From positions 124,001 to 188,000 of the IMG/VR virus record IMGVR_UViG_3300048924_000100: a stretch of 64,000 nucleotides of DNA; one strand, written 5' to 3'. Shown one piece after another: positions 1 to 64,000 of this stretch. A program made the position numbers and the translations under genes. Position 1 is the stretch's first letter. The number at the start of each line of letters is the position of its first letter. Under the pieces are notes generated by a model, which was not told the DNA's origin, ran no database searches, and saw only the letters and a program-made list of their open reading frames with translations. The DNA is from a virus.

Positions 1-1
1 G

Positions 2-163
2 AAATACTTCACCAGCTTTGTAACTTGCGTGGACAACCGTGGTTCGGGAACAACGGCAATCTTTGAACGCCAGCAGAACATCCTGAACCTTCCGAAAACC
101 TTCGCGGTTAAAGACCGTCAATCAAGTGTACTGGAATGTTTCCTCCAGCATGCGGTGTCATAA
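2..163 (+). CDS. C-terminal end of an unknown protein (partial)
   Basis: An open frame enters from the left edge and ends in TAA at 161-163, giving the last 53 residues of a protein that starts outside the window. The fragment is mixed polar and hydrophobic with two cysteines and no motif I recognise. It is followed directly by a hairpin terminator, which supports its being the end of a transcription unit. Function unknown. Confidence 0.6.
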   Translation, partial: KYFTSFVTCVDNRGSGTTAIFERQQNILNLPKTFAVKDRQSSVLECFLQHAVS

Positions 164-165
164 CT

Positions 166-205
166 CGAAGTCCTCCTTAGGGGGGACTTCGGTCCCCCTT
201 TAATG
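166..205 (+). terminator. Terminator with a mutually exclusive alternative hairpin
   Basis: A hairpin with a TTCG tetraloop (stem 181-187 with 192-198, extendable by two weaker pairs) is followed by a T-rich tract reaching about 210. A second 8-bp hairpin, 166-173 with 184-191, uses part of the same bases, so both cannot form at once. The terminator ends an upstream gene just before the helicase gene. The pairing is seen directly; any switching role is inference. Confidence 0.65.
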
Positions 206-223
206 TTTTTGAGGCTTTTTGGT

Positions 224-2560
224 ATGAGGCATTCCGCCACTTTATCCTCAGGTCACACCTACCTGCGTATCTTTGGGTATTACGGCGATTTCTGTGCAAA
301 GGTTATTATTCCTTTCTGCCGTGCTCATTTGTACAAGACTGGTAAGGTTCCATTGCCGGGCACCAATAAACAGGTGTGGAAAGTGACTCACGTGTTCGCT
401 CAGTCTAACCACGACAAAACTGAGTACCGAATTCCTGTTAGTTTAATGAAAGAGTTCCTGGAGTTTGCACAGTACCGGGGCTACAATACTGCTCGTATTG
501 CTATTGAAACAGAACCTGAGATCGAAGGCGTAGACTGCGAGTTCGAGTTACGTCCCGAAATGTCCACACCTCTGGCTGAACAAGAGGAATGGATTGAGTA
601 CCAGTTAGCAGAAGGTGCGATCAAGATCAACAACGCCCCTACAGGCGGTGGTAAGGCTCTGGCTAACGATACACCGGTTAGAACTGTACACGGCTGGCGC
701 CCTATTGGTCAGATCAAGGTTAACGATCTGGTCATGGCTCCTGACGGCTCCCACACGTACGTTACAGGCGTTTTCCCACAAGGCAAGACCAAGACCTTCC
801 GTCTGACGTTTGAAGACGGCAGGAACGTTGTAGCGTGCCCTGAGCATCAATGGGAAGTGCGTGCTGAAGGCGAGACCGAATGGCAGGTATTGACAACACA
901 GCAGTTAGTGGACAGTCAGAAGAATTGGCAGATTCCGCTGACCGCCAGTGAACGCAATGTCGATCGTGGTGATATCATCGATTCTTACTTAATCGGTAAG
1001 ACAGATCGTATCCTGGGTGAGAAGTATCTAGAAGGTTCCCATTCACAACGGATGGGGTTAATACGCGGCTTACTGGATAACACCGGTGAACCACAGCCTG
1101 ATGGATCGATCATCTTCCGGACTGAATACGGTATAACAGCCAAGATGGTTCGTGATCTGGTCCGCAGTATCGGTGGTATCGCCAAGGCAAAGTTTGAAAA
1201 CTTCAACAACGTGGTCTGGATTAAACACCGAACTCCAGAGATCCTGTTTACTGATGAGGACAAGGTAGACAAGCTGTGTGGGAGTGAGAACCGTGACCTG
1301 GGACTGAAGATCTCGGCTATTGTACCTGCCCTGCCCACACATACCACTTGCATCGCTGTAGAACACCCGTCACACTGTTTTGTGATCAAGGACTACCTGG
1401 TCACCCACAACACCTACATGAGCCTCTATACTGCCGTTAAGCTCGGTAAGCGGATCCTCATTACAGTGCAGCCACGTTACATCACCACCTGGATCAACGA
1501 CATCGAGAAAACGTTGATCGTCAAACCAGGCGATATCGTGGTGTGGGAGAACACGTCATTGCCATTACTGGGAGAGAACATCGAGAAGGGACTCATTAAT
1601 CCCAAGATCGTTATCGTTCCGTTCTCCCGGATCTCGGGGTACTTGCGCAATAGTCGTAAGGATCCAACCGCAGTACCGCTTGGCAAGATCTTTGAACAGA
1701 TCAACCCGGGTCTCCGTATTGTGGACGAGGGACATGAATCGTTCCACGAGATCTGTCTGTCACTGTTCCATGGCAACGTTAAGAAGTTGATTACCAACTC
1801 GGCTACATTGAGTGGTGATGATCCATTCATGAACCGGATGTACAACTTGATGCTGCCAATCAGTCTCAGGCTTAAAGAACCTGATCCTGAGAACTACATT
1901 GACATTGTCGCTTACATGTATCACTTGTGTCAGCGCAAGTTCTTCTTGAAGACAATGCAGTTCGGCAGCTACAACGACATGGCGTTGGAGGCGTCCATTC
2001 TTCGCAGTCCTGTACTAACCCAGTTCTACTTCCAGATTGCCAACAACATGTTCGTCGAGTATTACATCGGCAAGGGCAGTCCAGGAGAGTACGGGTACAT
2101 TCCGCCTATCAGGGAGCCGGGTACCAAGTGTCTGTTCTTCTTCTCGCGTATTGAAATGTGCGAGACCATGCTGGCGATGTTCCAAAAGAAATACCCAGAC
2201 ATGGACTTCTGTACCTACCTTGGTACGAAAGATAAGAAGACTCCCACGAAGTATCTGGAGCATGAGATCGTCATTACCACACCAGGCAGTTGCGGTACGG
2301 GTAAGGACATCCCAGGATTGGTCAGGACGTTCTGTTTCCACACGGTCTTCTCGACCCAACGGAATAAACAGATGATCGGTCGTCTCCGGCAGTTCCGTGG
2401 TAAATTTGCGCACTTCATTGGGCGTATTACTCCAATGTTCATCTTCGCGTTCTGCAACGACATCGGTAAGCATCAGGAGTGTTTCCAGAAACGGCGAGTT
2501 GCCTTCGCTGCCAAGGAGAAGAGCTTCAAGCTTATTGAATCTAACTGCTCGCTCAATTAA
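224..2560 (+). CDS. SF2 DNA/RNA helicase interrupted by an intein in its Walker A motif
   Basis: ATP-dependent superfamily 2 helicase precursor of 778 residues. Without the intein, residues 138-144 (APTGGGK) join T397 to rebuild a P-loop of the GGGKT type. A DEGH box (DExH, motif II) follows at about residue 501, then a SAT motif (motif III), and a QMIGRLRQFRG motif VI near residue 716. These place it with UvsW/DEAH-like helicases that remodel replication or recombination intermediates; the exact role is unknown. I prefer the start at 224 over 203 because TGAGG at 210-214 is well spaced from 224, while 203 lies in the tract of the preceding terminator. It leads a block with three small genes. 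Activity should depend on protein splicing. A virion-associated helicase is an alternative, since related jumbo phages package helicase-like proteins. Confidence 0.8.
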   Translation: MRHSATLSSGHTYLRIFGYYGDFCAKVIIPFCRAHLYKTGKVPLPGTNKQVWKVTHVFAQSNHDKTEYRIPVSLMKEFLEFAQYRGYNTARIAIETEPEIEGVDCEFELRPEMSTPLAEQEEWIEYQLAEGAIKINNAPTGGGKALANDTPVRTVHGWRPIGQIKVNDLVMAPDGSHTYVTGVFPQGKTKTFRLTFEDGRNVVACPEHQWEVRAEGETEWQVLTTQQLVDSQKNWQIPLTASERNVDRGDIIDSYLIGKTDRILGEKYLEGSHSQRMGLIRGLLDNTGEPQPDGSIIFRTEYGITAKMVRDLVRSIGGIAKAKFENFNNVVWIKHRTPEILFTDEDKVDKLCGSENRDLGLKISAIVPALPTHTTCIAVEHPSHCFVIKDYLVTHNTYMSLYTAVKLGKRILITVQPRYITTWINDIEKTLIVKPGDIVVWENTSLPLLGENIEKGLINPKIVIVPFSRISGYLRNSRKDPTAVPLGKIFEQINPGLRIVDEGHESFHEICLSLFHGNVKKLITNSATLSGDDPFMNRMYNLMLPISLRLKEPDPENYIDIVAYMYHLCQRKFFLKTMQFGSYNDMALEASILRSPVLTQFYFQIANNMFVEYYIGKGSPGEYGYIPPIREPGTKCLFFFSRIEMCETMLAMFQKKYPDMDFCTYLGTKDKKTPTKYLEHEIVITTPGSCGTGKDIPGLVRTFCFHTVFSTQRNKQMIGRLRQFRGKFAHFIGRITPMFIFAFCNDIGKHQECFQKRRVAFAAKEKSFKLIESNCSLN
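656..1411 (+). other. Intein (252 residues) within the helicase gene
   Basis: Self-splicing protein insert between K144 and T397 of the helicase. Block A is visible at its start (ALANDTPVRTVHGW, then a G-x-V-type strand), block B has ACPEHQWEV with the conserved His, and the C-terminus has block F/G (CIAVEHPSHCFVIKDYLVTHN split around CFV) ending in His-Asn before a Thr +1 residue. The first residue is Ala rather than Cys or Ser, as in a minority of inteins that bypass the first acyl shift. The middle keeps one LAGLIDADG-like stretch (GLIRGLLDNTGEP) with a typical following strand-helix pattern, but the first such motif is missing, so the homing endonuclease looks degenerate. Removal restores the helicase P-loop exactly. 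Confidence 0.88.
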
Positions 2561-2592
2561 TACGGGCGAGTGCCCCTAAACGGACAGTAGAC

Positions 2593-3033
2593 ATGCACAA
2601 GTTTGAAACTAAAGGCGCACGAACTGTCACCAAGGCTGTGATACTGGAATGTCCCGGCCTTGGTTTGGCCGGGGATCTGGTGACGACAGTTGTTGGTGAG
2701 TCCATCACTGACTTCCTGCTTAACCTGACAGACGTCGAAGCACGAATCGACGATGAGTGGTATTACTCGCTTCTAAGAGATCGTCTTTATAACGACGACG
2801 GTGAAGTGGTCTCCTGGTGGTATTCCGAACAGGAGAAGGTAATGTTTGAAAGAGACCCGTATGGGCACTTGATGTTGTACGGCCAACAGGTAAGCAATTA
2901 CCTAGAGGCTATCGCAAGACTGAATGAAGCCGACATTAATCTGTTGTATTCCAGCATGCACATGGAAGAGATTACCATAGGCCTCAGCCTGAAAGACAAA
3001 CTCATCCTACTTGTGAGAGGAAGAATGCCATGA
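2593..3033 (+). CDS. Unknown 146-residue protein
   Basis: Acidic soluble protein with no signal peptide, membrane segment or recognised motif. It is the first of three tightly coupled small genes downstream of the helicase; its TGA overlaps the next start as ATGA. No strong ribosome site precedes the ATG. A DNA-metabolism or regulatory role with the helicase is possible from context only. Function unknown. Confidence 0.75.
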   Translation: MHKFETKGARTVTKAVILECPGLGLAGDLVTTVVGESITDFLLNLTDVEARIDDEWYYSLLRDRLYNDDGEVVSWWYSEQEKVMFERDPYGHLMLYGQQVSNYLEAIARLNEADINLLYSSMHMEEITIGLSLKDKLILLVRGRMP

Positions 3034-3407
3034 CTACAAAAGCTCATTTCATCCCAACCCCAGGGATCGAACAGCTTCCCCACTTCTACGTGATTCAGAA
3101 GTTGATCGAAGAACGTATTCGGTCGATTCTCCAGAATGACAGCTTCGTTGACAAGTCGCACTTCCTGGTTAGTCAGTACATTGAAGTGCCGACCACCTTC
3201 ACCACTCCGGAGCAGGTGGGTAAGTACGTCAACGAAATGTCCAAGACGATTCTCCAGACGTTTAACGAGTACGAGAAGACGCCGGAATATCACGACGCGA
3301 TCATGCAGCTTAAGCCGTATGAAAACACCATGTTCCAGATCACCAGCACGACCTATGTAGGCGTTCAGGTCTTGTTGAGGTTCGAGGATAAGGAACTGGC
3401 GAGTTAA
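3030..3407 (+). CDS. Unknown 125-residue protein
   Basis: Small soluble protein, mixed alpha/beta in look, with no recognised motif. The start overlaps the upstream stop (ATGA) and its TAA shares one base with the next ATG (TAATG), so the three genes are translationally coupled. Function unknown. Confidence 0.75.
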   Translation: MTTKAHFIPTPGIEQLPHFYVIQKLIEERIRSILQNDSFVDKSHFLVSQYIEVPTTFTTPEQVGKYVNEMSKTILQTFNEYEKTPEYHDAIMQLKPYENTMFQITSTTYVGVQVLLRFEDKELAS

Positions 3408-3946
3408 TGCTTTCCTTCATCCTTAAACTTGATCCAGAAACCCGCGAAGAACTCTATTCGGATGTTGCGTTAGAGTTCCTCGACTTGATCATGCTAGAGG
3501 CCATCTTCGTTATATTCCAGATGGCCAATCCCTATGACTATCCGCTGATTGACGATATTGAATATCTGTCGGATGATCCTGATTCCCAGTTCGAAGCCTC
3601 AGTGGAGTATCTGCTGGCGTATCTGGCTGAAAAGAATCCGCAAGATGGGGTGCAACTCCTGGACTCTGAGTTTGTTGAATACGACCCAGGGTACCGAGAT
3701 GCAGTTATGGTCAAGTTGGGTTGCGCGGTTGATGCGATCAACGCCTTCAACGACCAATCTGAAATGGAAGCTATCAAGAATGTCTTGAAGCAACCAGGCT
3801 TTCAGAAGCGGTTCAAGTTCTCCACCTTACACCTGAAAGACCGGGTGGTGTTTAACATCTCGCCGCAAGCCGACGAGTTGGGGTTACCCAGTATCGGCTC
3901 TGGTGGTCTGATGCTATCTGGGCTACCTACGTTGCCTCCATGCTGA
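3407..3946 (+). CDS. Unknown acidic 179-residue protein
   Basis: Acidic protein, rich in Asp and Glu in its first 120 residues, ending in a Gly/Leu/Pro-rich tail. No motif recognised. It is the last gene of the helicase block and is followed at once by a bidirectional hairpin terminator. Translation is coupled to the previous gene through TAATG. Function unknown. Confidence 0.75.
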   Translation: MLSFILKLDPETREELYSDVALEFLDLIMLEAIFVIFQMANPYDYPLIDDIEYLSDDPDSQFEASVEYLLAYLAEKNPQDGVQLLDSEFVEYDPGYRDAVMVKLGCAVDAINAFNDQSEMEAIKNVLKQPGFQKRFKFSTLHLKDRVVFNISPQADELGLPSIGSGGLMLSGLPTLPPC

Positions 3947-3953
3947 CAACTGT

Positions 3954-3992
3954 ATAACCCTACCAACCCCTCAGTGGGGTTGGTAGGGTTAT
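3954..3992. terminator. Bidirectional hairpin terminator
   Basis: A perfect 17-bp stem (3954-3970 with 3976-3992) with loop TCAGT lies between convergent genes. On the plus side it is followed by TATAACAGCTTTA and a run of T. The minus side lacks a comparable T-run. Confidence 0.85.
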
Positions 3993-4012
3993 ATAACAGC
4001 TTTATTTTTTTG

Positions 4013-5314
4013 CTACTTGACAGCAGTAGCCAGGTTCAACTTAACCCGCTTACGACCAGCCTGGTGGTGGGCCTTCATCCGTTGCAACATGAACTCTGTT
4101 GGTACACGTACAACTTCCGCAGAGAGACGGGAAGCAAACATCGCCAACCCTTCACCCAAGCAGATCTTGCAGTAGTTACCTTCAGTGGTCATGCAGAACT
4201 GAGGTACACGCATCAGTACAGGCTTGTTAAGGATCTTCGCCAACACTTCTGGAGTGATCAGTACAGGCTCTTTGCCCTGCATGTAGTAACCACCCACCCA
4301 GCTATTGCCGTTCTCCTTAACCAGGGTCATCTCTTCAGTACGAGGAGTGCCACAGTCAGTGCCTTCAACCTTACCACGACCAATCAGACGCAGCGTTTCT
4401 TTTACCTGGCTACCACCTTCACCGGTTGCCATGGAACGAGAGTACGCACCTGCTACCGCGGCGTTGGTCTGTACCACGACCTGCTCAGGGTCAAGACCTT
4501 CATCGAGAGAACGAGGCAATGCAACCCACTCACCGCTTTCTTCATCCAGTTCGATACCGAAAGCAATGAACATACGTTTACGCGCAGTGTTGATGAACTT
4601 GTCGTTGATGAAGAAGTTCTTGCTCTTCCCCTTCATCATTTCTTCACGGTCCATTTGAACCAGTTCGTCAACGGCCGCTGTAAAGGCTACAGGGTCGTTC
4701 ATCTTGCCTTCAGCCTTGAGCTTGCTGAAGAGTTCGTCCTTACGCTTAAGTACCGCCTGAGAGACCGACAGGGCGTCCAGACCACCAGGCTTAACGAAGA
4801 ACGAACCCAACCCTTCCAGGTAGTAGCTGTTCTCAGTAAACTTCAGGCAGTCGTCAACGGAAGCCTTATCGTCAGGAACAGTTTCGCCTTCCTTTGGATT
4901 GTCCACCATGAGTCGGTTGATATGCCCCTCAATCAACTTCTTGGTGAAGCCAGCGTTGACGTAATCCACCTTACCTTTGAACGGTTCCCACCACAGCACG
5001 ATGTTGAACAACATCAGACCGAAGGTAGAGTCAACCGCCTTGCCCTTGAGCATTGGGTGGAAGTCCGCAGGAAACGAGAACTTGTCGTCCATCACAGCAA
5101 AGGGTTCATCTACCTTGCCGTCCAGTACAACAGTTTCGCTGTCAATGATTGCGTGGAACTTGCCTTTCTCAACAAAGACAGTCCACGGGATCTTCTTGAA
5201 GGCGCCAGCAGACTCAGCATCTTCGAACTGGATCGAGATGATTGACTGCACCGCCGCCTTGTTGGCGTAACCCAGGTTATTAAACCAGAGCTTGAGGAAA
5301 TCGAGTTTAGTCAT
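4013..5314 (-). CDS. Phage multisubunit RNA polymerase, beta' C-terminal segment
   Basis: 433-residue protein resembling the C-terminal part of the RNA polymerase beta' subunit. A trigger-loop-like helix (residues about 299-317) leads into TDCGT at 319-323, matching the DDCGT of cellular beta'. C374, C382 and C385 fit the second beta' zinc site (pattern LTC...GVC..CYG). Near the end, MKAHHQAG matches the MRTFHIGG region. The catalytic DFDGD motif is absent and should be on another subunit, as in phiKZ-type split polymerases. The related phages carry two such enzymes, one packaged and one expressed late. The position beside probable virion genes favours the packaged enzyme (phiKZ gp80-like), but the non-virion equivalent is a real alternative. 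It overlaps the upstream gene by ATGA. Confidence 0.75.
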   Translation of the reverse strand: MTKLDFLKLWFNNLGYANKAAVQSIISIQFEDAESAGAFKKIPWTVFVEKGKFHAIIDSETVVLDGKVDEPFAVMDDKFSFPADFHPMLKGKAVDSTFGLMLFNIVLWWEPFKGKVDYVNAGFTKKLIEGHINRLMVDNPKEGETVPDDKASVDDCLKFTENSYYLEGLGSFFVKPGGLDALSVSQAVLKRKDELFSKLKAEGKMNDPVAFTAAVDELVQMDREEMMKGKSKNFFINDKFINTARKRMFIAFGIELDEESGEWVALPRSLDEGLDPEQVVVQTNAAVAGAYSRSMATGEGGSQVKETLRLIGRGKVEGTDCGTPRTEEMTLVKENGNSWVGGYYMQGKEPVLITPEVLAKILNKPVLMRVPQFCMTTEGNYCKICLGEGLAMFASRLSAEVVRVPTEFMLQRMKAHHQAGRKRVKLNLATAVK

Positions 5315-6213
5315 GGGTTAAGGTCCAGGAGGCCAATCATCTTCTCAACTGCCAAGAGGGCCAGGTGATCATGAATGACATCGTTAATGAAGACCAGGAG
5401 CTGTTCACGAAGGGTATCGTTGTTCAACTCACTGATGAGGTACAGGCCCATGACCTCCTTGCCGTAAGCAACCTGGTTGTCCATCGACGGGTAATCGAGG
5501 AGCTTAGCCAGATCCGGCTTAAAGAAGTTCATGAGCGTGTCCACAGGGCTGCCTACGCGGCCGTTGTGAATGACGTGCTCATACGCCAAGGTGTTATCGA
5601 TAAGGGCCTTGTTCGCTCTTACACGCTTAATCAGGTTAGCAGGGATACCATCCTCCACATCACCGGTCAGCAGGTTGTCGCGAACCGCCTTTAAAGTTAC
5701 CTCGCTAACATCTTGTAGTAGCAACTCGTAATTGACGAGGGATACACTGTCACCCATGTATTTCTGGAAAATCAGTAGGAACCGATCAACAGGGGGAATG
5801 TCAACAGAATCCAGAATGTTACCCAAACCAATGACGTCTTCATAGCGGTCCATCTCGTGGAAGAAGTTGCCAACATGGATAAGTTCCTCCAGTCGTTCGT
5901 GAGTGACCTCATCCAGGTTGATAATAAAACCAAGACGGGTCAGTACGTCGATTATATTGTTGGCGATCAATTCGTAGATTTGTTTCTTCTTGATGTACGT
6001 GTCGAAGTTCTCATCGACGATGATTTCGGTGATTACGTTCTGTAGCAACGACTCGGGGGTGTTCAACAGAATTAAATTGAACCCGTCGGTCAATATTTTA
6101 GCTTGGAGGTCGGGTATAGAGGCCTTGAAGTCAACCCAGATACCACCGATGAGAGTAGTAGCGAAGTCTTCTTCCGCTTCCATCATCACCACTTCGTCAG
6201 TCTCAGTAAGCAT
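5311..6213 (-). CDS. Unknown 300-residue protein, partner of the RNA polymerase gene
   Basis: Acidic, helix-rich protein with many Leu, Ile and Asp and no motif I recognise. It is the first gene of a two-gene minus-strand unit and overlaps the polymerase subunit by ATGA. I place the start at 6213 because AGGAAAG sits just upstream on that strand; a longer frame to 6249 has no ribosome site. A polymerase-associated or virion role is inferred from coupling only. Confidence 0.7.
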   Translation of the reverse strand: MLTETDEVVMMEAEEDFATTLIGGIWVDFKASIPDLQAKILTDGFNLILLNTPESLLQNVITEIIVDENFDTYIKKKQIYELIANNIIDVLTRLGFIINLDEVTHERLEELIHVGNFFHEMDRYEDVIGLGNILDSVDIPPVDRFLLIFQKYMGDSVSLVNYELLLQDVSEVTLKAVRDNLLTGDVEDGIPANLIKRVRANKALIDNTLAYEHVIHNGRVGSPVDTLMNFFKPDLAKLLDYPSMDNQVAYGKEVMGLYLISELNNDTLREQLLVFINDVIHDHLALLAVEKMIGLLDLNP

Positions 6214-6254
6214 TGGGACTTTCCTAACGTTAGTTAAACAGGGAATCATAGCAT

Positions 6255-7040
6255 ATGTCTACTAAACAAGCGCAGAAGAAAGCCAAGCGGGCTGCGGCGT
6301 CCAAACAGAAAAAGAAAGTGGCCAACAAAGAACGCAACTTCACCCAGTTCCTGTTGGGCCGTCGTCAAGAGGCTCGTGATGCAGCTTCACCGGAAGGTGT
6401 CCAGGCTGCTGAGGCGCGTCTGCGTTACGACATCGCTACCAAGGGCGTGATCCAAACGGCACTCGACCTGAAGCAGAACAAGCAGGAAACCACCGAATCC
6501 CTGACCAACGTCATTGTGCTGCAAGGCATCAATGAAATGATCCCGATCCTGGGCAACATCCACGGCGTGATCGAAGTTGTTGAAAAACTGGTCGGTATGA
6601 AGAAGATCGTCCTGAGCGAGCCACAACAGGCAGTGATCGACGCTTTCGACCGCCAGATCGTTTCCGTCGCCGAAGACGTTAACGCGATCTTCGTGTTCAT
6701 CAACAAGGAACAACAAGTCGAAGAGTACATCGACCTGTACGTCCACTACACCAACACCCTGGCCGAGATCATGCAGTTCGATATCCCGGCGGTGATGGAA
6801 GAGACCCTGCGTCCTAACGAGCTGGTCATCAACGAATACGTGACCGAACACAAGCACGAAGCCGAAACCAACTACGACTTTGGCATGCGTCTGCACGGCG
6901 AGCGTATTGCTCGTGTGGCTTCGCTGTATCGCACCGTTCAACCGTCGGGTGACGTCATCCCTGAAGGCGCCAAGCCTCTGGAAGGCGAACTGGTAGACGA
7001 AGACGCGTACGAAGACATCGGCGCTAAAGAAATCAACTAA
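6255..7040 (+). CDS. Probable virion protein with basic N-terminus, 261 residues
   Basis: The first 26 residues are strongly basic (many Lys/Arg/Ala), then a helix-rich body follows with an acidic C-terminus. The basic tail could bind nucleic acid. Codons are strongly biased to C-ending forms, as in the capsid gene, suggesting high expression. It starts about 41 bp from the divergent minus-strand gene; the gap holds the palindrome CTAACGTTAG. Function unknown; a virion role is inferred from expression and neighbours. Confidence 0.75.
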   Translation: MSTKQAQKKAKRAAASKQKKKVANKERNFTQFLLGRRQEARDAASPEGVQAAEARLRYDIATKGVIQTALDLKQNKQETTESLTNVIVLQGINEMIPILGNIHGVIEVVEKLVGMKKIVLSEPQQAVIDAFDRQIVSVAEDVNAIFVFINKEQQVEEYIDLYVHYTNTLAEIMQFDIPAVMEETLRPNELVINEYVTEHKHEAETNYDFGMRLHGERIARVASLYRTVQPSGDVIPEGAKPLEGELVDEDAYEDIGAKEIN

Positions 7041-7064
7041 TCACTTCACGCAAGGAAGTAGTAC

Positions 7065-8813
7065 ATGAGTACTGAGCTCCCCCCAATTGATCCGTTGGAA
7101 GACCAGCCACCAGCGGTACCAAACCCTGTACCGGCTCCAGCTCCGGTAGCTGTAGCTGCGCCTGCTCCAACTCACCGTGATCCGCACACTGCGGTGAACA
7201 CCACGATGAAACAAGTCCTGGTTCCGGAAGATGAGGTCGTTCGTGACCTTACCGCCGAAGAACAGAAGGATGGCGGTTTCATGACTGTCTTCTTGGGCAA
7301 CCGTAAAGAAGACATCATCGCAGCTCAGAACGTTATCGCCCGCTGGTTGGGTTACACCGGCACCAAGGCCATGTGGGACGAGGAGCGTATTCCTGAATCA
7401 GTCTTCCGTAAGGCTGAATCAGACTGGCTCCAGTACATCGAAACGTCATGGCCTGGCAAGACGTCGGATCAAGTGTCCAACCACGCCAGCGATCTCTACG
7501 CCTTCATGTCGGAGATCCAGGATGAGCTGAAGGTCCGTACCTCGGTTATGAACGAGCCTGGCATTGCCAACTCCTCGAACCGTGGTGGCGTGAACACCGG
7601 TGACATCATCGGTAAGAAACCTTCTGCTTCTACCAAGGGTTTCTCCCAGCGCGAAAACATGCGTCGCCGTGCTGCGCGTAAAACGGGTTCTGGTGCTGAC
7701 AAGCTGTCTTACGACGTGCTGTGCCGTGACTCGTTCGCTACGTTCGCCTTCTCGCGTACCAACCATACCGAGATGGGCGCACTGATCAACGACATCCGTC
7801 GCACGTTGACTGGTTACGTTCAACAGATCGGTAACAACAGTGCTGTGCTGGCGCGTATCGCCTCGCTGCGCGTGATCTGGAACTTCATCGCTAAGCGTAT
7901 CACCAACTCGAGCGTAACAGACCTGGCTGACTTCAATCAGCTGTCTAACGTTATCCTGTTGACTGATATGGAAGCGATCATCACTGCACTGATCGAGTCG
8001 ACCAACAGCAAGGGTATCAACCTGAACCTGCGTTGCCTCTCCGGTAACTGTGACTGGGAAGCCTTCAAGCTGGTACAGGCGAGCAAGCTGTTGCGTCATC
8101 GTCACCACATCACGTCTGACGAAGACTCGGCTATCTACGCCAACCTGCTGAACGGCCACGCCAAGTACAGCATGGAAGAAACCCGTGCGCTGAGCCGTGC
8201 TTCGACCTACGGCCTGGACAGCAACCGTGTGTACAACGATGAGAAGTCGATCTACCTGGAATGTGCTCCGCCTACCCTGGCTGAAGCGTTCGGGGCGTTT
8301 GACTTCTTCATCGGTGAAATCAACCCGCAGTTGGCTGAGCTGCGTACGAAGTTGATTGACCCGGCTGAGTATCAGACTCAGGTCACCATGACCTACAACA
8401 ACCTCGGTTCCACGGAGTTCATCCACTGGGTACAGGCACAAGTTGACCTGCCAGCGGAAAACACCGACGAGGAAGAAACTGTGTTCCGCCGTAGCGAGAT
8501 GGACGCCATCGAGTTCAACGGCGGTATCATGGACGTCCTGCGTGATCAGGAAGACCTTAACCGTAACCTGGTGAAGTTCATCCTCAACAAGACACCGTAC
8601 ATGTCGCGTTCCTTTATGGGTGTGCGTAACTACGTGTGTCCGAAGTGCCGGAAGAACATGGCCGACCTGGAAGACCCTGAAGGCCTGCTGGATCGGAAGT
8701 TGGGCTACACGCCAATTGACCCTGTGATGAGTTTTTTTACCCTCACCCAGTGGGCGATGCTCAAGCAAACGGCCGTCCAAAATCAAATCAAGTCCGAAGC
8801 CCTCTCGGAATAA
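7065..8813 (+). CDS. Probable virion protein with Pro/Ala-rich N-terminus and C-terminal CxxC, 582 residues
   Basis: Residues 1-40 are a Pro/Ala-rich, likely disordered tail. A long mixed helical body follows, and a CPKC pair lies near residue 526, like half of a zinc knuckle. Starts with a good ribosome site (CAAGGAAG) after the 261-residue gene. Near its 3' end it holds TTTTTTT at 8732-8738, placed so that a -1 slip enters the next gene's frame; the two genes overlap by 64 bp. Function unknown. Not clearly an enzyme; structural by context. Confidence 0.75.
   Translation: MSTELPPIDPLEDQPPAVPNPVPAPAPVAVAAPAPTHRDPHTAVNTTMKQVLVPEDEVVRDLTAEEQKDGGFMTVFLGNRKEDIIAAQNVIARWLGYTGTKAMWDEERIPESVFRKAESDWLQYIETSWPGKTSDQVSNHASDLYAFMSEIQDELKVRTSVMNEPGIANSSNRGGVNTGDIIGKKPSASTKGFSQRENMRRRAARKTGSGADKLSYDVLCRDSFATFAFSRTNHTEMGALINDIRRTLTGYVQQIGNNSAVLARIASLRVIWNFIAKRITNSSVTDLADFNQLSNVILLTDMEAIITALIESTNSKGINLNLRCLSGNCDWEAFKLVQASKLLRHRHHITSDEDSAIYANLLNGHAKYSMEETRALSRASTYGLDSNRVYNDEKSIYLECAPPTLAEAFGAFDFFIGEINPQLAELRTKLIDPAEYQTQVTMTYNNLGSTEFIHWVQAQVDLPAENTDEEETVFRRSEMDAIEFNGGIMDVLRDQEDLNRNLVKFILNKTPYMSRSFMGVRNYVCPKCRKNMADLEDPEGLLDRKLGYTPIDPVMSFFTLTQWAMLKQTAVQNQIKSEALSE
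8732..8738 (+). promoter_or_regulatory. Candidate -1 ribosomal frameshift site (T7 run)
   Basis: In the frame of the 582-residue gene the bases read T TTT TTT, the X XXY YYZ pattern of slippery heptamers. A -1 slip continues at 8738 and stays open to 9286, fusing residues 1-558 to 182 more, about 740 in all. The downstream gene has only a GTG start without a ribosome site. I do not see an obvious strong pseudoknot by eye. A homopolymer sequencing error is an alternative. Confidence 0.4.
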
Positions 8814-9286
8814 TCCCCCGAGTAGACAATCGGATTGTCTTCAGCCCAGTGTTCAATCAGGTTAACAACCAGCTGCTGGGGAAGTCCATCAAAGGTCTTA
8901 CCCCAGAAGCCATGGTGTTTAACGAGGGCATGTTGCATGACTTGAACATGAACTACTACACCCCGGCTACCATGGACCCGTTCTCTTCAGTTGCTTACAT
9001 CCCTGAGGAGAACACGTTCTACCATGAGTGGTCAATTAAGTCTGTCGCTAAGAAGTATGGGTTCTACAAACTGCATGAGATTCTGCCTTTGCGGGATTAC
9101 ATGGAGATGCCCATGTTCCTTATCGATGACTTGATCAGTGGTGTGACTGAAGGACGTTCTGAGCGAGACAAGATTGACAACCCACCTGATGCCAGTGGTA
9201 ACCACAAACTGCCTAAGGTGGCGGACAGCAATAAAGACTTGGCTGAAATAATGCGTCAACTGGGTTTGGACAAGAAATTGGTCTAA
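8750..9286 (+). CDS. Unknown 178-residue protein, possibly translated by frameshift
   Basis: The open frame runs from about 8720 to a TAA at 9284. Starts available are GTG at 8750, without a ribosome site and 64 bp inside the upstream gene, and an internal ATG at 8912. Codon use and composition look real throughout from about 8815. It may be made as the C-terminal part of a fusion through the T7 run at 8732. No motif recognised. It ends a transcription block, with a terminator after it. Confidence 0.65.
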   Translation: MGDAQANGRPKSNQVRSPLGIIPRVDNRIVFSPVFNQVNNQLLGKSIKGLTPEAMVFNEGMLHDLNMNYYTPATMDPFSSVAYIPEENTFYHEWSIKSVAKKYGFYKLHEILPLRDYMEMPMFLIDDLISGVTEGRSERDKIDNPPDASGNHKLPKVADSNKDLAEIMRQLGLDKKLV

Positions 9287-9296
9287 TCACTGCTAG

Positions 9297-9324
9297 CCCC
9301 TAGGGTCCCAACGGGCCCTAGGGG
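9297..9324 (+). terminator. Hairpin terminator
   Basis: A 12-bp stem with one G-T pair (9297-9308 with 9313-9324) and a CAAC loop follows the unknown gene. Its tail begins TATAGCCG, related to the TATAGCTG tail seen after other terminators here. Confidence 0.75.
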
Positions 9325-9332
9325 TATAGCCG

Positions 9333-9341
9333 TATTTTATG
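9333..9341 (+). promoter_or_regulatory. Candidate late phage promoter (TATG type)
   Basis: The 10-mer GTATTTTATG (9332-9341) lies 51 bp before the next gene, just after a terminator. The identical 10-mer occurs 60 bp before the capsid gene. phiKZ late promoters recognised by the non-virion polymerase are reported to centre on TATG. Match and placement are seen; promoter function is inference. Confidence 0.4.
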
Positions 9342-9391
9342 CTGAAACCATTATTTATGGTCTATCTAACTCTCTACGAAAGGGCCCTTTC

Positions 9392-10030
9392 ATGAGCACA
9401 CCAGAATACACGCCACCTGAGAGCGAAGATCTCAGTGGTAAAGCTACCAAGGAGACCACCGGTAAATCAGCCGCTAAAACTCCAGCCGTGGCCGCACCAG
9501 CCGCTACAAAGCAAGCACCAGCTGTGGTAGAGGCTACTTTCCAGGAACCGGTTATGGTAGTCGGTATTGGCAAGATGCTGAACGCCAAGGGCGACGCCAC
9601 TACTGACGTCATGGTTGCGCGCATTGAGCGCCACATGCAGTTCCTCTCCGGCAACAAGCGCTACAAGAACAAAGCCGAAGAACAGGAAGAGCAGATCAGT
9701 TTCATTGAAACGGTCGGTAACTCCCTGCGTCTCGACTTCGATCAGTTCGTTGTGGTAACTGACGACCTGCTCAACATCATCCGTCAGAACCGTGACGTCT
9801 TCGACGGTGGCCTGACGTTCCGCCACACCGTTGGTCTGGATCGTAAGTATCCTGTTCAGACCATCCGACTGTACCACACGTACATGTCGTTCCTGGCCAT
9901 GGTTGCCAAGAACTGGGAGTCGCGGTACAAGTTGCACACGCTCATCGATCTGGCCAGTGTCATTACTGACCTGAACAAGAAGGGTAAAGAAAACGTTACC
10001 CAGTACTTCCGCTACCTGACCAACGTCTAA
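9392..10030 (+). CDS. Unknown 212-residue protein, probably virion-associated
   Basis: The first 50 residues are rich in Ala, Pro, Thr and Lys and look disordered; the rest is a compact mixed helical domain. First gene after a terminator and candidate late promoter, and directly upstream of an internal head protein. C-ending codons suggest high expression. No recognised motif. Confidence 0.72.
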   Translation: MSTPEYTPPESEDLSGKATKETTGKSAAKTPAVAAPAATKQAPAVVEATFQEPVMVVGIGKMLNAKGDATTDVMVARIERHMQFLSGNKRYKNKAEEQEEQISFIETVGNSLRLDFDQFVVVTDDLLNIIRQNRDVFDGGLTFRHTVGLDRKYPVQTIRLYHTYMSFLAMVAKNWESRYKLHTLIDLASVITDLNKKGKENVTQYFRYLTNV

Positions 10031-10056
10031 CCCACCGCCGTCAATTCACCAACCAC

Positions 10057-10073
10057 CCCCTCCTTGCAAGGAA
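10057..10073 (+). promoter_or_regulatory. Repeated leader with palindrome over the ribosome site
   Basis: CCCCTCCTTGCAAGGAA is repeated exactly at 14604-14620, each time just before a start codon. It includes the 12-bp palindrome TCCTTGCAAGGA, so the AAGGA ribosome site can pair with upstream TCCT. The repeat is seen; a control role is inference. Confidence 0.5.
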
Positions 10074-10080
10074 AGAAGAA

Positions 10081-11178
10081 ATGGAATATGTAGAAGGCTC
10101 CTACCAACCTGACGGCGCCGGTTTTGGCATTCCTGATGTCCCACACGTCGAGATCATGTTCGATGCTCTGAACGACACTGCTGAGCAGATGGACGTAGCA
10201 GGCACCGAATCCCTCAGCCTGACCGCCGCTCAACACTACGCCCAGGGCGTGCTGATGTCTGCTGGTATCGTTACTGGTTCGCAAGTAGCTGGTACCGAAG
10301 GCGTGTTCTCGGCCATCGGCGACGGTTTCAAAGCTGTCTGGGAATACATCACCAAAACCCTGAAGTCGATCTGGGACTTCTTCTTCAACCGTGACAGCGC
10401 CAAAGACGCTGAAGTGGCCAAAGAAGCCTGCGCCGAGAACGCCGCTGAGTTGCAAGCAGCTGCTGCCGGTACCCAGGACGAAGCCACTGCTGACAAGCAA
10501 CTGAACGCTATGGCGACAGCTGCTGGTGGCGAAGGTGGTGACAAGGGCGTGGCTGAAGAAATCGCCAAGGGCAAGAAAGGCACTCTCGCTGAGAAGCGTG
10601 CTGCGGTCAAGGCTGCTCTGAAAGAAATGCCGAAGATGAACAAGAAGGCAGCTGCCGTCTTGAAGAAAGCGGTTGACGCTGCTGTTAAGGCGAAGAAAGC
10701 GTTCCTCGTTGACTTCACTTCTGCTCAAGGCCCTAAAGGCGGTAAAGAAGCTGCTGCTCACATGGCCAGCAACCAGGAGTTCACCGACGTTATTGCCGAC
10801 ATGGGTTCGGAAACTCTGAAGTTCACTTCCCGTGACGCTCAGTTCCTGACCAAGCTGGAACACGCGATCGACATCAAAGATGCCAACGCCGCCATCCAGT
10901 TCAGCAAAGACTGCGCTGCCAACATCGTATCCCTGAAAGCGTTCTCCGACGTCTTCAAGGGCATGAAGGGCAAGATCGATAAACTTCTGTCCACTGCAGA
11001 AGCCAAGATGAAGAAAGCGAAAGAAGCCAAAGACAAGGCCGAATTGCAGAAAGACATCGCCGCGCTGCGTACCATCACTACCGGTCTGGTTCGTGTATCG
11101 AAACTGATCGAAGCGAACTACAGCCGCGTGACCGAAGCGTCCAAAGCACTGAACCATGTGTTCGGTATTGCTGCTTAA
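10081..11178 (+). CDS. Internal head (inner-body-like) protein, proteolytically processed, 365 residues
   Basis: Member of a family of seven proteins here that share G-x-E sites near the N-terminus followed by a hydrophobic helix. Sites are at 41-43 (GTE before SLSL) and 71-73 (GTE before GVFSAI). After the second site residues 74-102 form an aromatic amphipathic helix, then a long Ala/Lys/Glu helical body. phiKZ inner-body proteins are packed in the head and cut by the prohead protease after a short motif ending in Glu; the same logic is inferred here. C-ending codons and a strong ribosome site point to high expression. It is followed by a terminator. Confidence 0.7.
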   Translation: MEYVEGSYQPDGAGFGIPDVPHVEIMFDALNDTAEQMDVAGTESLSLTAAQHYAQGVLMSAGIVTGSQVAGTEGVFSAIGDGFKAVWEYITKTLKSIWDFFFNRDSAKDAEVAKEACAENAAELQAAAAGTQDEATADKQLNAMATAAGGEGGDKGVAEEIAKGKKGTLAEKRAAVKAALKEMPKMNKKAAAVLKKAVDAAVKAKKAFLVDFTSAQGPKGGKEAAAHMASNQEFTDVIADMGSETLKFTSRDAQFLTKLEHAIDIKDANAAIQFSKDCAANIVSLKAFSDVFKGMKGKIDKLLSTAEAKMKKAKEAKDKAELQKDIAALRTITTGLVRVSKLIEANYSRVTEASKALNHVFGIAA

Positions 11179-11213
11179 TAACGTCTGTAAGGCGTTCTGA
11201 GCATCGATCGTGA

Positions 11214-11256
11214 ATAAACCCTCCTACTCCCCGTCAAAGGGAGTAGGAGGGTTTAT
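11214..11256. terminator. Bidirectional hairpin terminator, 18-bp perfect stem
   Basis: Stem 11214-11231 pairs with 11239-11256 without mismatch between convergent genes. The plus-side tail is TATAGCTGCTTTAC (11254-11267), repeated after the terminator at 17289, and it includes the stop codon of the minus-strand gene. Confidence 0.88.
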
Positions 11257-11267
11257 AGCTGCTTTAC
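11254..11267 (+). repeat. Conserved terminator tail, copy 1
   Basis: TATAGCTGCTTTAC, identical to 17329-17342; related tails are at 3990-4003 and 48988-48998. It lies just after perfect hairpins and includes the stop codon of the convergent minus-strand gene. Confidence 0.6.
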
Positions 11268-13135
11268 GCCGCTTCTTTCAATACTTCTGGTAATACTTGT
11301 GCTTGTCGTGCTTCACGTTCTGCTTTGGCTTTCTCTGCACTTTCACGCAGTTGCTTCAACATGTCCCCCATACCCAGTTCTTCCAGACCTTTCTCGAAGT
11401 CGGATTGCAGGTTGTCTGCTTGTGGGAAACGGAACAGGTCATGACCCAAGCCCATGGCATTCGCCTGAGTACTGCTGGCATAGTTCACGGCTATCTCCCG
11501 GAACTTCATGTCGTTAGCACCCTGAATGGCATAGACCTCCATCTGAGTCGTTTTGTTACTGACGTTATCGGCCAGTGTACCTGTTGGGTAAGCACCTTCA
11601 ACGTCAAGGTCAGACGTGCTACCACGACCCGAACTGAGTACATCGTCCAGACCAATAAACATCGCTCGGCCCATGTCTGCGTTCTTCTCAGTATCGAGGA
11701 GGGCAATCCAGTTGTCGAGGGTTGGTAGACGATCAGTAAAGGTCTTGTCACGTTTAGACGGCGTACTGCCCCAGACGTAACCATGCTCACGTGCAAGGAA
11801 CGACAGGGTGTCCGAGATCAGACGTGGCTGTGAAACAAAGTTGAAGTATTCCGAATAACGCAACAGCATTGGAATCGACAGCGAGAAGTCAAGCGTTTTC
11901 TCGTTGATCTCTTCAATAGGCCAGTTGTCGGCGATGTTGTACATCGAATACAGGTAAGGATGGTCCTTCTGCATATATCGATGCCACTGACCCGAGCCTG
12001 GACCCTTGCTCATGCCCTCTTCGGTATACAGCTTACCCTTGACCTCTTCACGAGTAGCAATGGCCTCCAGCGAGTAACCCTCGAGCTTACCCGACGAGAA
12101 ACGTTTAATAGCATAACCCGACATAGCGTCAGCCCATTGCCACTTAGCCGGAGTACGAACCGTTGGAAACTTCTCTTGTGGTTCCAGAGGCGTCTTGTCG
12201 CCGTTCTCCTTGATCTTGTGCGTACGACCAAGGTTCAGCTCGTAACTGCGATACTCTTTCGGTACCGATGGATCACTGTAGACGTCTGCGAGGTTATAAC
12301 CTTCACACCTGAGAGCGCGTTCACAGGCTTCCATGTCATAACCAGCGTTCCAGCTCAGTACCCAGTCCGGCTCCCATTCGTGGAACTTCTGAATGCACGC
12401 AAAAGCAATCTGACCAGGAGTATCGAACAACTCATACTCGATCACACACTTGCGACGGTCAACGTGTTCCTGGAGGTATTTCTCTTCAGCTGCTTTTAAC
12501 CGAGCAATGATATCAGCATCAGTTAATTTAACCTTGGGGTCAATCCTGTCCTGACGACTCTGGAACCAGCTGCGTTGTCCTGCCCAGTAAGCTTTACCCT
12601 TCATAGTGACCGAGGCCATCATGATTGGCTTGACTTCACCCGGAAACTCCATATCCGCTTCAACGTCGAACGCTGCTACCGAATAGGGTTCCTTTTCCTG
12701 ATACTCTGCGTACTTCTTAAAGAACTGTTGCTTGAAGTGCACCGGTGTGGTCTGGTCCAAACCAAACACGTACTGGATACCCTTGCCCGACTTGACGTCA
12801 TAGATCGTTGCACCGCGGTCAGCTACCCCAAATAGCTGCTTGCGTACTTCAAACGGAATGTCACGACGGGTGCTGCGGTATTCACGGCAGTAACGTTCTT
12901 CCAGATAGTCTTTAGGCTGGTTGAACTTGCGATGCTGCTCTTTGACCAGGTGCCAAGGCTGCTTATAGTTCTCGTAAGACTGGAACACATTGCTGCGACT
13001 TCCGTCTTCGTGAATGTTGGTAATCTTTGCACTCAGCAAGTCTTTGCTCTTGTCAAAACGATGCTCTGTGTAGATGGCATGTTTGCAGACACGAGCAATA
13101 ATAGGTGATAGGTTTTCTGCGACAGTTTGTGTCAT
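11264..13135 (-). CDS. Family B DNA polymerase, exonuclease and motif A part (split or truncated)
   Basis: 623-residue protein with the three proofreading motifs of family B polymerases: Exo I AFDVEAD (D157, E159), Exo II WNAGYDMEA (N263, D267) and Exo III YNIAD (Y399, D403). Palm motif A is DVEGAYPT at 511-518, followed by an NVSNKTT stretch typical after motif A. Motif B (K...NSxYG) and motif C (YxDTD) are absent and the protein ends about 105 residues after motif A in a Glu/Lys/Ala tail. The remaining palm and thumb must lie on another polypeptide if the enzyme is active. Start at 13135 is chosen for the AGGA upstream; 13150 is possible. It is a single minus-strand gene between virion blocks. 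Confidence 0.8.
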   Translation of the reverse strand: MTQTVAENLSPIIARVCKHAIYTEHRFDKSKDLLSAKITNIHEDGSRSNVFQSYENYKQPWHLVKEQHRKFNQPKDYLEERYCREYRSTRRDIPFEVRKQLFGVADRGATIYDVKSGKGIQYVFGLDQTTPVHFKQQFFKKYAEYQEKEPYSVAAFDVEADMEFPGEVKPIMMASVTMKGKAYWAGQRSWFQSRQDRIDPKVKLTDADIIARLKAAEEKYLQEHVDRRKCVIEYELFDTPGQIAFACIQKFHEWEPDWVLSWNAGYDMEACERALRCEGYNLADVYSDPSVPKEYRSYELNLGRTHKIKENGDKTPLEPQEKFPTVRTPAKWQWADAMSGYAIKRFSSGKLEGYSLEAIATREEVKGKLYTEEGMSKGPGSGQWHRYMQKDHPYLYSMYNIADNWPIEEINEKTLDFSLSIPMLLRYSEYFNFVSQPRLISDTLSFLAREHGYVWGSTPSKRDKTFTDRLPTLDNWIALLDTEKNADMGRAMFIGLDDVLSSGRGSTSDLDVEGAYPTGTLADNVSNKTTQMEVYAIQGANDMKFREIAVNYASSTQANAMGLGHDLFRFPQADNLQSDFEKGLEELGMGDMLKQLRESAEKAKAEREARQAQVLPEVLKEAA

Positions 13136-13149
13136 GATTTTATCCTGCA

Positions 13150-13156
13150 TTTTATG
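13150..13156 (+). promoter_or_regulatory. Weak candidate late promoter (TTTTATG)
   Basis: ATTTTATG lies 63 bp before the metallopeptidase gene, a spacing like that of the GTATTTTATG copies at 9332 and 39038. It overlaps the 5' end of the minus-strand polymerase gene region. Only the match and spacing support it. Confidence 0.25.
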
Positions 13157-13218
13157 CCCGCTTTTAGCGCTATATCAATGGCGTCCCAGTATTAAATATC
13201 TTTGAGGAGTACAGGTGC

Positions 13219-14598
13219 ATGATCTCAATGGACTTTTTGAAACGACCCGTCGGAGGGTTGGAGTTCATTAACTTCCAGTCTTCTGACTTTTATCGCAAGA
13301 TGGTGACATTCCTCGAAAGTCAGATTAGTCCCGACGGTGTTCTGAGTAAAGAAGCCATTCCTGGCATCAAATCCCTCATCGAGGAATACACTGGCTTCAA
13401 GAACATCGACATGAAGCTATCCAACAGCGGTAACTTCTCTGTTGACGTTGGCTACTTCTCCCCCAACCACGTGTTCAATCACCAGTTGGCGGATGAGCTG
13501 CTGAAACCTACTCAGTCGACCCTGTACCGCTGGTTTACCCAGAACAAGGACAAGGTGTTCAAAGGTGGGATTGATTACTCGACAGGTAAAGTACAAGGTA
13601 GCTTCCAGACCTTGCCTGTTACCTTCCTGATCAACCCGGATCTCAGCGCCACCTTCCCAGCCGACAAGATAAAGAAGTTCGGCGTTCCGTTGGCAGGTAT
13701 CTTGGCGGGTGCGATTGCCCACGAATGCGGTCACGTGTTCAGCGGTTGCATGATGCTGCTCACAGTCGCGTCTGACAACCTTTATCTGAAAGCCTCCCTG
13801 CAGTACTACCGTGGGGCCAACGACGCCTCAGATCGCGTTGTAGTGCTCAAGGACATCGCTTCGCTGCTGGACGTTCCGCCTGCTAAACAGGGTGAGCTGC
13901 AAAAGCTGGCACAAGACCAAGATGACAAAACCCTCTTCCTCTACTTCGACAAATTAATCGCCCAACGTAATATGCGACGCAGTTTGTCGGTTGGGGTAGA
14001 GGCCATGTCCTCTGAAGTTGTGGCCGATATGTACGCCATTCGTATGGGTTGCGAGAAGGGCGTTATCGCGGCTATCGGTATCCTGACTGACCAGGGTTGC
14101 ATCCAGACCGTGGTCAATGGCCTGCTGATCGCTGCTGTGGTAACCCTCGTTGCGCTGCCGGGTTGGATCGCTCTGACCGTCACCATGGGTATTGCAGGAG
14201 CACTGTTCACGGCGATGGTCTTCTACATGTTCATCTTCGTCATGAGCTACTTCAGTAAAGGCTACTCGGGTGTCTACAACGCCGACCATCGTCGTTTCGA
14301 AGATGCTGTGCGTCAGTTGATCCAGAAGCTGAAAGAAGACACCTCGATGCCAGAGAAAGACAAACTCGCTTTGGCAAACGAAGTGCAAGATCTGTTGGTG
14401 CATGCCAACAATCTGCGTCCTTGGTATGAGAGTACCGTGATCCACCGCTTCATGGGTTGGGTGTTCAGCCAGGCTGACTTCAAAGCCCAAGAAGTTGAAC
14501 ACTACACTTCCGTGATTGCCAACCACGAGGTGAATACCATTGCTGTCAAACTGGCCAACCTGAAAGCTCGTCGTGATCCGGAAGGTATCGAAGCTTAA
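13219..14598 (+). CDS. M48-like membrane zinc metallopeptidase, 459 residues
   Basis: HECGH at 168-172 is the HExxH zinc motif, lying in a hydrophobic helix. EVVADMYAIRMG (E266) about 95 residues later matches the ExxxAD-type third zinc ligand of M48 peptidases such as HtpX and Ste24. Two hydrophobic segments at about 299-318 and 323-345 look like a membrane hairpin. M48 enzymes cut membrane or misfolded proteins at the inner membrane; the target here is unknown. GAGGAG is well spaced before the start. It leads a plus-strand unit that includes an internal head protein, so a role in virion maturation, entry or host membrane change are all possible. It is not a typical prohead protease, which is a serine enzyme in this group. 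Confidence 0.65.
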   Translation: MISMDFLKRPVGGLEFINFQSSDFYRKMVTFLESQISPDGVLSKEAIPGIKSLIEEYTGFKNIDMKLSNSGNFSVDVGYFSPNHVFNHQLADELLKPTQSTLYRWFTQNKDKVFKGGIDYSTGKVQGSFQTLPVTFLINPDLSATFPADKIKKFGVPLAGILAGAIAHECGHVFSGCMMLLTVASDNLYLKASLQYYRGANDASDRVVVLKDIASLLDVPPAKQGELQKLAQDQDDKTLFLYFDKLIAQRNMRRSLSVGVEAMSSEVVADMYAIRMGCEKGVIAAIGILTDQGCIQTVVNGLLIAAVVTLVALPGWIALTVTMGIAGALFTAMVFYMFIFVMSYFSKGYSGVYNADHRRFEDAVRQLIQKLKEDTSMPEKDKLALANEVQDLLVHANNLRPWYESTVIHRFMGWVFSQADFKAQEVEHYTSVIANHEVNTIAVKLANLKARRDPEGIEA

Positions 14599-14603
14599 CC
14601 ATT

Positions 14604-14620
14604 CCCCTCCTTGCAAGGAA
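14604..14620 (+). promoter_or_regulatory. Second copy of the palindromic leader
   Basis: Exact copy of the 17-bp leader at 10057-10073, placed 8 bp before the start of the 131-residue gene. The AAGGA site lies in the second half of the palindrome. Confidence 0.5.
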
Positions 14621-14627
14621 CTCTACC

Positions 14628-15023
14628 ATGTCGCACTTGATCCACGTTCTTGAATACAAGAAAGCCCTGACCGAAAAAGGTATCACCTGCCCGATCGAAC
14701 AGAGCAAGCTGCTGGCCGAACCTTTCGCTCGCGCACTGATCCGCCGTTCGTACCGTGTTGGTGGCTGGACCACCGAGATGGATGAGAAGGCTTGGGCTCA
14801 GCTCGACAAGTGGAACAACGTGTCGCCTATCCCAGCGCCTCTGATCCACAAGACCGCCCAGGTTCGCATCGGCATGATCAACGGTGCCATGATGACCACT
14901 GGTACCCTGCCGTGCAAGAGCGGCTTCACCACTGTCGTTAACGACGTTGACGTAGGCGAACTGCCTGCTTGCACCGTCCTGACCGATTACCTGGTAAAAG
15001 AGCTGGAGGCTAACCGTGAGTGA
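14628..15023 (+). CDS. Unknown 131-residue protein
   Basis: Small soluble protein with three cysteines and no recognised motif. Highly C-ending codons and a strong ribosome site within the palindromic leader suggest high expression. Its end overlaps the GTG start of the next gene by 8 bp, so the two are coupled. Virion role inferred from context; function unknown. Confidence 0.72.
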   Translation: MSHLIHVLEYKKALTEKGITCPIEQSKLLAEPFARALIRRSYRVGGWTTEMDEKAWAQLDKWNNVSPIPAPLIHKTAQVRIGMINGAMMTTGTLPCKSGFTTVVNDVDVGELPACTVLTDYLVKELEANRE

Positions 15024-16530
15024 TCCAGCTACTACTAGCATCGACGAGTACCAACAGATCGGTAACTCGAGCCCAGTTGATTCCTATCAGCCAGGCGAAA
15101 ACAAACAACGGGTAGACCTGACGGAATACTACCAGGTCAGTGATCAGAACAACGCGACTGTTATGGTCATGGGTTCTGAAGAGCTGGCCCTCGGTCGTCT
15201 CTCCAAGCAGGTGGCTCGTCACCTTAAACTGCAGGGCGTTGAGAAGTATGACCCGTTTCCTTCGGAGCGTAATGCTCGCATGGGTGCTGAGGGTTTCTTC
15301 AGCGCTATCTACGAGGGCTTCAAGACCTTCGTTGAAACCATTATCAAATATATCCGTATGGCTATCGACTGGGTTGTCGACATGGTCAAGGGTATCTTTG
15401 GTTTCCGCAAAAGTGAGCGGATCACCAAGGCCATCGATGATTCACTGCCAGCACTGAAGAAAGAGTTCGAAGACACGCTGATCAGCTTCGGTTTCAACAT
15501 TGCTGAATACAACGTCGAGAACTTCCTCGGTAACCTACCGGCTGGCCAGGATCGCGTTGCCCAGGTCCACTTGCTGAAGAACAGGCTTGATGGCGATATC
15601 GAGCAGATCAAGAAACTGGAAATGGCTATCCCGCTGATCCAGCAGATCAACGCCAAGATACATCAGGCAGGTGACAAGGTTACCCAGGCTCAGAAGAGAC
15701 TGAAGAAGGTTATCCTCGACGAGTACAACCGTTCGCGCGTTCGCGGCAAAGCGGGTGATCGTGTAGGCGGTGGGGATTCCTCCGAAGTACAGCAACTCTT
15801 CAAGGTCATCCTGGAAACATCGTTGTCTCTGGACGTTAAAGAAATCGCTGGCCTGATGCAGAAACTGTATAAGGATCTGTACAGCCTTGATTTCGCAAAC
15901 GACGAGCTGGCTAACAAGTTTGACCAGGTCCAGAACCGTCTGAAGGCCGAAGTGCAGAATGCCACTGCAACGGTCAAGGGTATCACTGTTAGCGAGACGC
16001 TGGTAACGATCCAGGCGCTCAACGTACGCTACCAGGAGCTGGCTGGCGACGAGTACGACATCTCGAAGGTCGACTGGAAGGCTATCGGCGGAATCATCGT
16101 TAAAGATGATGCTGAGAAGATCTCCCACATGGCCGGGTACTACAACACACCAGGCTTGCTCGCTGCTTATCAGGAGTTGTCGGTTGATATCCGCAACTAC
16201 ACTCAGTGCTGCTACAGCATCAGCAAGGAAGTACTGCGTGTTGAGAAGCAGATCGTTAGTTTGGTTGAGTGGTACGGTCGCATTCACTGCTACTACTACA
16301 ACGGCGTGATAGGCGACATCGATGCGTGCCAGAAAGTGGCCGCTGAAGCTCGCGCCAAGGGCCTCAGCCCAATCGTCACTGCCCAGACCTTTATCAGGGA
16401 CGCGGACGCCAAAACGTTCTTCGAGAAACTGACAGCTAACGTTAACTTAGCCGTTGAACATGACATTGGTGGGTTGAAGACTAGCATCAACAACTTCACC
16501 AAACAAATCGGGGCAGGTAAATTGCTATGA
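15016..16530 (+). CDS. Internal head (inner-body-like) protein with three cleavage-type motifs, 504 residues
   Basis: GTG start with GGAGG upstream. G-x-E motifs lie at 53-55 (GSE), 74-76 (GVE) and 90-92 (GAE before GFFSAI). After the last, residues 93-130 form a long hydrophobic amphipathic helix, as in its paralogues. The rest is a largely helical, coiled-coil-rich body. By analogy with phiKZ inner-body proteins it should be packed in the capsid and trimmed by the prohead protease; this is inference from motif layout and paralogy. It overlaps both neighbours by 4-8 bp. Confidence 0.68.
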   Translation: MSDPATTSIDEYQQIGNSSPVDSYQPGENKQRVDLTEYYQVSDQNNATVMVMGSEELALGRLSKQVARHLKLQGVEKYDPFPSERNARMGAEGFFSAIYEGFKTFVETIIKYIRMAIDWVVDMVKGIFGFRKSERITKAIDDSLPALKKEFEDTLISFGFNIAEYNVENFLGNLPAGQDRVAQVHLLKNRLDGDIEQIKKLEMAIPLIQQINAKIHQAGDKVTQAQKRLKKVILDEYNRSRVRGKAGDRVGGGDSSEVQQLFKVILETSLSLDVKEIAGLMQKLYKDLYSLDFANDELANKFDQVQNRLKAEVQNATATVKGITVSETLVTIQALNVRYQELAGDEYDISKVDWKAIGGIIVKDDAEKISHMAGYYNTPGLLAAYQELSVDIRNYTQCCYSISKEVLRVEKQIVSLVEWYGRIHCYYYNGVIGDIDACQKVAAEARAKGLSPIVTAQTFIRDADAKTFFEKLTANVNLAVEHDIGGLKTSINNFTKQIGAGKLL

Positions 16531-17273
16531 GCCGAGAAGCCATGTGGGAAGAGATCGTCAAACTGAAGGATGTGGCTATTGTCACTACCCAGACGTACAC
16601 CGACGAACTCGATGCTCTGATTGCAGCAATGGATGAGGAGGGTCTTCCTCTGCCTGTTGCAACAAAGATCATCCGGGGTATCTGGGGTACCAGCTCTCGC
16701 GCTAACGCTTTGATGGTGCGTTTGTCGGACTGTTTCCCTGAGACCAACAAGGAAGTGGTGCTGTACGCAGGTCTGCCTATCCAGGAGGCTCGCAAGCAGT
16801 TGGGTCAGTTGGATGAGTCTAAGGACTACTTCAAGCTGATCTACACCTACATCAGCGACGCGGTCAACACGACCATGCAGCAGTTGGTGGACGCTGGCTT
16901 TACTGTTGACGCTCAGGCACGACTGAACGAGTTCCGTTGCGAGGTATTGCAGTACGCCGCGTACACGGATAGCTACTTCTACGAGGTTGAACCGTCGCTG
17001 CGTGATGGCACGGTAACTTCGTGGGATCAGCTCACTCGTGTTCCGGATATCGTGATCAACGGGGACTACCTGTTCGTCAACGACTTCAAGGAAACCCTGG
17101 CTAAGGCCCACGATACCTATCTGGAGAGTGCTTTCTATCCAGATCTGAAGATGTCGGGCTACAGCCTCAAGGACTTCTCCTGGCGTACCAGCGACATGAC
17201 CAGCAAGATTCAGATGCCGTTCCTGTTCGCACAGCACCTCAACGCGAAGTACCCTGCTGTATCTGCTGAATAA
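16527..17273 (+). CDS. Unknown 248-residue protein
   Basis: Soluble helix-rich protein with no G-x-E sites and no recognised motif. ATGA overlap couples it to the internal head protein upstream. It ends the plus-strand unit before a terminator. A chaperone or structural partner is possible from coupling alone. Confidence 0.72.
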   Translation: MSREAMWEEIVKLKDVAIVTTQTYTDELDALIAAMDEEGLPLPVATKIIRGIWGTSSRANALMVRLSDCFPETNKEVVLYAGLPIQEARKQLGQLDESKDYFKLIYTYISDAVNTTMQQLVDAGFTVDAQARLNEFRCEVLQYAAYTDSYFYEVEPSLRDGTVTSWDQLTRVPDIVINGDYLFVNDFKETLAKAHDTYLESAFYPDLKMSGYSLKDFSWRTSDMTSKIQMPFLFAQHLNAKYPAVSAE

Positions 17274-17288
17274 GCTGTACCGGCCATA

Positions 17289-17322
17289 CCTACCCTACTT
17301 CCTTTGCGGGAAGTAGGGTAGG
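17289..17322. terminator. Bidirectional hairpin terminator
   Basis: A perfect 14-bp stem (17289-17302 with 17309-17322) between convergent genes. The tail TATAGCTGCTTTAC at 17329-17342 is identical to the one at 11254-11267. Confidence 0.85.
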
Positions 17323-17328
17323 GAGGCT

Positions 17329-17342
17329 TATAGCTGCTTTAC
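17329..17342 (+). repeat. Conserved terminator tail, copy 2
   Basis: Second exact copy of TATAGCTGCTTTAC following a perfect 14-bp hairpin between convergent genes. Confidence 0.6.
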
Positions 17343-20269
17343 ACCGGACCCATGTTTACCATGGACACATCATGCGGCAAGAAGACGATGTCAATGTCTT
17401 CCTTAATCGACAACAACCCATCCGAACTCTGTTGCAGCAGTTTACGGATACTGAAGCCTGTCAGGTCATCAGCGTTACTGATTACGTCCACAGTACTGTC
17501 ACCTGCCAACGCACTCAGTTTAACCGCCACCACTTCCCTGGAGGTCCCGTCTTTCAACTGGGTTACCAGGTCGTTGACACTGAATGTCTTAGCCCCGAAC
17601 AGACCTTCGTTAAGCGTCTGAGGAGTACTGGCCTCCAGCGAGTCCTTCAGGCTTGGGTTCTTCATGCCTGCCATGGTCAGGTAATAGGTAACCACGAAGC
17701 TCAAGTCTTGACGCAGATAACTGGTGTAGTTGCTGTTGACCACTACCTTCTGATAACCCAGCTTGTTGCGCGGCTGGTAAACCAGGCTGGTCTGATCAAG
17801 TGCAGACGATGCAAAGTAAGCCATGTCCTGACTGATCACATCCACGAAGTAGTCTTTGGTCTCTTGAGCAAACTGCACGTCATACGCATCATGACTGAAG
17901 TAGTAGGCACCATCAAACCCGATGAAGTCCCAGTGGTACAGCAAGTCACGCGGGGCTACAGTGATGTAGTTACCCTGACCATCCAACTGGTAGTCGTCCT
18001 TGGTGTATTCCAACATGACACGAGGAGGTACGTTGTTATCGTACATCATGTCACCTGCCTGGTGCTCTACCTGCGCTACACCGTCAATGAAGATGATCTC
18101 CCCATTGGTGTCACGCTTGTAAAGGGTTTCCAGGAAGCGCAGCGGAACATCCACACCATACTTCTTGTACTGTGCCTCACCCACCAACGGACGGATACGG
18201 CTGTACAGGTTACCCATCTTCTTGCCAATCGTTACCGCGTACTGGGTTTCGATAATGGCAACCATAGGTACACTGAACAGGCTCTGGTCGATCTTGCGAT
18301 CCGAGTCAGTACCTGTGTTAGCCTTATCACCCTGGAAGGTGAAGATGAACGTCATGTCCAGATCCAGAGGCACACCCGTTGTAGACTGGGTACTACCGAA
18401 CTGGCTGAAGTTGGTGAAGTAGATCACGTCGTTGACGTCTACGTCGAAGCGGCTGTCCAGAGTGAACTGCCAGATACGCTCACCATCCTCAGTAAGGCCG
18501 TACAGGGTCCCCGCTATGCTCGCCAGGCTGTTGGTGTCTTCAGGCTGTACCGACAGCTGGACACCCAGTGTGGAGTCGTCCAGTTCCTGATAGCTCTTAC
18601 CAGAAGCAGTAACCACCGTGATCAGGTAACCGTTGTCGTTCTGCTCAATAGCCACAGAACCCACACCCACATCAATACCCAGCGTGCCGTTGGCATCTTG
18701 GAACGTCTGGCTCTTGAACTTAGGTGCATCCAGGTGATAGGTGCGCAACACCGCTTGGGTGTTGGTCAGGTCCATCACATAGTAGAACGGTGTATACACC
18801 AACGTAGTGCCAGCAATCAGGTCAACCTTGCCTTCGTTGCTTTTGGCTTCGAAGCTGTTCTTGGTCACCTGGTTGATCAGCACCGTACTTGGCTGACTGA
18901 TGTCGAACAGGACGTTATGCGGGATGGTAATACGCGGACCGTTGTCGATCACCACACCGCTACCGATCAGGCTGTTAACCGAAGCCAGGTAGCTACCCAC
19001 GAAACACGCCATAGGGGCGAACAGCTTCTTGTTGTCCTGGATCCGAAGTTCCTTGGTCACCGAGTAGCTACGCTTGGTCATGTAGTCGATAGTTTTAACC
19101 GAGTTGTAACCGTAGTTCTCCACGGTACCAACCAGGTTGTTTTCAGTGATCGGCAGATTACGCTGACGACGACCCGAGATAAAGGAAGCCTTCATCTGAG
19201 CGAATGGAATAGCGTTGCTACCACCCGACGTAGGCGTCATTGCCATCCATGCCATACCACCCGACGACTTCAGGGCGCTGGAGTAAGGACCCAGGGTCCC
19301 TGCACCAAAGCGATAGTCCTGGTAGTTAACGCCCACATCACCGATTGCTGTTTGGGTGAAGTCTTTCAGCAACTCACCCTTGGTGGTGTAGGTGTAGATG
19401 TCAACTGTGCCGACACCCAGGCCGTTGGCGATATAGACGTCAGGAATCTTGAAGTTGAACTGCTGGTTGCTAACATCCAGGCTCAACGCCAAGGTAACCG
19501 TATTCGGATCGAACACGTCCTGGTCATAGCTCACCAGCATCTCGCTCTTGACACCACCGACTGTCTGGAACGCCCGCACGGAGTACAGGTAGTCAGCGAA
19601 GACGATATTACCACTGCAACCCGAACTCTGGTTAGACGTCAGGTTCTCAGTAGGCAGGCAAGATAACTGACGGCACGGGATGGTGATGGTCAGGTAGCCG
19701 TTCGGCGTAACACGACGGTCCAGCAGGTTGTTGGAGATTGGGTTCAGAGGACTGTTGGTCGAGTCGTCGTAAACCACCTGGTAACCTGTTTGCTCGCTGT
19801 AACGGATTTCAATACCGTTCTCGATTGCAAAGGTATAACCGCCGAAGGTCAATTCACTGTCTTTAGGCAACAGCAGCATCTTGTATGTAAAGGTGCTCTT
19901 ACCCAGGGTTACCGTCACATCCTTGGCCAGGCTGGCGTACGTCTGAGTGCTGATCGCGTATTGCAGGTCCATGATCGACGGCGTGCCGAACATACCAACC
20001 TGCTCTTCCTCGGACATGTGACGGCTGAGGTCAGCGGTCGTACGAGCGTGAGCAGGGAACAGCTTAGCGATGCTGTCGTCGATCCGGTTAAGGATACCGT
20101 ATGCAGTACCGAGGATAATGTCAGTACCGAAGACAAACGGGTGAGTCTTGCTGTTGAGCTTTACCGAGCGACCGAAGTAATCATTTTCGATCTGGTTAAC
20201 AACCCGGTTAACCCCGCGGATGGGGTTGTTGGCTAGCGCTATCAATTCGCTTTGAGTAATGTCGGCCAT
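17339..20269 (-). CDS. Large structural-type protein, possibly baseplate or tail, 976 residues
   Basis: Large, beta-rich protein full of Thr, Ser, Gly, Asn and Tyr, typical of tail or baseplate components. No membrane segment, signal peptide or enzyme motif. It follows the 358-residue gene directly, with TAA and ATG adjacent. No family is recognised with confidence; the assignment rests on composition, size and neighbours. A neck or fibre protein is also possible. Confidence 0.55.
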   Translation of the reverse strand: MADITQSELIALANNPIRGVNRVVNQIENDYFGRSVKLNSKTHPFVFGTDIILGTAYGILNRIDDSIAKLFPAHARTTADLSRHMSEEEQVGMFGTPSIMDLQYAISTQTYASLAKDVTVTLGKSTFTYKMLLLPKDSELTFGGYTFAIENGIEIRYSEQTGYQVVYDDSTNSPLNPISNNLLDRRVTPNGYLTITIPCRQLSCLPTENLTSNQSSGCSGNIVFADYLYSVRAFQTVGGVKSEMLVSYDQDVFDPNTVTLALSLDVSNQQFNFKIPDVYIANGLGVGTVDIYTYTTKGELLKDFTQTAIGDVGVNYQDYRFGAGTLGPYSSALKSSGGMAWMAMTPTSGGSNAIPFAQMKASFISGRRQRNLPITENNLVGTVENYGYNSVKTIDYMTKRSYSVTKELRIQDNKKLFAPMACFVGSYLASVNSLIGSGVVIDNGPRITIPHNVLFDISQPSTVLINQVTKNSFEAKSNEGKVDLIAGTTLVYTPFYYVMDLTNTQAVLRTYHLDAPKFKSQTFQDANGTLGIDVGVGSVAIEQNDNGYLITVVTASGKSYQELDDSTLGVQLSVQPEDTNSLASIAGTLYGLTEDGERIWQFTLDSRFDVDVNDVIYFTNFSQFGSTQSTTGVPLDLDMTFIFTFQGDKANTGTDSDRKIDQSLFSVPMVAIIETQYAVTIGKKMGNLYSRIRPLVGEAQYKKYGVDVPLRFLETLYKRDTNGEIIFIDGVAQVEHQAGDMMYDNNVPPRVMLEYTKDDYQLDGQGNYITVAPRDLLYHWDFIGFDGAYYFSHDAYDVQFAQETKDYFVDVISQDMAYFASSALDQTSLVYQPRNKLGYQKVVVNSNYTSYLRQDLSFVVTYYLTMAGMKNPSLKDSLEASTPQTLNEGLFGAKTFSVNDLVTQLKDGTSREVVAVKLSALAGDSTVDVISNADDLTGFSIRKLLQQSSDGLLSIKEDIDIVFLPHDVSMVNMGPV

Positions 20270-21346
20270 TTACTTATTGCCCCAGTATTCCATTTCCATC
20301 GAGTTCAGGTTGATCCAGGGATAACACAACGCGTAGTTCGCTGCGTAATACTCACTGAACTTCAACTTACGGTAGTTGTTGTCCCGAACACTTGGGTTCA
20401 TGTTTGGATTGAAGAACAACGTGGTACGGTTAAACATGTCCGCAACACGCAGGTTGTTGTAACGGAAGATCACACTTGGGAAGTTGATCTCTACTTCGTC
20501 TTGCCCTTGGCCACGCAAACTGTTCTGCGTACGGTCGATGGTACTGAAAGCACCCGACGGATAGGTGTTAGGCCAGGAGTAGCCGTTGCAGTAGATCCCT
20601 TCGATACTGCGCATGTTCTTGTTCATGATGATGTGATAGACACGCATGTCATAATCGCGGTAGTTCTGAATCAAGGCATCCGCGTACGGCTCCATGCCTT
20701 CGTCACCCAGCGTCACCGCTTCGATGTAATGGTTCCACACGTCGAAGATAAACGGGACGATACCCGGCTTGGTGTTGTGGAAGGTCAACCGCATCTCGTA
20801 GTCGTAGTTAACCTTCAGAATCCCGTTGGGGTACTGATAGACTTCCTTACGAATACCCGGAGTAGATTTCTCCACTGGCATGGTGACGTCAGGGAAACCC
20901 GAGGACACCTTAACCAGGTTGGTCAAACAGGCCATCCACGGATAGAGTGGATCGAGCATGGAACTGTTACCGCTGTTGGCTCTTCCCCACACCGGATCCA
21001 GCAACCCCTTAACGTAATGTTGTAGGGTATTTCGATCAGGGTTATATAACGGCAACATTTGTGGGTGAAGTATCACGTTTTCATCGGATAAGTTCAACAA
21101 CGGCCGGTTAATAAAGACTAATCCTATGGTGTCGTCGGGGATGGGAGCCAACTGGTTCCCAGGGCCTAGAATTCGTACCCCTTTCAACATGTTGATCAGA
21201 GCGCTAGAGTAACCGGGTCCACCGTTTTCTCGGAACGCATACTCAAGCCAATCCTCATACGACTGGCCGGTCAGATCGCTTGCGGGTTCTTCATTCCCTG
21301 GGGTCTTGTCGTACCACCCGTTATACTGATTCGGATTATCTGCCAT
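20270..21346 (-). CDS. Structural-type protein, 358 residues
   Basis: Tyr, Asn and Pro-rich protein with alternating strands, looking like a tail-tube, connector or baseplate component. I choose 21346 as the start because GGGAG lies 8 bp upstream; a start at 21361 lacks a site. It heads a two-gene minus-strand unit and faces the plus-strand operon across about 33 bp, so promoters for both must overlap coding sequence. Function not recognised. Confidence 0.55.
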   Translation of the reverse strand: MADNPNQYNGWYDKTPGNEEPASDLTGQSYEDWLEYAFRENGGPGYSSALINMLKGVRILGPGNQLAPIPDDTIGLVFINRPLLNLSDENVILHPQMLPLYNPDRNTLQHYVKGLLDPVWGRANSGNSSMLDPLYPWMACLTNLVKVSSGFPDVTMPVEKSTPGIRKEVYQYPNGILKVNYDYEMRLTFHNTKPGIVPFIFDVWNHYIEAVTLGDEGMEPYADALIQNYRDYDMRVYHIIMNKNMRSIEGIYCNGYSWPNTYPSGAFSTIDRTQNSLRGQGQDEVEINFPSVIFRYNNLRVADMFNRTTLFFNPNMNPSVRDNNYRKLKFSEYYAANYALCYPWINLNSMEMEYWGNK

Positions 21347-21379
21347 TTCTCTGGCTCCCATTAATGAAGGAATTACAAA

Positions 21380-22501
21380 ATGATTGGCAACTTTCTAGGT
21401 TTGGGGTCTTACCTGCTGGACGTCGCAGCTAAGTTTTATCCCGATAGCAAAGACATAAACTCCGCCGCCAAGGTGGCGGGCCAGGTTCAACGTTCATACA
21501 ATGTGGTCTCGACCACCTCGGTGCATGAGAGTGCTAACCGCGCCATCATTGCTCCAATGGTAGGGATCGAACAAGGTCTTCTGCATCAAGAATTCATGAC
21601 AGACCTCATGCAGATCATTATGCTGCGTGACGTGGTTGCCACCCTGACTCACTTGGCGCTGGAAGGCACCGTGGCAATGGGTGTGCAGATCAAGGATGTC
21701 ATCGGTTCGATCAACCCGAACCGTGCCGGCATGTTGGCGCTCCAGGGCTGCGAAGCCTACGACAATAACATCCCGAACGGCGACAAGGCCGACAAAGAAG
21801 ACAAGGAAGACAAGAAACCCGACCAACACTTCGTCCAGGTTGGCGGCAAATCCATGCCAGACCTGAACGAGTACACTCCGCTGGCCGTGGGTAAAGTGGT
21901 TAACGCCACCCTCACCACCGAGCGTGGTAACAAGATCGACTTCCCGCTGACCTTCCGTCAGATCCCGGTCCCAATGTCGTTCAAAGATCTGAAGCGTACC
22001 TTCTCGGCCGCCAAGATCGAAGAAGGCTTCTTTGCTCGCCTGACCATGGCGAAGACCCGTGAGATCACTTACCCTGAATTCCTCAGCGGCAAGGACATCA
22101 TCAAAGAACGCTTCAACATCAAGAACGAAGAGATGTCGGGCTACTACAAAGAAGCCCTGCGTCGTGAAACCGGCAACAAGCTTACCGCCGTGCGTACTGG
22201 CGTGGTCAGCTTCAACAGCCTGGCGAACTCGTTCATCATCTCCCAGGAATCGGCTACCCAGCTGGAACTGGACCTCGGCAAACGTTTCCGCGACCCACGG
22301 TCCCGTGAAGGCATCTTCAAGGCTGTAGTGGCGAACACCATCGTGGTCTGCAACGAAGACCGCGGCATCTACACCTTCTACACCCACGGTAGCGACATGC
22401 CTGAGGTTTACACCCGCAAGGACATCGCTGTTAAATCCAAGAAAGATTCCGGCTCCAACACTCTGGCGGATCTGGTCAAGTTGCTTAACGGAGGCATGTG
22501 A
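21380..22501 (+). CDS. Probable virion protein, highly expressed, 373 residues
   Basis: N-terminal 30 residues are hydrophobic and Gly-rich; residues about 132-150 are a Lys/Asp/Glu-rich linker, and a mixed domain follows. One G-x-E (GIE near residue 62) sits before a Gln, so processing is possible but weakly supported. Strong bias to C-ending codons suggests abundant product. It heads the long operon containing five internal head proteins. Function unknown. Confidence 0.7.
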   Translation: MIGNFLGLGSYLLDVAAKFYPDSKDINSAAKVAGQVQRSYNVVSTTSVHESANRAIIAPMVGIEQGLLHQEFMTDLMQIIMLRDVVATLTHLALEGTVAMGVQIKDVIGSINPNRAGMLALQGCEAYDNNIPNGDKADKEDKEDKKPDQHFVQVGGKSMPDLNEYTPLAVGKVVNATLTTERGNKIDFPLTFRQIPVPMSFKDLKRTFSAAKIEEGFFARLTMAKTREITYPEFLSGKDIIKERFNIKNEEMSGYYKEALRRETGNKLTAVRTGVVSFNSLANSFIISQESATQLELDLGKRFRDPRSREGIFKAVVANTIVVCNEDRGIYTFYTHGSDMPEVYTRKDIAVKSKKDSGSNTLADLVKLLNGGM

Positions 22502-23382
22502 TGGATATTTTCTCCTACATCGGGAAAGTAAAGGCAGTAAAGAAGAATGAAATCCTGTCTGCTATCCTGAACATCAAGGTAGCGGGCGACGACCTCAAGG
22601 CCGGTCTGGAAAACCTCCAGAGCAACGACATCGACCTGAGCGATCAGATTGAGCACTGGGTCATTACCAAGAGCCTGAAGAAAGCAGTAACGGCGCAGGG
22701 CTTCGGTGGTGCTGATCTGGTGGGCGTTAGCAAGCATGGTCTGGGCGCTATCGATGCGCTGACCACTGAGCTGACCAAGGCCGTGAACAGCTACAAGGAA
22801 AGCCTGTGGGACGGTCACACCATGACTGTTAAACAAGCCAACCTGCTGAACGTCATCGAGTACCTGAACTTCTGGCTGCGTTACACCCGCATGGTCTACG
22901 ATGTACTGCTGACCATGAACAACCAGAAAGTCGACCCAACCCGTTACCTGAACGGCGTTGACCTGCGCTGGATCAACGGTACTGCCTCGTTCTACAACAA
23001 CTTCACCATCGACCTGCTGCGCGGTGCAGCAACGATCATGAAGAACATGAACGACCTGCCGGACATCGAAGTCACTCAGACCTCGCTGGACGTCATGGAA
23101 AGCACCGGCGGTAAGGGTAAAGTTGACCTGTTGCAAAAGGGCTTCGGCATCCACCTGGTTAACCCGCTGTTCTGGCTGGGTGTTGGTATCAGCAAGCTCC
23201 AGGGTGTTCGTATCGAGCGCATGCGCCGTGACAACGAATACTTCGCTATGAAGATCTCGCAAGCGATCAACAAGCGCAACGGCACGAATGACCCTGAACT
23301 CGATCGTCGTATCGAGATCTATCAGGACAAGATCATTCGCAACGACCACACCATTTCCGAGATCGAGGCCGACTATGCCTGA
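22501..23382 (+). CDS. Unknown 293-residue protein
   Basis: Helix-rich soluble protein with no recognised motif. GGAGG lies 7 bp before the ATG at 22501, and the upstream TGA shares one base with it; the GTG at 22498 is less likely. C-ending codons suggest good expression. Probably virion-associated by operon context. Confidence 0.72.
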   Translation: MDIFSYIGKVKAVKKNEILSAILNIKVAGDDLKAGLENLQSNDIDLSDQIEHWVITKSLKKAVTAQGFGGADLVGVSKHGLGAIDALTTELTKAVNSYKESLWDGHTMTVKQANLLNVIEYLNFWLRYTRMVYDVLLTMNNQKVDPTRYLNGVDLRWINGTASFYNNFTIDLLRGAATIMKNMNDLPDIEVTQTSLDVMESTGGKGKVDLLQKGFGIHLVNPLFWLGVGISKLQGVRIERMRRDNEYFAMKISQAINKRNGTNDPELDRRIEIYQDKIIRNDHTISEIEADYA

Positions 23383-23893
23383 ATTCCGCCGGGGTAACAA
23401 CGGGTACGTCAGCGCTCACCTCGGTGATGGCGAGCTGGCGGCGATGTTCAAGAACCTCAAGTACCTCCGTCAGGATGCGTACCAGGACTTCGCGTTGATC
23501 ATGAAAGGCGACGTCACCATCGAAACCCTGCGTGAAGTGAAGGCCCTTACCGGCACCTCTTTCGCAGGGTGGATGGAAGTCAACTTCGACAGTGGCAAAG
23601 GGCCATTGGCTGACCTGGTCCGTGACATCATTCATTACTTGAATGGTCGTTGTGGTCATCGTCAGTTGATCACCTCGGTGGGTATCCAGGAGAACAAACT
23701 CGTGGATGCCAACACCACCCGTTACGGAACATACACCCCCACCACTCGCTCAGGCGGCCATGCGGCTTTCTTGCAGGATGGGGACACGGTCTTTGACAAC
23801 GACCTCTATCGTCTCATGGCTGGCGTAGGAGCGGGCGTCGTAGGGCGCATCTTCCTGCTCCTCGGAGGAGAGTCCTACTATGGGCCAAATTAA
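23375..23893 (+). CDS. Unknown 172-residue protein with C-terminal hydrophobic segment
   Basis: Start at ATG 23375, preceded by GAGG, overlapping the previous gene by 8 bp. The body is polar with one hydrophobic Gly/Val/Leu stretch near residues 148-165 that could cross or bind a membrane. No motif recognised. It overlaps the next gene by 14 bp, so it is translationally coupled. Confidence 0.7.
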   Translation: MPEFRRGNNGYVSAHLGDGELAAMFKNLKYLRQDAYQDFALIMKGDVTIETLREVKALTGTSFAGWMEVNFDSGKGPLADLVRDIIHYLNGRCGHRQLITSVGIQENKLVDANTTRYGTYTPTTRSGGHAAFLQDGDTVFDNDLYRLMAGVGAGVVGRIFLLLGGESYYGPN

Positions 23894-25193
23894 CCAACAG
23901 CTACAGTTGGCGGCTGAAATGGCGGCAATCTCTGCGGTTAAGTCTGCTGAGATTGTTAGCCTGGCTAAAGACACCGGTGACCTCGATCGTTTCCAGAACC
24001 GTTTGGAAGACTCTCGAGACCGTGTCAACATGGTGAAGGCGGTGCTGGAAGGCTCTGAACCGCATCATGTCACGCCAGAGCTGGCTAACGCCATGGATGC
24101 CTCCCTGGCACGCTCCAATGTCGACATTCCTCCTGCAAGCGGCTTGGACGCTGTAGAAGGCGCGGAAGCACTCGGACGCACTCTGATGCCGGAAGATTAC
24201 CTCATGACCCGCCTGATGGGCTGTGAGAGCTTCCTGGCTGACTTCTTCCGTAAGTCCAAGGAAGTGGTTGTTCGCATCGACGTTGGCTTTAAAGAAGCTT
24301 ACATCGTGTTCACGCAGAACCAGGACAGTCTGCTGGAAGCGGTAGAGGCCCTGGAACACGGGATCGACGCCACTCCCAAGTTCGATGAGAACCGTGAATA
24401 CCTGTTGCTGGGTGCTCGTCTGTTTAACCTGTTCAAGGTAAACGGTCAGATCAGCGGCGACTGGACAGGTGACGTCAGCAAGCTGAGTCGCACTATCTCG
24501 GCTCTGAGTTCCAACTACTACCTGAACAGCAAAAACAACATGAATGCAGTCCTGAGCTATTTCGGCGGGTTTGCAGGCATGGATCAGGCTCTGGGGTTGG
24601 ATCGCTACCTGTCGCTGCCTTCTGCGCTGCCGTCGACGCCGTTCAAGGAATGCAACAAGCCTAACAAAGACTTCACCACTGGTCGTGTTACAGCGAAGCA
24701 GTCGGTTGAGTTGATGGGCGGTGCTTACTTCATTGACATCCGTCAGACCAAGCCGAACTACCGCATGCATACGGCGGAAGATGTCGAGCAGTTCCTCCAG
24801 ATCTACCTCAATGAGGAAATGACTGGTTTCGAGAACAGCTCCGAGATCGTCTATCCGAAGCTCGGTAACGAAGTGAAGAGTCTTTCTTCTCAGCAGATCA
24901 AGGTGATTGCGAAACACCTGAAAGAACTGTTGAAGGAATGGAGCAAGGTCTTCGAAGCCGGCGATAAGTTCAAGCTTACGGACAACGATTACAACGATGT
25001 TGCCAAGGGCATCTACGAGTCGCAGATGGATGACGATCTGAAGGATAAAGTCCTGACGGCGTTCTCGCAGATCGTGCGCAAGAACCAGATGGAGCTGCTC
25101 GCACTGCGGGCTACCCTGACCAGCTACCTGACCCTGGTGATTCACGGCTTGATTGAGCTGTCGAACCTCTCGGTTAAGGCCAACACTCCGTAA
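23880..25193 (+). CDS. Internal head (inner-body-like) protein, 437 residues
   Basis: G-x-E motifs at 58-60 (GSE), 94-96 (GAE) and 114-116 (GCE before SFLADF) end an N-terminal propeptide-like region. The following helix is aromatic, as in the paralogues, and the rest is a helix-rich body. GGAGGAG precedes the start. By analogy with phiKZ inner-body proteins it is likely packed in the head and trimmed by the prohead protease. First of five such genes in this operon. Confidence 0.62.
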   Translation: MGQINQQLQLAAEMAAISAVKSAEIVSLAKDTGDLDRFQNRLEDSRDRVNMVKAVLEGSEPHHVTPELANAMDASLARSNVDIPPASGLDAVEGAEALGRTLMPEDYLMTRLMGCESFLADFFRKSKEVVVRIDVGFKEAYIVFTQNQDSLLEAVEALEHGIDATPKFDENREYLLLGARLFNLFKVNGQISGDWTGDVSKLSRTISALSSNYYLNSKNNMNAVLSYFGGFAGMDQALGLDRYLSLPSALPSTPFKECNKPNKDFTTGRVTAKQSVELMGGAYFIDIRQTKPNYRMHTAEDVEQFLQIYLNEEMTGFENSSEIVYPKLGNEVKSLSSQQIKVIAKHLKELLKEWSKVFEAGDKFKLTDNDYNDVAKGIYESQMDDDLKDKVLTAFSQIVRKNQMELLALRATLTSYLTLVIHGLIELSNLSVKANTP

Positions 25194-25212
25194 GGAGCAA
25201 AGGAGTCTGGTT

Positions 25213-26223
25213 ATGAGTACGAAGCAGCTGTATCGCAACTGCCTGGAGAATCGGCTCGAGTCTGTGACCACCGAGAACGAACTCTGGGTAGTGGGTCGTC
25301 AACTGATCGCTGCCCCTAACCGGGTAACGGTTCGTGTTGATGGCAACGAAGAGTTCATGGATAACGTCAAGGAGTTAGGCTCTGGTCTGCTCTCGGCTAG
25401 CAAATGGGTAGGTGGTAAAACTATCGACCTGTTCGGCAAGGCCCTTGGCGCTGCTGGTTCTGGGTTGTATCGCGCTTTCAGTGACAACGATACTTTGATT
25501 CGCAAGCTGATGCAGAACTTCAGCAAGGTCGAAGATCATGAGCTGGAACTCAGTAAAACCACGATTGCCCTGTTGACTGCTAATGGTGACATTGGCCATA
25601 TTGGGCATGATATGGACACTTTGCTGAGTGCGTTGGATTCGCTGGACAAGCACAGCAAAGATATTCTGAGTTACCTGGACAAGCAACTTCTCGTTGCCCG
25701 CAAACTCAAGGGGGTCTCCTCTGCTGAAAACATCTTCGCTATCGTGGAGGAGTTCGAGGCGGTTAAGTACCCTACGTTCAAGCTGCCGCATTCAAAGGGC
25801 ACTTCGACGTACTCGGATACCCTGCCAGGTGGCAAGGTCTGGGAATGCGTGTACGGTGATGGCGCCAGCCCGAAATATGTTATAGGTGGAGACGCACCTG
25901 CTGAGGCTGGGTCCTCTGTGACGTTGTCCAAGTCTGAGGTCAGTGCAATCCTGACCAAACTGGACAAAATCAACTCTATGCACAAACGCTTGAAATCGTC
26001 CTACGACGGCTACTTGAGCTTTATCAAGAGCTGGGGTGAGATGGTTAAGTCTGTCGACGCTAACCTGAGTAAGCTGGATAAGGTTAGCTCAAGCGCTATG
26101 TCAGAGGCTGAGAAACTCCTCGGCGGTGAGGCAAATGCCTTGGCATTCTATAGCGGATTCACTCCTCGGGTGGTCAGCTACACCGACAGGTACATTCATG
26201 GTGTGCTTGGTGTTTTCGCTTGA
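25213..26223 (+). CDS. Internal head (inner-body-like) protein, 336 residues
   Basis: Start at 25213 with AGGAG upstream. A single G-x-E (GNE, 44-46, before EFMDNV) precedes a Gly-rich amphipathic stretch and a helical, Ser/Lys/Leu-rich body. It is the most divergent member of the family in this window, as the helix has several Gly residues. It follows its paralogue by 19 bp. Confidence 0.58.
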   Translation: MSTKQLYRNCLENRLESVTTENELWVVGRQLIAAPNRVTVRVDGNEEFMDNVKELGSGLLSASKWVGGKTIDLFGKALGAAGSGLYRAFSDNDTLIRKLMQNFSKVEDHELELSKTTIALLTANGDIGHIGHDMDTLLSALDSLDKHSKDILSYLDKQLLVARKLKGVSSAENIFAIVEEFEAVKYPTFKLPHSKGTSTYSDTLPGGKVWECVYGDGASPKYVIGGDAPAEAGSSVTLSKSEVSAILTKLDKINSMHKRLKSSYDGYLSFIKSWGEMVKSVDANLSKLDKVSSSAMSEAEKLLGGEANALAFYSGFTPRVVSYTDRYIHGVLGVFA

Positions 26224-26275
26224 TGTTTAATTAAACACTCAAATTTCCTTCGTTAACGAAAAAGGATACAACGTA

Positions 26276-27547
26276 ATGAGCCTGAATCTTCTTGATATGT
26301 ACGCCGGTGCCGAAGAACTGGAACTGGAAGGTGGCGCTGGTGGCGCCGCAGTGGTTGACGCCGTTGAAGACGTCGTTAAAACCGAAATCGCCGAAGTGAC
26401 CGTCGCTATCGAAGAGCAATCCCAGCAGGTTGAACAGCTGGTTGCCAAGGTCGACGAGCTGGAAGAAGCCGTTGAAGAAGCGACTGAAGTCGTGGAAGGC
26501 ATGGAGTCGCTGATCAACTCCGGCAACTTCAACAGCCTGGCATTCGCCAACCTGTACAACCGCGGCGTGAAGCTCGGTAACAAGCTGGGCGCAAACATCG
26601 GCGGCGAGCGCATGGGCGCTGAGTCCATCACCGACGCTTCGACCGCTCAGATGTATGCTCGTCAGGGCATCGAAAGCATCATGGACTCCATCAAGGAATA
26701 CGGCCGTAAGGCTGTAGAGTTCATCAAGCACATCTTCAACACCGTCATCAACTTCTTCGTGTCGATCTTCGACAAGGCCGCGGCCATCGAGAAGCGTGCT
26801 GACCAGCTGAAGAAACGTCTGGAAGACGGCGCCAAGATCAAAGAGCAAGTTAAACTGGGCAGCTGGAACGTCTGGGTTGACTACGCCAAGAACGGTCTGG
26901 CCGGCGTTAAGCCAAAAGGCTTCGACGCTTCGCAGGGCGCTCTGGCCAAACTGACCGAGCTGGGCAAGAACGTCAACGGTATCGAACTGGAAGACTTCAA
27001 GTCGGCTTACAGCGGCGTGATCGCTGCCATCAAGTCTGACGCCAAGTCGGCTGGCAAGTACAACGAGAAGAAAGCTGGTACTCACGACGTGCTGATCGGC
27101 GTCTTGAACGGTATCCGCATCCAGGCTTCTTACATCGACAGCGACATCAAAACCATGGCCGACGCAGCTAACGCCGCTCGTTCCCTGAAGTTCGTTGTGA
27201 TGAAAGACCCGGAAGCCAAGAAACTGACCAGCGGTTCCGACGTCAAAGCCAAGGCCGACAAGTCTGCCCTGCTGAAAGAAATCGGCGAAATCCGTGCTAT
27301 CAGCAAGACCCTGCGCGAAGGCAAAGTGGCCAAAGCTTTCAGCGCTGCTGAACGCGACCGCGTGATCGGTTCCCTGAACGCGATCAAAGCTGGCGACAAC
27401 GACAAAGCGTCGGAAGTCAACGGCAAAGTGACCCTGGTTAAGGCAGTGTACAGCTCGACTTCGAGCGTCGGCACCAACCTGACCAAAGTCATCGTCAACG
27501 CTGCTGGCGCTGCGCTGGACTGCGTTGCGGCTCACATCTCCTTCTAA
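26276..27547 (+). CDS. Abundant internal head (inner-body-like) protein with four G-x-E sites, 423 residues
   Basis: G-x-E motifs at 11-13 (GAE), 75-77 (GME), 114-116 (GAE before SITD) and 131-133 (GIE before SIMDSI). Residues 21-77 are very acidic and coiled-coil-like, as in scaffold-type propeptides. After the last site comes a hydrophobic amphipathic helix to about residue 165, then a Lys/Ala-rich helical body. Codon bias is among the strongest in the window, so it may be the main inner-body protein. A 53-bp AT-rich leader with AAAGGA precedes it and a terminator follows. Confidence 0.7.
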   Translation: MSLNLLDMYAGAEELELEGGAGGAAVVDAVEDVVKTEIAEVTVAIEEQSQQVEQLVAKVDELEEAVEEATEVVEGMESLINSGNFNSLAFANLYNRGVKLGNKLGANIGGERMGAESITDASTAQMYARQGIESIMDSIKEYGRKAVEFIKHIFNTVINFFVSIFDKAAAIEKRADQLKKRLEDGAKIKEQVKLGSWNVWVDYAKNGLAGVKPKGFDASQGALAKLTELGKNVNGIELEDFKSAYSGVIAAIKSDAKSAGKYNEKKAGTHDVLIGVLNGIRIQASYIDSDIKTMADAANAARSLKFVVMKDPEAKKLTSGSDVKAKADKSALLKEIGEIRAISKTLREGKVAKAFSAAERDRVIGSLNAIKAGDNDKASEVNGKVTLVKAVYSSTSSVGTNLTKVIVNAAGAALDCVAAHISF

Positions 27548-27582
27548 GGCGATGTTGCTGCGGCTGTAACACCGTAAGGTAG

Positions 27583-27612
27583 CTACTAAGGGCGAGCAAT
27601 CGCCCTTAGTAG
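27583..27612 (+). terminator. Hairpin terminator
   Basis: A perfect 13-bp stem (27583-27595 with 27600-27612) and GCAA loop, followed by TCTTATGG and a T-rich stretch. It separates the abundant internal head protein from the next gene, so read-through or a new promoter (TTATG at 27615-27619) must serve the rest of the operon. Confidence 0.85.
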
Positions 27613-27688
27613 TCTTATGGCTGCATTTTGTTTTTTCAAGGGATGCTATAGGTTTTGCTACATATCCTTTTTAACAGGTACTTTTACC

Positions 27689-28741
27689 ATGACGCAACCA
27701 GTGCTTGCTCGTCGTTTTATCAATACACCTACTGTTGAAGCACTCTACAACGCCGAGAATCCTGAAAGCGTTGTGGAAGCCTCGGATGACAAGATCGATG
27801 ATCTGTCGGATGAATACAACAAGGTGTCTGGAACTGAATCACTCTACTACCAGTACGTCTTCTCACACATCCCTCGCCAGCATGATCTTAACCGTGCGGG
27901 CAACGAAGGTTTCGTGAGCTGGATCGGTGATATGGTGAATGCTCTAATCACTGCTGTGAAGAACTTCTTCAAGTGGGTGTTCAGTTTCTTCACCGGTAAG
28001 AAAGAAGTAGCCGCTCGTCAGAATAAGGACCTCTTGGCACAACTGGATAAGAGTGGTGTGCGGAAACACTTCACCCACTACCCCAACGGTTACATGACCC
28101 TGTGGGCCAGTAAGGCCAAGGTGCCTAACAACCTGGACTGGGTACTCAAGTCGGTTGACGACCTCGAGAAAGCCGCAGCTAAGGTTAAGGCTTACGTTAA
28201 GGAAGTCGGCGACGTCGTAGAGAAGGCCGAAGCAGCCTTTGTGGGCAAACAACTGAGCACGGCCAAGGAGAAGTTCGATAAACTCTTCAAGGATCACCAC
28301 GCTAATCTGGTGAAGATCTTTGGTGGCGATCCAGCTGCCTTTGTAGGCGGGACAACTGTCTCTGTCAACGCACACGGTAAGGTGGTAATGAAGGTAGACC
28401 CTGATCTACTGGAAGCTGAGAAGAACGCCGGCTACCTGCCTAACGAAACCAAGACCCGTGAGATCGCCAAGGCATTGGACGGTACCAACAAGGTCTTCGC
28501 TGACGTTATCAATGATGCAGTCAAGTTGGAGAACGTGTTCGTCAAGAACCTGCAAGGGAGCCTGGCATTCGCCAAGAGCACAGAACTCGAGAATGAGGCT
28601 GTTGCTAAATCCATGGCAAGCGATCTGAACGAACTCATCCGAAACGGCATGGCCGGTATCAAGATTCTGGAGACCCTGATCTTTAAGGTCTATCAGTCTG
28701 TGTACCTGATTGCCAAGTCCAGCATCGAGACCAAAGGGTAA
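27689..28741 (+). CDS. Internal head (inner-body-like) protein, 350 residues
   Basis: G-x-E motifs at 48-50 (GTE before SLYY) and 71-73 (GNE before GFVSWI). The next 30 residues form an aromatic hydrophobic helix (FVSWI, then FFKWVFSFF), and a Lys-rich helical body follows. The start at 27689 is an internal ATG after an AT-rich leader with AGG upstream. Function by analogy with phiKZ inner-body proteins. Confidence 0.66.
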   Translation: MTQPVLARRFINTPTVEALYNAENPESVVEASDDKIDDLSDEYNKVSGTESLYYQYVFSHIPRQHDLNRAGNEGFVSWIGDMVNALITAVKNFFKWVFSFFTGKKEVAARQNKDLLAQLDKSGVRKHFTHYPNGYMTLWASKAKVPNNLDWVLKSVDDLEKAAAKVKAYVKEVGDVVEKAEAAFVGKQLSTAKEKFDKLFKDHHANLVKIFGGDPAAFVGGTTVSVNAHGKVVMKVDPDLLEAEKNAGYLPNETKTREIAKALDGTNKVFADVINDAVKLENVFVKNLQGSLAFAKSTELENEAVAKSMASDLNELIRNGMAGIKILETLIFKVYQSVYLIAKSSIETKG

Positions 28742-28747
28742 GCCACT

Positions 28748-29230
28748 ATGCGCTTGAATTGCTTTAATAAAACGCTGTTGGTCGCTAAGGTCATGGAGCA
28801 ACAAGGCATCCAAGGAATGAACCCTCGTTTCGGGGCTGGTCGTTCTGTTAGCGATACCGTGTTCAGCTATCTTGAACTGGGTAGCAGCGGCACCGGGTTG
28901 CTTATTGACAAGGTTGACCTGGGCGAACTGTTTAAAGGTATCCCTCAGGACATCTCTGGTCTGACCTTCGATACTCCAGAACAAGTGAGCCTGGATGCGT
29001 TGCAGGTATTGGTAGACGACAAGGTAGAAGAATGCATTGTTGTCGGCGAAAGCCCCCTTACCGGTCAGGCAGATGACTTGTCGGTCCATTTCTACAACTG
29101 GTTACGTCTCGTTGGTTTAAGCGACCTGTCCATCTTCGAAGTAGAGCTGGGTACGAGTGAGGGCAACCTCTACGTAACGGCTCGTCGGGCTGCGTACTAC
29201 TGCGGTACCGTGATCATCAAGTATCAATGA
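28748..29230 (+). CDS. Unknown 160-residue protein
   Basis: Mixed alpha/beta protein with four cysteines and no G-x-E helix module. It lies 6 bp after one internal head gene and 9 bp before the next. No motif recognised; an assembly partner is possible from position only. Confidence 0.7.
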   Translation: MRLNCFNKTLLVAKVMEQQGIQGMNPRFGAGRSVSDTVFSYLELGSSGTGLLIDKVDLGELFKGIPQDISGLTFDTPEQVSLDALQVLVDDKVEECIVVGESPLTGQADDLSVHFYNWLRLVGLSDLSIFEVELGTSEGNLYVTARRAAYYCGTVIIKYQ

Positions 29231-29239
29231 GGTGTGAGC

Positions 29240-30667
29240 ATGAATTTGTACTTTGAGCTGGGGCTGGTCAGTCTGCTGCTGTCCGGCAAAGCTGGAAAGC
29301 TGGACGCTGAAAAGAATCCAGTGATGGTTGAGTTACTCCGTTCCATGGGTCTCGACTACGTTGTTGACGCTGATAGCACTGACGAGAGTTCTGCTAAAGA
29401 ACGTCTCTTCCGTATCGTGGCTGCGCTGGAAGACCGTCTGGCGTATTACGACGGCAGCGAGCTGCTGGTTAACTGGCCGGTGAATCAGTACCTCAATGAG
29501 TTGCTGCAGAACGTTCACACCGGTGACTTCACTCCAGAACGCAATGTGGCCATGCAGGTCTGTGCGTTGGGTAACAAGTCGTCTGACAATATGTCGGGCA
29601 GTGCGGTTACCGAGTGGATCGAGTTCTCTCACAAGAACCTGCGCTACTTCATTGATCTCTACGAGGGCCATGAACAGCCTAACATCGTAGCGATCCAGTC
29701 GCAGATCCGTTCGATCGAATACGCCGAGAAGGTGTTGAACATCGTTGACGTATTTGTGACCAGCCGCTTGGGTATGTTCATGGGTGTGGAGGAGTTTCAT
29801 CCTTCGCAACTGGAAGACTTGCCTGAGCCATCTGAGCCGGACTTCGAGCCACCGGAAGACTGCCAGAAGAATGCTGACTGCGACTGCGGTTGTATTGCGG
29901 ATCACACGCTTCAGCTGATTCAAGGTATGGAAGACTACCTGAACGGTGTAAACAGTTATGCGGCTAACTACCTCATCGGTGCCGCCAGTGGCCACAATGC
30001 CCGTATGAGCGCTGTAGAAGGCACAGAAGGCGCAATCCTTGATGGTATCAAGGAAATGGCAATGAAGGCCTGGGACATGATCACAGAGTCCTTTAAAGCC
30101 ATCCAGGGGTGGTTCTCCTCTAACGAGAGCACCTCTGATACCAAAGCGGTAGCCGAAGCAGCGGAATCCAACAAGAAGGACCTAGTAGCGGCCAAGGAAG
30201 GCAGCGGGGATCAAATCAACCCTCAGGCCAAAGCTAGCCTGGTAAAGCTGGCAGCTGAAGCAGATCCATCGGGTGCGTTCAGCGCCATTGTGGGTAGCCT
30301 CAACACCAAGGCTGACGCAGCATCCTGCCTGGACAAGCTCCTGGGTCTGTTGAAAAAGCAAGAGGGCCCAGCAGGTGGTTTGGACGCTCTCCTGGATCTG
30401 GCAAAGGATAAGCTTGCCGAACTGAAGACTGCCGCCAGCAATGTGACTGGTAAAGATGAAAAGAACAAGGAAGTTGTGGGTACTGCTAAGAAGGGTACAC
30501 AGGAAAGTATTGCGGCGGCCAAAGAAGCGGTTGCACGAGTGAAAGAGAAAGTTACCGCGCACAAGAAACTGGTGTCTGGTATCCGCAAAGCAGTTAGCGG
30601 GATCAACACCAAGATCTTCCCAGCTGTAGAGCCTAAAGAAGCGCCTAAAGGCGATAAGAAGGAGTAA
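29240..30667 (+). CDS. Internal head (inner-body-like) protein with long propeptide, 475 residues
   Basis: Six G-x-E motifs: 72-74, 143-145, 182-184 (GVE before EFHP), 229-231 (GME), and 261-263 (GTE before GAILDGI) are the clearest. If cut at the last, more than half the protein would be removed, leaving an amphipathic helix and a Lys/Ala/Glu-rich C-terminus. A cysteine cluster (CxxxxxCxCxC, about 208-218) lies in the propeptide and could bind metal. The N-terminal part may instead be a separate functional domain. ATG at 29240 follows a GAGG. Confidence 0.62.
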   Translation: MNLYFELGLVSLLLSGKAGKLDAEKNPVMVELLRSMGLDYVVDADSTDESSAKERLFRIVAALEDRLAYYDGSELLVNWPVNQYLNELLQNVHTGDFTPERNVAMQVCALGNKSSDNMSGSAVTEWIEFSHKNLRYFIDLYEGHEQPNIVAIQSQIRSIEYAEKVLNIVDVFVTSRLGMFMGVEEFHPSQLEDLPEPSEPDFEPPEDCQKNADCDCGCIADHTLQLIQGMEDYLNGVNSYAANYLIGAASGHNARMSAVEGTEGAILDGIKEMAMKAWDMITESFKAIQGWFSSNESTSDTKAVAEAAESNKKDLVAAKEGSGDQINPQAKASLVKLAAEADPSGAFSAIVGSLNTKADAASCLDKLLGLLKKQEGPAGGLDALLDLAKDKLAELKTAASNVTGKDEKNKEVVGTAKKGTQESIAAAKEAVARVKEKVTAHKKLVSGIRKAVSGINTKIFPAVEPKEAPKGDKKE

Positions 30668-30672
30668 CGGTA

Positions 30673-31377
30673 ATGGCCTTGGAAAACGTTCACCCGGTGG
30701 TTCTCGAGCGTATCAAGAACCAGCTACCCGACGGCTTCACGGTTCTGAGCGCTGTTGCTGAATCCGAAAGCAAAACTGCGTTCTTGGTTGAACAGAACGG
30801 TATTACTCAAAAGGCCTACATGCTCAAGGGTAATCTCTTGCAGGTGATGGCTCACAAGGCGCCTGAGGTCTCAGCCAAAGAAGGGGATCTCCTGGGCGCT
30901 GTCGTGCAAGAACTGTCTGATGCGTACCAGCTCCACCTGTTGGATAAGGTGGACTACAACGTCGACGACCTGTTGGTCGAGTTCGTGGGTAAAGATCAGG
31001 TCCAGGTTTCTGTTTCGATCCTGCCCACCAGTACCAGTCTCAGCGGTGTGCTGATCTTCACCGTCAGGAACAAGGATGCGGCTGCTCGTCCTCTGAAGCA
31101 GAGCACCCTCGATCTGGAAGAGCATCGTGTCCGGTTAGCCCTGGCAGGTAAAGTGTTTGAAGTTACTGACCCTGAACCGGTTAACCCCGACAAGACTCTT
31201 ACGCAAGAGTTCGCTGAACAGCTGGAAGAGTTTGTAGGCTCGCTGGGTTTCACAACACCGCCTACGGCTGATGACTTCCAGTTGGCTGACGTGCTCAGCC
31301 AGTTGCATGACGGTATCTCGGCTCTGGTGATTATCAAGTTGCCAAGTGACCTGGTTGTTCCTGTGCGCTGGAAGTAA
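30673..31377 (+). CDS. Unknown 234-residue protein
   Basis: Acidic mixed alpha/beta protein with regular hydrophobic strands and no recognised motif. Starts 5 bp after the internal head gene and is followed by a terminator, so it ends that part of the operon. Function unknown. Confidence 0.7.
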   Translation: MALENVHPVVLERIKNQLPDGFTVLSAVAESESKTAFLVEQNGITQKAYMLKGNLLQVMAHKAPEVSAKEGDLLGAVVQELSDAYQLHLLDKVDYNVDDLLVEFVGKDQVQVSVSILPTSTSLSGVLIFTVRNKDAAARPLKQSTLDLEEHRVRLALAGKVFEVTDPEPVNPDKTLTQEFAEQLEEFVGSLGFTTPPTADDFQLADVLSQLHDGISALVIIKLPSDLVVPVRWK

Positions 31378-31390
31378 CCCTTACTGATCG

Positions 31391-31417
31391 GTAATGGAAG
31401 GTAACCCCTTCCATTAC
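31391..31417 (+). terminator. Hairpin terminator
   Basis: An 11-bp stem (31391-31401 with 31407-31417) followed by a T-rich run. Classic intrinsic terminator form. Confidence 0.85.
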
Positions 31418-31451
31418 TTATCTTTTTATTTTCATTATTGAGCATACACCC

Positions 31452-32972
31452 ATGATGCTGAAATCAATGGTAATGTCTGAAGATGACTATGCATCGTTCT
31501 TTCGCCCTGCGGTGTTGGATTCTCTCAGACAAGTTCTAAAGTTCTACAGCTTGGACAATGCCTCGCAAATCATTTATAACGGCGAGAATGATGTTGCCAA
31601 GTTGATTGGCAGTAACTCTGATGACGGTCTGCGTGGTGACATGTACACCGATGGCGTCTTCCGTAACAAACTGTTCATCGTGGTAGAGAAAGAAGACACC
31701 CCATTTAACACCGGTTATTCCAACCAGCGTCGTGAACCGACCGAACGCCCGGTATGGTTAACCGATGACGAAGAGCCTATGGGGCTGTACCCAGCCTTCT
31801 CTGGCGTAAAGGTTAACGTCTCTGTAGTGGCCTCGTTTAACAGCAGCAAGCTGGCAGACCACTACGTGCGCCGTATCAACCGTGTTCGTGATAACCAGAT
31901 GGCTGACATGGCGTTCAGTGCTACGGTCCACCTGGGCGTTAACAACGGTATCCTGGCGTGCATGCAGGATATCCATACACTACTGCTCAAGAACGATCCG
32001 ACTACTCCTGAGTTTGGTGAGTGGTTCAACAAGTATTGCCAAGTACCGTTCACTACCATCTCCAACGTGGCAGGTAAGAACAAACGTCTGGTAGTTCCAC
32101 AGCGTTTGGACTTCATCGGTATTCAGTTCTCTGATCCAGAGATCCAGCGTTCTCGTAAAGGTTCCACTATCGGTAAGTATGAAGTCGAGTTCAAATACTT
32201 CTTCTACTTCAACGAGTTCACCAACTGGGAGTTCTTCTACCCATTGGACGTTTATCAGGATGAGATTCCTGAGAAGTGGATCCCTATCCCTAACGAGCAG
32301 TTTGTTCGACCGTTCAACGTACGGGTGGCCCCTGAAGTAGCCTGGGGTCTGTCTAACCAGACCACCCGTCAGCAGGAAGCCCCTTACTTCATGAAGTTGC
32401 CTAAGCATGATCCTTGGGTAATGAAGCGAGTACCTTTCGTACAGCCTATCATTCAGGCACGGTTGTCGGTGGATAACATCGAGAACCAGGAGCTGGTCAA
32501 CATCTTCGAGATTCCAGGCTTTAAATGGAATGAGCAAGTCAAGGCTTACATGCTTCGTCGTCGCGATGTGGCGTTCACTCAATACGCTACGCCGTTCCTG
32601 GTCTGGGTGTACAGCAACAACCTGCGTATTCTGCCTACTCAGTTGAGTATGGACGAGACAGGCTCTGTAAGGCTCTCCAGGCTGCCTACGATGAAAAATG
32701 TGCACCACATCGTGGTAACCCTCGATTATGCGATCCGGGACTACACAGACGCTTTCTGGGAGGATCTGTATCAGAACCCTCAGGACCTCAATCTGTTGCC
32801 GGCCATTTTCCCGTGGTATCGCTGGGACAAGTTGCCTGAACCTTGGCTGGATCATATCCACCAGATCCGCAAAGACATCGATAAGGGCTTAGGGCTGCCG
32901 GGGGATAATCCAACCCGGTACATGATGAACCTCGGTCTTAACAGTTACGTATTGGTAGAGGACAAACGCTAA
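31452..32972 (+). CDS. Structural-type protein, probably tail or baseplate, 506 residues
   Basis: Tyr, Pro, Asn and Trp-rich protein of mixed strands, with no enzyme motif. Three nearby in-frame ATGs leave the first few residues uncertain, and none has a strong ribosome site. First of four tightly coupled large genes (to 36359) that look like a tail or baseplate set by composition and order. Family not recognised. Confidence 0.62.
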   Translation: MMLKSMVMSEDDYASFFRPAVLDSLRQVLKFYSLDNASQIIYNGENDVAKLIGSNSDDGLRGDMYTDGVFRNKLFIVVEKEDTPFNTGYSNQRREPTERPVWLTDDEEPMGLYPAFSGVKVNVSVVASFNSSKLADHYVRRINRVRDNQMADMAFSATVHLGVNNGILACMQDIHTLLLKNDPTTPEFGEWFNKYCQVPFTTISNVAGKNKRLVVPQRLDFIGIQFSDPEIQRSRKGSTIGKYEVEFKYFFYFNEFTNWEFFYPLDVYQDEIPEKWIPIPNEQFVRPFNVRVAPEVAWGLSNQTTRQQEAPYFMKLPKHDPWVMKRVPFVQPIIQARLSVDNIENQELVNIFEIPGFKWNEQVKAYMLRRRDVAFTQYATPFLVWVYSNNLRILPTQLSMDETGSVRLSRLPTMKNVHHIVVTLDYAIRDYTDAFWEDLYQNPQDLNLLPAIFPWYRWDKLPEPWLDHIHQIRKDIDKGLGLPGDNPTRYMMNLGLNSYVLVEDKR

Positions 32973-34261
32973 TGGGCCTAAAGACCACTCCCTTGGGGCA
33001 GGAACTTCCTCCAGAACCGGAACGTCCCAAGATTTATAGCAACACGTACAAGCACACCATTGTAGACTCGGCCTATACGCCTGAGACGTCGTTACTGACA
33101 ATGGTAGACGGTACTCCGCGGTTGATGGAGTACTATCGTCGGGAACTGGGACCTGACGAAGAGTTGAGTACCTTCCAACCGGATAACTCGGCTGTCTATC
33201 AGAGCTACGCCCGCATCAAGAACCTGGTCGGTAAACAGGACGGTGCCGGCGCTTACGCCTTCGACCCGACTACCGGTCAATCCAGCGGTACGTTCGAGAT
33301 GTGGTTGGCGTTCGATCTGAACCCGTTGCAGTATGACGTGGCGATCATGGACATCGGTGAGGGCCGCGCAGGTCTGTTCCACATCACCCAGCAACCAGAG
33401 ATCCGTAACGACACCTCCAACAAGGTCTACCTCTGTACCTTTGAGAAACTCGGTATCCTTACCGAAGATCTCTTTGCGCAGTTGGATATCCGTGTTGTTA
33501 AGGAATGGGTCTACTCGAAGGACTCGGCGCTGCACGGTGGTATCGCTATCATTACTGATAACGAGTTCACTACGGCCAAGGAGTTGTTCGACTGGCGTCT
33601 GACGATTGCTAACTGGTTGATGAACACCTTCTACTGGAACCCTGAGCGGACAATTGCCTGGGAAGACGGTAACGGGCGGAAGATCTACGACCAATACCTG
33701 GTGAAGTTCCTGGCGGCTCAAATGCCGGCTGACCTCAGAACCTCCTATCCTCCAATTAACCTGTTCTCTACGCAGTACGGTGGACGGGAATACGGTGGCT
33801 TTGGTGATATCACCATCTGGGAGATTCTGATGCGCGGAGACTTCAATCTCCTGCCCATGGTCAAGAACTCCGAGATAACGATCGTCTCCACCAACCGTCT
33901 GATCAATACCCGTCAATACGGTAACTTGCGTTCCAGCAAGTTCGATTGGGTGGTTGTAGCGGATCCCGAACGTTACCAGATCCAACGGGCGTATTTCAAC
34001 ATGGATGGCTTCCCACTGTTAGCCTCCAGCCCGGAATACAAAACGACCTACTTGTTCACCCCTCAGTTCTACGAAGGCCTACCCCAGAATGAGTTTGAAC
34101 ACCTGGTGGTAGATGCCCTGAAGAACCAGATGGTAGACCGGGAGAAACTCCTCGCTTATTGCAAGGGGTACTTCGCTCTGGACAAGTGGCAACAACTCTA
34201 CCACGGCGCGATCCTGTTGCTGTTGATTCAGGTGAGCCGTAAGTTCGGACCTCCGATATGA
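32972..34261 (+). CDS. Structural-type protein, 429 residues
   Basis: TAATG junction with the previous gene. Aromatic and Asn/Gln-rich, strand-rich protein with no motif recognised; the C-terminus has a short hydrophobic helix. It overlaps the next gene by ATGA. Tail or baseplate role inferred from the cluster. Confidence 0.62.
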   Translation: MGLKTTPLGQELPPEPERPKIYSNTYKHTIVDSAYTPETSLLTMVDGTPRLMEYYRRELGPDEELSTFQPDNSAVYQSYARIKNLVGKQDGAGAYAFDPTTGQSSGTFEMWLAFDLNPLQYDVAIMDIGEGRAGLFHITQQPEIRNDTSNKVYLCTFEKLGILTEDLFAQLDIRVVKEWVYSKDSALHGGIAIITDNEFTTAKELFDWRLTIANWLMNTFYWNPERTIAWEDGNGRKIYDQYLVKFLAAQMPADLRTSYPPINLFSTQYGGREYGGFGDITIWEILMRGDFNLLPMVKNSEITIVSTNRLINTRQYGNLRSSKFDWVVVADPERYQIQRAYFNMDGFPLLASSPEYKTTYLFTPQFYEGLPQNEFEHLVVDALKNQMVDREKLLAYCKGYFALDKWQQLYHGAILLLLIQVSRKFGPPI

Positions 34262-34998
34262 AAATGCTTTATCCTCGTTACGGCGCTGTGCGGAATCGGT
34301 TGATTGAACTGCACGGCGTGTTGAACCATCGGGTCTATGGAGTCTGGGTGGCTCCTAAGTCCCTGATGTCGATGGATGACCTCCGCGAACGTTACCACAA
34401 TAACCAGCAGGGGTTTGCCAACGATACCAACTACTACGACGAACCCCAGCTGCGGCAAATGAAGGTTCCACAGATCCTGAGCTTCATGGGTAATCTGTTG
34501 GGACCCGAGGACATCGGCTTCCAGAAGGCTAACGATGCAATCCCAGGTATTTACGAATCCATTCAAGAGTACCTGGCGTTGTGGTGTGAGATGATCCGGA
34601 CGGTACCAGAGTTCAAGGCCCCTCCTCGTGAGGAGCTACGACAGCTGGAGAGTCTGGCGTACATGCTGTTTCCTACGTATGCGAAGATCAAGCCCTTTGT
34701 GGTTAACCAGGCTATCCGTGATGCTGGTAAGGATAACAAGGCTCAGGAAGGCATGGGTCTGGCATCGCTTGGTATGCTGTTTACCATGACCCCTATGCTG
34801 AACAAGGGTGTTGGTCAGGATATCAGCTTTGTGAGCCACCTGGACGAGCTGGACAACCACGAGCAGCATCAGTACCAGGTCGACCACCAACAACCGGCTC
34901 CAGGTAACTTCTTCCCAACGCTGAAGATCTCCACTGACAGCTTACGGGACCTGGATACTTCAACCGACACTAACGACTGGATCTTCAAAGGAGACTAA
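34258..34998 (+). CDS. Structural-type protein, 246 residues
   Basis: Polar helix-rich protein with a His/Gln-rich stretch near residues 198-218. ATGA overlap with the gene before and AAAGGAG for the gene after. Part of the same four-gene set; function unknown. Confidence 0.6.
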   Translation: MKMLYPRYGAVRNRLIELHGVLNHRVYGVWVAPKSLMSMDDLRERYHNNQQGFANDTNYYDEPQLRQMKVPQILSFMGNLLGPEDIGFQKANDAIPGIYESIQEYLALWCEMIRTVPEFKAPPREELRQLESLAYMLFPTYAKIKPFVVNQAIRDAGKDNKAQEGMGLASLGMLFTMTPMLNKGVGQDISFVSHLDELDNHEQHQYQVDHQQPAPGNFFPTLKISTDSLRDLDTSTDTNDWIFKGD

Positions 34999-35000
34999 TC

Positions 35001-36359
35001 ATGGAGATGCCAAAGCCAATAGCCAACATCATCGCTCACGCTAATGCCCTTGATCAAGTGGGTAATGAGCGGATCTTTACTGTTGACGCCATGGTGGTCA
35101 CTCCTACTGAGCAGATCCCCTTGTTGATCCCTAACGGGTTTGCCTGCTTGTCGTTGTTCGGACCTGCCCATGGGGGTGGTATCTCCCACAGCGACAACGC
35201 GCGTATCAAGGCACAGATCCAACCGGGTGTCTACATGCGTAAGGTATTGCCCAATAAGGATAACCTCTTCATTGAGGTGACCGAGCGGGTAGGCTTCCAG
35301 CAGGTGATGCGCCGCTGGCGTGCAGTGCCCCTGGGTGACTCTGATCCAGAGATGCAGGGTGGTAACTCGGCAATGGCTGACTTGTCAACCAAAGACGACA
35401 CCAACATGATTACCGTATCCTTCCAGTTGTTTGAGACAGGTTATGCCTTGCTCAAGAACGAGTTGGTTTCGGATACCCTGTTGATGGCCACGCTTAAGGA
35501 TGTGCTGCATGGCATTCTGACGGATTACGGTAGTCGACTTACCCTGACAGGTGGTGATGCGTTTAAGGGCGTGAACATCGAAGAGCCTGTGGACAATGCT
35601 CGGGTCTTCAGTCATGTGGCTATTCCTGCTGCCGTACCTCTGGTTAAACTGGGGATGTGGATGCAGGAGCATGACGAGTTCGGGTTCTACAACACGGGCT
35701 TGGGGATGTACTACAGGAAGGGTATGTGGTGGGTTTACCCACAGTACCGCACAGGACGGTATGAGACGGCTCCTAAGGTACTTAACGTGTACCGGGTGCC
35801 TGAAGACGTGATACCCACTCTGAAGCGCTCCTACTTCCAGGAAGGGAAGGCTCTGACGGTTCTGTCTACTGGTGGTGGGGTTACCAAAGACGGATCCGAC
35901 ATCAAGAAGCAGAACGTGGGTACGGGTAAGCGGATTGTTACCGCAGATGCGGCTATGGCTGAGACTGGGGTGTACTACAACAAAGGTCAGGCCATGACCA
36001 CCCGTGCTGACTCCCTGTCCGAGTACCAGACCTCTAAGCGTGCCAGTGGCGAAGAGATGGTGAGCTATCATGCAGAGCCTACCAACAACCTCTGTAAGCA
36101 CCTGACAGAGAACGCAAAGAACGACGGTAACCTGGTGCAGGTATCTTGGCACAACTCTGACGCTTCGCTGATTGATCCGGCTATGCCTGTTCGTTACTTC
36201 TACATGAGCGGTAGTAACAACCTCGTGTACAAGGAAGGCACTGTGCATGTAATCAAGTCAGAGTGGCAGATGGATACCCAAAGCACTGGGCAACCTACCT
36301 TCAGGGAGATTTCTCTTTTGGGGCTGTTCATCTCCGATGACGAGATACTGGTGGAATAA
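35001..36359 (+). CDS. Structural-type protein, possibly baseplate hub-like, 452 residues
   Basis: Begins with a compact mixed domain (about residues 1-110), then a middle domain rich in Tyr and Gly, and ends with strands of the type seen in phage hub proteins (YKEGTVHVIKSEWQ then an EISLLGLFI strand). The hub idea is a weak impression from pattern, not a recognised match. AAAGGAG precedes the start. Last large gene of the set, followed by a terminator-like hairpin. Confidence 0.55.
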   Translation: MEMPKPIANIIAHANALDQVGNERIFTVDAMVVTPTEQIPLLIPNGFACLSLFGPAHGGGISHSDNARIKAQIQPGVYMRKVLPNKDNLFIEVTERVGFQQVMRRWRAVPLGDSDPEMQGGNSAMADLSTKDDTNMITVSFQLFETGYALLKNELVSDTLLMATLKDVLHGILTDYGSRLTLTGGDAFKGVNIEEPVDNARVFSHVAIPAAVPLVKLGMWMQEHDEFGFYNTGLGMYYRKGMWWVYPQYRTGRYETAPKVLNVYRVPEDVIPTLKRSYFQEGKALTVLSTGGGVTKDGSDIKKQNVGTGKRIVTADAAMAETGVYYNKGQAMTTRADSLSEYQTSKRASGEEMVSYHAEPTNNLCKHLTENAKNDGNLVQVSWHNSDASLIDPAMPVRYFYMSGSNNLVYKEGTVHVIKSEWQMDTQSTGQPTFREISLLGLFISDDEILVE

Positions 36360-36455
36360 ATCTTCAGCCAGTTCCCTATGCCTATGCTCGAAAGAGTAGA
36401 ACTCTTGGGAAACCAGGGGGGAGGGAAGGTGGGAAATTCACGATATAGACTAAGC

Positions 36456-36474
36456 CCCTTACCGTAGGTAAGGG
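36456..36474 (+). terminator. Short hairpin terminator
   Basis: An 8-bp stem (36456-36463 with 36467-36474) with GTA loop and T-rich tail, in the 148-bp gap after the structural set. The rest of the gap holds a G-rich stretch (about 36414-36432) and no gene. Confidence 0.6.
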
Positions 36475-36507
36475 TTTCATTCTTCTGCTGTGGGGAGTAG
36501 GCGTCAA

Positions 36508-36705
36508 ATGAAAAGAACATTAAGTATCATTCCACCATCATTGTTGCGAAGCCATGTTAAACAAAATGGTCTGGTGCCGGTACCTGAACCTTTTAACCGT
36601 GAACTGTTGCCTTCGACAGCAACCCTGCTCGGTTTCATGCGTACTTGGGTTCAAAATGCTGAGGCCACGACCAAAGGACTGGAGGAACTGGGAAATGCTA
36701 AATAA
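36508..36705 (+). CDS. Small unknown protein, 65 residues
   Basis: Short basic/polar protein starting at ATG 36508 after GGGGAGTAGG. No signal or membrane segment. It overlaps the next small gene by 11 bp. Function unknown. Confidence 0.6.
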   Translation: MKRTLSIIPPSLLRSHVKQNGLVPVPEPFNRELLPSTATLLGFMRTWVQNAEATTKGLEELGNAK

Positions 36706-36838
36706 CCTTACCAAGAAAAAACTGACCATACTTGGCCTGATCTTCCCAAAGCCCTCCAAAAAGCAGCAAGAGGCGCGAGCGGAACTTGCCAAGGCAGATC
36801 ACGACAAATTGATTGAAAGCGCTCTACGCGTGTTGTAG
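36695..36838 (+). CDS. Very small basic protein, 47 residues
   Basis: Lys/Ala-rich helix-forming peptide with a hydrophobic patch (LTILGLIFP) near the N-terminus. GGAGG lies upstream of ATG 36695 within the previous gene, so it is translationally coupled. Too short for family assignment; the good ribosome site supports it as real. Confidence 0.55.
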   Translation: MLNNLTKKKLTILGLIFPKPSKKQQEARAELAKADHDKLIESALRVL

Positions 36839-36858
36839 CTCGTTGTAGCGGCTATATT

Positions 36859-36894
36859 AATACCCTAACCGCTCGTAGGAGCGGTTAGGGTATT
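36859..36894. terminator. Bidirectional hairpin terminator
   Basis: A perfect 16-bp stem (36859-36874 with 36879-36894) and GTAG loop between convergent genes. AT-rich on both sides. Confidence 0.87.
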
Positions 36895-36913
36895 AAGCTC
36901 CATTATATTTTCT

Positions 36914-38458
36914 TTATGCGGCTACACCGAAGTGATCGAAGTCATTCTCTAATTCGCCATTCTCATTTAGTCGTTGTGTCAAGCTACGACGGAAAGCAGG
37001 TTTCTTGTTAATGTCGTGAATCAAGCCTTGGTCAGGATGGAGATCATAGATCCCGAACCGTTCCTCTGGCAGACAACCCTCGCCCCGTTGTTTACCTACG
37101 CAATAGGTGAAGTAAACTTTGAAGGTTGTTTTGGCCACATGGATGGTGATGACCACATCCACTTCGTTGGTAATCTTGGTCGATGTTTCAGTAAGCGACT
37201 TACCAGAAACCTCTCGAGCAAAATATACCTCAGACTCTTCGTCAGATTCCTGTAGCTTCATCTTGGCTGCTGGAGACAATTGATGAGGAGTAAGGAAGCT
37301 GATACCGCGAGCAATAATGAAACCCCTGATCTTCCGGAAGTGCATTTGCAGCTTGTCGGACTTTGTTTCGCCAGGGATCTTGTCGATGTTTTGCAGACCG
37401 CAGTAGTCGTAGGCCCAGAAGATAATCTCGTGACCTTTGAGTTCCAGTTGACGGCAACGGGCGAACATGGTGTTAGCCGAGTCTTTACTGGAATCAATTT
37501 GGTTGATGATGAGATACCAACCATTTTCTTTAAAGCAACCCACAATAGCGCTAACGATATCGTCGTTGGCAGCCAGTTGGAAGTCAGACGTCTCGCCATG
37601 ACGTGCAGAGAGCGCCAACTTGTACATGCGCATGATGATCAGGTCCATGGTGTCTTCAGCAGACTCCAGGAGGATCGTAGGGATCTTGGCTTTGTCCCTG
37701 AGCATTGGTTTGTTGTACAGTCCAATACTCGCTACCATGTGACTTGTTGCCAAAGACTTACCTCGGTTAGTAAGTGCTTCGATCATGTACATCTTGCCAC
37801 GGCGGAAACCACCGTCAGGATTCAGGGCAATGTTCAAACCCTGGATACCGGTCTTCATGATACCTTCCAGACTGTTCTCACGCTTAGCCATGTCAATGAC
37901 TGCGTTAAACGAATCAGGAGTTTCAGAAGTAACTTGAGCAACTACTTCAGACTGTCGCTCTTCAAAGCCTTGGTTAACACCAGACTGTACCAGATCGATC
38001 AGGTTAGCCCAATCGTCTTTGCCCATGTCATTCAGATCTTTGAAGTAGAAGTCCTTAATAGCCTTCTTGAACTTCTTGGAGAACTCTTCACCTTCTGAGT
38101 TCAAACGGATCTCAGAGATGTGCTGATAGATCAGTTTGCGGGTCTGTTCATCCGTCGCTTGATCTTCCAACCCGTGAGTGATGGCCTCTTTCAGACCGTC
38201 ATCGTTCTTGATGAACATGTTCACACGTTGCAACAATGCTGATTTTATGACCGGTTCATCTTCAGGCTGTTTTAACAGCCAGTGGATAGTTGCGCGAATG
38301 CTGTCTCGAATACCTTTGTCTTGTGTGAAAACATCAGCATTGGGTACAGGCAACTCGTTTAACGTATCTACCAGTTCCGTGATTAGGTTAGTGTCCTTCA
38401 GCTTCTTAGCCTGATACAACGCGGACAACAACTTAACCAGTACCAATAAATCGTTCAT
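36914..38458 (-). CDS. DnaB-like replicative helicase (superfamily 4), 514 residues
   Basis: RecA-type ATPase core in the C-terminal half. The Walker A is ALTNRGKS near residue 231, atypical in lacking the usual first Gly. ILLESAEDT follows, like the DnaB SLEM strand; Walker B is IIFWAYDYCGL, and TPHQLSPAAK matches the DnaB sensor loop with Gln. The N-terminal 200 residues are helical, as in DnaB. It should unwind the fork with the phage polymerase. It is a lone minus-strand gene; its start is 23 bp from a divergent plus-strand gene. Confidence 0.75.
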   Translation of the reverse strand: MNDLLVLVKLLSALYQAKKLKDTNLITELVDTLNELPVPNADVFTQDKGIRDSIRATIHWLLKQPEDEPVIKSALLQRVNMFIKNDDGLKEAITHGLEDQATDEQTRKLIYQHISEIRLNSEGEEFSKKFKKAIKDFYFKDLNDMGKDDWANLIDLVQSGVNQGFEERQSEVVAQVTSETPDSFNAVIDMAKRENSLEGIMKTGIQGLNIALNPDGGFRRGKMYMIEALTNRGKSLATSHMVASIGLYNKPMLRDKAKIPTILLESAEDTMDLIIMRMYKLALSARHGETSDFQLAANDDIVSAIVGCFKENGWYLIINQIDSSKDSANTMFARCRQLELKGHEIIFWAYDYCGLQNIDKIPGETKSDKLQMHFRKIRGFIIARGISFLTPHQLSPAAKMKLQESDEESEVYFAREVSGKSLTETSTKITNEVDVVITIHVAKTTFKVYFTYCVGKQRGEGCLPEERFGIYDLHPDQGLIHDINKKPAFRRSLTQRLNENGELENDFDHFGVAA

Positions 38459-38481
38459 TAGGAAACCCCTAGGAGCTGAAA

Positions 38482-39030
38482 ATGATTCTTAAGACCCCCC
38501 AAGGGAAGTCAGTCCGTATTTTTTACCTGACCAGCGATATGCAACAGTTGCTGGCCCGTCAAGCAATTCCTGGCAGCGAGATCGCAAAGCTGTCAACATA
38601 TCATCAGAAGTTGACCTTCGGTGAAATCGCTAGCATCCTGAAGTTCCAATATATTGTGGCTCAACAGCTCGGCGTGTTGATGATCGATCCTAAACATCTG
38701 TTCGGTGAAGGTTACAACGCCGGCATGGTCGAGGCTGCATTTAATAGCCTGGACGGTGAAAGCTTATCCGCGATTGCTAAGGATACAAAGTCCTTCAGTT
38801 GCATCGATGCGGGCATGAATACCATTATCTTTCTATTTAATGGGGAGAACGCTCCTAAGGCTCCTGGCTTCGACACGCTGGAGTGTGTCACTTTCTCTAG
38901 CGCTTTGCTGGAAACAATTTTTGCTAAGGTGGGGTACATGGAATCCCACAATGGCAAAATCCCAAAACCTAACCAGGGTGAATTTACCTTGGCAGAGGTT
39001 TACAAACTGGTTAGTATCCAAAACCCGTAA
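38482..39030 (+). CDS. Unknown 182-residue protein
   Basis: Soluble protein with a helical N-terminal half and a strand-rich middle; no recognised motif. AGGAG precedes the start. Lies between the divergent helicase and the capsid gene, which has its own candidate promoter. Function unknown. Confidence 0.72.
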   Translation: MILKTPQGKSVRIFYLTSDMQQLLARQAIPGSEIAKLSTYHQKLTFGEIASILKFQYIVAQQLGVLMIDPKHLFGEGYNAGMVEAAFNSLDGESLSAIAKDTKSFSCIDAGMNTIIFLFNGENAPKAPGFDTLECVTFSSALLETIFAKVGYMESHNGKIPKPNQGEFTLAEVYKLVSIQNP

Positions 39031-39038
39031 CTTCACTG

Positions 39039-39047
39039 TATTTTATG
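39039..39047 (+). promoter_or_regulatory. Candidate late phage promoter upstream of the capsid gene
   Basis: GTATTTTATG at 39038-39047 is identical to the one at 9332-9341 and lies 60 bp before the capsid start. It overlaps a small inverted repeat (TGTGTA with TACACA, about 39046-39063). TATG-type late promoters are known in phiKZ; function here is inference. Confidence 0.5.
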
Positions 39048-39106
39048 TGTAGCGCTAATACACAGACAAATATATTTGTTCACATCCTCAGTAAAGGATT
39101 CGAGTC

Positions 39107-41287
39107 ATGGCCTTTAAACAAGTCACCGCGTCTCTGAAGAATACCGGAAACCTCTTCAGCGCCGTTCGTCAAGCCCTGGGCAACCAACAACTCAACACCG
39201 TCATTGGTGCTGAGAGCTTCGAAGTGTTCCAAGACGGCGTCAATCAGATCACTGGCGTCGAAAGCCACCAACTGACCACGCTGTTCAAGTCGGTCACTCC
39301 GAAGTCCTACGACGCGTTCTCTGGTTCCCTGAACCGTGCCTCTGTTCCTGGCACCGAAATGGCAATCATGAACGAAGCCGCTAAGGCTCTGGCCGAAGTA
39401 ACTGGTATCGAGGGTTTCTCGCTCCAGAACTTCAAAGGCAGCGAGATGGACATCAAGGCAGCTAACCTGACCTTGAACGCCCAGTCGCACCTGCAGACTC
39501 CAGCCGCCGAAGCACTGTTCTCCACCATCACCGTTCGTTACGAAGACGAAGGCGCTAACCTGGTAGTCCGCGCTGCGGGTATCGGTTCGTACGCCTACGG
39601 TAACAGCGCATGGCAGTCGGCTTCCGAGCTGCGTCCGATCTTCGGTCTGCTGCGCTCCGGCGAAATGTTCAAGGACGAAGTTCTGGCCGTGCATCCGGTA
39701 TATCCGGACGACGCTGGTGACGACAACCGCGACTTCTTCGTTGATACCGCGATCATCGCCGCTTCCACCGCTACCTACCCAGAAGCCGACGCTTATGGCC
39801 GTAGCAGCCACGCCACCCAGTACCTGAAAGTTCCGAACACCATTCCGAACCTTCTGGCTCTGACTCAGGTTCCTGGCCAGCGTCCATGGACCAGCACCGA
39901 TGAACTCGAGTCCAACTCGCTGGTCATCAAAGAAGTTCTGGCTTCGGCTAAGTTGGGTAACACCAACATCAACTTCTTCATCAACACCATTTCGATCTCG
40001 AACAACACCTTCGGCCCTACCAGCCAAGGCCAGTCGTCCGACGACCGTGAAGTGAACCTGCACCTGCGCGCTCTGCCAGGCTTCAGCGTGCTGGACAAAA
40101 CCGGCGCTACCGTCGGCGAAACCCTGTTCGCTTCGTTCAAGACCGCTGGTTACGAGCCTCTGCTCAACATCAGCATGAACGGCAACTACCAGCGTCAGAC
40201 CAACGAAATGCGTCTGAACTCTGGCCAGGTGACCGTCCACGGTCTGCGTGACCTGACCAACGGCAACGTTGTCACCATGCACAAAGCTGACGCAACTCAG
40301 AAAGCGCTGATCAAGTCCCTGACTCTGGGTGCTGTGACCGGTATCGATCTGGGCGGCAACGTCTCCAACACCTCCCGCGGTAACTTCGGCTACCGTATCG
40401 AAGTGTTCGATGCTGACAAGCGTCTGTCCGTTCGTCGCAACAGCCCAGTGTCGGTGAAATACCCGGTATCGGCTGACGACGTTAACCAGGGTTCCCTGGA
40501 CTTCGCGATTCAGCAAATGTCGATCGCGATCAACAACCAGTGCTCGAAGAAAGCTTTCGATGTGGCTCAGGAACACCTGAAGTACATCACTTCGATCGAC
40601 GGCTCCCCAGTTGTCGGCAACCAACAGGGCTCCAACGTCCTGCCAGGTCAGCACTACGTTTCGGCTGCAGCTGTTAACCGTTCGTTCAAGATCAAGGACC
40701 GTGTATCGTCCCTGGACTCGATCGACGTGTTCGACAACGTTGCTGCTGTGTTCCTGAACGAAATCAGCGACATCACTGCTGCCCTGAACACCAAGTCGGG
40801 TCTGGCTGCGATCGCTGAATACGGCGGCACTGACAAGATCGAATGGACCGTCGTGGTTCACCAGAACTTGGCGCGCTTCCTGATGCGTTCGGGCGATGCT
40901 CGTTCCCTGGGTCCGGTCACTCCAATGACCATCGTTGAGACCAACTTCGACAGCCAAATCGGCCAACTGCTGATCGTTCCGAAGAACACGTCCACCAACG
41001 ACTTCATCAACCCACTGGGCGGCATCGGCGTGAACATCTCGAAAGAGAACATCGTCGTGCAAGGCAACGTGACTCGTGACCAACAGGACTTCGGTGTGGT
41101 TATGACCATGCCTACCTACCGTCACTGGCCACTGAACGTTATCATCGGCTCGCTGACCATCGAAGATGCTCACGAGTTCCTGGGTGATGACGGTCTGCTG
41201 ACCAAGCTGGCTAAACAGGTTGTTGAAGTCCAAGGTATGAGCGATCTGATCGCTGCTACCGAAGGCAACGCGCCAGTAACCCCGTAA
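39107..41287 (+). CDS. Major capsid protein with processed propeptide, 726 residues
   Basis: Size matches the phiKZ-type major capsid protein (about 750 residues), and codon bias to C-ending forms is extreme, as expected for the most abundant virion protein. Five G-x-E sites crowd residues 34-113 (GAE 34-36, GVE 50-52, GTE 82-84, GIE 100-102 before GFSL, GSE 111-113), while the remaining 613 residues have one (GYE). So the first 113 or so residues look like a prohead-protease propeptide. The rest is a mixed strand-helix fold consistent with HK97-type capsid proteins, but I cannot trace the fold. Ribosome site AAAGGA. Two hairpins follow the gene. Confidence 0.78.
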   Translation: MAFKQVTASLKNTGNLFSAVRQALGNQQLNTVIGAESFEVFQDGVNQITGVESHQLTTLFKSVTPKSYDAFSGSLNRASVPGTEMAIMNEAAKALAEVTGIEGFSLQNFKGSEMDIKAANLTLNAQSHLQTPAAEALFSTITVRYEDEGANLVVRAAGIGSYAYGNSAWQSASELRPIFGLLRSGEMFKDEVLAVHPVYPDDAGDDNRDFFVDTAIIAASTATYPEADAYGRSSHATQYLKVPNTIPNLLALTQVPGQRPWTSTDELESNSLVIKEVLASAKLGNTNINFFINTISISNNTFGPTSQGQSSDDREVNLHLRALPGFSVLDKTGATVGETLFASFKTAGYEPLLNISMNGNYQRQTNEMRLNSGQVTVHGLRDLTNGNVVTMHKADATQKALIKSLTLGAVTGIDLGGNVSNTSRGNFGYRIEVFDADKRLSVRRNSPVSVKYPVSADDVNQGSLDFAIQQMSIAINNQCSKKAFDVAQEHLKYITSIDGSPVVGNQQGSNVLPGQHYVSAAAVNRSFKIKDRVSSLDSIDVFDNVAAVFLNEISDITAALNTKSGLAAIAEYGGTDKIEWTVVVHQNLARFLMRSGDARSLGPVTPMTIVETNFDSQIGQLLIVPKNTSTNDFINPLGGIGVNISKENIVVQGNVTRDQQDFGVVMTMPTYRHWPLNVIIGSLTIEDAHEFLGDDGLLTKLAKQVVEVQGMSDLIAATEGNAPVTP

Positions 41288-41309
41288 TAAGGGTTGCCGC
41301 AGCTTACTA

Positions 41310-41337
41310 CGGAGTCTTGACTCCCGAGTAGACTCCG
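41310..41337 (+). terminator. First hairpin after the capsid gene
   Basis: An 8-bp stem (about 41310-41317 with 41330-41337) and 12-base loop, followed by TTGTTG. May protect the message end or attenuate read-through. Confidence 0.55.
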
Positions 41338-41381
41338 TTGTTGCGTCTGCTGTTGTAACCCCTTTCACAAGGGACTAAATG

Positions 41382-41419
41382 TAAACCCCTCTCCTGCCTT
41401 CGGGTGGGGGAGGGGTTTA
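41382..41419 (+). terminator. Main hairpin terminator after the capsid gene
   Basis: A 13-bp stem with one G-T pair (41382-41394 with 41407-41419) and T-rich tail TGTTGCTTTTAG. The 233-bp gap 41288-41520 holds only these hairpins and an AT-rich stretch before the next gene. Confidence 0.8.
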
Positions 41420-41520
41420 TGTTGCTTTTAGATAATTTGCTAAGATATTTCAAACCTACATTATCAAAAGGATAAGTAACTACGAATTGGCTTTTAAGGA
41501 AGCCGGAAGAGGTTCTCAAC

Positions 41521-42657
41521 ATGACTACTGAACTCAATTGCTTCCAACTCAACTACCGTATCACCAATATCTCCAGCAAAGAGATCATTGTCAAGATCAA
41601 AGGCGGGTTGAGTTACATTGTGCAGCGTGGGAGTGAAGCCACCTACATCAATGAACAACAGATCCACGTGGTCATCGAGAACGTCTATCTGGACAACCTC
41701 AGGATCGATCACAACGCTGCTCTGACTAAGCTGGACAAATTCATCTTGGTGGAGTTGTCTAAGGAACATGAGCGGCTGAAGAAAAGCAACACTGAATACC
41801 ACATCCGTATGCCGGTGACCATGCGTGTCCAATTGGACCTGGTTAAAAGCATGGTGGAGCGTAATAACGCAATCCACAGCGAACTGCTCGGCATTACCAT
41901 GTACCTGGGTAGCGAGAACTTGGATCAACCTTGTCTCAATACTCCAGCCTTCACTATGAAGGAACTCTTCGAGAATCCTGGCGATGAGTCTGTACAAGGT
42001 AAAGCAGCACTGCACTACTTTGTTTACGTAAATGACCCACAACGGGTTAACAAACCACTCTACACGAACATCATGGGTAAATCGACTGAGGTACCGGTTG
42101 ACTGTGATGTAAACAAACAACCCGGATTGTATGTTGGCATTTCCCGCGGTATTGAACCACGGGGGACCCAATATTACGCCTTCGGCGAATTGGATGACCA
42201 GAAACTAACACATCTGGGTCTATTCAAGACTAAAGCCGAGTGTGATGCAGGAGGTAATACAGAACGGTTCTTGACGGCAGAGAGCAAGAACCGAGACCTT
42301 AATAAAGACGCCAACAGCATGCGTACCCAGATTGAAAACCTTACTGAGGCATTGGGTAAGTCTGAAACCAATGTCTTCCGCCTTAGCAATGATTTGACTA
42401 AATTGAAAGACGAGCACAAGCTCGAGATGAATGCTGTCAAGATGGAGCACCGTATGGAAGCTAACACCTTGAAGCATTCTGGCAAGATGGCATCGGACTT
42501 GTTTAAGTTCGAGACCCGTATTAAGGATACAGTGAACAAGGCGAACACTGATCTGGTAAAACAAAAGGGCGCCCAAAATTCCTGGGGGGATTTCGCTAAG
42601 GCTGTAGGTACCTTGGCGGGCGTAGCAATCACGGGGTATAAATTGCTAACTGCATAA
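41521..42657 (+). CDS. Unknown 378-residue protein with coiled coil
   Basis: Two mixed domains in the first 240 residues, then a Lys/Glu/Asn-rich coiled coil at about 255-345 and a small hydrophobic C-terminal helix (GTLAGVAITGYKLLTA). AAGAGG precedes the start. Between capsid and polymerase genes; possible membrane- or head-associated role. Codons less biased than the capsid gene. Function unknown. Confidence 0.65.
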   Translation: MTTELNCFQLNYRITNISSKEIIVKIKGGLSYIVQRGSEATYINEQQIHVVIENVYLDNLRIDHNAALTKLDKFILVELSKEHERLKKSNTEYHIRMPVTMRVQLDLVKSMVERNNAIHSELLGITMYLGSENLDQPCLNTPAFTMKELFENPGDESVQGKAALHYFVYVNDPQRVNKPLYTNIMGKSTEVPVDCDVNKQPGLYVGISRGIEPRGTQYYAFGELDDQKLTHLGLFKTKAECDAGGNTERFLTAESKNRDLNKDANSMRTQIENLTEALGKSETNVFRLSNDLTKLKDEHKLEMNAVKMEHRMEANTLKHSGKMASDLFKFETRIKDTVNKANTDLVKQKGAQNSWGDFAKAVGTLAGVAITGYKLLTA

Positions 42658-42667
42658 CGGAGCATCC

Positions 42668-44329
42668 ATGTCACTGAAATTAGCCAAGGCCATCGATAAC
42701 TCAATGGCGCGGTTTAACACCACCATCACGGAAGGGTTCCACCAGAACGAATTTGAAGGTGCTGTTCACTATTACGAGAATGCTCTGCGGATGATTTTTA
42801 AGAGCATCGAAAAACGTGGCGTGTTCTTCAAATGTGTGAAAGAGGTATCTCCGGATGAGTACATCAGTCACCTGATCCAAAGTAGCACCAAGCTGTTCGA
42901 TATCCACAAGGAAACCTTGTACCCGGTCAAGTTGATGTTTGAATACGTCAACCGAGCTGGTGAGATCATCGAGATGCAGCAGTACACCATGCTACCGTAT
43001 ACCGATGTCTATGGTGACTTGTGGTTGCGCGGTACCCAGTACAGCTTGCAGTTTGTATTGGCGGAACGTGGATTGCCGGTAACAAAAGAGAATGCCTTGT
43101 TTGTCAAGGTGTTGGGCTTCAAGTTCAAGATCGGTACTGAGCACTTCAAGTTCTCCCAGGTCCTCACCGACACGGGTAACCTGACGTACAAGACCACTGA
43201 GTTGAACCTGGCTGCTAACCGGTTCTACAGTCCTACCGAGTCACGCAAGATCAGCGACACCAAAACCCCTATGCCGTTGCTGGCATGGTACACCTTTGCT
43301 GATATGGGCTTCAGCAAGGCGATTGATCTCTTTGGGGAATGTGACTATGAGATCGCGCCTATCGAGGTGTTGGTAGCTGAATGCAGTCCTGAGGATCGTT
43401 GGGAGATCTTTACCCGCGCTTCTCGCTCCGGCAACGCTAAGTACTTGGGAGAGTTTGTCCCCCACGACTACGGCATCGCCATCCGTAACAAAAGCAGTAA
43501 GCGTAAAGAACTCAGCGCAATGGGCTTGCAGTATGCCAGTGCCCTGCTGTTCGTAGTAGATTGCCTTTCGTCGTACTTCGATATTGACAACATCGATAAC
43601 CCGGATTACTGGAAACTCATTATCGGTCGTTGCTCGGTTAAATCCGGTGACAGTAATGAGTACATCATGCGCTTGATGAATGAGCACTTTGATTCCATTA
43701 ACGAGTACCTCGACGAAGATTCGATCAAGAAGTTTGCCAGTCAGTCAATTGTAGTCAGCAACATGTTCGAGTTGTTTAACTACATCATTGCTAACCGCAG
43801 TGAGATTGTGCAAACCACGGATCGCGCAGACATGTTCCACAAGGAACTGGCGAGTCTGGAGTTTACGTTGGACAAGCTGATTACAGCCGCCAACAAGTTC
43901 AAGCACGAGATCAAAAACAACTCCGAGCTCAACCAGAAAAAGGTTGCTCGTTTCCTGACTAACAACTTTCACATTAAGGAGATTGACAATTCGCGCACAA
44001 CCAATCTCATTCAGGAAGCGACGCCAACCGATAACCCGTATGTGGACTATGTGTTGGGTTGTATGCCTCAGCATCGTGTTTATACGAATTCGACTAAAGC
44101 GAAGAAGCGTGGGGAGTTTGATCCCACGGACAGTGCAGGCAGCGCGCATGCGTCTATTGCATTCGTCAACAGCTTCCTTCGGGTAACTGGACCCTACCCG
44201 GATGGTCGAGGTTATCTCAACCCATGTGTATATTTGATTCAGGGCAAAACAACAGCGTTGGATCCTTCGCTGAAGTGGTTGTATCTGAAAACGGATAAGC
44301 GCCTACGCCACCGTGAACCCTTTGCTTAA
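42668..44329 (+). CDS. RNA polymerase beta-like subunit, N-terminal segment (candidate)
   Basis: 553-residue protein. Residues about 105-130 (LPYTDVYGDLWLRGTQYSL) resemble the beta N-terminal strand PLMTxxGTFxxxGTERV, and the C-terminal end (a Ser/His-Ala start then GRGYLNPCVYL) recalls the conserved HP...RxCPxETPxGxxxG region of beta. The split at this point, and the place three genes after the capsid gene, match phiKZ gp123, the non-virion polymerase beta N-terminal part. The match is by eye; an unrelated virion protein is the main alternative. GGAGC precedes the ATG. Confidence 0.5.
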   Translation: MSLKLAKAIDNSMARFNTTITEGFHQNEFEGAVHYYENALRMIFKSIEKRGVFFKCVKEVSPDEYISHLIQSSTKLFDIHKETLYPVKLMFEYVNRAGEIIEMQQYTMLPYTDVYGDLWLRGTQYSLQFVLAERGLPVTKENALFVKVLGFKFKIGTEHFKFSQVLTDTGNLTYKTTELNLAANRFYSPTESRKISDTKTPMPLLAWYTFADMGFSKAIDLFGECDYEIAPIEVLVAECSPEDRWEIFTRASRSGNAKYLGEFVPHDYGIAIRNKSSKRKELSAMGLQYASALLFVVDCLSSYFDIDNIDNPDYWKLIIGRCSVKSGDSNEYIMRLMNEHFDSINEYLDEDSIKKFASQSIVVSNMFELFNYIIANRSEIVQTTDRADMFHKELASLEFTLDKLITAANKFKHEIKNNSELNQKKVARFLTNNFHIKEIDNSRTTNLIQEATPTDNPYVDYVLGCMPQHRVYTNSTKAKKRGEFDPTDSAGSAHASIAFVNSFLRVTGPYPDGRGYLNPCVYLIQGKTTALDPSLKWLYLKTDKRLRHREPFA

Positions 44330-44353
44330 GCCAGGGGGTGTTAGGAGTGTGTA

Positions 44354-46672
44354 ATGATTAAACCAACAAACCCAGCTGCTGTGCAGATCCCGGACGGGCC
44401 TAACAACTCGATGAATCCGATGGGTCGGCCAGGTTACAACATGAACCAACAGCAAATGAACACCGCCCAGCAGTCTCCGGGTGATGTCATTCGCAACATT
44501 CTGTCGCAAAACCTGAACAACACCAATGCTGCAACTGGTGGTGGTTTTAACTGGGGCGCTGCGGGCGGTAGTCTTTACGAAGACGATGCACTCCGCTCGT
44601 TGCGTACCAGTCAGGAAAACGATCCAACCAGCAACGCCTACTTGATTGACCGGGTAGCCGGTGCAATGCAAATGTTCCTGCAACAGATCTATCACCGTGC
44701 TGGACCTTTCTTTGAAGAGTACCGTAAAGCGCGCGAAGACTTCCGCATGAACGAGATGCAGCAAGTCGATGAGATTCGCAATGCATTTATTGATGACGTT
44801 AACAAGCAGCACGAGTTCACCCGCATCATCGCGATTAACTCCATGCCGTTCTTCGGTAAGGGTCTGATCGAGCTGTTGCGTACTGGCAACCGTGATCAGC
44901 TGCAACAGGCTGAATATCTGAACACGGCGTTTATTGCCTGTCGTAACGTGCTGTTCTTTGAAATGATTAACTGGTTGATGAAGTCGCCTAACGGCCGCCG
45001 TTATACCAACCGGTTGACTAAAGCTATCCAGTCGCGTATCAGCAACCTGGAGAACTTTAAGGAAGCTGCCGCAGCGGTATACGAAGTCTTTAACCAGACC
45101 TCGCCGTACAACAACCTGGAGTTCAAGCGACCTGAATCGACCCGTACCGATTACAACATGCTTTACGGTCCGGCGTCAGATTACATTCAGCGTTCGTTCG
45201 AGCCCCAAGCTGTGCCGTCAGCAGCGTATCAGGATGAAGCCATGCGTGATATTTACAACATGGTAAACCAGAACGCAAACAACCGGGGCCAGTTCCAGCG
45301 TCCCCCTCAGGATAGATCACTTGTGATTGGAGGTGAGGTTATGCAAAGTTGGGATGAGGTGCGTAAAGACTTCAACAATCTGAAACCCGATAACCGTGGT
45401 GAGTTCCGGCTTAACCGGTTCTTCTACAGCATCGGGAAACCAAATCACTACTTCATCCCGGAGAGTGACTGGAAGAAGATTCAACACGCTTACCACCGTC
45501 ACGAGGAACAGAAGGCAGAAGAAACAGTTCTCAAGGACTGCTTCCGTATTGTCATCATCGACCTCGAGAACGACGACGGCTGGTTCAGTACAATCGTCCG
45601 TAAAGAGGGCCTCGATATGCAAAGTGTCCTCACGGACCCGGCTAAGTTATTGCCGCTGTTGGAAAACCCAGACGAGTTGGATGACTCCTGGGTGGTTAAG
45701 CCTTATCCGTTGGCAGACGTCGTGGTTGAGAAAACCATGGACATCCCAATCGAAACCGTCGAGAAGATGGAACAGGCTGTACCGGTTATCGCAGTTGATG
45801 ATGCTGTTATCGGCAACTCTAGCGAAGGCCTGCTGACCACAATCAACACTGTTAACGATCGACTGACGTCCCGCTTCACCAAAATTAACGCCGTTGGTTT
45901 CAACGCTGTTAACTGGGACACTTACACCTGCAAGTCGAAAGAAGAGAAAGACCTGCTGCACGAAGACCTGGCGTTCCTGTTCAAGGACAACGACGGTCGC
46001 GCAAGCTTTGTCAATGCTGTTGCTGCTGTTGCTCGTTACGAACTCCAGAAAAAGGTTAGCCCTGACCTGATCAAGTTCATTGGTGGTCATCTGACTCAGG
46101 TGGTCAACAACTGGCTGATTAACTGTGCGGGCTACAACCCGAACAAGAACGGTAAGGGTCACCTGTCGGTTAGCAACATCCTGACTGACTATCGCGAGCT
46201 GATTGATTGGCTGAAACAACGCGATCCTGAAACCATGCTGCACCTGGTAGAAATGGAAAAAGCCAACTACCTCAACGAATCGGTCCGTATGTTCGACTTC
46301 GTCAACCCTTACACGTTGACTGAAGGCAAAGAACCGACGGCTATCGATCTGTTGAAAGCAGAACTGGAACTGACCGTAGGTCGCCGCATGTATGTTAATG
46401 TGGTGAACAAGCGTACTGGTCCAGCGTATACCGAAGCTAATGTTCCAGTGCGTATCAAGCGCAGCAAGTGGCCGGAATACTTCAAGATGATTGAAGACGG
46501 CTTCGATGAAACCATGGGTGAACTCGGCGACGTAACTGTCACTGACAAACTGCTGCGCTTCTCTGAAAGTGGCGGGCTGTGGTTGTTCAGTTACTCCATC
46601 ATCGATCGTAACGTTGCTACACTGCGCTTCGTGTCTCATGATAAGCCACTGTGCTTGCTGGGACTCTGCTAA
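44354..46672 (+). CDS. Large unknown protein with Asn/Gln/Met-rich N-terminus, 772 residues
   Basis: Residues 1-75 are Asn, Gln, Pro and Gly-rich and likely disordered. A helical domain follows to about 230, then a second low-complexity stretch (to about 325) and a large mixed C-terminal domain. No motif recognised. TTAGGAG precedes the start. Not clearly virion or enzyme. It ends with a terminator. Confidence 0.65.
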   Translation: MIKPTNPAAVQIPDGPNNSMNPMGRPGYNMNQQQMNTAQQSPGDVIRNILSQNLNNTNAATGGGFNWGAAGGSLYEDDALRSLRTSQENDPTSNAYLIDRVAGAMQMFLQQIYHRAGPFFEEYRKAREDFRMNEMQQVDEIRNAFIDDVNKQHEFTRIIAINSMPFFGKGLIELLRTGNRDQLQQAEYLNTAFIACRNVLFFEMINWLMKSPNGRRYTNRLTKAIQSRISNLENFKEAAAAVYEVFNQTSPYNNLEFKRPESTRTDYNMLYGPASDYIQRSFEPQAVPSAAYQDEAMRDIYNMVNQNANNRGQFQRPPQDRSLVIGGEVMQSWDEVRKDFNNLKPDNRGEFRLNRFFYSIGKPNHYFIPESDWKKIQHAYHRHEEQKAEETVLKDCFRIVIIDLENDDGWFSTIVRKEGLDMQSVLTDPAKLLPLLENPDELDDSWVVKPYPLADVVVEKTMDIPIETVEKMEQAVPVIAVDDAVIGNSSEGLLTTINTVNDRLTSRFTKINAVGFNAVNWDTYTCKSKEEKDLLHEDLAFLFKDNDGRASFVNAVAAVARYELQKKVSPDLIKFIGGHLTQVVNNWLINCAGYNPNKNGKGHLSVSNILTDYRELIDWLKQRDPETMLHLVEMEKANYLNESVRMFDFVNPYTLTEGKEPTAIDLLKAELELTVGRRMYVNVVNKRTGPAYTEANVPVRIKRSKWPEYFKMIEDGFDETMGELGDVTVTDKLLRFSESGGLWLFSYSIIDRNVATLRFVSHDKPLCLLGLC

Positions 46673-46699
46673 ATATCTGCATGGATATTTAAGGTAAGT

Positions 46700-46729
46700 A
46701 ACCTAACAGGGGTGACGCCCTGTTAGGTT
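46700..46729 (+). terminator. Hairpin terminator
   Basis: A perfect 12-bp stem (46700-46711 with 46718-46729), followed by a T-rich stretch at about 46745-46756. Confidence 0.82.
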
Positions 46730-46776
46730 GCACCTATGGTGTGCTTTGTTTTTTAAGATACAGTTAATCTCACGTC

Positions 46777-46784
46777 TATATTAC
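46777..46784 (+). promoter_or_regulatory. Candidate early phage promoter (TATATTAC)
   Basis: Exact TATATTAC in an AT-rich gap, 56 bp before the small membrane protein gene. As I recall, phiKZ early promoters for the packaged polymerase carry this motif. I found no other exact copy between genes in the window. Function is inference. Confidence 0.5.
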
Positions 46785-46839
46785 TTGGGTGATTAAGACA
46801 ATAAAGTCTTTCATACTTATCCCAGCTGGAGTAATAAAC

Positions 46840-47172
46840 ATGACTTCTTTGAATCAAACAGAACGCGCCGCAATCGAAAAATCTTTCCGTGGCGACCGCA
46901 ACGACGGCGTGAGTGTTGGTCAAATCGCCGGCGTAGCTGGTGCTCTGATTGGCGCAGCAGCATGTGTATCTCAGGGCAGTTCCCTGGGTGCTGGTATCGC
47001 AGGCGGTATCGCAGGCGGCGTTGCCGGCTATGCAGTAGGTACCTGCTGGGGTCTGGTAGAAGTAAACACCACTGGCAAGATCATCAGTGGCACCATGTCC
47101 GGTCTGTTCGGCGCTGGTGTCGCCAGTTCCATCTGCTCCATCGTTGATTGTTTCGTAAACGAGCCTAAGTAA
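46840..47172 (+). CDS. Small membrane protein with glycine zipper, 110 residues
   Basis: Polar N-terminus (1-25), two hydrophobic Gly/Ala segments (about 28-65, with GxxxG repeats) and a third near 85-103. Glycine-zipper proteins oligomerise in membranes. It has its own leader, a candidate early promoter and a terminator on each side, so it is a single-gene unit. An early host-interaction or superinfection-exclusion role is speculation; a holin-type function is another option. GGAG precedes the ATG. Confidence 0.68.
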   Translation: MTSLNQTERAAIEKSFRGDRNDGVSVGQIAGVAGALIGAAACVSQGSSLGAGIAGGIAGGVAGYAVGTCWGLVEVNTTGKIISGTMSGLFGAGVASSICSIVDCFVNEPK

Positions 47173-47182
47173 TCTAGGCTGC

Positions 47183-47214
47183 AAATAAAGGAGAGTGTGA
47201 ACTCTCCTTTATTT
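47183..47214 (+). terminator. Hairpin terminator
   Basis: A perfect 14-bp stem (47183-47196 with 47201-47214), GTGA loop and T-run. Classic intrinsic terminator. Confidence 0.88.
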
Positions 47215-47238
47215 TTTGTCTCCTAAGAGGAAATGGCC

Positions 47239-47604
47239 ATGCTCCTGAAACTCCATCCGCAACACGTAATGGGTTTGTCTATTGTTGACCAAATCCTTGA
47301 CCACCTTCAAGAGATGATTGTGGCAGGTGACTGGCCGGAAAACATTCGGCCCACCAAAGATATTATCACTGAGCTAGGTATTGTAGTAAGCGGGGATGAT
47401 TTTTCTAATACTCTCAATAGGTATCACGCGTTCCTTTACGTAGGAGCGCCTGAGGGTCTTCCCCGTACGTTTGCAAGCTTCTACCGTAGTCAGCCCTTCA
47501 AGGATTGGATCATCCTCCTTAAACCGAAGGATAACCACCTAGCTGACCCGGTGTATGTTTTCTCTGCCGCCAGCTCAGTAGCTTATTCCCCAACTCTTCA
47601 CTAA
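47239..47604 (+). CDS. Unknown 121-residue protein
   Basis: Soluble mixed protein; no recognised motif. I place the start at 47239, 8 bp after AGAGG; ATG 47233 is only 2 bp from it. Codons are less biased than in the virion genes, suggesting low expression. Paired with the next gene 11 bp downstream. Confidence 0.65.
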   Translation: MLLKLHPQHVMGLSIVDQILDHLQEMIVAGDWPENIRPTKDIITELGIVVSGDDFSNTLNRYHAFLYVGAPEGLPRTFASFYRSQPFKDWIILLKPKDNHLADPVYVFSAASSVAYSPTLH

Positions 47605-47615
47605 AGGACATTATT

Positions 47616-48170
47616 GTGAAAGACAACGACTTCAAGAATTTGACCGGCGAAGATCTCGGTGCTCTTCTTGGTGTTTACCTGACTACCCGTAGTGACATCA
47701 CCCCGGCAATCTTCAAGGGTGCTGAAACTCCTCGTGGTCAGGAGCTCGTTGAAGAGGTCCAACGCCGTTTGAAACTGTATGAGCCTAACCCACAGGGTAG
47801 TCGTGACACACTGCCGCATCCGCCTTTCACATACCCTCTTGATGCATGCTTTAATCTAGTCGGCATTAATGCTGCAATCAAGGAAGTCCATGACCTAATG
47901 CAAGCCATGGTGAGTGCTGGTAAGTACCCGACCTGGTGGCCACCTCTTATAACAGCACAGCTCATGTTCGAAGACGTCATCCGGTGGCAACGGAGTGGCT
48001 TATGCGAAAGAGGCGCAATGTTTGCTGAATACATGGTTGTTTTCCCCACCCAAAATAACAAGGTGTTAAAAGCGGTTAACACTGAGAAGCCGAATACCCG
48101 CTACACCTATCCAGCGTTCTTCTTTATAGCAATGAAGAAGGATAAGGCCGATGTATTGGAAACCGAGTAA
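47616..48170 (+). CDS. Unknown 184-residue protein (GTG start)
   Basis: GTG start with AAAGGA 7 bp upstream. Soluble, mixed composition, Pro-rich middle. No recognised motif. Ends before a palindromic terminator. Function unknown. Confidence 0.66.
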   Translation: MKDNDFKNLTGEDLGALLGVYLTTRSDITPAIFKGAETPRGQELVEEVQRRLKLYEPNPQGSRDTLPHPPFTYPLDACFNLVGINAAIKEVHDLMQAMVSAGKYPTWWPPLITAQLMFEDVIRWQRSGLCERGAMFAEYMVVFPTQNNKVLKAVNTEKPNTRYTYPAFFFIAMKKDKADVLETE

Positions 48171-48174
48171 TACG

Positions 48175-48194
48175 TACCCCGCCTAGGCGGGGTA
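48175..48194 (+). terminator. Palindromic hairpin terminator
   Basis: A 20-bp perfect palindrome (48175-48194) that folds with a short loop, followed about 15 bp later by a run of T. An AT-rich leader with candidate TATG at 48244-48247 follows before the next gene. Confidence 0.7.
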
Positions 48195-48290
48195 GTAACA
48201 CCCATTTATTTTTTTGTGTTAAAGAATCTATGGGAGAGAACGTTATGTTCTTTTATAGTACAACTTCCAGAAACCAAAGAGAGTGTAATA

Positions 48291-48938
48291 ATGAGCATCC
48301 TTAAAGAATACGAACACCTCAGCAACAGCGACGTGGCTGAACACCTGGCCGGTCACCGTCTGGTTCAGGAAGGTCAACGTCAGAAGCGTTTCGAAGGCGT
48401 TGCACTGCCGTTCGGCGAGAAGCTCATCAAGCTGGTCCGTGAGCGTCTGACCGCTCTGACTGGCGATCAGCCTGCTGAACCAGAACAACCGGTACTGGCT
48501 CCGCTGGAACAAACCCTGGCCACCGTATCCGCCATCGGCACTCTGGACGACCTGGTTAACGCCTACGTGACTCTGTTGGCCGCTACCGCTGATCTGGGCA
48601 CCGACGAGCAGGTAGACACCGCTCTGGCCGAGATGAAAGACCGTGTTCATGCTGCCGTGGCAGCTACCATCGAACCAGTCCAGGTTGAAGTCCCAGGCCC
48701 AGCTCCAACCGACGAGCAACTGATCGAGCAATTCAGCGCTATCAACAACCTCGCCGACCTGGAAACTGAACTGGCCGGTAGCAACGGCGAAACCGTAGTG
48801 GCTGCTGTTACTGCCATGACCGGTCGTGTGCGTGATGCGGTTATCCGTGATCTGCCAGCTCCAGTAGTTGCAGAAGCAGCACCAGCACCAGAAGCCAAAG
48901 CTGCTAAAACCAGCAAAGAAAAACCAGCTGCACAGTAA
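48291..48938 (+). CDS. Ala/Glu/Pro-rich highly expressed protein, 215 residues
   Basis: Very rich in Ala, Glu, Val and Leu with helical repeats, and a Pro/Ala/Lys low-complexity tail (about 183-215). The start at 48291 is chosen after GAGAG; an open frame extends upstream without a site. Codon bias equals the capsid gene, so the product is probably abundant. It has its own leader and terminators on both sides. A scaffold-like or DNA-bound virion role is possible; no family recognised. Confidence 0.65.
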   Translation: MSILKEYEHLSNSDVAEHLAGHRLVQEGQRQKRFEGVALPFGEKLIKLVRERLTALTGDQPAEPEQPVLAPLEQTLATVSAIGTLDDLVNAYVTLLAATADLGTDEQVDTALAEMKDRVHAAVAATIEPVQVEVPGPAPTDEQLIEQFSAINNLADLETELAGSNGETVVAAVTAMTGRVRDAVIRDLPAPVVAEAAPAPEAKAAKTSKEKPAAQ

Positions 48939-48950
48939 TCAACCATAAGG

Positions 48951-48986
48951 CTAACCCTCCACTCCCGTAAAGGAGTGGAGGGTTAG
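48951..48986. terminator. Bidirectional hairpin terminator
   Basis: A perfect 15-bp stem (48951-48965 with 48972-48986) between convergent genes. The tail TATAGCTGTTT (48988-48998) continues into a T-run and matches the tails at 11254 and 17329. Confidence 0.87.
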
Positions 48987-49013
48987 TTATAGCTGTTTCT
49001 TTTTTGCTACTTA

Positions 49014-52000
49014 CTAGAACGGGTCAAACTTCTTACCACCAGGGGCATCATCCGCCGGAGGAGCATCGTCGTCTTTCGCTGTGTCATCAGCATCAGGCTC
49101 CGCATCATCCGCAACAGTCGGTGCATCATCATCCCCAGGAGGATTGTCACCAGCACCAGAATCATCGATAGGAGCATCAATGTCTTGATCACCGGTATCC
49201 GCGCCCGTATCCAGAGAAGCATCATCAGTTCCGCCACCAGCGCTAGCATCAGGAATAACCCCATCACCACCTTCCTCGCCTTCGACAGGTTCTTCAGGTG
49301 GCGCAAGTTTCTTCGCCAACTTATCCCCGTACTGTTTCTTAAGCTTCTTGTTGGAGTCCGTGATCCCGTCAATGAGATCAGCCACAAAGCCAGCAGTGTT
49401 GATACGCTGATGCAGCATCTGCTGAACCAGAGACGCAATACCACCACCTTTACCCTCGTTAACAATGTCATCAAATGGCATCGGCAAGTTAAACCGACGG
49501 AAGGCTTCAGACGTCAACGCAGATTTGACCATGGCCTTAATCTCTACGTCAGTGAAGTCTTCGTTTTCGATGGCCAGTGCCTTCAAGATCTGAGGGAGTA
49601 CGCCATTGTTGCCCGCAGCCTCTTCCCAAGCCTGTACAAGCGCAGTTACGGCTTCCAAGCTATCCTTCAGCTTGTTAGTCGACTCGGTGCTTGTAGGCAC
49701 TGGTAGGTAGCAATAAACCGAACTGAAGAAGTCTGCCAAGATAACCTTGACTTTATCCTCGTCGCTGCCTTCCAGAGCTTCTTTACTGTCAGGACCCCAC
49801 AGCTTCTTGTTGTCCAGGATGTACTGAACAAGGTCTTGCATCAGAGGACCGTTAACCCGCGCGTGTTTACGCATGAAGTCAATCAAGAATTCGCAGATCA
49901 TTTCCTGCCAGTTAACAGCCTGGTTAAACACCATCTCGTATTCCGTCACAGCTTCGATCTTGAAGTTGTTCTGGTCATCCGCTACGTCCAGCCATGCACG
50001 AGGCAGGTTGAAGTAGTTGGAGATAGAGTTCATTACTGCGTCACGGCTATCCTTGTCTACCGGATGGAAGTTATCCTTCTGTTTACCCTGAGTGCTGATA
50101 TCCGGTGTAGGCAAGTGAACGTTGTCACCAGCGTTAACCTTAACCGACAGAGAGGCCTCCCGCAAAGCATCCACTACCTGAGGAACCGACAGTTGAGCCG
50201 TCGACAGGATAGAGTGAAGCTTGGGGTTGCAGTCAAAGAAGGTAGCACGGGCAATCGCAATGGTTTGTTCTGGGTCCGAGTCCTCCTTCTCGATGTTAAT
50301 AACCATCTCGGTATGAGGCTGAGCAGCTTCCAGGTTAGCCAAGGCGTCGGCCAGGTCATAGGCCGCCAGACGAGCGATGTGCATCTTGGCCGCTTGAGTA
50401 AGGGATTGACCAATACCCAGGCGGTTGAACTTGATAGCGCCGTAGGAGACAGCCTCACCCGGTACGTACAAGCAACGCACACCCTGCTTCTTGAAGATAC
50501 GGGACAGGAAGATCTTGTTGACCTCCTCATCCAGCGTGATACTGATGTTCTTGCCCTTGTCGCTATAAACAGCAGAGATGAATTGACGAACAATACTCTT
50601 CTGAGCCATGTCCGCAAACTCCGACATATCGAAGTCACAAGGATTACCGGACTGTACCGCACGCAAGCTGGAGATCAGCGAGTTATCGCTACCCATCTTG
50701 TTCTTGTTGCCGATGCTTTCCTTGTTCTTCGCCAGCGACTGGTAGAACTCTGGATCATCAGTGTTCTTGAGGAACTCACCGGTCTCTGGGTCGAGCAGGA
50801 TGATGTAGTCATCGATCTTGCCGTTACTACCGTTGAAGTGGATCGGGAAGATCGCTTCAGAAGGAATGTGCCAGCTCAGACCACGACCGTAAGGGGCTAC
50901 ACTCAACGAGTCATTGGACTTGATGAATTGCAGCGACTGAGAACGAATGTTGCGCGACTTGAACACAGTAGCGTTCAGGTGGTTCAACTGGTCTTCAGTC
51001 AGGTTCTGGGTAGTGGCGTGTGGCTGACCTTTCTTGTCACCCTTAGGCTCTTTATCGTCCTTAGGTGTCTTCTTGTCCTTACCGCCCTTCTTGCTCTCTT
51101 CTTCCTCAGCCTTAGCTGCTTCAGCGTCACGACCCTTCTGGGACTGCATAGCAGAGGAGATGATGTTATCAAAACTCTCTGCACCCATCACCGATGTGAT
51201 ATCTCGATTGCGCTTGGCCTCCTGGAACTTCTGGAGGTACAGCACAGACGGGTTATCGGTAATGGTAATGCCGAACAGGTTCTCGGTATCTTCCTTAGGG
51301 TCGAAGATCGGGAACTCTTCCTCAGTGGTTTCAGCACTGGAGGTAAAGAGGGATTCCAGACCGCTGATTGCAGCAGCCTTAGTTGGGTTGTAAGGGTTGC
51401 GAACAAAACGACCTTTGTTACGCACTTTGTTCTTGCCGTCGGCACCAACAACGAACTCAGCATTGAGTGCTGAACAAGCCTTGGTGTACTCTTCGTTACC
51501 TGTCCGTTTGGAAGGGTCAACTTCAGAGCCGTTGATCAAGTAATCCAGGCCAGGACGGCTCAGGTTAAAGATCGCATAGGACCCGGTATTCCACATGATA
51601 TCGTCGAGCATCTTCTTAAGAAGCGACTCGATCTTATAGTCATTGGTGTAATAATCGTCCCAGATGGACAGCAGACCGGTGTGCATGGCTGCGTTTTTAA
51701 TTTTGGTACTCTGGGAATCGTAGGTCAACATCTTGTCCTGTTTCCCGTTAGGGTAGAGGATGATCGTGTTCCAGATCAAGTTGGCCTTATCGATCATCGG
51801 TGTGATGGCCCGTAGGTCATACGCCGAGTTGATGTTATTGCTGATAATGTTGCTCAGCCGTGTAAGCTTGTATTCGTTGATGGTCTTAGTCCCACCAACT
51901 TCCTCACGATCAGGAGCGACCCCATTCTTAGGCGTCGCGTTGCGCAAGGTAGCCTGGACTGCTGGCGACACATTCTTGATGTTCTCACGAATCTTGGTGT

Positions 52001-52049
52001 AGTCGACCGACTTGTTACCGCTAGTCGCTGCGCGCGTTTCGAACCCCAT
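49014..52049 (-). CDS. Portal protein candidate, 1011 residues
   Basis: Large protein with a mixed N-terminal region, a charged Lys/Glu/Asp insertion at about 297-340, a central domain with portal-like features (a proline-containing YVPGEAVSYG strand, then FKIEAVTEYEMVFNQAV and a long helix), and an Asp/Pro-rich disordered C-terminus (about 925-1011). Size and place near the capsid gene match phiKZ-type portals, but the call is by pattern. A GAE motif before SFDN at about residue 287 resembles the capsid cleavage motif; portals of related phages are processed. Start at 52049 after GTGAGG; the longer frame to 52100 lacks a site. Confidence 0.58.
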   Translation of the reverse strand: MGFETRAATSGNKSVDYTKIRENIKNVSPAVQATLRNATPKNGVAPDREEVGGTKTINEYKLTRLSNIISNNINSAYDLRAITPMIDKANLIWNTIILYPNGKQDKMLTYDSQSTKIKNAAMHTGLLSIWDDYYTNDYKIESLLKKMLDDIMWNTGSYAIFNLSRPGLDYLINGSEVDPSKRTGNEEYTKACSALNAEFVVGADGKNKVRNKGRFVRNPYNPTKAAAISGLESLFTSSAETTEEEFPIFDPKEDTENLFGITITDNPSVLYLQKFQEAKRNRDITSVMGAESFDNIISSAMQSQKGRDAEAAKAEEEESKKGGKDKKTPKDDKEPKGDKKGQPHATTQNLTEDQLNHLNATVFKSRNIRSQSLQFIKSNDSLSVAPYGRGLSWHIPSEAIFPIHFNGSNGKIDDYIILLDPETGEFLKNTDDPEFYQSLAKNKESIGNKNKMGSDNSLISSLRAVQSGNPCDFDMSEFADMAQKSIVRQFISAVYSDKGKNISITLDEEVNKIFLSRIFKKQGVRCLYVPGEAVSYGAIKFNRLGIGQSLTQAAKMHIARLAAYDLADALANLEAAQPHTEMVINIEKEDSDPEQTIAIARATFFDCNPKLHSILSTAQLSVPQVVDALREASLSVKVNAGDNVHLPTPDISTQGKQKDNFHPVDKDSRDAVMNSISNYFNLPRAWLDVADDQNNFKIEAVTEYEMVFNQAVNWQEMICEFLIDFMRKHARVNGPLMQDLVQYILDNKKLWGPDSKEALEGSDEDKVKVILADFFSSVYCYLPVPTSTESTNKLKDSLEAVTALVQAWEEAAGNNGVLPQILKALAIENEDFTDVEIKAMVKSALTSEAFRRFNLPMPFDDIVNEGKGGGIASLVQQMLHQRINTAGFVADLIDGITDSNKKLKKQYGDKLAKKLAPPEEPVEGEEGGDGVIPDASAGGGTDDASLDTGADTGDQDIDAPIDDSGAGDNPPGDDDAPTVADDAEPDADDTAKDDDAPPADDAPGGKKFDPF

Positions 52050-52070
52050 ATAAACCTCACGAGTTAAACT

Positions 52071-54248
52071 ATGAATAGTGTCGATCTGGATAAGTATCAC
52101 ACGGACACTTTCAGCCTAGTTCGAACCATGGTTATCAAAATCGAGGCCTTGGCCGAACGAGATAACCTGGTGTTAACTAACGCTGGGCATTCCGTTTCTT
52201 CCGACAAAACGACATGGCGTTATTACATGAACCTCAATGGGGATTACCACCCCACTGATGAAGTAATGTGGATCAACTCCATTGATACTGGCGAACAGAT
52301 TGTTTTCAACAAAGACAATCTGAAGTTGCACCTCGCGACGAATCGAGAGTACAGCAAAGGCGGGTATTGGTTTAACCGTCTTGCCGACGTATACCCAGGG
52401 CAGACTGCCTTGATTAACGGCATACTTGCACCGATCCCGTACTCCGAAACCATCGAGGCCAAAGACTATAAGATTCTGCGCTACAATAAGAATCTAGTGC
52501 TGTGGAACGAAGATCAGCTGATCCCTAAATTGCAACAGTTTGTCAACAGTGATGTGCAGCAATCGATCAAAAACGATTACGTCACAACAGACGACCTGTT
52601 CCTAACCTGGATGATCGAAAAGCTGTACGCCATGCTCATCGGGGCCATCCATGCGATCCGCCTGGAAGACTGCTACACCCGTCATACCCATGAGTTCTTT
52701 ATCTGGAGCCACATTGACTCCTTTGGCGAATTCTCGCAGTACAAGGCCAGTCTGAACCGCGCTCAAACAATGTGGTTGTTTCGTAATATTGCATGGGTGC
52801 GTAACAATCCAGGCCAGCAACACACGTTTGACAAGCTGATGAAGAACCTGCTGACCACAGCCAGGATTCCATTGGCGCGGTTTGATGTGGTGAGTTCCAC
52901 TGAGAACCAGCTGGAAGATCTGACGCCCACTCCGCTGTATCGTCGTATGCAAATGAACCTGGTAGAGACCTATGGTCGCACTGCTACGTTTATTGACACT
53001 TTAGCCATGATCAACAAGCAACAGGTTATGGCCAAGGATAACTACGACCAGACGGCGTTCTATCTGGATGATGCCCTGGTCAAGGGTAAGTACAGTTTGC
53101 ACTCTGAGCTGCCCACCAAGGCGCTTGAATCGTCCATGATGGACTACACCAACCGACACATCGATACATTGATGAAGGTGGTGTACAACGAGTGGATCTA
53201 TCTGGCGGGTAACAAGGTCTTCAACGGCAAGGTAATCACGGTAGACCCCAAGAGCGGTAAGCAGTACAGACTGCCTGTTGGCGATGCGTTCTACATCTGG
53301 AAATACCTGGTAGAGTTTGCCAAGGGTAAAAACCCCCTGGAGATCGAACCGGCTTATTACCAGAACGTGATGAAGCTCAAGCCACCGACCATTGAGGAGA
53401 TCATTGAGATCGGCGGTCCCGATTTCATTCGTCCTTATGTAGCTGCTGATATTCAGAAGCTGTGGATCCCCATCGCACCCTTCCTGGCACCGGATTACCT
53501 GATCCAGTACGCCACTGAAGTCTACACCGCCATGTGGAAGCACAAGAAGCTTTATAGCAAGTGGTATGACCTCAACCTAAGGGCTCGGGCCAAGAACAGC
53601 TGTAAGCTGATGTACGACTCGGGTATTGTTAGCCTGAGCAACTTCACTGATTACGACTCGCTGCTTAAAAGCTACGAGTTGGACTTCACTGACTACACAG
53701 CTGAAGAAGCCCGCAACTTCTCCTGGGATATCTTTAAACGGGTAACCGGGTGGGATACCAACGCTAAGCCGTCGACACGGGTTAAACAGAGCGATCTGAT
53801 TGACATCATGTCTGAGTTGTCGTCCTACACGATTCACATCGTGAAGAACATCAATGACGGTACGGATCAAACCGAACTGATCAACGAGACCTTTGTAGGG
53901 GACTCCCGTTGGGTAGGTGTCGGCAACGGTAGTTTTGGCGATTTCAAGAATGTCATGATTACCCAGCATTCCAACATGGATACGATCCATGCCCTGGAAG
54001 CCAACATCCCGATTATCATGAATGACGATCCGGTATTGGTTGCTGACAGCGAGATGAAGATTGATATCATCACGCACGACATCTTTGAATCAGTTAACCT
54101 GAGCAACAGCCTGGCGACCTATGCGGTTAAACTATATGACAACAGTTACCTGCGCATGCTGCCGGATGGTGCTTTGCCACAACTGGTTATCCCAGCAACC
54201 TATTACGGGGAGCTCGCGCCTGACGTCGACTCTACGGTCCAGCCATGA
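52071..54248 (+). CDS. Structural-type protein, 725 residues
   Basis: Tyr, Asn, Asp and Leu-rich mixed protein without signal, membrane segment or enzyme motif. Divergent from the portal candidate with a 21-bp gap. Leads a plus-strand unit of virion-like genes. A head-tail connection or baseplate role is possible; family not recognised. Confidence 0.62.
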   Translation: MNSVDLDKYHTDTFSLVRTMVIKIEALAERDNLVLTNAGHSVSSDKTTWRYYMNLNGDYHPTDEVMWINSIDTGEQIVFNKDNLKLHLATNREYSKGGYWFNRLADVYPGQTALINGILAPIPYSETIEAKDYKILRYNKNLVLWNEDQLIPKLQQFVNSDVQQSIKNDYVTTDDLFLTWMIEKLYAMLIGAIHAIRLEDCYTRHTHEFFIWSHIDSFGEFSQYKASLNRAQTMWLFRNIAWVRNNPGQQHTFDKLMKNLLTTARIPLARFDVVSSTENQLEDLTPTPLYRRMQMNLVETYGRTATFIDTLAMINKQQVMAKDNYDQTAFYLDDALVKGKYSLHSELPTKALESSMMDYTNRHIDTLMKVVYNEWIYLAGNKVFNGKVITVDPKSGKQYRLPVGDAFYIWKYLVEFAKGKNPLEIEPAYYQNVMKLKPPTIEEIIEIGGPDFIRPYVAADIQKLWIPIAPFLAPDYLIQYATEVYTAMWKHKKLYSKWYDLNLRARAKNSCKLMYDSGIVSLSNFTDYDSLLKSYELDFTDYTAEEARNFSWDIFKRVTGWDTNAKPSTRVKQSDLIDIMSELSSYTIHIVKNINDGTDQTELINETFVGDSRWVGVGNGSFGDFKNVMITQHSNMDTIHALEANIPIIMNDDPVLVADSEMKIDIITHDIFESVNLSNSLATYAVKLYDNSYLRMLPDGALPQLVIPATYYGELAPDVDSTVQP

Positions 54249-54258
54249 GGACAACACC

Positions 54259-54660
54259 TTGAACAGACGAGTCTTGGCGTTGGTCAAACAACGCTACTGC
54301 GAAGACAAAAGGATTAAGGATCGTGATTCAGTTAACTTGTCCTTTACCCAAGTGCAGACTAACGGCGACCCCGTGTTCTATGTTGAAGATGGCAAGGCTG
54401 GCGAGGTGTATGTCTACCCGCGCACGGACCTGAGCGGGTTAACCGCTCACCGTGCGCTGGACATCCCTAAAGAGTACCGGCAACAGTTGGAGAGCAACCC
54501 CAGTAAAGACTTTATCGCTGACTGGGTGCATCGTTTTACCGGCCACCGGCTCTTGGCCCTTGACATCCGCTATTTAACCCTGGAAAGAAGCGCAGTGGAG
54601 GTTACCTTAGCCCCAGATTCTATGCGCTTTAAAAACAGTTTCCGTATTACCCGACTATAG
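54259..54660 (+). CDS. Unknown 133-residue protein (TTG start)
   Basis: Chosen start is TTG at 54259 with GAGG upstream; the open frame extends into the previous gene without a better start. Basic at the N-terminus, mixed alpha/beta; resembles small wedge or completion proteins in size (a T4 gp25-like size) but no motif is secure. Lies between two structural-type genes. Confidence 0.6.
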   Translation: MNRRVLALVKQRYCEDKRIKDRDSVNLSFTQVQTNGDPVFYVEDGKAGEVYVYPRTDLSGLTAHRALDIPKEYRQQLESNPSKDFIADWVHRFTGHRLLALDIRYLTLERSAVEVTLAPDSMRFKNSFRITRL

Positions 54661-54672
54661 GGATTTTTGATT

Positions 54673-55602
54673 ATGGCTCTTTCTGCAACCGAACTTCAAG
54701 ACCAGAACCGTTCTGAGGTTCCTACTCAGTCGGTGACCAACACAGCCTGGGGCGGGCTGATTGCAAAGTGCTCCAATACCAAACAGAACTTCGTCCTGCC
54801 ACAGTACACCACCCTCAACGAGTTCCACGACATCCTGGCTACGGAATCCATCGGCCTGAAGAACGGTAACGACTTCAGCCTGAAGTACTTCGGTGTGGGT
54901 ATTCGTGGTGCTGACGCTATCGGCAAGACCCCGCTGGGCACCACCCTGTTGAAGGTCAACCAGCACCAGCCGAAAGACGGCAACCTGTTCGTGCCGATCC
55001 CTTTCGCCTGCCGTCCAGTAGACAGCGACTTCGACAACATCAACCGTGCGAAGTATCGCATGCGTACTGTTGAAGACGTCAATGGCGTGGCTTACGCGTT
55101 CTACTGGTTGAAGCTGATCAGCTTTGCCAATTACAACCCACAGGTTGTGGTCATTACCCGTGACGACAACAACAACGAAGACCCAGTGCCGTATATCCCG
55201 GTTAAGGATGACTTGTTCAATCCTCAGCCTGTGGACTTCACCAGCACCGGCTCTGTGCCGATCAGCAACCAGTACATGAACAACTCGGCTATCCTGGACT
55301 GCTCGTTGGATCAAACCGACCTGCGTGAAATGGAAAATGCCTGCCGCATCAAGTTTGGCGACGCCAGCCTGGCTGCTCCAAACGAAGTGGGTATTGCCTA
55401 CGGCGTGGATACCAAGACTGATGGTTCTATCGGTCAAGGCGCCACCATCCGTTACGACGAAGTGCTGAGCGCTGTGTATGCTCACTACGTCACCGAGCGC
55501 GATGCCCGTGCTGCACTGAACAACGTGCGCATCCAATACGCCTTCGACCACGGTGCCAGCGAACCAATGCTGCTCCACACCCAGTCGACCACCACGGCTT
55601 AA
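54673..55602 (+). CDS. Structural-type protein, 309 residues
   Basis: Strand-rich, Asn/Asp/Thr-rich protein with C-ending codons, suggesting high expression. No motif recognised. Its opening resembles beta-rich virion proteins. It is followed by GGAGG and the next gene. Role inferred from context. Confidence 0.65.
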   Translation: MALSATELQDQNRSEVPTQSVTNTAWGGLIAKCSNTKQNFVLPQYTTLNEFHDILATESIGLKNGNDFSLKYFGVGIRGADAIGKTPLGTTLLKVNQHQPKDGNLFVPIPFACRPVDSDFDNINRAKYRMRTVEDVNGVAYAFYWLKLISFANYNPQVVVITRDDNNNEDPVPYIPVKDDLFNPQPVDFTSTGSVPISNQYMNNSAILDCSLDQTDLREMENACRIKFGDASLAAPNEVGIAYGVDTKTDGSIGQGATIRYDEVLSAVYAHYVTERDARAALNNVRIQYAFDHGASEPMLLHTQSTTTA

Positions 55603-55611
55603 GGAGGCTCC

Positions 55612-56235
55612 ATGGAGTTTCCCGAAATCCTTAAAGGTGCTCACGTTCCACTGACATCCAGCATGACCAGTGACGACGCAATTAAACTGGCGAACGGATT
55701 CTATCAGACCGACGTAGACCCTGATCAGTTCAAGAAGTCGCAAGCCTTCTGGAATCCTGACAGTGAACTGCAAATTGATTTGATCGATCCTTACACCGGT
55801 GAAGTGTTTACTAGCTTCGTCAACAAGGCCTCCAAGGTTAATACCGCAGCTGTAGCTGCGCCAGAGTTAATGCTGGCCAACCCTCTGTTGTTAAGCACTG
55901 CTGAATCCGTCGCTCTGATGGGTCCTGTTATTGTGCTGGGGTCTGCGGTAGAGATCGAGTTCCTGGATGCGGTAGGTTCGGGTGCTACCTACCCTACTAC
56001 CGGTACCGACAACAATGCAGCCTTCGACCTGAAGAACCTGCTCAACGCGTATCAGTTCCTCGGTGGCTGGGTTTCCGGCACACTTGGTGACTATGCGGTG
56101 GGTGGCTTCCGACTGGTCTATAAAGGACCGAGTGACTCTTTGCCTGAAGGGTTCCCAATGGATCCGTCGCCTATGGTGGCTGTCATTGAGATCCTCCACG
56201 GTCAACAGAAAGGATACATATGCCTGAGGACGTAA
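55612..56235 (+). CDS. Structural-type protein, 207 residues
   Basis: AAGGAGG precedes the ATG. Mixed protein with Ala/Leu-rich middle and strands toward the end. No motif. It overlaps the next gene by 16 bp. Confidence 0.65.
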   Translation: MEFPEILKGAHVPLTSSMTSDDAIKLANGFYQTDVDPDQFKKSQAFWNPDSELQIDLIDPYTGEVFTSFVNKASKVNTAAVAAPELMLANPLLLSTAESVALMGPVIVLGSAVEIEFLDAVGSGATYPTTGTDNNAAFDLKNLLNAYQFLGGWVSGTLGDYAVGGFRLVYKGPSDSLPEGFPMDPSPMVAVIEILHGQQKGYICLRT

Positions 56236-56807
56236 AGTCCCCCAATGCGGTACGGGTCCAAGGAAACGACCCGTCCACAACGAATATGGGGGCGTTTATC
56301 GTAGATGTCAATATCGCCGAGCCTGCCCCTTTTAAACTGGTGTATGCGAACACGATCTATGGTGACAAAGTCATCTACGATATTCCCACGCAATACGACG
56401 ACACGTCTGGTACGAGTGTCTTGGCCCGCAGCTATGGATTGGCACGTGCTAACAATACCCTGATCGACATCTTCCAACCAGACACGGGTATCTGTGAAGA
56501 TAACTTCCTGGGGATGTCGGCATTGACCTTCAAGCAGTTGATTCAGTTTGTAGGTCTGTTAACCGGCGGCTATATTGAACGCGGTATCCATGTCAGCATG
56601 GTACTTCCCAATCTGGCCAAAGGTGCTGTGGGTGCTAACTTCAAGGGCACTCAAAAGGAAGACGTGCGCAAAGGGTTGTTGGAATTCCCTTTGCTGGACT
56701 GGAATGGCATTGACCTCACGTTAGCGGATGAGCACACCATCGATGCTGGTGCTGTTACCATCTACCGTGCGATCCAGATTGCCAAGAACTTTGGGGTATG
56801 GAAATGA
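56220..56807 (+). CDS. Structural-type protein, 195 residues
   Basis: AAAGGA precedes the ATG inside the previous gene. Mixed alpha/beta, no motif recognised, overlapping the next gene by about 10 bp. Part of the same coupled set. Confidence 0.65.
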   Translation: MPEDVKSPNAVRVQGNDPSTTNMGAFIVDVNIAEPAPFKLVYANTIYGDKVIYDIPTQYDDTSGTSVLARSYGLARANNTLIDIFQPDTGICEDNFLGMSALTFKQLIQFVGLLTGGYIERGIHVSMVLPNLAKGAVGANFKGTQKEDVRKGLLEFPLLDWNGIDLTLADEHTIDAGAVTIYRAIQIAKNFGVWK

Positions 56808-57532
56808 CCACCAGCGATACTGCTGTACCAGAGGAAGGTGCACAGGTGGAGCCCGCACCTTCCTTTGAGGAAAGAATAGAGCAGCGACTCACCAACATGG
56901 ACCAGCGAGTTACCCAGCTGGTTTGTGAACTTATCAGCCGTGTTGACGCTACCAGTGGTCGTAATCGTGCTTCTGTGACCAAGACGGTAACTGAAGAGAC
57001 GCAGCCAGGGCCTCTGGAAGAGTACACAGGGTCTCAGGATGAGTCAGGTGCAATGACATCAGTCCTGGACAACCAAGACCCCTCTGCGATCCTTGCAGAC
57101 GCTCAGTCGTCCACTGTGGTAAAGAAGGTTACTCGTACAGTCACTCCTGTAGGGATTGAACGTGAAGTCTTTGGTATGTGGTCGGTTATGCTGCGCAACG
57201 CTGGCGGTATTCTCGCTGCAACCACCACCTGCATCATTGCTATTGTAAACGCCTACACCACTTACATGTCGGTAACCAGCGGACACGGATGGCCTTCCGA
57301 GACCACTATGTTCATTGCCAACATCGGCCCTATTGTGGTGGCGTGGACGTTTATGAACTCCAGTAAGACTATCTCTACCATCATGCAAGTGCGTGGTGTA
57401 CAAGACCGTCTGAAGAACGCCATGTCAGGGTTCCTCTCGAACCAGGATAACAACCGCCGGTCTACTGATGTTGACAGACCGGATACACCGCCTCCTGCTC
57501 CACCGCCTGGACCTGTACCACCGCAATACTGA
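56798..57532 (+). CDS. Membrane protein, holin-like candidate, 244 residues
   Basis: Acidic N-terminal region (1-125), then two or three hydrophobic segments at about 127-190 (one Ala/Thr/Ile-rich, one with IANIGPIVVAWTF), then a polar tail ending in a Pro-rich stretch. It ends convergently with the spanin-like pair, so a holin function is plausible. The large cytoplasmic N-terminus is unusual for a holin; a structural membrane protein is the alternative. Start 56798 or 56804. Confidence 0.5.
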   Translation: MEMTTSDTAVPEEGAQVEPAPSFEERIEQRLTNMDQRVTQLVCELISRVDATSGRNRASVTKTVTEETQPGPLEEYTGSQDESGAMTSVLDNQDPSAILADAQSSTVVKKVTRTVTPVGIEREVFGMWSVMLRNAGGILAATTTCIIAIVNAYTTYMSVTSGHGWPSETTMFIANIGPIVVAWTFMNSSKTISTIMQVRGVQDRLKNAMSGFLSNQDNNRRSTDVDRPDTPPPAPPPGPVPPQY

Positions 57533-57547
57533 TAAAGCAACCATATA

Positions 57548-57581
57548 CCTAACCAGGAGCCCGCAAAGGCTCCTGGTTAGG
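57548..57581. terminator. Bidirectional hairpin terminator
   Basis: A perfect 14-bp stem (57548-57561 with 57568-57581) between convergent genes. This one lacks the TATAGCTG tail. Confidence 0.85.
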
Positions 57582-57631
57582 CTATTACGCATTACATCCC
57601 ATTACTACCCATTACTTCCGTTGTTACTGCG

Positions 57632-58222
57632 TTACTGCGGTGGTCTATCCGGGGGAGGCCCCTGAACAGGAGGTGGCGGGGACGGCATAATCGCTTTCTG
57701 AATAGCAACCTTTACCCCATCGGGTTTTAGGGAGTCACTCTTTTTCTCCAGTCCGGAGATAATAAAGTTGATATTAGAAACCAACTGTGCGATCGTTTGT
57801 TTGGCAGCCCAGTCATCCAGGTTTTGTTGATCCAACTTCTGTGTAGTAAGAATGAGTTGGGTCACTGTCATCTGGTAACAATACTTCTTGTCAGTTGCCT
57901 TCAGACAGTTATTGTCGTCCAGAAACGCTGCCAGGGGTACCGTCAGGCTAGTGGGTGGGTTCGGGGACACCTGTTGGAACCGGGGTAACACTGCCGTTAA
58001 GTCCGTCCTGGTTCTTTCCAGCTGCATTCGGTAACTGTCGATCTCTACTTGTATTGCCTGAGCCTGTAGATACGTCGACGCTTCGTTTACCGTTGTCTGG
58101 TGGGAGCACCCCAACATTAATAATAGTGGAACCAGGAGCAGCACTCTGATAACCAGCTCCAGGGGCGTCCATTTGCGTAGGGTCCAACCCATACCGTTGA
58201 AGCATTTTAACGTAAACATCAT
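57632..58222 (-). CDS. Outer-membrane lipoprotein, o-spanin-like (Rz1 type), 196 residues
   Basis: Hydrophobic signal segment (about 21-38) ends in LMLGC, a lipobox with Cys39 as the lipidation site. The mature part is helical, and the C-terminus is Pro-rich, as in many Rz1 proteins. The gene overlaps the upstream i-spanin-like gene by 275 bp in another frame, as in Rz/Rz1 pairs. Start at 58222 is chosen for AAGGTGA upstream. It is longer than classical Rz1. With its partner it should fuse inner and outer membrane at lysis. Confidence 0.55.
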   Translation of the reverse strand: MMFTLKCFNGMGWTLRKWTPLELVIRVLLLVPLLLMLGCSHQTTVNEASTYLQAQAIQVEIDSYRMQLERTRTDLTAVLPRFQQVSPNPPTSLTVPLAAFLDDNNCLKATDKKYCYQMTVTQLILTTQKLDQQNLDDWAAKQTIAQLVSNINFIISGLEKKSDSLKPDGVKVAIQKAIMPSPPPPVQGPPPDRPPQ

Positions 58223-58496
58223 CACGTTCACCTTTTTGCAATTCAAGCGTTCGGCTTAGGGTATCCCTGAGCTGAGCCGACTCGTTAGCCTGCCGTTCAA
58301 AATTGTCAGCGGCACTCTTAAGCTGCTTACTGACTTCCTGGAGAGTGGAAAGCGACTTCTCGTCGAGGTTGCTGGAAGTCTGGCGAGGGAAAGCCCAGCT
58401 ACCCGCAATAAGGACGACAATGATCAGCATGAATAATGCACTGACGATACTTCGTAGCTTATCCGTGAAGAACATATCTTTGATCTCCGCACCCAT
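57948..58496 (-). CDS. Inner-membrane i-spanin-like protein (Rz type), 182 residues
   Basis: Short cytoplasmic N-terminus, one membrane segment at about 17-35, then a helical region with coiled-coil character to about 100 and a Gly/Ser/Pro-rich tail. GAGGA within the end of the upstream gene is the ribosome site. Its 3' half overlaps the lipoprotein gene in another frame. Type II topology with periplasmic coil is the Rz pattern. Alternative: a generic membrane-anchored virion protein. Confidence 0.55.
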   Translation of the reverse strand: MGAEIKDMFFTDKLRSIVSALFMLIIVVLIAGSWAFPRQTSSNLDEKSLSTLQEVSKQLKSAADNFERQANESAQLRDTLSRTLELQKGERDDVYVKMLQRYGLDPTQMDAPGAGYQSAAPGSTIINVGVLPPDNGKRSVDVSTGSGNTSRDRQLPNAAGKNQDGLNGSVTPVPTGVPEPTH

Positions 58497-58501
58497 GTGG
58501 T

Positions 58502-59740
58502 TTAGTCCTCTTGAATCAGACCACGTATATAAAGAAGATACCCTGTGTGTAGAGCACTTGGCTTAAACCGGTTGGTATACCCGTGGAAGACACTACCTTC
58601 ATTGTAGGGACCGGTCGTTTCGTTGAGGTACTTCCGTTGTGTTCCGATGTCTATGTCGAGCAACCTCCTGTTGATGATCTTGCGAGTCCAGTACTTAGGG
58701 AAGAGCCCACCGCCGGTAAGGAAAGGAAGCGGACGGGTTTCTTCTGTGTGGTACGTGAATGGATACTGGTAGACTACCAGCGGTTTAATCTCTGTATAGA
58801 GATGTGGGTTGTCCAACACAATCAAGAAGCTTGAAGGGTCGGTCAGAAGTTTCGTGAAGAAGTCATCAGTGCTGAAGAAGTCGTCTGGAACCACTTGACG
58901 TTCTTGGGCGATAATAGACGACAGGTCGATGTAGTCCTTGGAATCGAAGATCCGAGAGAACCAGTCCACCATCTCCGTATTAACAACCAAGGAGTCCTCA
59001 CCACGAGCTTGCAGGATGTCGTTTAAGTACAGACGACCCCCAATGGAAGCCCACACCGTCTTACCTACCAGAGACACCGGAGAGGTGATGTGCAGGAAAC
59101 GGAAACGGTCGTGTGTTTCCAGTTGCAGCATGTCAGCGGTAATCGGGTAGCACTTCAACTTGGAGACGGTGTTGAAGTTCAGGTTGTTGACGTGGATGTT
59201 GTCATTGACCCGGAAGTGTTTACCGGCACCTAACAAGTACACACACTCAGTGCCTTCAACAGCACGCACCAGATGGTTGTTCACCACCCACAGCGAGCTA
59301 TCCACCAGCTTGTCGTATTCAACCGCCGAACCATCGGTCTTGGTAACCCGAATGTCGTTGGCGTTATGAACAGTCAATAGATCCTGGTGGTCATCACCGC
59401 GGGTAACATCACCGGGCTTCAGGGAGAACCATTGGTACTGGATGTCATGCGACGTCACATAACGGTATTCACCGCCAGGCAGTGTGTTCGAGGTGATCAG
59501 TGGGACACTAGCGTTAGCGGTCAACCAATCCTGAATCACCCCAGTAAAAGAAGTGAGCTGATTCTGATAGTAAGAAGCATCCAGTGCCACGTCCTGAAAG
59601 GCCAACTCATCAGTAATCACAATGATCAGATTATCAAACTTAGTGAAGAGGTCCTTAGTTTGAATAGTGCTGATGTCTAAAAGTTCTTCTCCTCTGGGAT
59701 TCAGTCGGCTGATCCCGACCGCCCTTTTATACGTATACAT
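58502..59740 (-). CDS. Structural-type protein, 412 residues
   Basis: AAGGAG sits 9 bp before the ATG. Strand-rich, Asp/Thr/Leu-rich protein without membrane segment or enzyme motif. It heads a minus-strand unit with the spanin-like pair, ending 5 bp from the next start. A tail or baseplate role is inferred from composition. Confidence 0.58.
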   Translation of the reverse strand: MYTYKRAVGISRLNPRGEELLDISTIQTKDLFTKFDNLIIVITDELAFQDVALDASYYQNQLTSFTGVIQDWLTANASVPLITSNTLPGGEYRYVTSHDIQYQWFSLKPGDVTRGDDHQDLLTVHNANDIRVTKTDGSAVEYDKLVDSSLWVVNNHLVRAVEGTECVYLLGAGKHFRVNDNIHVNNLNFNTVSKLKCYPITADMLQLETHDRFRFLHITSPVSLVGKTVWASIGGRLYLNDILQARGEDSLVVNTEMVDWFSRIFDSKDYIDLSSIIAQERQVVPDDFFSTDDFFTKLLTDPSSFLIVLDNPHLYTEIKPLVVYQYPFTYHTEETRPLPFLTGGGLFPKYWTRKIINRRLLDIDIGTQRKYLNETTGPYNEGSVFHGYTNRFKPSALHTGYLLYIRGLIQED

Positions 59741-59859
59741 TGGGCTAGACTCCTTGCGATTCTATGAAAAAACTAGCCTCTACAGGCTACTGTAGAGGCC
59801 GGTATCACTATGTGGGGCAGGTCATAAGATGCCCTTTTATTGCACCTTGGAGCTCTGAA

Positions 59860-60642
59860 ATGGCCAACATTGTTTACCAATGGAACCCCTTCCAACAAAA
59901 CATCAACAACCGCATTACGGATGAGACCATCAAGACCGCCGACTTCGCGACCGGTCGGGTGGAGTTCGTTCCCCGTGCAGCTCCTTTCTTCAGCCGTAAC
60001 TTCGAACTCTACCGTCAGGGCAGTGTTGATCCTCTGATCCTGGGCTACGACTACTGCTTCGCCCACGCCTTCGACAGGTTCATTGGCGGCTACCTTACAG
60101 TGGACGGCGCTGCGGTACCGGGCTACAACCGTAACGCCTTCGGTTCTATCATCATGCTGCGTCCTATGGCCGGTGATGTGCTGCTTCCGAAGTATGACAC
60201 CATTGGCGGTCCTTTCACGCTGGATGAAGTGGCGTTCGCTGAGCTGGTAGCCAACATCGTTAACTCCCCTCGTGTGTCTGACTGGGCGGATCTCGATCCA
60301 GCTACTATCCCTGTGGACTTCCCGGCTGATCCTCATGATCACCCTGCTGGCCAGACCTACGACTACTACGAGATGATGACTCAGTTGAAGAGTCTTATCC
60401 TGTCGGTTACTGACAACAGCCAAAGCGTTACGCTGAAGTCGCTGTTGGAAGAACACATCTCGTTGCCACTGATCGAAGCTCACTTGGCACAGAAGTCTGA
60501 CATCGGTCTTCCGTTGACCCCGAACATGGCCCCTGCTGAGAAAGATGACCTTTCCGGCAACAGTGCCAACCTCATCGTTACTGTGGATGTCTTGAAAGAA
60601 GCGTTCCGTCAGCTGGCTCAAGGCACCCTGAACCTCAACTAA
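59860..60642 (+). CDS. Structural-type protein sharing an N-terminal domain with the next gene, 260 residues
   Basis: Start 59860 with TTGGAG upstream. Residues about 35-70 (APFFSRNFEL, then PLILGYDY) match residues about 43-70 of the next protein (APFFTKSLTV, then PLDLGVHY). The rest is helical near the C-terminus. The shared domain suggests tail-fibre or baseplate attachment proteins. No wider family recognised. Confidence 0.62.
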   Translation: MANIVYQWNPFQQNINNRITDETIKTADFATGRVEFVPRAAPFFSRNFELYRQGSVDPLILGYDYCFAHAFDRFIGGYLTVDGAAVPGYNRNAFGSIIMLRPMAGDVLLPKYDTIGGPFTLDEVAFAELVANIVNSPRVSDWADLDPATIPVDFPADPHDHPAGQTYDYYEMMTQLKSLILSVTDNSQSVTLKSLLEEHISLPLIEAHLAQKSDIGLPLTPNMAPAEKDDLSGNSANLIVTVDVLKEAFRQLAQGTLNLN

Positions 60643-60652
60643 GGAACTGGAT

Positions 60653-63600
60653 ATGCATTTCCCTATTGTCCGTGAATATCAAGAGGACCTTGAAGGGCTT
60701 AATCCGGAAAACAAAATTACGGACGAGCCTAAATCCACGCCCGCCGGTATCTGGACGCGGATCATTGTTCCTGAACATGCACCCTTCTTCACCAAGTCGC
60801 TGACGGTTAAAGCATCCAACGGTCAACCCCTTGACCTGGGTGTGCATTACCAGATCTTTAGCATCATGCCACGCCTCACTGATCTGGCCGGTCAACCGGT
60901 AGCCTGCTTCATCGAGCTGTTGGACCCGGACCTCACCGACGTGCTGCTTGATTATCATGTCGTGGGGGAATACTCGTTAATTGACAACCGCATGCTGCAA
61001 ATGATCTTCTCGGCTGTCAATGACGATCGTCCAGTGTTCTGGGAGAACCTGAAAGACAAGCCTGTGGTCTTCCCGCCACACCTGCACAGTCACAGCCTGA
61101 TCCGTACGGTTATCTGCTGGCAGGACACGCTGGACGTCATGGACCTCTACCTGGCCATGAAGGCGGCTAACGGTCGGGAACCCACCCAGATCCGTATCGA
61201 CCACTTCTACGACCTGCTGACGAACTACATCCACGTCTACAGCGACATGTTGACCGAGTTCTTGACCCGCCATATGCGGACCAACAATGAACACGGTTTG
61301 ACTGCTGCTCAGGTGAACCTGGAAAAGGTCGACAACTTCGAAACCGCTAACAGCGGTAACGTGTTGCAGGCACGGTCTGACCAACATCTGACCCCACAAG
61401 GGTTGGAAACCATTATCGAGACCTTTGGTTTCGACAGCTCGCAATACCTGAAGACTGGTCTGTTGCCTATCTCGCGATTCGGTAACACCAACTTCATTCC
61501 TGCCAACATCGACGGTTCGTTCGAAGGTTTCGGTGGGTTCAGTGAAGCAGCCGCAATCACGTTGGAGTCTGATGGTTCGCTGGCCTATCTGTGGAACCGT
61601 TTCGACGGACGCACGACTGGCCTGTACTACTCAGTGCTGACTGACTCCGATGACCAGGCTAACGGTAAGTTGCTGTACACTGGCTACAAGTACGTTCACC
61701 CTCGTATCGCAATTGACGGTGCTAACGTTAACTTGATTGCACAGGGTAGCGGTGAGGAAGTTATCCTGGTTGGCGACAAGGCACGTGAACTCTATTACAT
61801 CGGTGTAACCAACGGTTCGCTGGATCCAGCGAAACACGTGTACTCGCCGATTGATTTGAGACCGCTGGTTAACGCTATCTTCACCAACCCTGGTGCTCAC
61901 GGTGTTAGTGATGTATTCGATTGGGTTAGTGTCGCTCTGATCGGGCAGTGGATCTACATTTTCCATAGCGCGTCAACAGGCGTACCGGCAGCGACCCCGT
62001 TCCTTGAGCAGGACATGCGCTTCAAGTTCTTCTACCGGGTTCCGCTGGCCAGTGTTAAGGCACAGGTTGCTGTAACGGCGACTCGACAGAACATTACGTT
62101 TCAGGATGCCGAGGGTGTTCAGTGGAATAACTCCCCTTACCACCGCTGGTGTGACAAGCTTGTAGACGGCAATGGTTTTGTGACCAAGTGCCTTTTCCCG
62201 TTTGTCCAACCCTGCAACAACATGATCGGGTTCTACCGTTCTGCGTTGACTCTGGTGGCGGAGAACCCAGCTGTACCTGGGCAGTTCGCGATGAAGTTCC
62301 TGACCGCGTTCTATGGAGCTTTAACAGGACCAACCCTCAACACGCAGTTCAGTTACGTGCCGGAGTTGAATTATAACTTCGATCCAAACACTGGGGTCTT
62401 GTCGCTGACCAGTAAGACTGCGGTCTTCCCTGTTGATTTCTCGCTGCCGGATCCTGCTGTCGCACACAAGCAGAATTACGCGATATACCTCATGGCGTTC
62501 TACTACTCCGGGCAGGGCGCTAACGTTTTGGCCGATGGACGGGTAGCGGGGTCTGGTTCTCCTGGGTTCGCTGGCTTCCCACGTGCAGCAATCGTGGCTA
62601 CAATCCCGGGTTCCCATACTCGGTATACAACCATCTCGAGACTGTTCGGGTTGGGCGACAACTTCACACAGAAGTCATGGAACGAGGTGCTCACAAGTCC
62701 GTTGGCATCGTCGATTAGTCCACGTGGTCATGTCTATACGCCAACAGGTGAGTTCTTTATTGCCGGTGGTAAGACTCAGCAGATCAACTCTAAGCTGTTC
62801 TTCAAGACCATTGCTGGGCGATTTGCGGTAAGGCCTGAAGTAACCAACCTCAACGTTGGTACGGTGGTGTCGCGTCCACTAACTGGGGATATTCGGCCAG
62901 TGAACGCATTGCCGGGTATGGGCATGGCGACTGTGGTGTTTGACACAGCGTCCTTGTCAGCCTACGGCGTGGATGTGGGGGACGGTGCGTTCTGCATGAG
63001 TTCTCAGACCAAGCACTTCGACAGATCACTGGTTGGGACGGCTTGGCCAGCTAACACTGCTAACCCAAATGACGTACTGTTGGTGGCTAACCACAACAAC
63101 CGCATTGAACCAGACGGGTCGATAACCATCGTACCTACTCTCGAGATCCTCTACCCAGAGGCTATCGTCAATGTACTGCTTGCACAGATCCAGTTCCCGG
63201 GGATGGCAACGCGGTTCAAGTTCATTACGATCTGTGACCCGACCTACTCTGCAATGTCTGCTCGAGCTGGTTGGTTACCAGTCTGTGTGTCGATTCAGTA
63301 CGGCCCTCCAGGCGGTGCGGACGTCAACACGCTGTACACAACGTTCATGACCATCCAGCCAACCTACGCGGCTGTTAATGGACGGTATCAGGTTACCGGA
63401 TTCACGGTGCTTGACATTGTTCACAACATCGGTCAAGGGCAGGCTGTTTACACCACCCAGCGTATCTACGGGGCCGTTGATGACTATGAGTCCGTATCGT
63501 CGATGCACTGCCCAATGCGCTGCCGCTATTACCTGAGCGGTAACAACTTGCAAGTGTACATGGGTGCGGGGATCTTCTCGTATACGGCTGGCGATGCGTA

Positions 63601-64000
63601 CATGCAGGACTGGATCTTCTCCTACAACGATCGTAACACTCGGCGTTGGAGTTCGAACCTCAGGCAGGACACCAGTACTGGCTACCCAACGGTCTGCATT
63701 ACACCAGATAACGGGATCAGTCGTTCCTTTGGCTGGGCGGAGTCTACAGGTGCCGCGGCTACCATCCAGGCGGGTCCAGTTAACAACGCGGTAGTGGGTT
63801 CGGTTTATCCACAAACGGGTTGGGTGGTGTTCTTCAAAACTGATATCAACGTGATCTTCAATGGTCGGCCATTTGTACTGGCTGCAGGTTCCATTGACTT
63901 GCGTGATATCGACCCTGCTCCGCAAAACAAGACGTTCTACATTTATGCGTTCTTGAGAGACGGTGCTGCACAGTACGAGATCACCACGCTCAAGCGGTTG
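60653..64000 (+). CDS. Large tail-fibre or baseplate-type protein, 5' part (at least 1116 residues)
   Basis: ATG at 60653 after AAGGAACTGG opens a frame with no stop before the window end, so at least 1116 residues. The N-terminal domain is shared with the preceding protein. The body is beta-rich with many Gly, Asn, Thr, Tyr and aromatic residues, typical of long fibre, spike or baseplate-associated proteins. No catalytic motif seen so far. Adjacent to a related short gene, it may form one attachment structure. Full identity needs the missing 3' end. Confidence 0.7.
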   Translation, partial: MHFPIVREYQEDLEGLNPENKITDEPKSTPAGIWTRIIVPEHAPFFTKSLTVKASNGQPLDLGVHYQIFSIMPRLTDLAGQPVACFIELLDPDLTDVLLDYHVVGEYSLIDNRMLQMIFSAVNDDRPVFWENLKDKPVVFPPHLHSHSLIRTVICWQDTLDVMDLYLAMKAANGREPTQIRIDHFYDLLTNYIHVYSDMLTEFLTRHMRTNNEHGLTAAQVNLEKVDNFETANSGNVLQARSDQHLTPQGLETIIETFGFDSSQYLKTGLLPISRFGNTNFIPANIDGSFEGFGGFSEAAAITLESDGSLAYLWNRFDGRTTGLYYSVLTDSDDQANGKLLYTGYKYVHPRIAIDGANVNLIAQGSGEEVILVGDKARELYYIGVTNGSLDPAKHVYSPIDLRPLVNAIFTNPGAHGVSDVFDWVSVALIGQWIYIFHSASTGVPAATPFLEQDMRFKFFYRVPLASVKAQVAVTATRQNITFQDAEGVQWNNSPYHRWCDKLVDGNGFVTKCLFPFVQPCNNMIGFYRSALTLVAENPAVPGQFAMKFLTAFYGALTGPTLNTQFSYVPELNYNFDPNTGVLSLTSKTAVFPVDFSLPDPAVAHKQNYAIYLMAFYYSGQGANVLADGRVAGSGSPGFAGFPRAAIVATIPGSHTRYTTISRLFGLGDNFTQKSWNEVLTSPLASSISPRGHVYTPTGEFFIAGGKTQQINSKLFFKTIAGRFAVRPEVTNLNVGTVVSRPLTGDIRPVNALPGMGMATVVFDTASLSAYGVDVGDGAFCMSSQTKHFDRSLVGTAWPANTANPNDVLLVANHNNRIEPDGSITIVPTLEILYPEAIVNVLLAQIQFPGMATRFKFITICDPTYSAMSARAGWLPVCVSIQYGPPGGADVNTLYTTFMTIQPTYAAVNGRYQVTGFTVLDIVHNIGQGQAVYTTQRIYGAVDDYESVSSMHCPMRCRYYLSGNNLQVYMGAGIFSYTAGDAYMQDWIFSYNDRNTRRWSSNLRQDTSTGYPTVCITPDNGISRSFGWAESTGAAATIQAGPVNNAVVGSVYPQTGWVVFFKTDINVIFNGRPFVLAAGSIDLRDIDPAPQNKTFYIYAFLRDGAAQYEITTLKRL

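Follow-up and report, generated by a model that had tools for sequence, protein, structure and literature searches.

The seven genes and their locus

The window, the whole stretch of DNA analysed (64 kb), comes from the 214-kb genome of an EL-like jumbo phage. An earlier sequence-only reading of this DNA had named seven genes with G-x-E motifs before residues such as GVFSAI or SIMDSI. Open reading frames were present at all seven given starts (10081, 15016, 23880, 25213, 26276, 27689 and 29240), every motif was found again, and in all seven genes G-x-E is followed by an amphipathic helix. Genes are named below by their start; the last nucleotide before a predicted cut is given in brackets, and an arrow marks a cut.

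10081-11178, + strand: member 1, 365 aa; predicted cuts after GTE-43 (10209) and GTE-73 (10299)
10300-10467, + strand: amphipathic helix of 10081, beginning GVFSAIGDGFKAVWEYITKTLKSIWDFFF, which the cut would free; modelled helix at residues 79-129 (AlphaFold2)
15016-16530, + strand: member 2, 504 aa; EL gp054; gene position of SPN3US gp47; predicted final cut after GAE-92 (15291)
15292-15396, + strand: amphipathic helix of 15016, GFFSAIYEGFKTFVETIIKYIRMAIDWVVDMVKGIFG; hydrophobic moment 0.65, top 0.24%
23880-25193, + strand: member 3, 437 aa; PF12699, E 6e-39; predicted cuts after GAE-96 (24167) and GCE-116 (24227)
25213-26223, + strand: member 4, 336 aa; weak PF12699; predicted cut after GNE-46 (25350)
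26276-27547, + strand: member 5, 423 aa; PF12699; counterpart of SPN3US gp53/gp54 and phiKZ gp93; predicted cuts after GAE-13, GME-77, GAE-116 and GIE-133 (26674)
26675-26779, + strand: amphipathic helix of 26276, SIMDSIKEYGRKAVEFIKHIFNTVINFFVSIF; hydrophobic moment 0.69, top 0.03%
27689-28741, + strand: member 6, 350 aa; predicted cuts after GTE-50 (27838) and GNE-73 (27907)
27908-28012, + strand: amphipathic helix of 27689, GFVSWIGDMVNALITAVKNFFKWVFSFF; hydrophobic moment 0.57, net charge +4
29240-30667, + strand: member 7, 475 aa; predicted cuts after GME-231 (29932) and GTE-263 (30028), which would remove a long N-terminal domain
30029-30133, + strand: amphipathic helix of 29240, GAILDGIKEMAMKAWDMITESFKAIQGWFSS; hydrophobic moment 0.52

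Conservation of the G-x-E sites

Raw motif counts showed a modest excess over composition, and genome-wide G-x-E enrichment was weak (z = 1.6) in a count partly spoiled by the longest-ORF caller, which chose antisense ORFs. Motif counts alone are therefore no proof, and we used conservation tests instead, with alignments of up to 24 non-redundant homologs per gene. In the seven proteins, 11 of 29 G-x-E triplets were retained in at least 90% of homologs, compared with 0 of 185 other x-x-E triplets (Fisher P = 4e-11). Gene 15016 was discounted, as many relatives had been retrieved from IMG/VR with a pattern that included the motif; when this gene was left out, 10 of 25 G-x-E triplets were kept at this level. 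The G and E were invariant or nearly so in every family and x was variable, and the homolog alignments showed no conservation of the other, spurious G-x-E triplets within the same proteins.

In 10081, GTE-43 precedes SLS and GTE-73 precedes GVFSAI, with G and E retained in 16/16 and 15/16 non-redundant homologs. GAE-92 of 15016, followed by GFFSAI, was retained in 24/24 (the motif being part of the fetching pattern), and its G90 and E92 were invariant in eight annotated phages. Retention in 23880 was 20/20 for GAE-96 (then ALG) and 15/20 for GCE-116 (then SFLADF), and GNE-46 of 25213 (then EFMDNV) was kept in 21/21. The four sites of 26276 were retained in 19/20 (GAE-13), 20/20 (GME-77), 19/20 (GAE-116) and 20/20 (GIE-133) homologs. 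GTE-50 of 27689 was found in 10/14 and GNE-73 (then GFVSWI) in 14/14; besides M1, G71 and E73 were the sole invariant residues among seven homologs. In 29240, GME-231 was retained in 13/16 and GTE-263 (then GAILDG) in 16/16, and the seven invariant columns include G229, E231, G261 and E263. The consensus across the seven was V-x-G-x-E↓[S/G/A]-[F/L/I/M], with S, G or A favoured directly after the Glu. An AlphaFold2 model of 10081 (pLDDT 83) placed both predicted cut sites in loops. The 26276 model, of low confidence (pLDDT 69), placed residue 133 within a helix and thus gives no support for accessibility of that site.

Correspondence with mapped cleavage sites

SPN3US cleavage sites mapped by mass spectrometry (PMC10052503) coincided with G-x-E in four proteins, the counterparts of gp45 and gp53/gp54, the capsid protein and the portal. 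GIE-133↓SIMDSI of 26276 aligned with the mapped gp53/gp54 cuts AQE-125↓GWKETL and ARE-137↓SLWDDI. Further predicted substrates and the protease are:

13219-14598, + strand: SPN3US gp45 counterpart; predicted cut after GLE-15 (13263), no amphipathic helix after it
21380-22501, + strand: gene position of SPN3US gp50 / phiKZ gp89; predicted cut after GCE-125 (21754), without helix
39107-41287, + strand: major capsid protein, PF25620, E 3e-138; propeptide with conserved GVE-52 and GIE-102 (39412)
49014-52100, - strand: portal, identified from synteny and from its alignment with SPN3US gp81 and phiKZ gp129; predicted cuts after GNE-203, GLE-249 and GAE-308
69527-70387 of the genome, outside the window: S80 prohead protease, PF20034 Peptidase_S80, E 6e-60; phiKZ gp175 homolog, E 3e-20

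GLE-15 of 13219 was conserved in 21/21 homologs and aligned with mapped ASE-20. Both capsid protein sites were conserved in 8/8, with alignment to mapped SPN3US ATE-130 and to phiKZ GLE-163; the three portal sites were conserved in 6/6 each, and GNE-203 aligned with mapped ATE-161. GCE-125 of 21380 was conserved in 18/18; this protein and 15016 were tied to SPN3US substrates through gene position and a comparable propeptide length only. The two C-terminal sites of the protease itself are G-x-E in the window phage, EL, RisingSun, Miami and PS1; elsewhere they are ALE (phiKZ) and AQE/ATE (SPN3US).

The sequence-only reading had proposed head-interior proteins cleaved after G-x-E. The aligned 26276 site supports both proposals, together with three PF12699 matches for the former and the conservation for the latter. 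All seven listed genes carry the motif, but the list was too short: G-x-E recurs in the capsid and portal proteins, in two additional head proteins and at both C-terminal sites of the protease. Given this wider occurrence, cleavage throughout the EL-like clade very probably follows G-x-E. The motif had further been contrasted with the S/A-x-E of phiKZ relatives. G-x-E does hold here, but glycine is not unprecedented, because the phiKZ motif is published as S/A/G-X-E and that of 201phi2-1 as S/A/G/T-X-E (PMC5694885). The new aspect appears to be the exclusivity of glycine, not its acceptance. Our literature search, of incomplete coverage, found no paper describing a G-x-E-only specificity.

The helix after the predicted cut

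The hydrophobic moments of the helices ranked in the top 0.03-2.8% of 18-residue windows in the proteins of the region. That of the 10081 helix was 0.60 (top 0.6%), and the weakest helices were those of 25213 and 23880. The mean of the seven was 0.58, compared with 0.29 in random stretches, and was never matched in 20,000 draws; amphipathicity was maintained across homologs. The 19-residue Kyte-Doolittle mean was 0.36-1.43 in the window proteins, under the transmembrane threshold of 1.6, and reached up to 1.79 in 15016 homologs. The helix is amphipathic rather than transmembrane, less strongly so in 25213 and 23880. The equivalent helix in phiKZ gp93 and SPN3US gp53/gp54 has more lysine and lower hydrophobicity. 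In SPN3US gp47, a transmembrane helix directly after the cut has been reported and host-membrane contact proposed (PMC5694885). In the window proteins, the helix could simply pack within the folded protein or within an oligomer.

Family relationship

Scores above the Pfam cut-off for PF12699 were obtained for 23880 (134.8 bits), 26276 (118.3 bits) and, narrowly, 25213 (29.0 bits vs 27; E 8e-7); 10081, 15016, 27689 and 29240 did not reach it. Profile-profile comparison linked the seven over the cut-plus-helix module, with probabilities of 99.4 for 10081-29240, 97.9 for 26276-29240 and 97.4 for 23880-26276 (369 columns). The 26276 profile also matched 27689 (96.9), 15016 (96.3, over 97 columns only) and 10081 (96.0). 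On these profiles the seven form one extended phiKZ_IP (PF12699) family, as the sequence-only reading had it, although its membership was incomplete: an eighth member lies outside the window, making at least eight in this phage.

A profile search with 26276 matched phiKZ gp93 (8y6v, E 0.004); a single-sequence search of the PDB returned nothing real. When the models of 10081 and 26276 were compared with solved structures, no fold matched at E <= 0.001, and weak, non-significant resemblances to transporters, flagellins and the AhlB pore were discarded. Against predicted viral structures, 10081 matched its own clade and, weakly, internal head and virion proteins. Its profile matches to ribosomal L17, Spike HR1 and similar proteins were judged artefacts of helical composition, and Pfam/NCBIfam matches to SNARE, perilipin and others, all weak and below cut-off, were rejected.

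Proposed mechanism and alternatives

We propose that the seven genes, as members of the extended phiKZ_IP family, encode inner-head (ejection) proteins in precursor form, each with an N-terminal propeptide of 46-263 residues carrying one to four G-x-E sites. As the prohead matures, the S80 protease of the phage would cut after Glu not only in the seven but also in the capsid and portal proteins, in two other head proteins and at its own C-terminus. In the seven, most cuts would yield a mature protein that starts with an amphipathic helix of 30-50 residues, in most cases rich in aromatic residues. These products would remain with the DNA inside the head and most likely accompany it into the cell. 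Once there, the freed helix would most likely touch either the inner membrane of the host or the vesicle that encloses the arriving genome, a plausible step that we hold tentatively, at somewhat less than even odds. We infer cleavage, virion location, ejection and a membrane role in this phage from the evidence above, and give the explanation as a whole a probability of roughly 0.82. In relatives, phiKZ gp93, gp94, gp95, gp163 and gp177 have been shown to be injected into the host cell (PMC10449902). Virion mass spectrometry of RisingSun detected the homologs gp59, gp66 (low confidence), gp68 and gp73, all with EL counterparts in EL virions; homologs of 10081, 25213 and 27689 were not among them (PMC6034870).

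Cleavage could also proceed as described while the helix serves as an assembly element, packing in a bundle or oligomer of a DNA-wound inner body with no membrane contact; this is a serious alternative, somewhat short of an even chance. The mature bodies are predicted to be nearly all helical, phiKZ relatives have inner-body masses, and the lysine-richer phiKZ and SPN3US helices resemble packing or DNA-facing helices. Moreover, 8y6v, with three chains, resolves phiKZ gp93, and some of its copies at least must therefore be ordered. However, most EL-clade helices are hydrophobic and rich in aromatic residues, SPN3US gp47 has a transmembrane helix at the equivalent place, and a membrane vesicle surrounds the incoming genome, all of which favour some contact with the membrane.

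It is doubtful that the seven are not one family but unrelated helical proteins that acquired a short module of cut site and helix by shuffling or convergence. Several profile links (10081-15016, 27689-29240) span only about 60 residues around the site and the long N-terminal domain of 29240 is unrelated, but other alignments exceed the module (369 columns for 23880-26276, 252 for 26276-27689, 191 for 25213-27689 and 132 for 10081-29240). In addition, the predicted-cleaved proteins without the helix, 13219 and 21380, gave no profile match to any of the seven.

Less probable still, the helix could act before cleavage, tethering precursors and assembling proheads to the host inner membrane until cutting frees the particle. 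For nucleus-forming phages, capsid assembly on the inner membrane has been reported (PMC12908238). However, it is not obvious how cutting would release such an anchor, because the propeptide lies before the helix and its removal would not take the helix away; nor do the capsid protein and portal have such a helix. Finally, since invariance by itself names no function, G-x-E might be a structural turn or ligand-binding motif, but its coincidence with mapped cuts in four proteins, its occurrence in folds as unrelated as those of the capsid protein, portal and protease tail, the several sites per propeptide and the S/G/A preference right after the Glu make this very improbable.

Comparison with known systems and implications

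The prohead cutting system is already known; what appears to be new is its restriction to Gly throughout a phage group, together with the extended family. SPN3US (protease gp245; substrates gp45, gp47, gp50, gp53, gp54, gp75 and gp81) shares with the window phage counterpart substrates in conserved gene order, aligned cut positions (gp45, gp53/gp54, gp75 and an intermediate site of gp81) and several sites per propeptide. Serine follows the cut in SPN3US, and serine, but also glycine or alanine, in the window phage. SPN3US cuts strictly after A-X-E and favours valine at P4, whereas valine is favoured at P5 of the G-x-E sites here; SPN3US has two PF12699 proteins, the window phage at least eight members of the wider family. 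The protease is homologous to phiKZ gp175 (MEROPS S80 type), which acts with the inner-body proteins gp93, gp94, gp95, gp162 and gp163. Both gp93 and its counterpart 26276 have an amphipathic helix after the corresponding Glu. The published phiKZ motif is S/A/G-X-E, with serine (SLE) where the 26276 sites align; the phiKZ capsid protein site, GLE-163, has glycine as in the window phage. The T4 gp21 protease, with the internal proteins and Alt, likewise has Glu before the cut and propeptides targeting proteins into the head (PMC5694885). T4 differs in its 10-20-residue propeptides and in another residue two places before the Glu. We know of no amphipathic helix module in T4 internal proteins.

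The sites predict cuts for essentially the whole head of EL, RisingSun, Miami, VP4B, N1M2, PS1, OBP and uncultured relatives, whose proteins carry published annotations as hypothetical or internal head proteins, and would join proteins annotated as hypothetical into one ejected family. A-x-E, S/A/G-x-E and G-x-E form a natural series in which to follow how a protease and its many substrates shift specificity jointly. More speculatively, and with odds that we consider low, the clade may have switched its capsid protease to strict Gly-x-Glu with at least 12 substrates, the cuts arming at least eight ejected proteins whose freed helices jointly bind or reshape host membrane at the early phage infection vesicle, which surrounds the incoming genome. 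The helix that cutting would free is a concrete feature to consider in accounting for the unexplained membrane vesicle enclosing the incoming genome of nucleus-forming phages; EL has been reported to encode chimallin (PMC10299810).

Placement of the phage

The window occupies bases 124001–188000 of a 214,198-base record. It groups with the EL-like jumbo phages by both gene order and protein similarity: its capsid protein (39107–41287) is 59–61% identical to those of RisingSun, Joad and EL, and the block 13219–41287 corresponds almost gene for gene to EL, RisingSun, FishSpeaker, Miami, VP4B, N1M2 and PS1. Real genes are in places covered by very long ORFs on the opposite strand (window 10027–11157, 26231–27535 and 39080–41368, all minus strand), and longest-ORF gene callers miss the gene for the capsid protein as well as several head genes in this genome.

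G-x-E sites are selectively conserved

The sequence-only reading described seven inner-head genes, named here by window start, whose products would be cut at G-x-E (arrows, cut after Glu); the reported sites were found in all seven. Because raw G-x-E counts are weak evidence on their own, conservation was tested. In first alignments with four to seven other phages per gene, very few residues besides the motif were invariant: only M1, G71 and E73 in 27689; only M1, G229, E231, L234, G261, E263 and D268 in 29240; and only M1, L35, N86, G90, E92, F94 and W119 in 15016. The G-x-E pairs of 26276 were invariant at 4/4 sites. IMG/VR relatives were then added, and the set was thinned to <85% identity.

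Table. Sequences retaining both G and E (IMG/VR-extended set)
10081: site 43, 16/16; site 73, 15/16
15016: site 92, 24/24 (biased, as the scan pattern contained the motif)
23880: site 96, 20/20; site 116, 15/20
25213: site 46, 21/21
26276: site 13, 19/20; site 77, 20/20; site 116, 19/20; site 133, 20/20
27689: site 50, 10/14; site 73, 14/14
29240: site 231, 13/16; site 263, 16/16

G-x-E triplets elsewhere in these proteins, which serve as an internal negative control, were not conserved (10081-151, -223 and -244; 29240-74, -145 and -184; 23880-60). Overall, 11 of 29 G-x-E triplets were kept; of the 185 remaining x-x-E triplets, none was (P = 4e-11). The consensus from 315 site instances in eleven proteins was V-x-G-x-E↓[SGA]-[FLIM]. 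Three products encoded outside the window have N-terminal sites fitting this full consensus and are candidate further protease substrates:
record 61766–66139 (+), 1457-aa protein, VTGDE-19↓AL
record 93012–94394 (-), VTGTE-44↓AL
record 42230–43051 (-), VQGFE-26↓AL

Sites align with mapped cuts of SPN3US

Cut sites of Salmonella phage SPN3US have been mapped by mass spectrometry, among them gp53 AQE-125↓GWKETL and gp54 ARE-137↓SLWDDI (PMC10052503, Table 2). In alignment, 26276 GIE-133↓SIMDSI stood in exact register with both. The site GLE-15↓FINFQ of 13219, a predicted cleaved head protein, aligned with mapped gp45 ASE-20↓SIGFQD, capsid protein GIE-102 with ATE-130, and GNE-203 of the portal (49014–52100, minus strand) with ATE-161; SPN3US has alanine at the aligned sites, whereas EL-like phages have glycine. 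The final SPN3US portal site, AQE-254, lay near GAE-308, the register not being exact. GCE-125 of 21380, another predicted cleaved head protein, was conserved in 18/18 sequences with a propeptide length close to that of SPN3US gp50 (127), and showed no exact-residue match to the gp50 site in the alignment. The sequence-only observation is borne out, and its reading of the seven proteins as cleaved after G-x-E is very probably right.

The protease gene (record 69527–70387, outside the window) matched Pfam Peptidase_S80 (E 6e-60). In the tail of its product, AG[LC]E (at 207) and a further G-x-E↓[SA] (at 250) are conserved across this phage, EL, RisingSun, Miami and PS1; close to the first of these sites, ALE occurs in phiKZ and AQE in SPN3US. 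Since the protease's own tail sites are G-x-E, protease and substrates agree on glycine. The contrast initially drawn with S/A-x-E of phiKZ relatives was incomplete, because glycine has precedent: published motifs are S/A/G-X-E for phiKZ, S/A/G/T-X-E for 201phi2-1 and A-X-E for SPN3US (PMC5694885). The phiKZ capsid-protein site itself aligned as GLE-163. The aligned residue varies among G, A and S in capsid proteins of the wider group, those of OBP, D6 and SXP01 having G-x-E↓[ST]F as in the EL group. What appears new is that the jumbo-phage capsid protease rule takes a glycine-specific form across a whole clade, and that the inner-head family is enlarged; this extends a known system and is not categorically new.

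Relationship of the seven proteins

Only 23880, 26276 and 25213 matched Pfam phiKZ_IP (internal head proteins), and profile-profile comparison linked all seven.

Table. Profile links (probability; columns)
10081–29240: 99.4; 132
10081–27689: 97.9
26276–29240: 97.9
23880–26276: 97.4; 369
26276–27689: 96.9; 252
10081–15016: 96.5; 59
15016–26276: 96.3
25213–27689: 94.7

The helix-free 13219 and 21380 matched none of the seven. Because the shortest links span little beyond site and helix, 15016 may share a module in place of full homology. An eighth family member (record 32616–33620, minus strand) has sites GSE-28↓SLDLT and GTE-57↓GLLSDLGDGIAKMWEYIKKMFTSIWDFFF; it lies outside the window, distant from the head-gene cluster, with the same helix and two conserved-type sites. 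Copy number varies: RisingSun has two additional paralogs, gp71 and gp72 (22862–24863 of its genome), and in Vibrio phage VP4B the 26276 type occurs as five copies in tandem (14458–20960).

A helix follows the predicted cut

After the last predicted cut, most members have a helix with a hydrophobic moment of 0.51–0.69 (top 0.03–2.8% of 18-residue windows in the region's proteins), retained in homologs (mean 0.46–0.65). It is largely without proline and, in most members, rich in F/W/Y; its hydrophobicity in this phage is under the transmembrane range. The capsid protein, portal, 13219 and 21380 have no such helix after their cuts. The helix is probably ancestral, because SPN3US gp53/54 and phiKZ gp93 carry an amphipathic helix, richer in lysine, at the equivalent place. 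In the 10081 structure model (pLDDT 83), both cut sites lie in loops and a 51-residue helix follows the second; the 26276 model was too uncertain for use.

Homologs of 15016, 23880, 26276 and 29240 in RisingSun (gp59, gp66, gp68 and gp73) were detected by mass spectrometry of crude lysate, as were the related gp71 and gp72; gp68 ranked second, behind the capsid protein only, gp66 was of low confidence, and EL counterparts of the first four were found in virions (PMC6034870). Several phiKZ inner-body proteins are injected (PMC10449902). In nucleus-forming phages, the incoming genome lies inside a membrane vesicle with injected virion proteins, the formation of which is unexplained, and capsids are assembled on the inner membrane (PMC12908238). 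On these grounds, we propose that the cut would most likely arm ejected proteins with a membrane-touching helix (probability of this step, about 0.4); packing of the helix inside the inner body has about the same likelihood. For SPN3US gp47, at the 15016 gene position, a transmembrane helix is predicted at the equivalent place after the cut, and its authors suggest that it contacts the host membrane (PMC5694885).

The N-terminal domain of 29240 (~230 residues, window 29240–29930) contains a cysteine cluster, CQKNADCDCGC. It is predicted to be cut off the helical body, so that its role, if any, would precede maturation.

What the first reader, a model, noticed from the sequence alone, without database searches (positions are those of the whole stretch)
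13219..14598. M48-like membrane metallopeptidase encoded among virion genes
HECGH, a downstream E...AD motif and a membrane hairpin fit M48 peptidases, which are rarely noted in phages. It leads the operon of an internal head protein.
Basis: partly seen in the sequence, partly recalled or inferred. Interest (0 to 1): 0.65.

Follow-up and report, generated by a model that had tools for sequence, protein, structure and literature searches.

The report
Packaged M48-like peptidase of jumbo phages
A giant phage carries, probably inside its head, a protein with the active-site signatures of a membrane-bound zinc-dependent protein-cutting enzyme plus a conserved short 'packing tag' that its own head protease is expected to clip off, so it is probably delivered into the bacterium with the viral DNA.

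Summary
The ORF at 13219-14598 (+, 459 aa) is real. It is an ortholog of a core protein of phiKZ-related jumbo phages (phiKZ gp84, SPN3US gp45, EL gp52, OBP gp100; PHROG 2767, 'unknown function'). In 132 distinct full-length homologs HExGH168-172 and E266..D270 never vary. A third motif, Y353x5R359, matches in spacing the HPxxxxR of bacterial M48 peptidases. Profile-profile comparison prefers M48 (97%) over M1, M3 and SprT, but Foldseek finds no PDB fold match and the ligand geometry could not be inspected. So the family is M48-like; strict membership is unproven.

New here: residue E15 is conserved in 130/132, with G/S/A two residues before it in 128. This matches the S/A/G-X-E specificity of the phiKZ prohead protease, and is the exact site (ASE-20) where SPN3US gp45 is cleaved in mature heads. 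The predicted fold starts just after it. The phage encodes a homologous head protease. Most likely: a head-packaged peptidase with a removable targeting tag, then ejected and anchored in membrane by its hairpin.

Not rare: a zincin-like metallopeptidase in this family was predicted in 2021, and head localisation was published separately. Linking the two appears to be new.

The parts
13219..14598 (+). CDS of the M48-like peptidase, 459 aa, PHROG 2767; ortholog of phiKZ gp84, SPN3US gp45, EL gp52, OBP gp100, RisingSun gp57
13204..13209 (+). likely ribosome-binding site (gaggag)
   Evidence: sequence
13219..13263 (+). residues 1-15, predicted N-terminal propeptide / capsid-targeting tag ending in GLE15; cleavage expected after E15
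   Evidence: E15 130/132, G/S/A at P3 128/132; aligned to experimental site ASE-20 of SPN3US gp45; residues 1-14 pLDDT <50
13720..13734 (+). HExxH zinc motif, residues 168-172 (HECGH)
   Evidence: invariant in 132 homologs
14014..14028 (+). ExxAD motif, residues 266-270 (EVVAD), predicted third zinc ligand E266
   Evidence: E and D invariant in 132 homologs; in register with M48 ExxAD
14092..14256 (+). hydrophobic hairpin, residues 292-346, between the second and third M48-type motifs
14275..14295 (+). Y353-x5-R359 motif, spacing as in HPxxxxR of M48
   Evidence: spacing 6 in 131/132 homologs; 39/39 bacterial M48 have HPxxxxR after ExxAD
14628..15023 (+). second gene of the cluster, virion structural protein (phrog_14520)
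   Evidence: position of EL gp53 / phiKZ gp85
15016..16530 (+). third gene, virion structural protein (phrog_14541), EL gp54 / OBP gp102 type, positional equivalent of SPN3US gp47 ejection protein
16527..17273 (+). fourth gene of the cluster, unknown
11264..13150 (-). divergent neighbour, DNA polymerase-like protein (phrog_3011); divergently adjacent in 106 of 129 related loci

Best explanation
The gene encodes an M48-like zinc metallopeptidase that is a minor internal protein of the phage head. Step 1 (strongly inferred from a proven ortholog): its first 15 residues act as a short capsid-targeting propeptide, and the phage's own prohead serine protease cuts after GLE15 during head maturation, leaving a 444-residue mature protein in the filled head. 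Step 2 (inferred): it is ejected with the DNA, like the virion RNA polymerase and inner-body proteins. Step 3 (inferred): the hydrophobic hairpin, which has no obvious use inside a capsid, inserts into the host inner membrane or the early-infection vesicle made from it. Step 4 (inferred from invariant residues, untested): H168, H172 and E266 bind zinc, E169 is the general base, D270 and R359 shape the site, and the enzyme cleaves host or phage proteins at that membrane to promote entry or vesicle function.
For: Active-site set invariant in 132 homologs. M48 preferred in profile tests: 97.2% vs M1 17.9%, M3 0%, SprT 0% in global mode; ZMPSTE24 is the best PDB sequence match, E 2e-4, both motifs in order. 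Third motif (H/Y)x5R matches M48 in spacing. Packaging: SPN3US gp45 is found in purified virions and heads and is cleaved at ASE-20 in all preparations (PMC10052503 Table 2); that E is the same alignment column as window E15. phiKZ protease motif is S/A/G-X-E (PMC13282480). PHIKZ084 is annotated structural head protein. The own genome encodes a phiKZ gp175-type head protease, E 3e-20. Model pLDDT 84.6, pTM 0.83, low confidence exactly through residue 14. Injected virion proteins are found in membrane-bound early infection vesicles of related phages (PMC12908238).
Against: No PDB fold match for the full or core model. With HExxH masked the M48 match falls to 4.5% probability, though it keeps register. 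The window protein alone does not hit Pfam M48. In M48 the third motif is HP, here YD/YN. The hydrophobic stretch could be a helical hairpin used in the capsid. No experiment that I found shows ejection, membrane insertion or proteolysis for any family member, or that the gene is essential.
Confidence: 0.5

Rival explanations
1. It is a second head-maturation protease: it works inside the prohead beside the serine prohead protease and processes other head proteins, as Iyer et al. suggested for the family.
For: Iyer et al. 2021 propose maturation cleavage for AMR59696.1, which is SEGD1 gp047, identical to SPN3US gp45. It is a head protein encoded with head genes.
Against: All SPN3US head cleavage sites listed in PMC10052503 Table 2 fit the serine protease's AxE motif; the search there was for such sites, so other cleavages are not excluded. 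A membrane hairpin has no obvious use in a capsid.
Confidence: 0.2
2. It acts in the producing cell before packaging, for instance as a membrane-bound quality-control or host-takeover peptidase of HtpX/BepA type, and head incorporation is secondary.
For: Several M48 enzymes of bacteria are membrane-associated quality-control proteases (own knowledge); hydrophobic region conserved.
Against: A targeting propeptide kept in 57 of 62 clusters at 40% identity argues that packaging is the selected property; the gene sits in a virion gene cluster.
Confidence: 0.12
3. It is an ejected membrane or structural protein that keeps a zinc site for folding but is not a protease.
For: No activity has been shown; the third motif is Y instead of H; no PDB fold match.
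Against: The general base E169 is invariant in 132 homologs, which a purely structural zinc site would not need.
Confidence: 0.1
4. It is a zincin of another family (M1, M3, SprT or a new one), and the M48 resemblance is convergent around HExxH and ExxAD.
For: Most of the profile score comes from HExxH; Foldseek against PDB is negative.
Against: ExxAD and (H/Y)x5R follow in the M48 order and the six-residue step is kept; M1, M3 and SprT score far lower.
Confidence: 0.08

Closest known systems
SPN3US gp45 / phiKZ gp84 (PHROG 2767), head protein of unknown function
   Same: Orthologs in the same conserved gene cluster; same HExxH, ExxAD, hydrophobic hairpin region and N-terminal [AGS]xE site
   Different: Published as a head protein of unknown function; no peptidase assignment in the papers read. 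The window member is about 16% identical to SPN3US gp45 over the alignment.
'Uncharacterized zincin-like metallopeptidase' of group 1 jumbo phages (AMR59696.1), Iyer et al. 2021 (PMC7824862)
   Same: AMR59696.1 is SEGD1 gp047, same family
   Different: The main text does not name M48 and, in the passages read, does not mention a membrane hairpin, propeptide or ejection; it suggests a role in maturation
M48 peptidases (Ste24/ZMPSTE24, HtpX, BepA, LoiP)
   Same: HExxH, ExxAD and a third motif ending in R at +6; membrane association
   Different: HP replaced by YD/YN; hydrophobic hairpin lies between ExxAD and the third motif, whereas in HtpX hydrophobic stretches lie between HExxH and ExxAD; carries a viral propeptide; no PDB fold match by Foldseek
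Bacillus phage AR9 gp51 and gp117 'zincin protease' (gp51 noted as pfam01435)
   Same: HEIGH and E..AD/E..SD; distant relative (E 2.8e-5; a Foldseek viral hit named AR9 zincin protease, 6e-5)
   Different: No S/A/G-X-E at the N-terminus (both have LLE at residue 8); no TM-like stretch in gp51
T4 internal proteins with capsid-targeting sequences
   Same: Short N-terminal propeptide removed by the head protease; comparison made for gp45 in PMC5694885
   Different: Unrelated proteins; T4 internal proteins are not known as peptidases (own knowledge)

Membership tests
Peptidase family M48 | HExxH zinc motif | tested here: met
   H168, E169, H172 invariant in 132 homologs
Peptidase family M48 | Third ligand Glu in ExxAD downstream | tested here: met
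   E266 and D270 invariant; spacing H168 to E266 mostly 94-99
Peptidase family M48 | HPxxxxR motif after ExxAD (present in 39/39 bacterial M48 sampled) | tested here: inconclusive
   Spacing and R kept (131/132), H replaced by Y in 125, H in 3
Peptidase family M48 | Match to the curated Pfam model above cut-off | tested here: inconclusive
   Window protein no match; 8/82 members match at E<=0.01, one verified above cut-off, L084 22.3 vs 20.3 bits
Peptidase family M48 | Profile-level homology above other zincin families | tested here: met
   97.2% M48 vs 17.9% M1, 0% M3, 0% SprT in global mode; most of the score rests on HExxH; SprT profile had only 6 sequences
Peptidase family M48 | Catalytic-domain fold similar to solved M48 structures | tested here: inconclusive
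   No significant Foldseek PDB match for the full or core model; coordinates not available for a direct superposition
Peptidase family M48 | Zinc-dependent proteolysis | not testable with these tools
   no assay
Prohead-protease-processed head protein of phiKZ-like phages | S/A/G-X-E site near the N-terminus | tested here: met
   GLE15; E in 130/132, G/S/A at P3 in 128/132
Prohead-protease-processed head protein of phiKZ-like phages | Cognate prohead protease encoded in the same phage | tested here: met
   G000:69539-70162, E 3.4e-20 to phiKZ gp175
Prohead-protease-processed head protein of phiKZ-like phages | Presence in virion and cleavage by mass spectrometry | not testable with these tools
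   Shown for ortholog SPN3US gp45 (PMC10052503), not for this phage
Ejection (E) protein | Enters the host cell with DNA | not testable with these tools
   Inferred from the cluster neighbour gp47 and from the hairpin

The most novel reading that the evidence does not exclude
phiKZ-related (nucleus-forming type) jumbo phages inject a ready-made, capsid-tagged, membrane-inserting M48-type protease with their DNA. It cuts membrane or vesicle proteins in the first minutes of infection and is needed to form or mature the early-infection vesicle or to disable a membrane-linked defence.
Probability: 0.3. Interest if true: 0.85.

Novelty: new variant of a known kind. Interest (0 to 1): 0.58.

Why it matters
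How these phages build a membrane vesicle around incoming DNA is an open question (stated so in PMC12908238). This family is a widely conserved, catalytic-looking head protein with a membrane hairpin and a packaging tag. It is therefore a concrete enzymatic candidate acting at that step, testable by two point mutations. It also joins two published facts that I found nowhere connected: a conserved prohead-protease substrate of 'unknown function' and a predicted zincin of unknown location.

Tried and rejected
phiKZ gp157 was first taken as the ortholog because of a similar gene order at the phiKZ ribonuclease H gene; it lacks HExxH, and a whole-genome profile search found gp84 instead. phmmer of the single protein vs PDB gave nothing. 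Foldseek vs PDB with the full model and with the hairpin-free core gave no match. Pfam M48 over the phage's own genome gave nothing. hhalign against only three E. coli M48 proteins aligned just the HExxH region, so a 39-sequence profile was built. Some searches used patterns containing HExGH or ExAD, so invariance was checked per retrieval set. Exportin-1 hits in the PDB profile search look like helix-repeat noise and vanish with the larger alignment. A literature search for phiKZ gp84 function found nothing in the held library; Thomas et al. 2012, the primary phiKZ processing paper, is not held.

Full report
What is there. The window lies in a 214,198-base virus record of an EL/RisingSun-like jumbo phage. 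The ORF 13219-14598 (+) encodes 459 aa. It belongs to PHROG 2767, unknown function, E 2e-80. tblastn finds it in about 90 phage records, nearly all jumbo phages of Pseudomonas, Erwinia, Klebsiella, Vibrio, Aeromonas and others. A search with the sister protein of SEGD1 finds 207 records, including many phiKZ-like phages. phiKZ gp84 is the homolog, E 7.5e-48.

Gene order. In the records read the gene usually follows a divergent polymerase-like gene and is followed by a small virion protein and a larger one. In 132 loci the polymerase homolog is divergently adjacent in 106 of the 129 with enough flank.

Active site. In 132 distinct full-length homologs H168, E169, G171, H172, E266 and D270 are 100% conserved; G127, G277 and R359 are 98-99%. 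Because some retrieval patterns contained these motifs, the counts were split by retrieval set; sets found with other patterns give the same result. Y353 and R359 lie six residues apart in 131/132. All 39 bacterial M48 proteins sampled have HPxxxxR after ExxAD, with the same six-residue step; here H is mostly Y. The 292-346 hydrophobic hairpin sits between the second and third motif, which accounts for the longer distance (84 vs 46 residues, medians).

Fold and family. The AlphaFold2 model is good (pLDDT 84.6, pTM 0.83; core 89.1/0.86). HExxH lies in helix 158-199, after strand 134-138; E266 lies in helix 265-275. Foldseek against PDB is negative for both models. Against predicted viral proteins it finds the family, AR9 'zincin protease' (6e-5) and phage proteins named M48 or BepA (5e-4 to 9e-3); those names are not independent evidence. 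Sequence profiles point to M48: ZMPSTE24 is the top PDB sequence hit, and hhalign gives 97.2% for M48 against 17.9% M1, 0% SprT and 0% M3 in global mode. Masking HExxH drops the M48 probability to 4.5% while the register survives. I therefore call it M48-like, not a proven M48 member.

Packaging tag. E15 is E in 130/132 homologs and the residue two before it is G, S or A in 128/132; 57 of 62 clusters at 40% identity have the full [AGS]xE. Chance per position is about 1.3%. phiKZ's prohead protease recognises S/A/G-X-E (PMC13282480). The SPN3US ortholog gp45 (SPN3US_0045) is cleaved after ASE-20 in mature heads in every preparation analysed (PMC10052503 Table 2); residue 20 of gp45 falls in the same alignment column. 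Ali et al. compare this 20-residue propeptide with T4 capsid-targeting sequences (PMC5694885). The AlphaFold model of the window protein has very low confidence for residues 1-14 and is folded after. The own genome encodes a gp175-type head protease outside the window.

Known before. Iyer et al. [quoted passage not shown] That accession is SEGD1 gp047 at the syntenic place, and SPN3US gp45 is 100% identical. Some records already call homologs peptidase, CAAX prenyl protease, beta-barrel assembly-enhancing protease or M48 lipoprotein protease. AR9 gp51 was annotated pfam01435. The SPN3US papers call gp45 a head protein of unknown function. I found no held paper that joins the peptidase prediction to the processed head protein.

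How it most likely works. Shown by homology to an experiment: head location and propeptide removal. Inferred: ejection, membrane insertion, zinc proteolysis, and the substrate. The hairpin argues for a role at a membrane after ejection; early-infection vesicles of these phages contain injected virion proteins (PMC12908238). The neighbour 15016-16530 is the positional equivalent of SPN3US gp47, an essential protein inferred to be ejected. The competing idea, a second maturation protease, is weakened because the cleavage sites reported for SPN3US heads all fit the serine protease motif, though that survey looked for such sites.

Noticed in passing
window 20270-21361 (-): Strong Pfam hit to Phage_TTP_15, putative phage tail tube protein (3e-49), while relatives are annotated only as structural or hypothetical protein.
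   Followed up: no
L402:3784-5061 (-) and L403:1155-2126 (+), phage AR9: AR9 gp51 and gp117 zincins lack S/A/G-X-E but both have LLE at residue 8, near where the head-protease site of the phiKZ-like family lies; possibly a T4-like LxE cleavage site.
   Followed up: partly
L032, L135, L191 (homologs), position of window residue 353 (14275-14277): Three homologs keep H instead of Y at the third motif, as in cellular M48; may mark an ancestral state.
   Followed up: no
window 39080-41368 (-): 762-aa ORF with no PHROG match at 1e-5 between replication and virion genes; a 726-aa ORF overlaps it on the other strand (39107-41287 +), so the coding strand needs checking.
   Followed up: no
window 26276-27547 (+): Internal head protein (phrog_5750) has several S/A/G-X-E sites in its first 140 residues, as expected of an inner-body protein.
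   Followed up: partly
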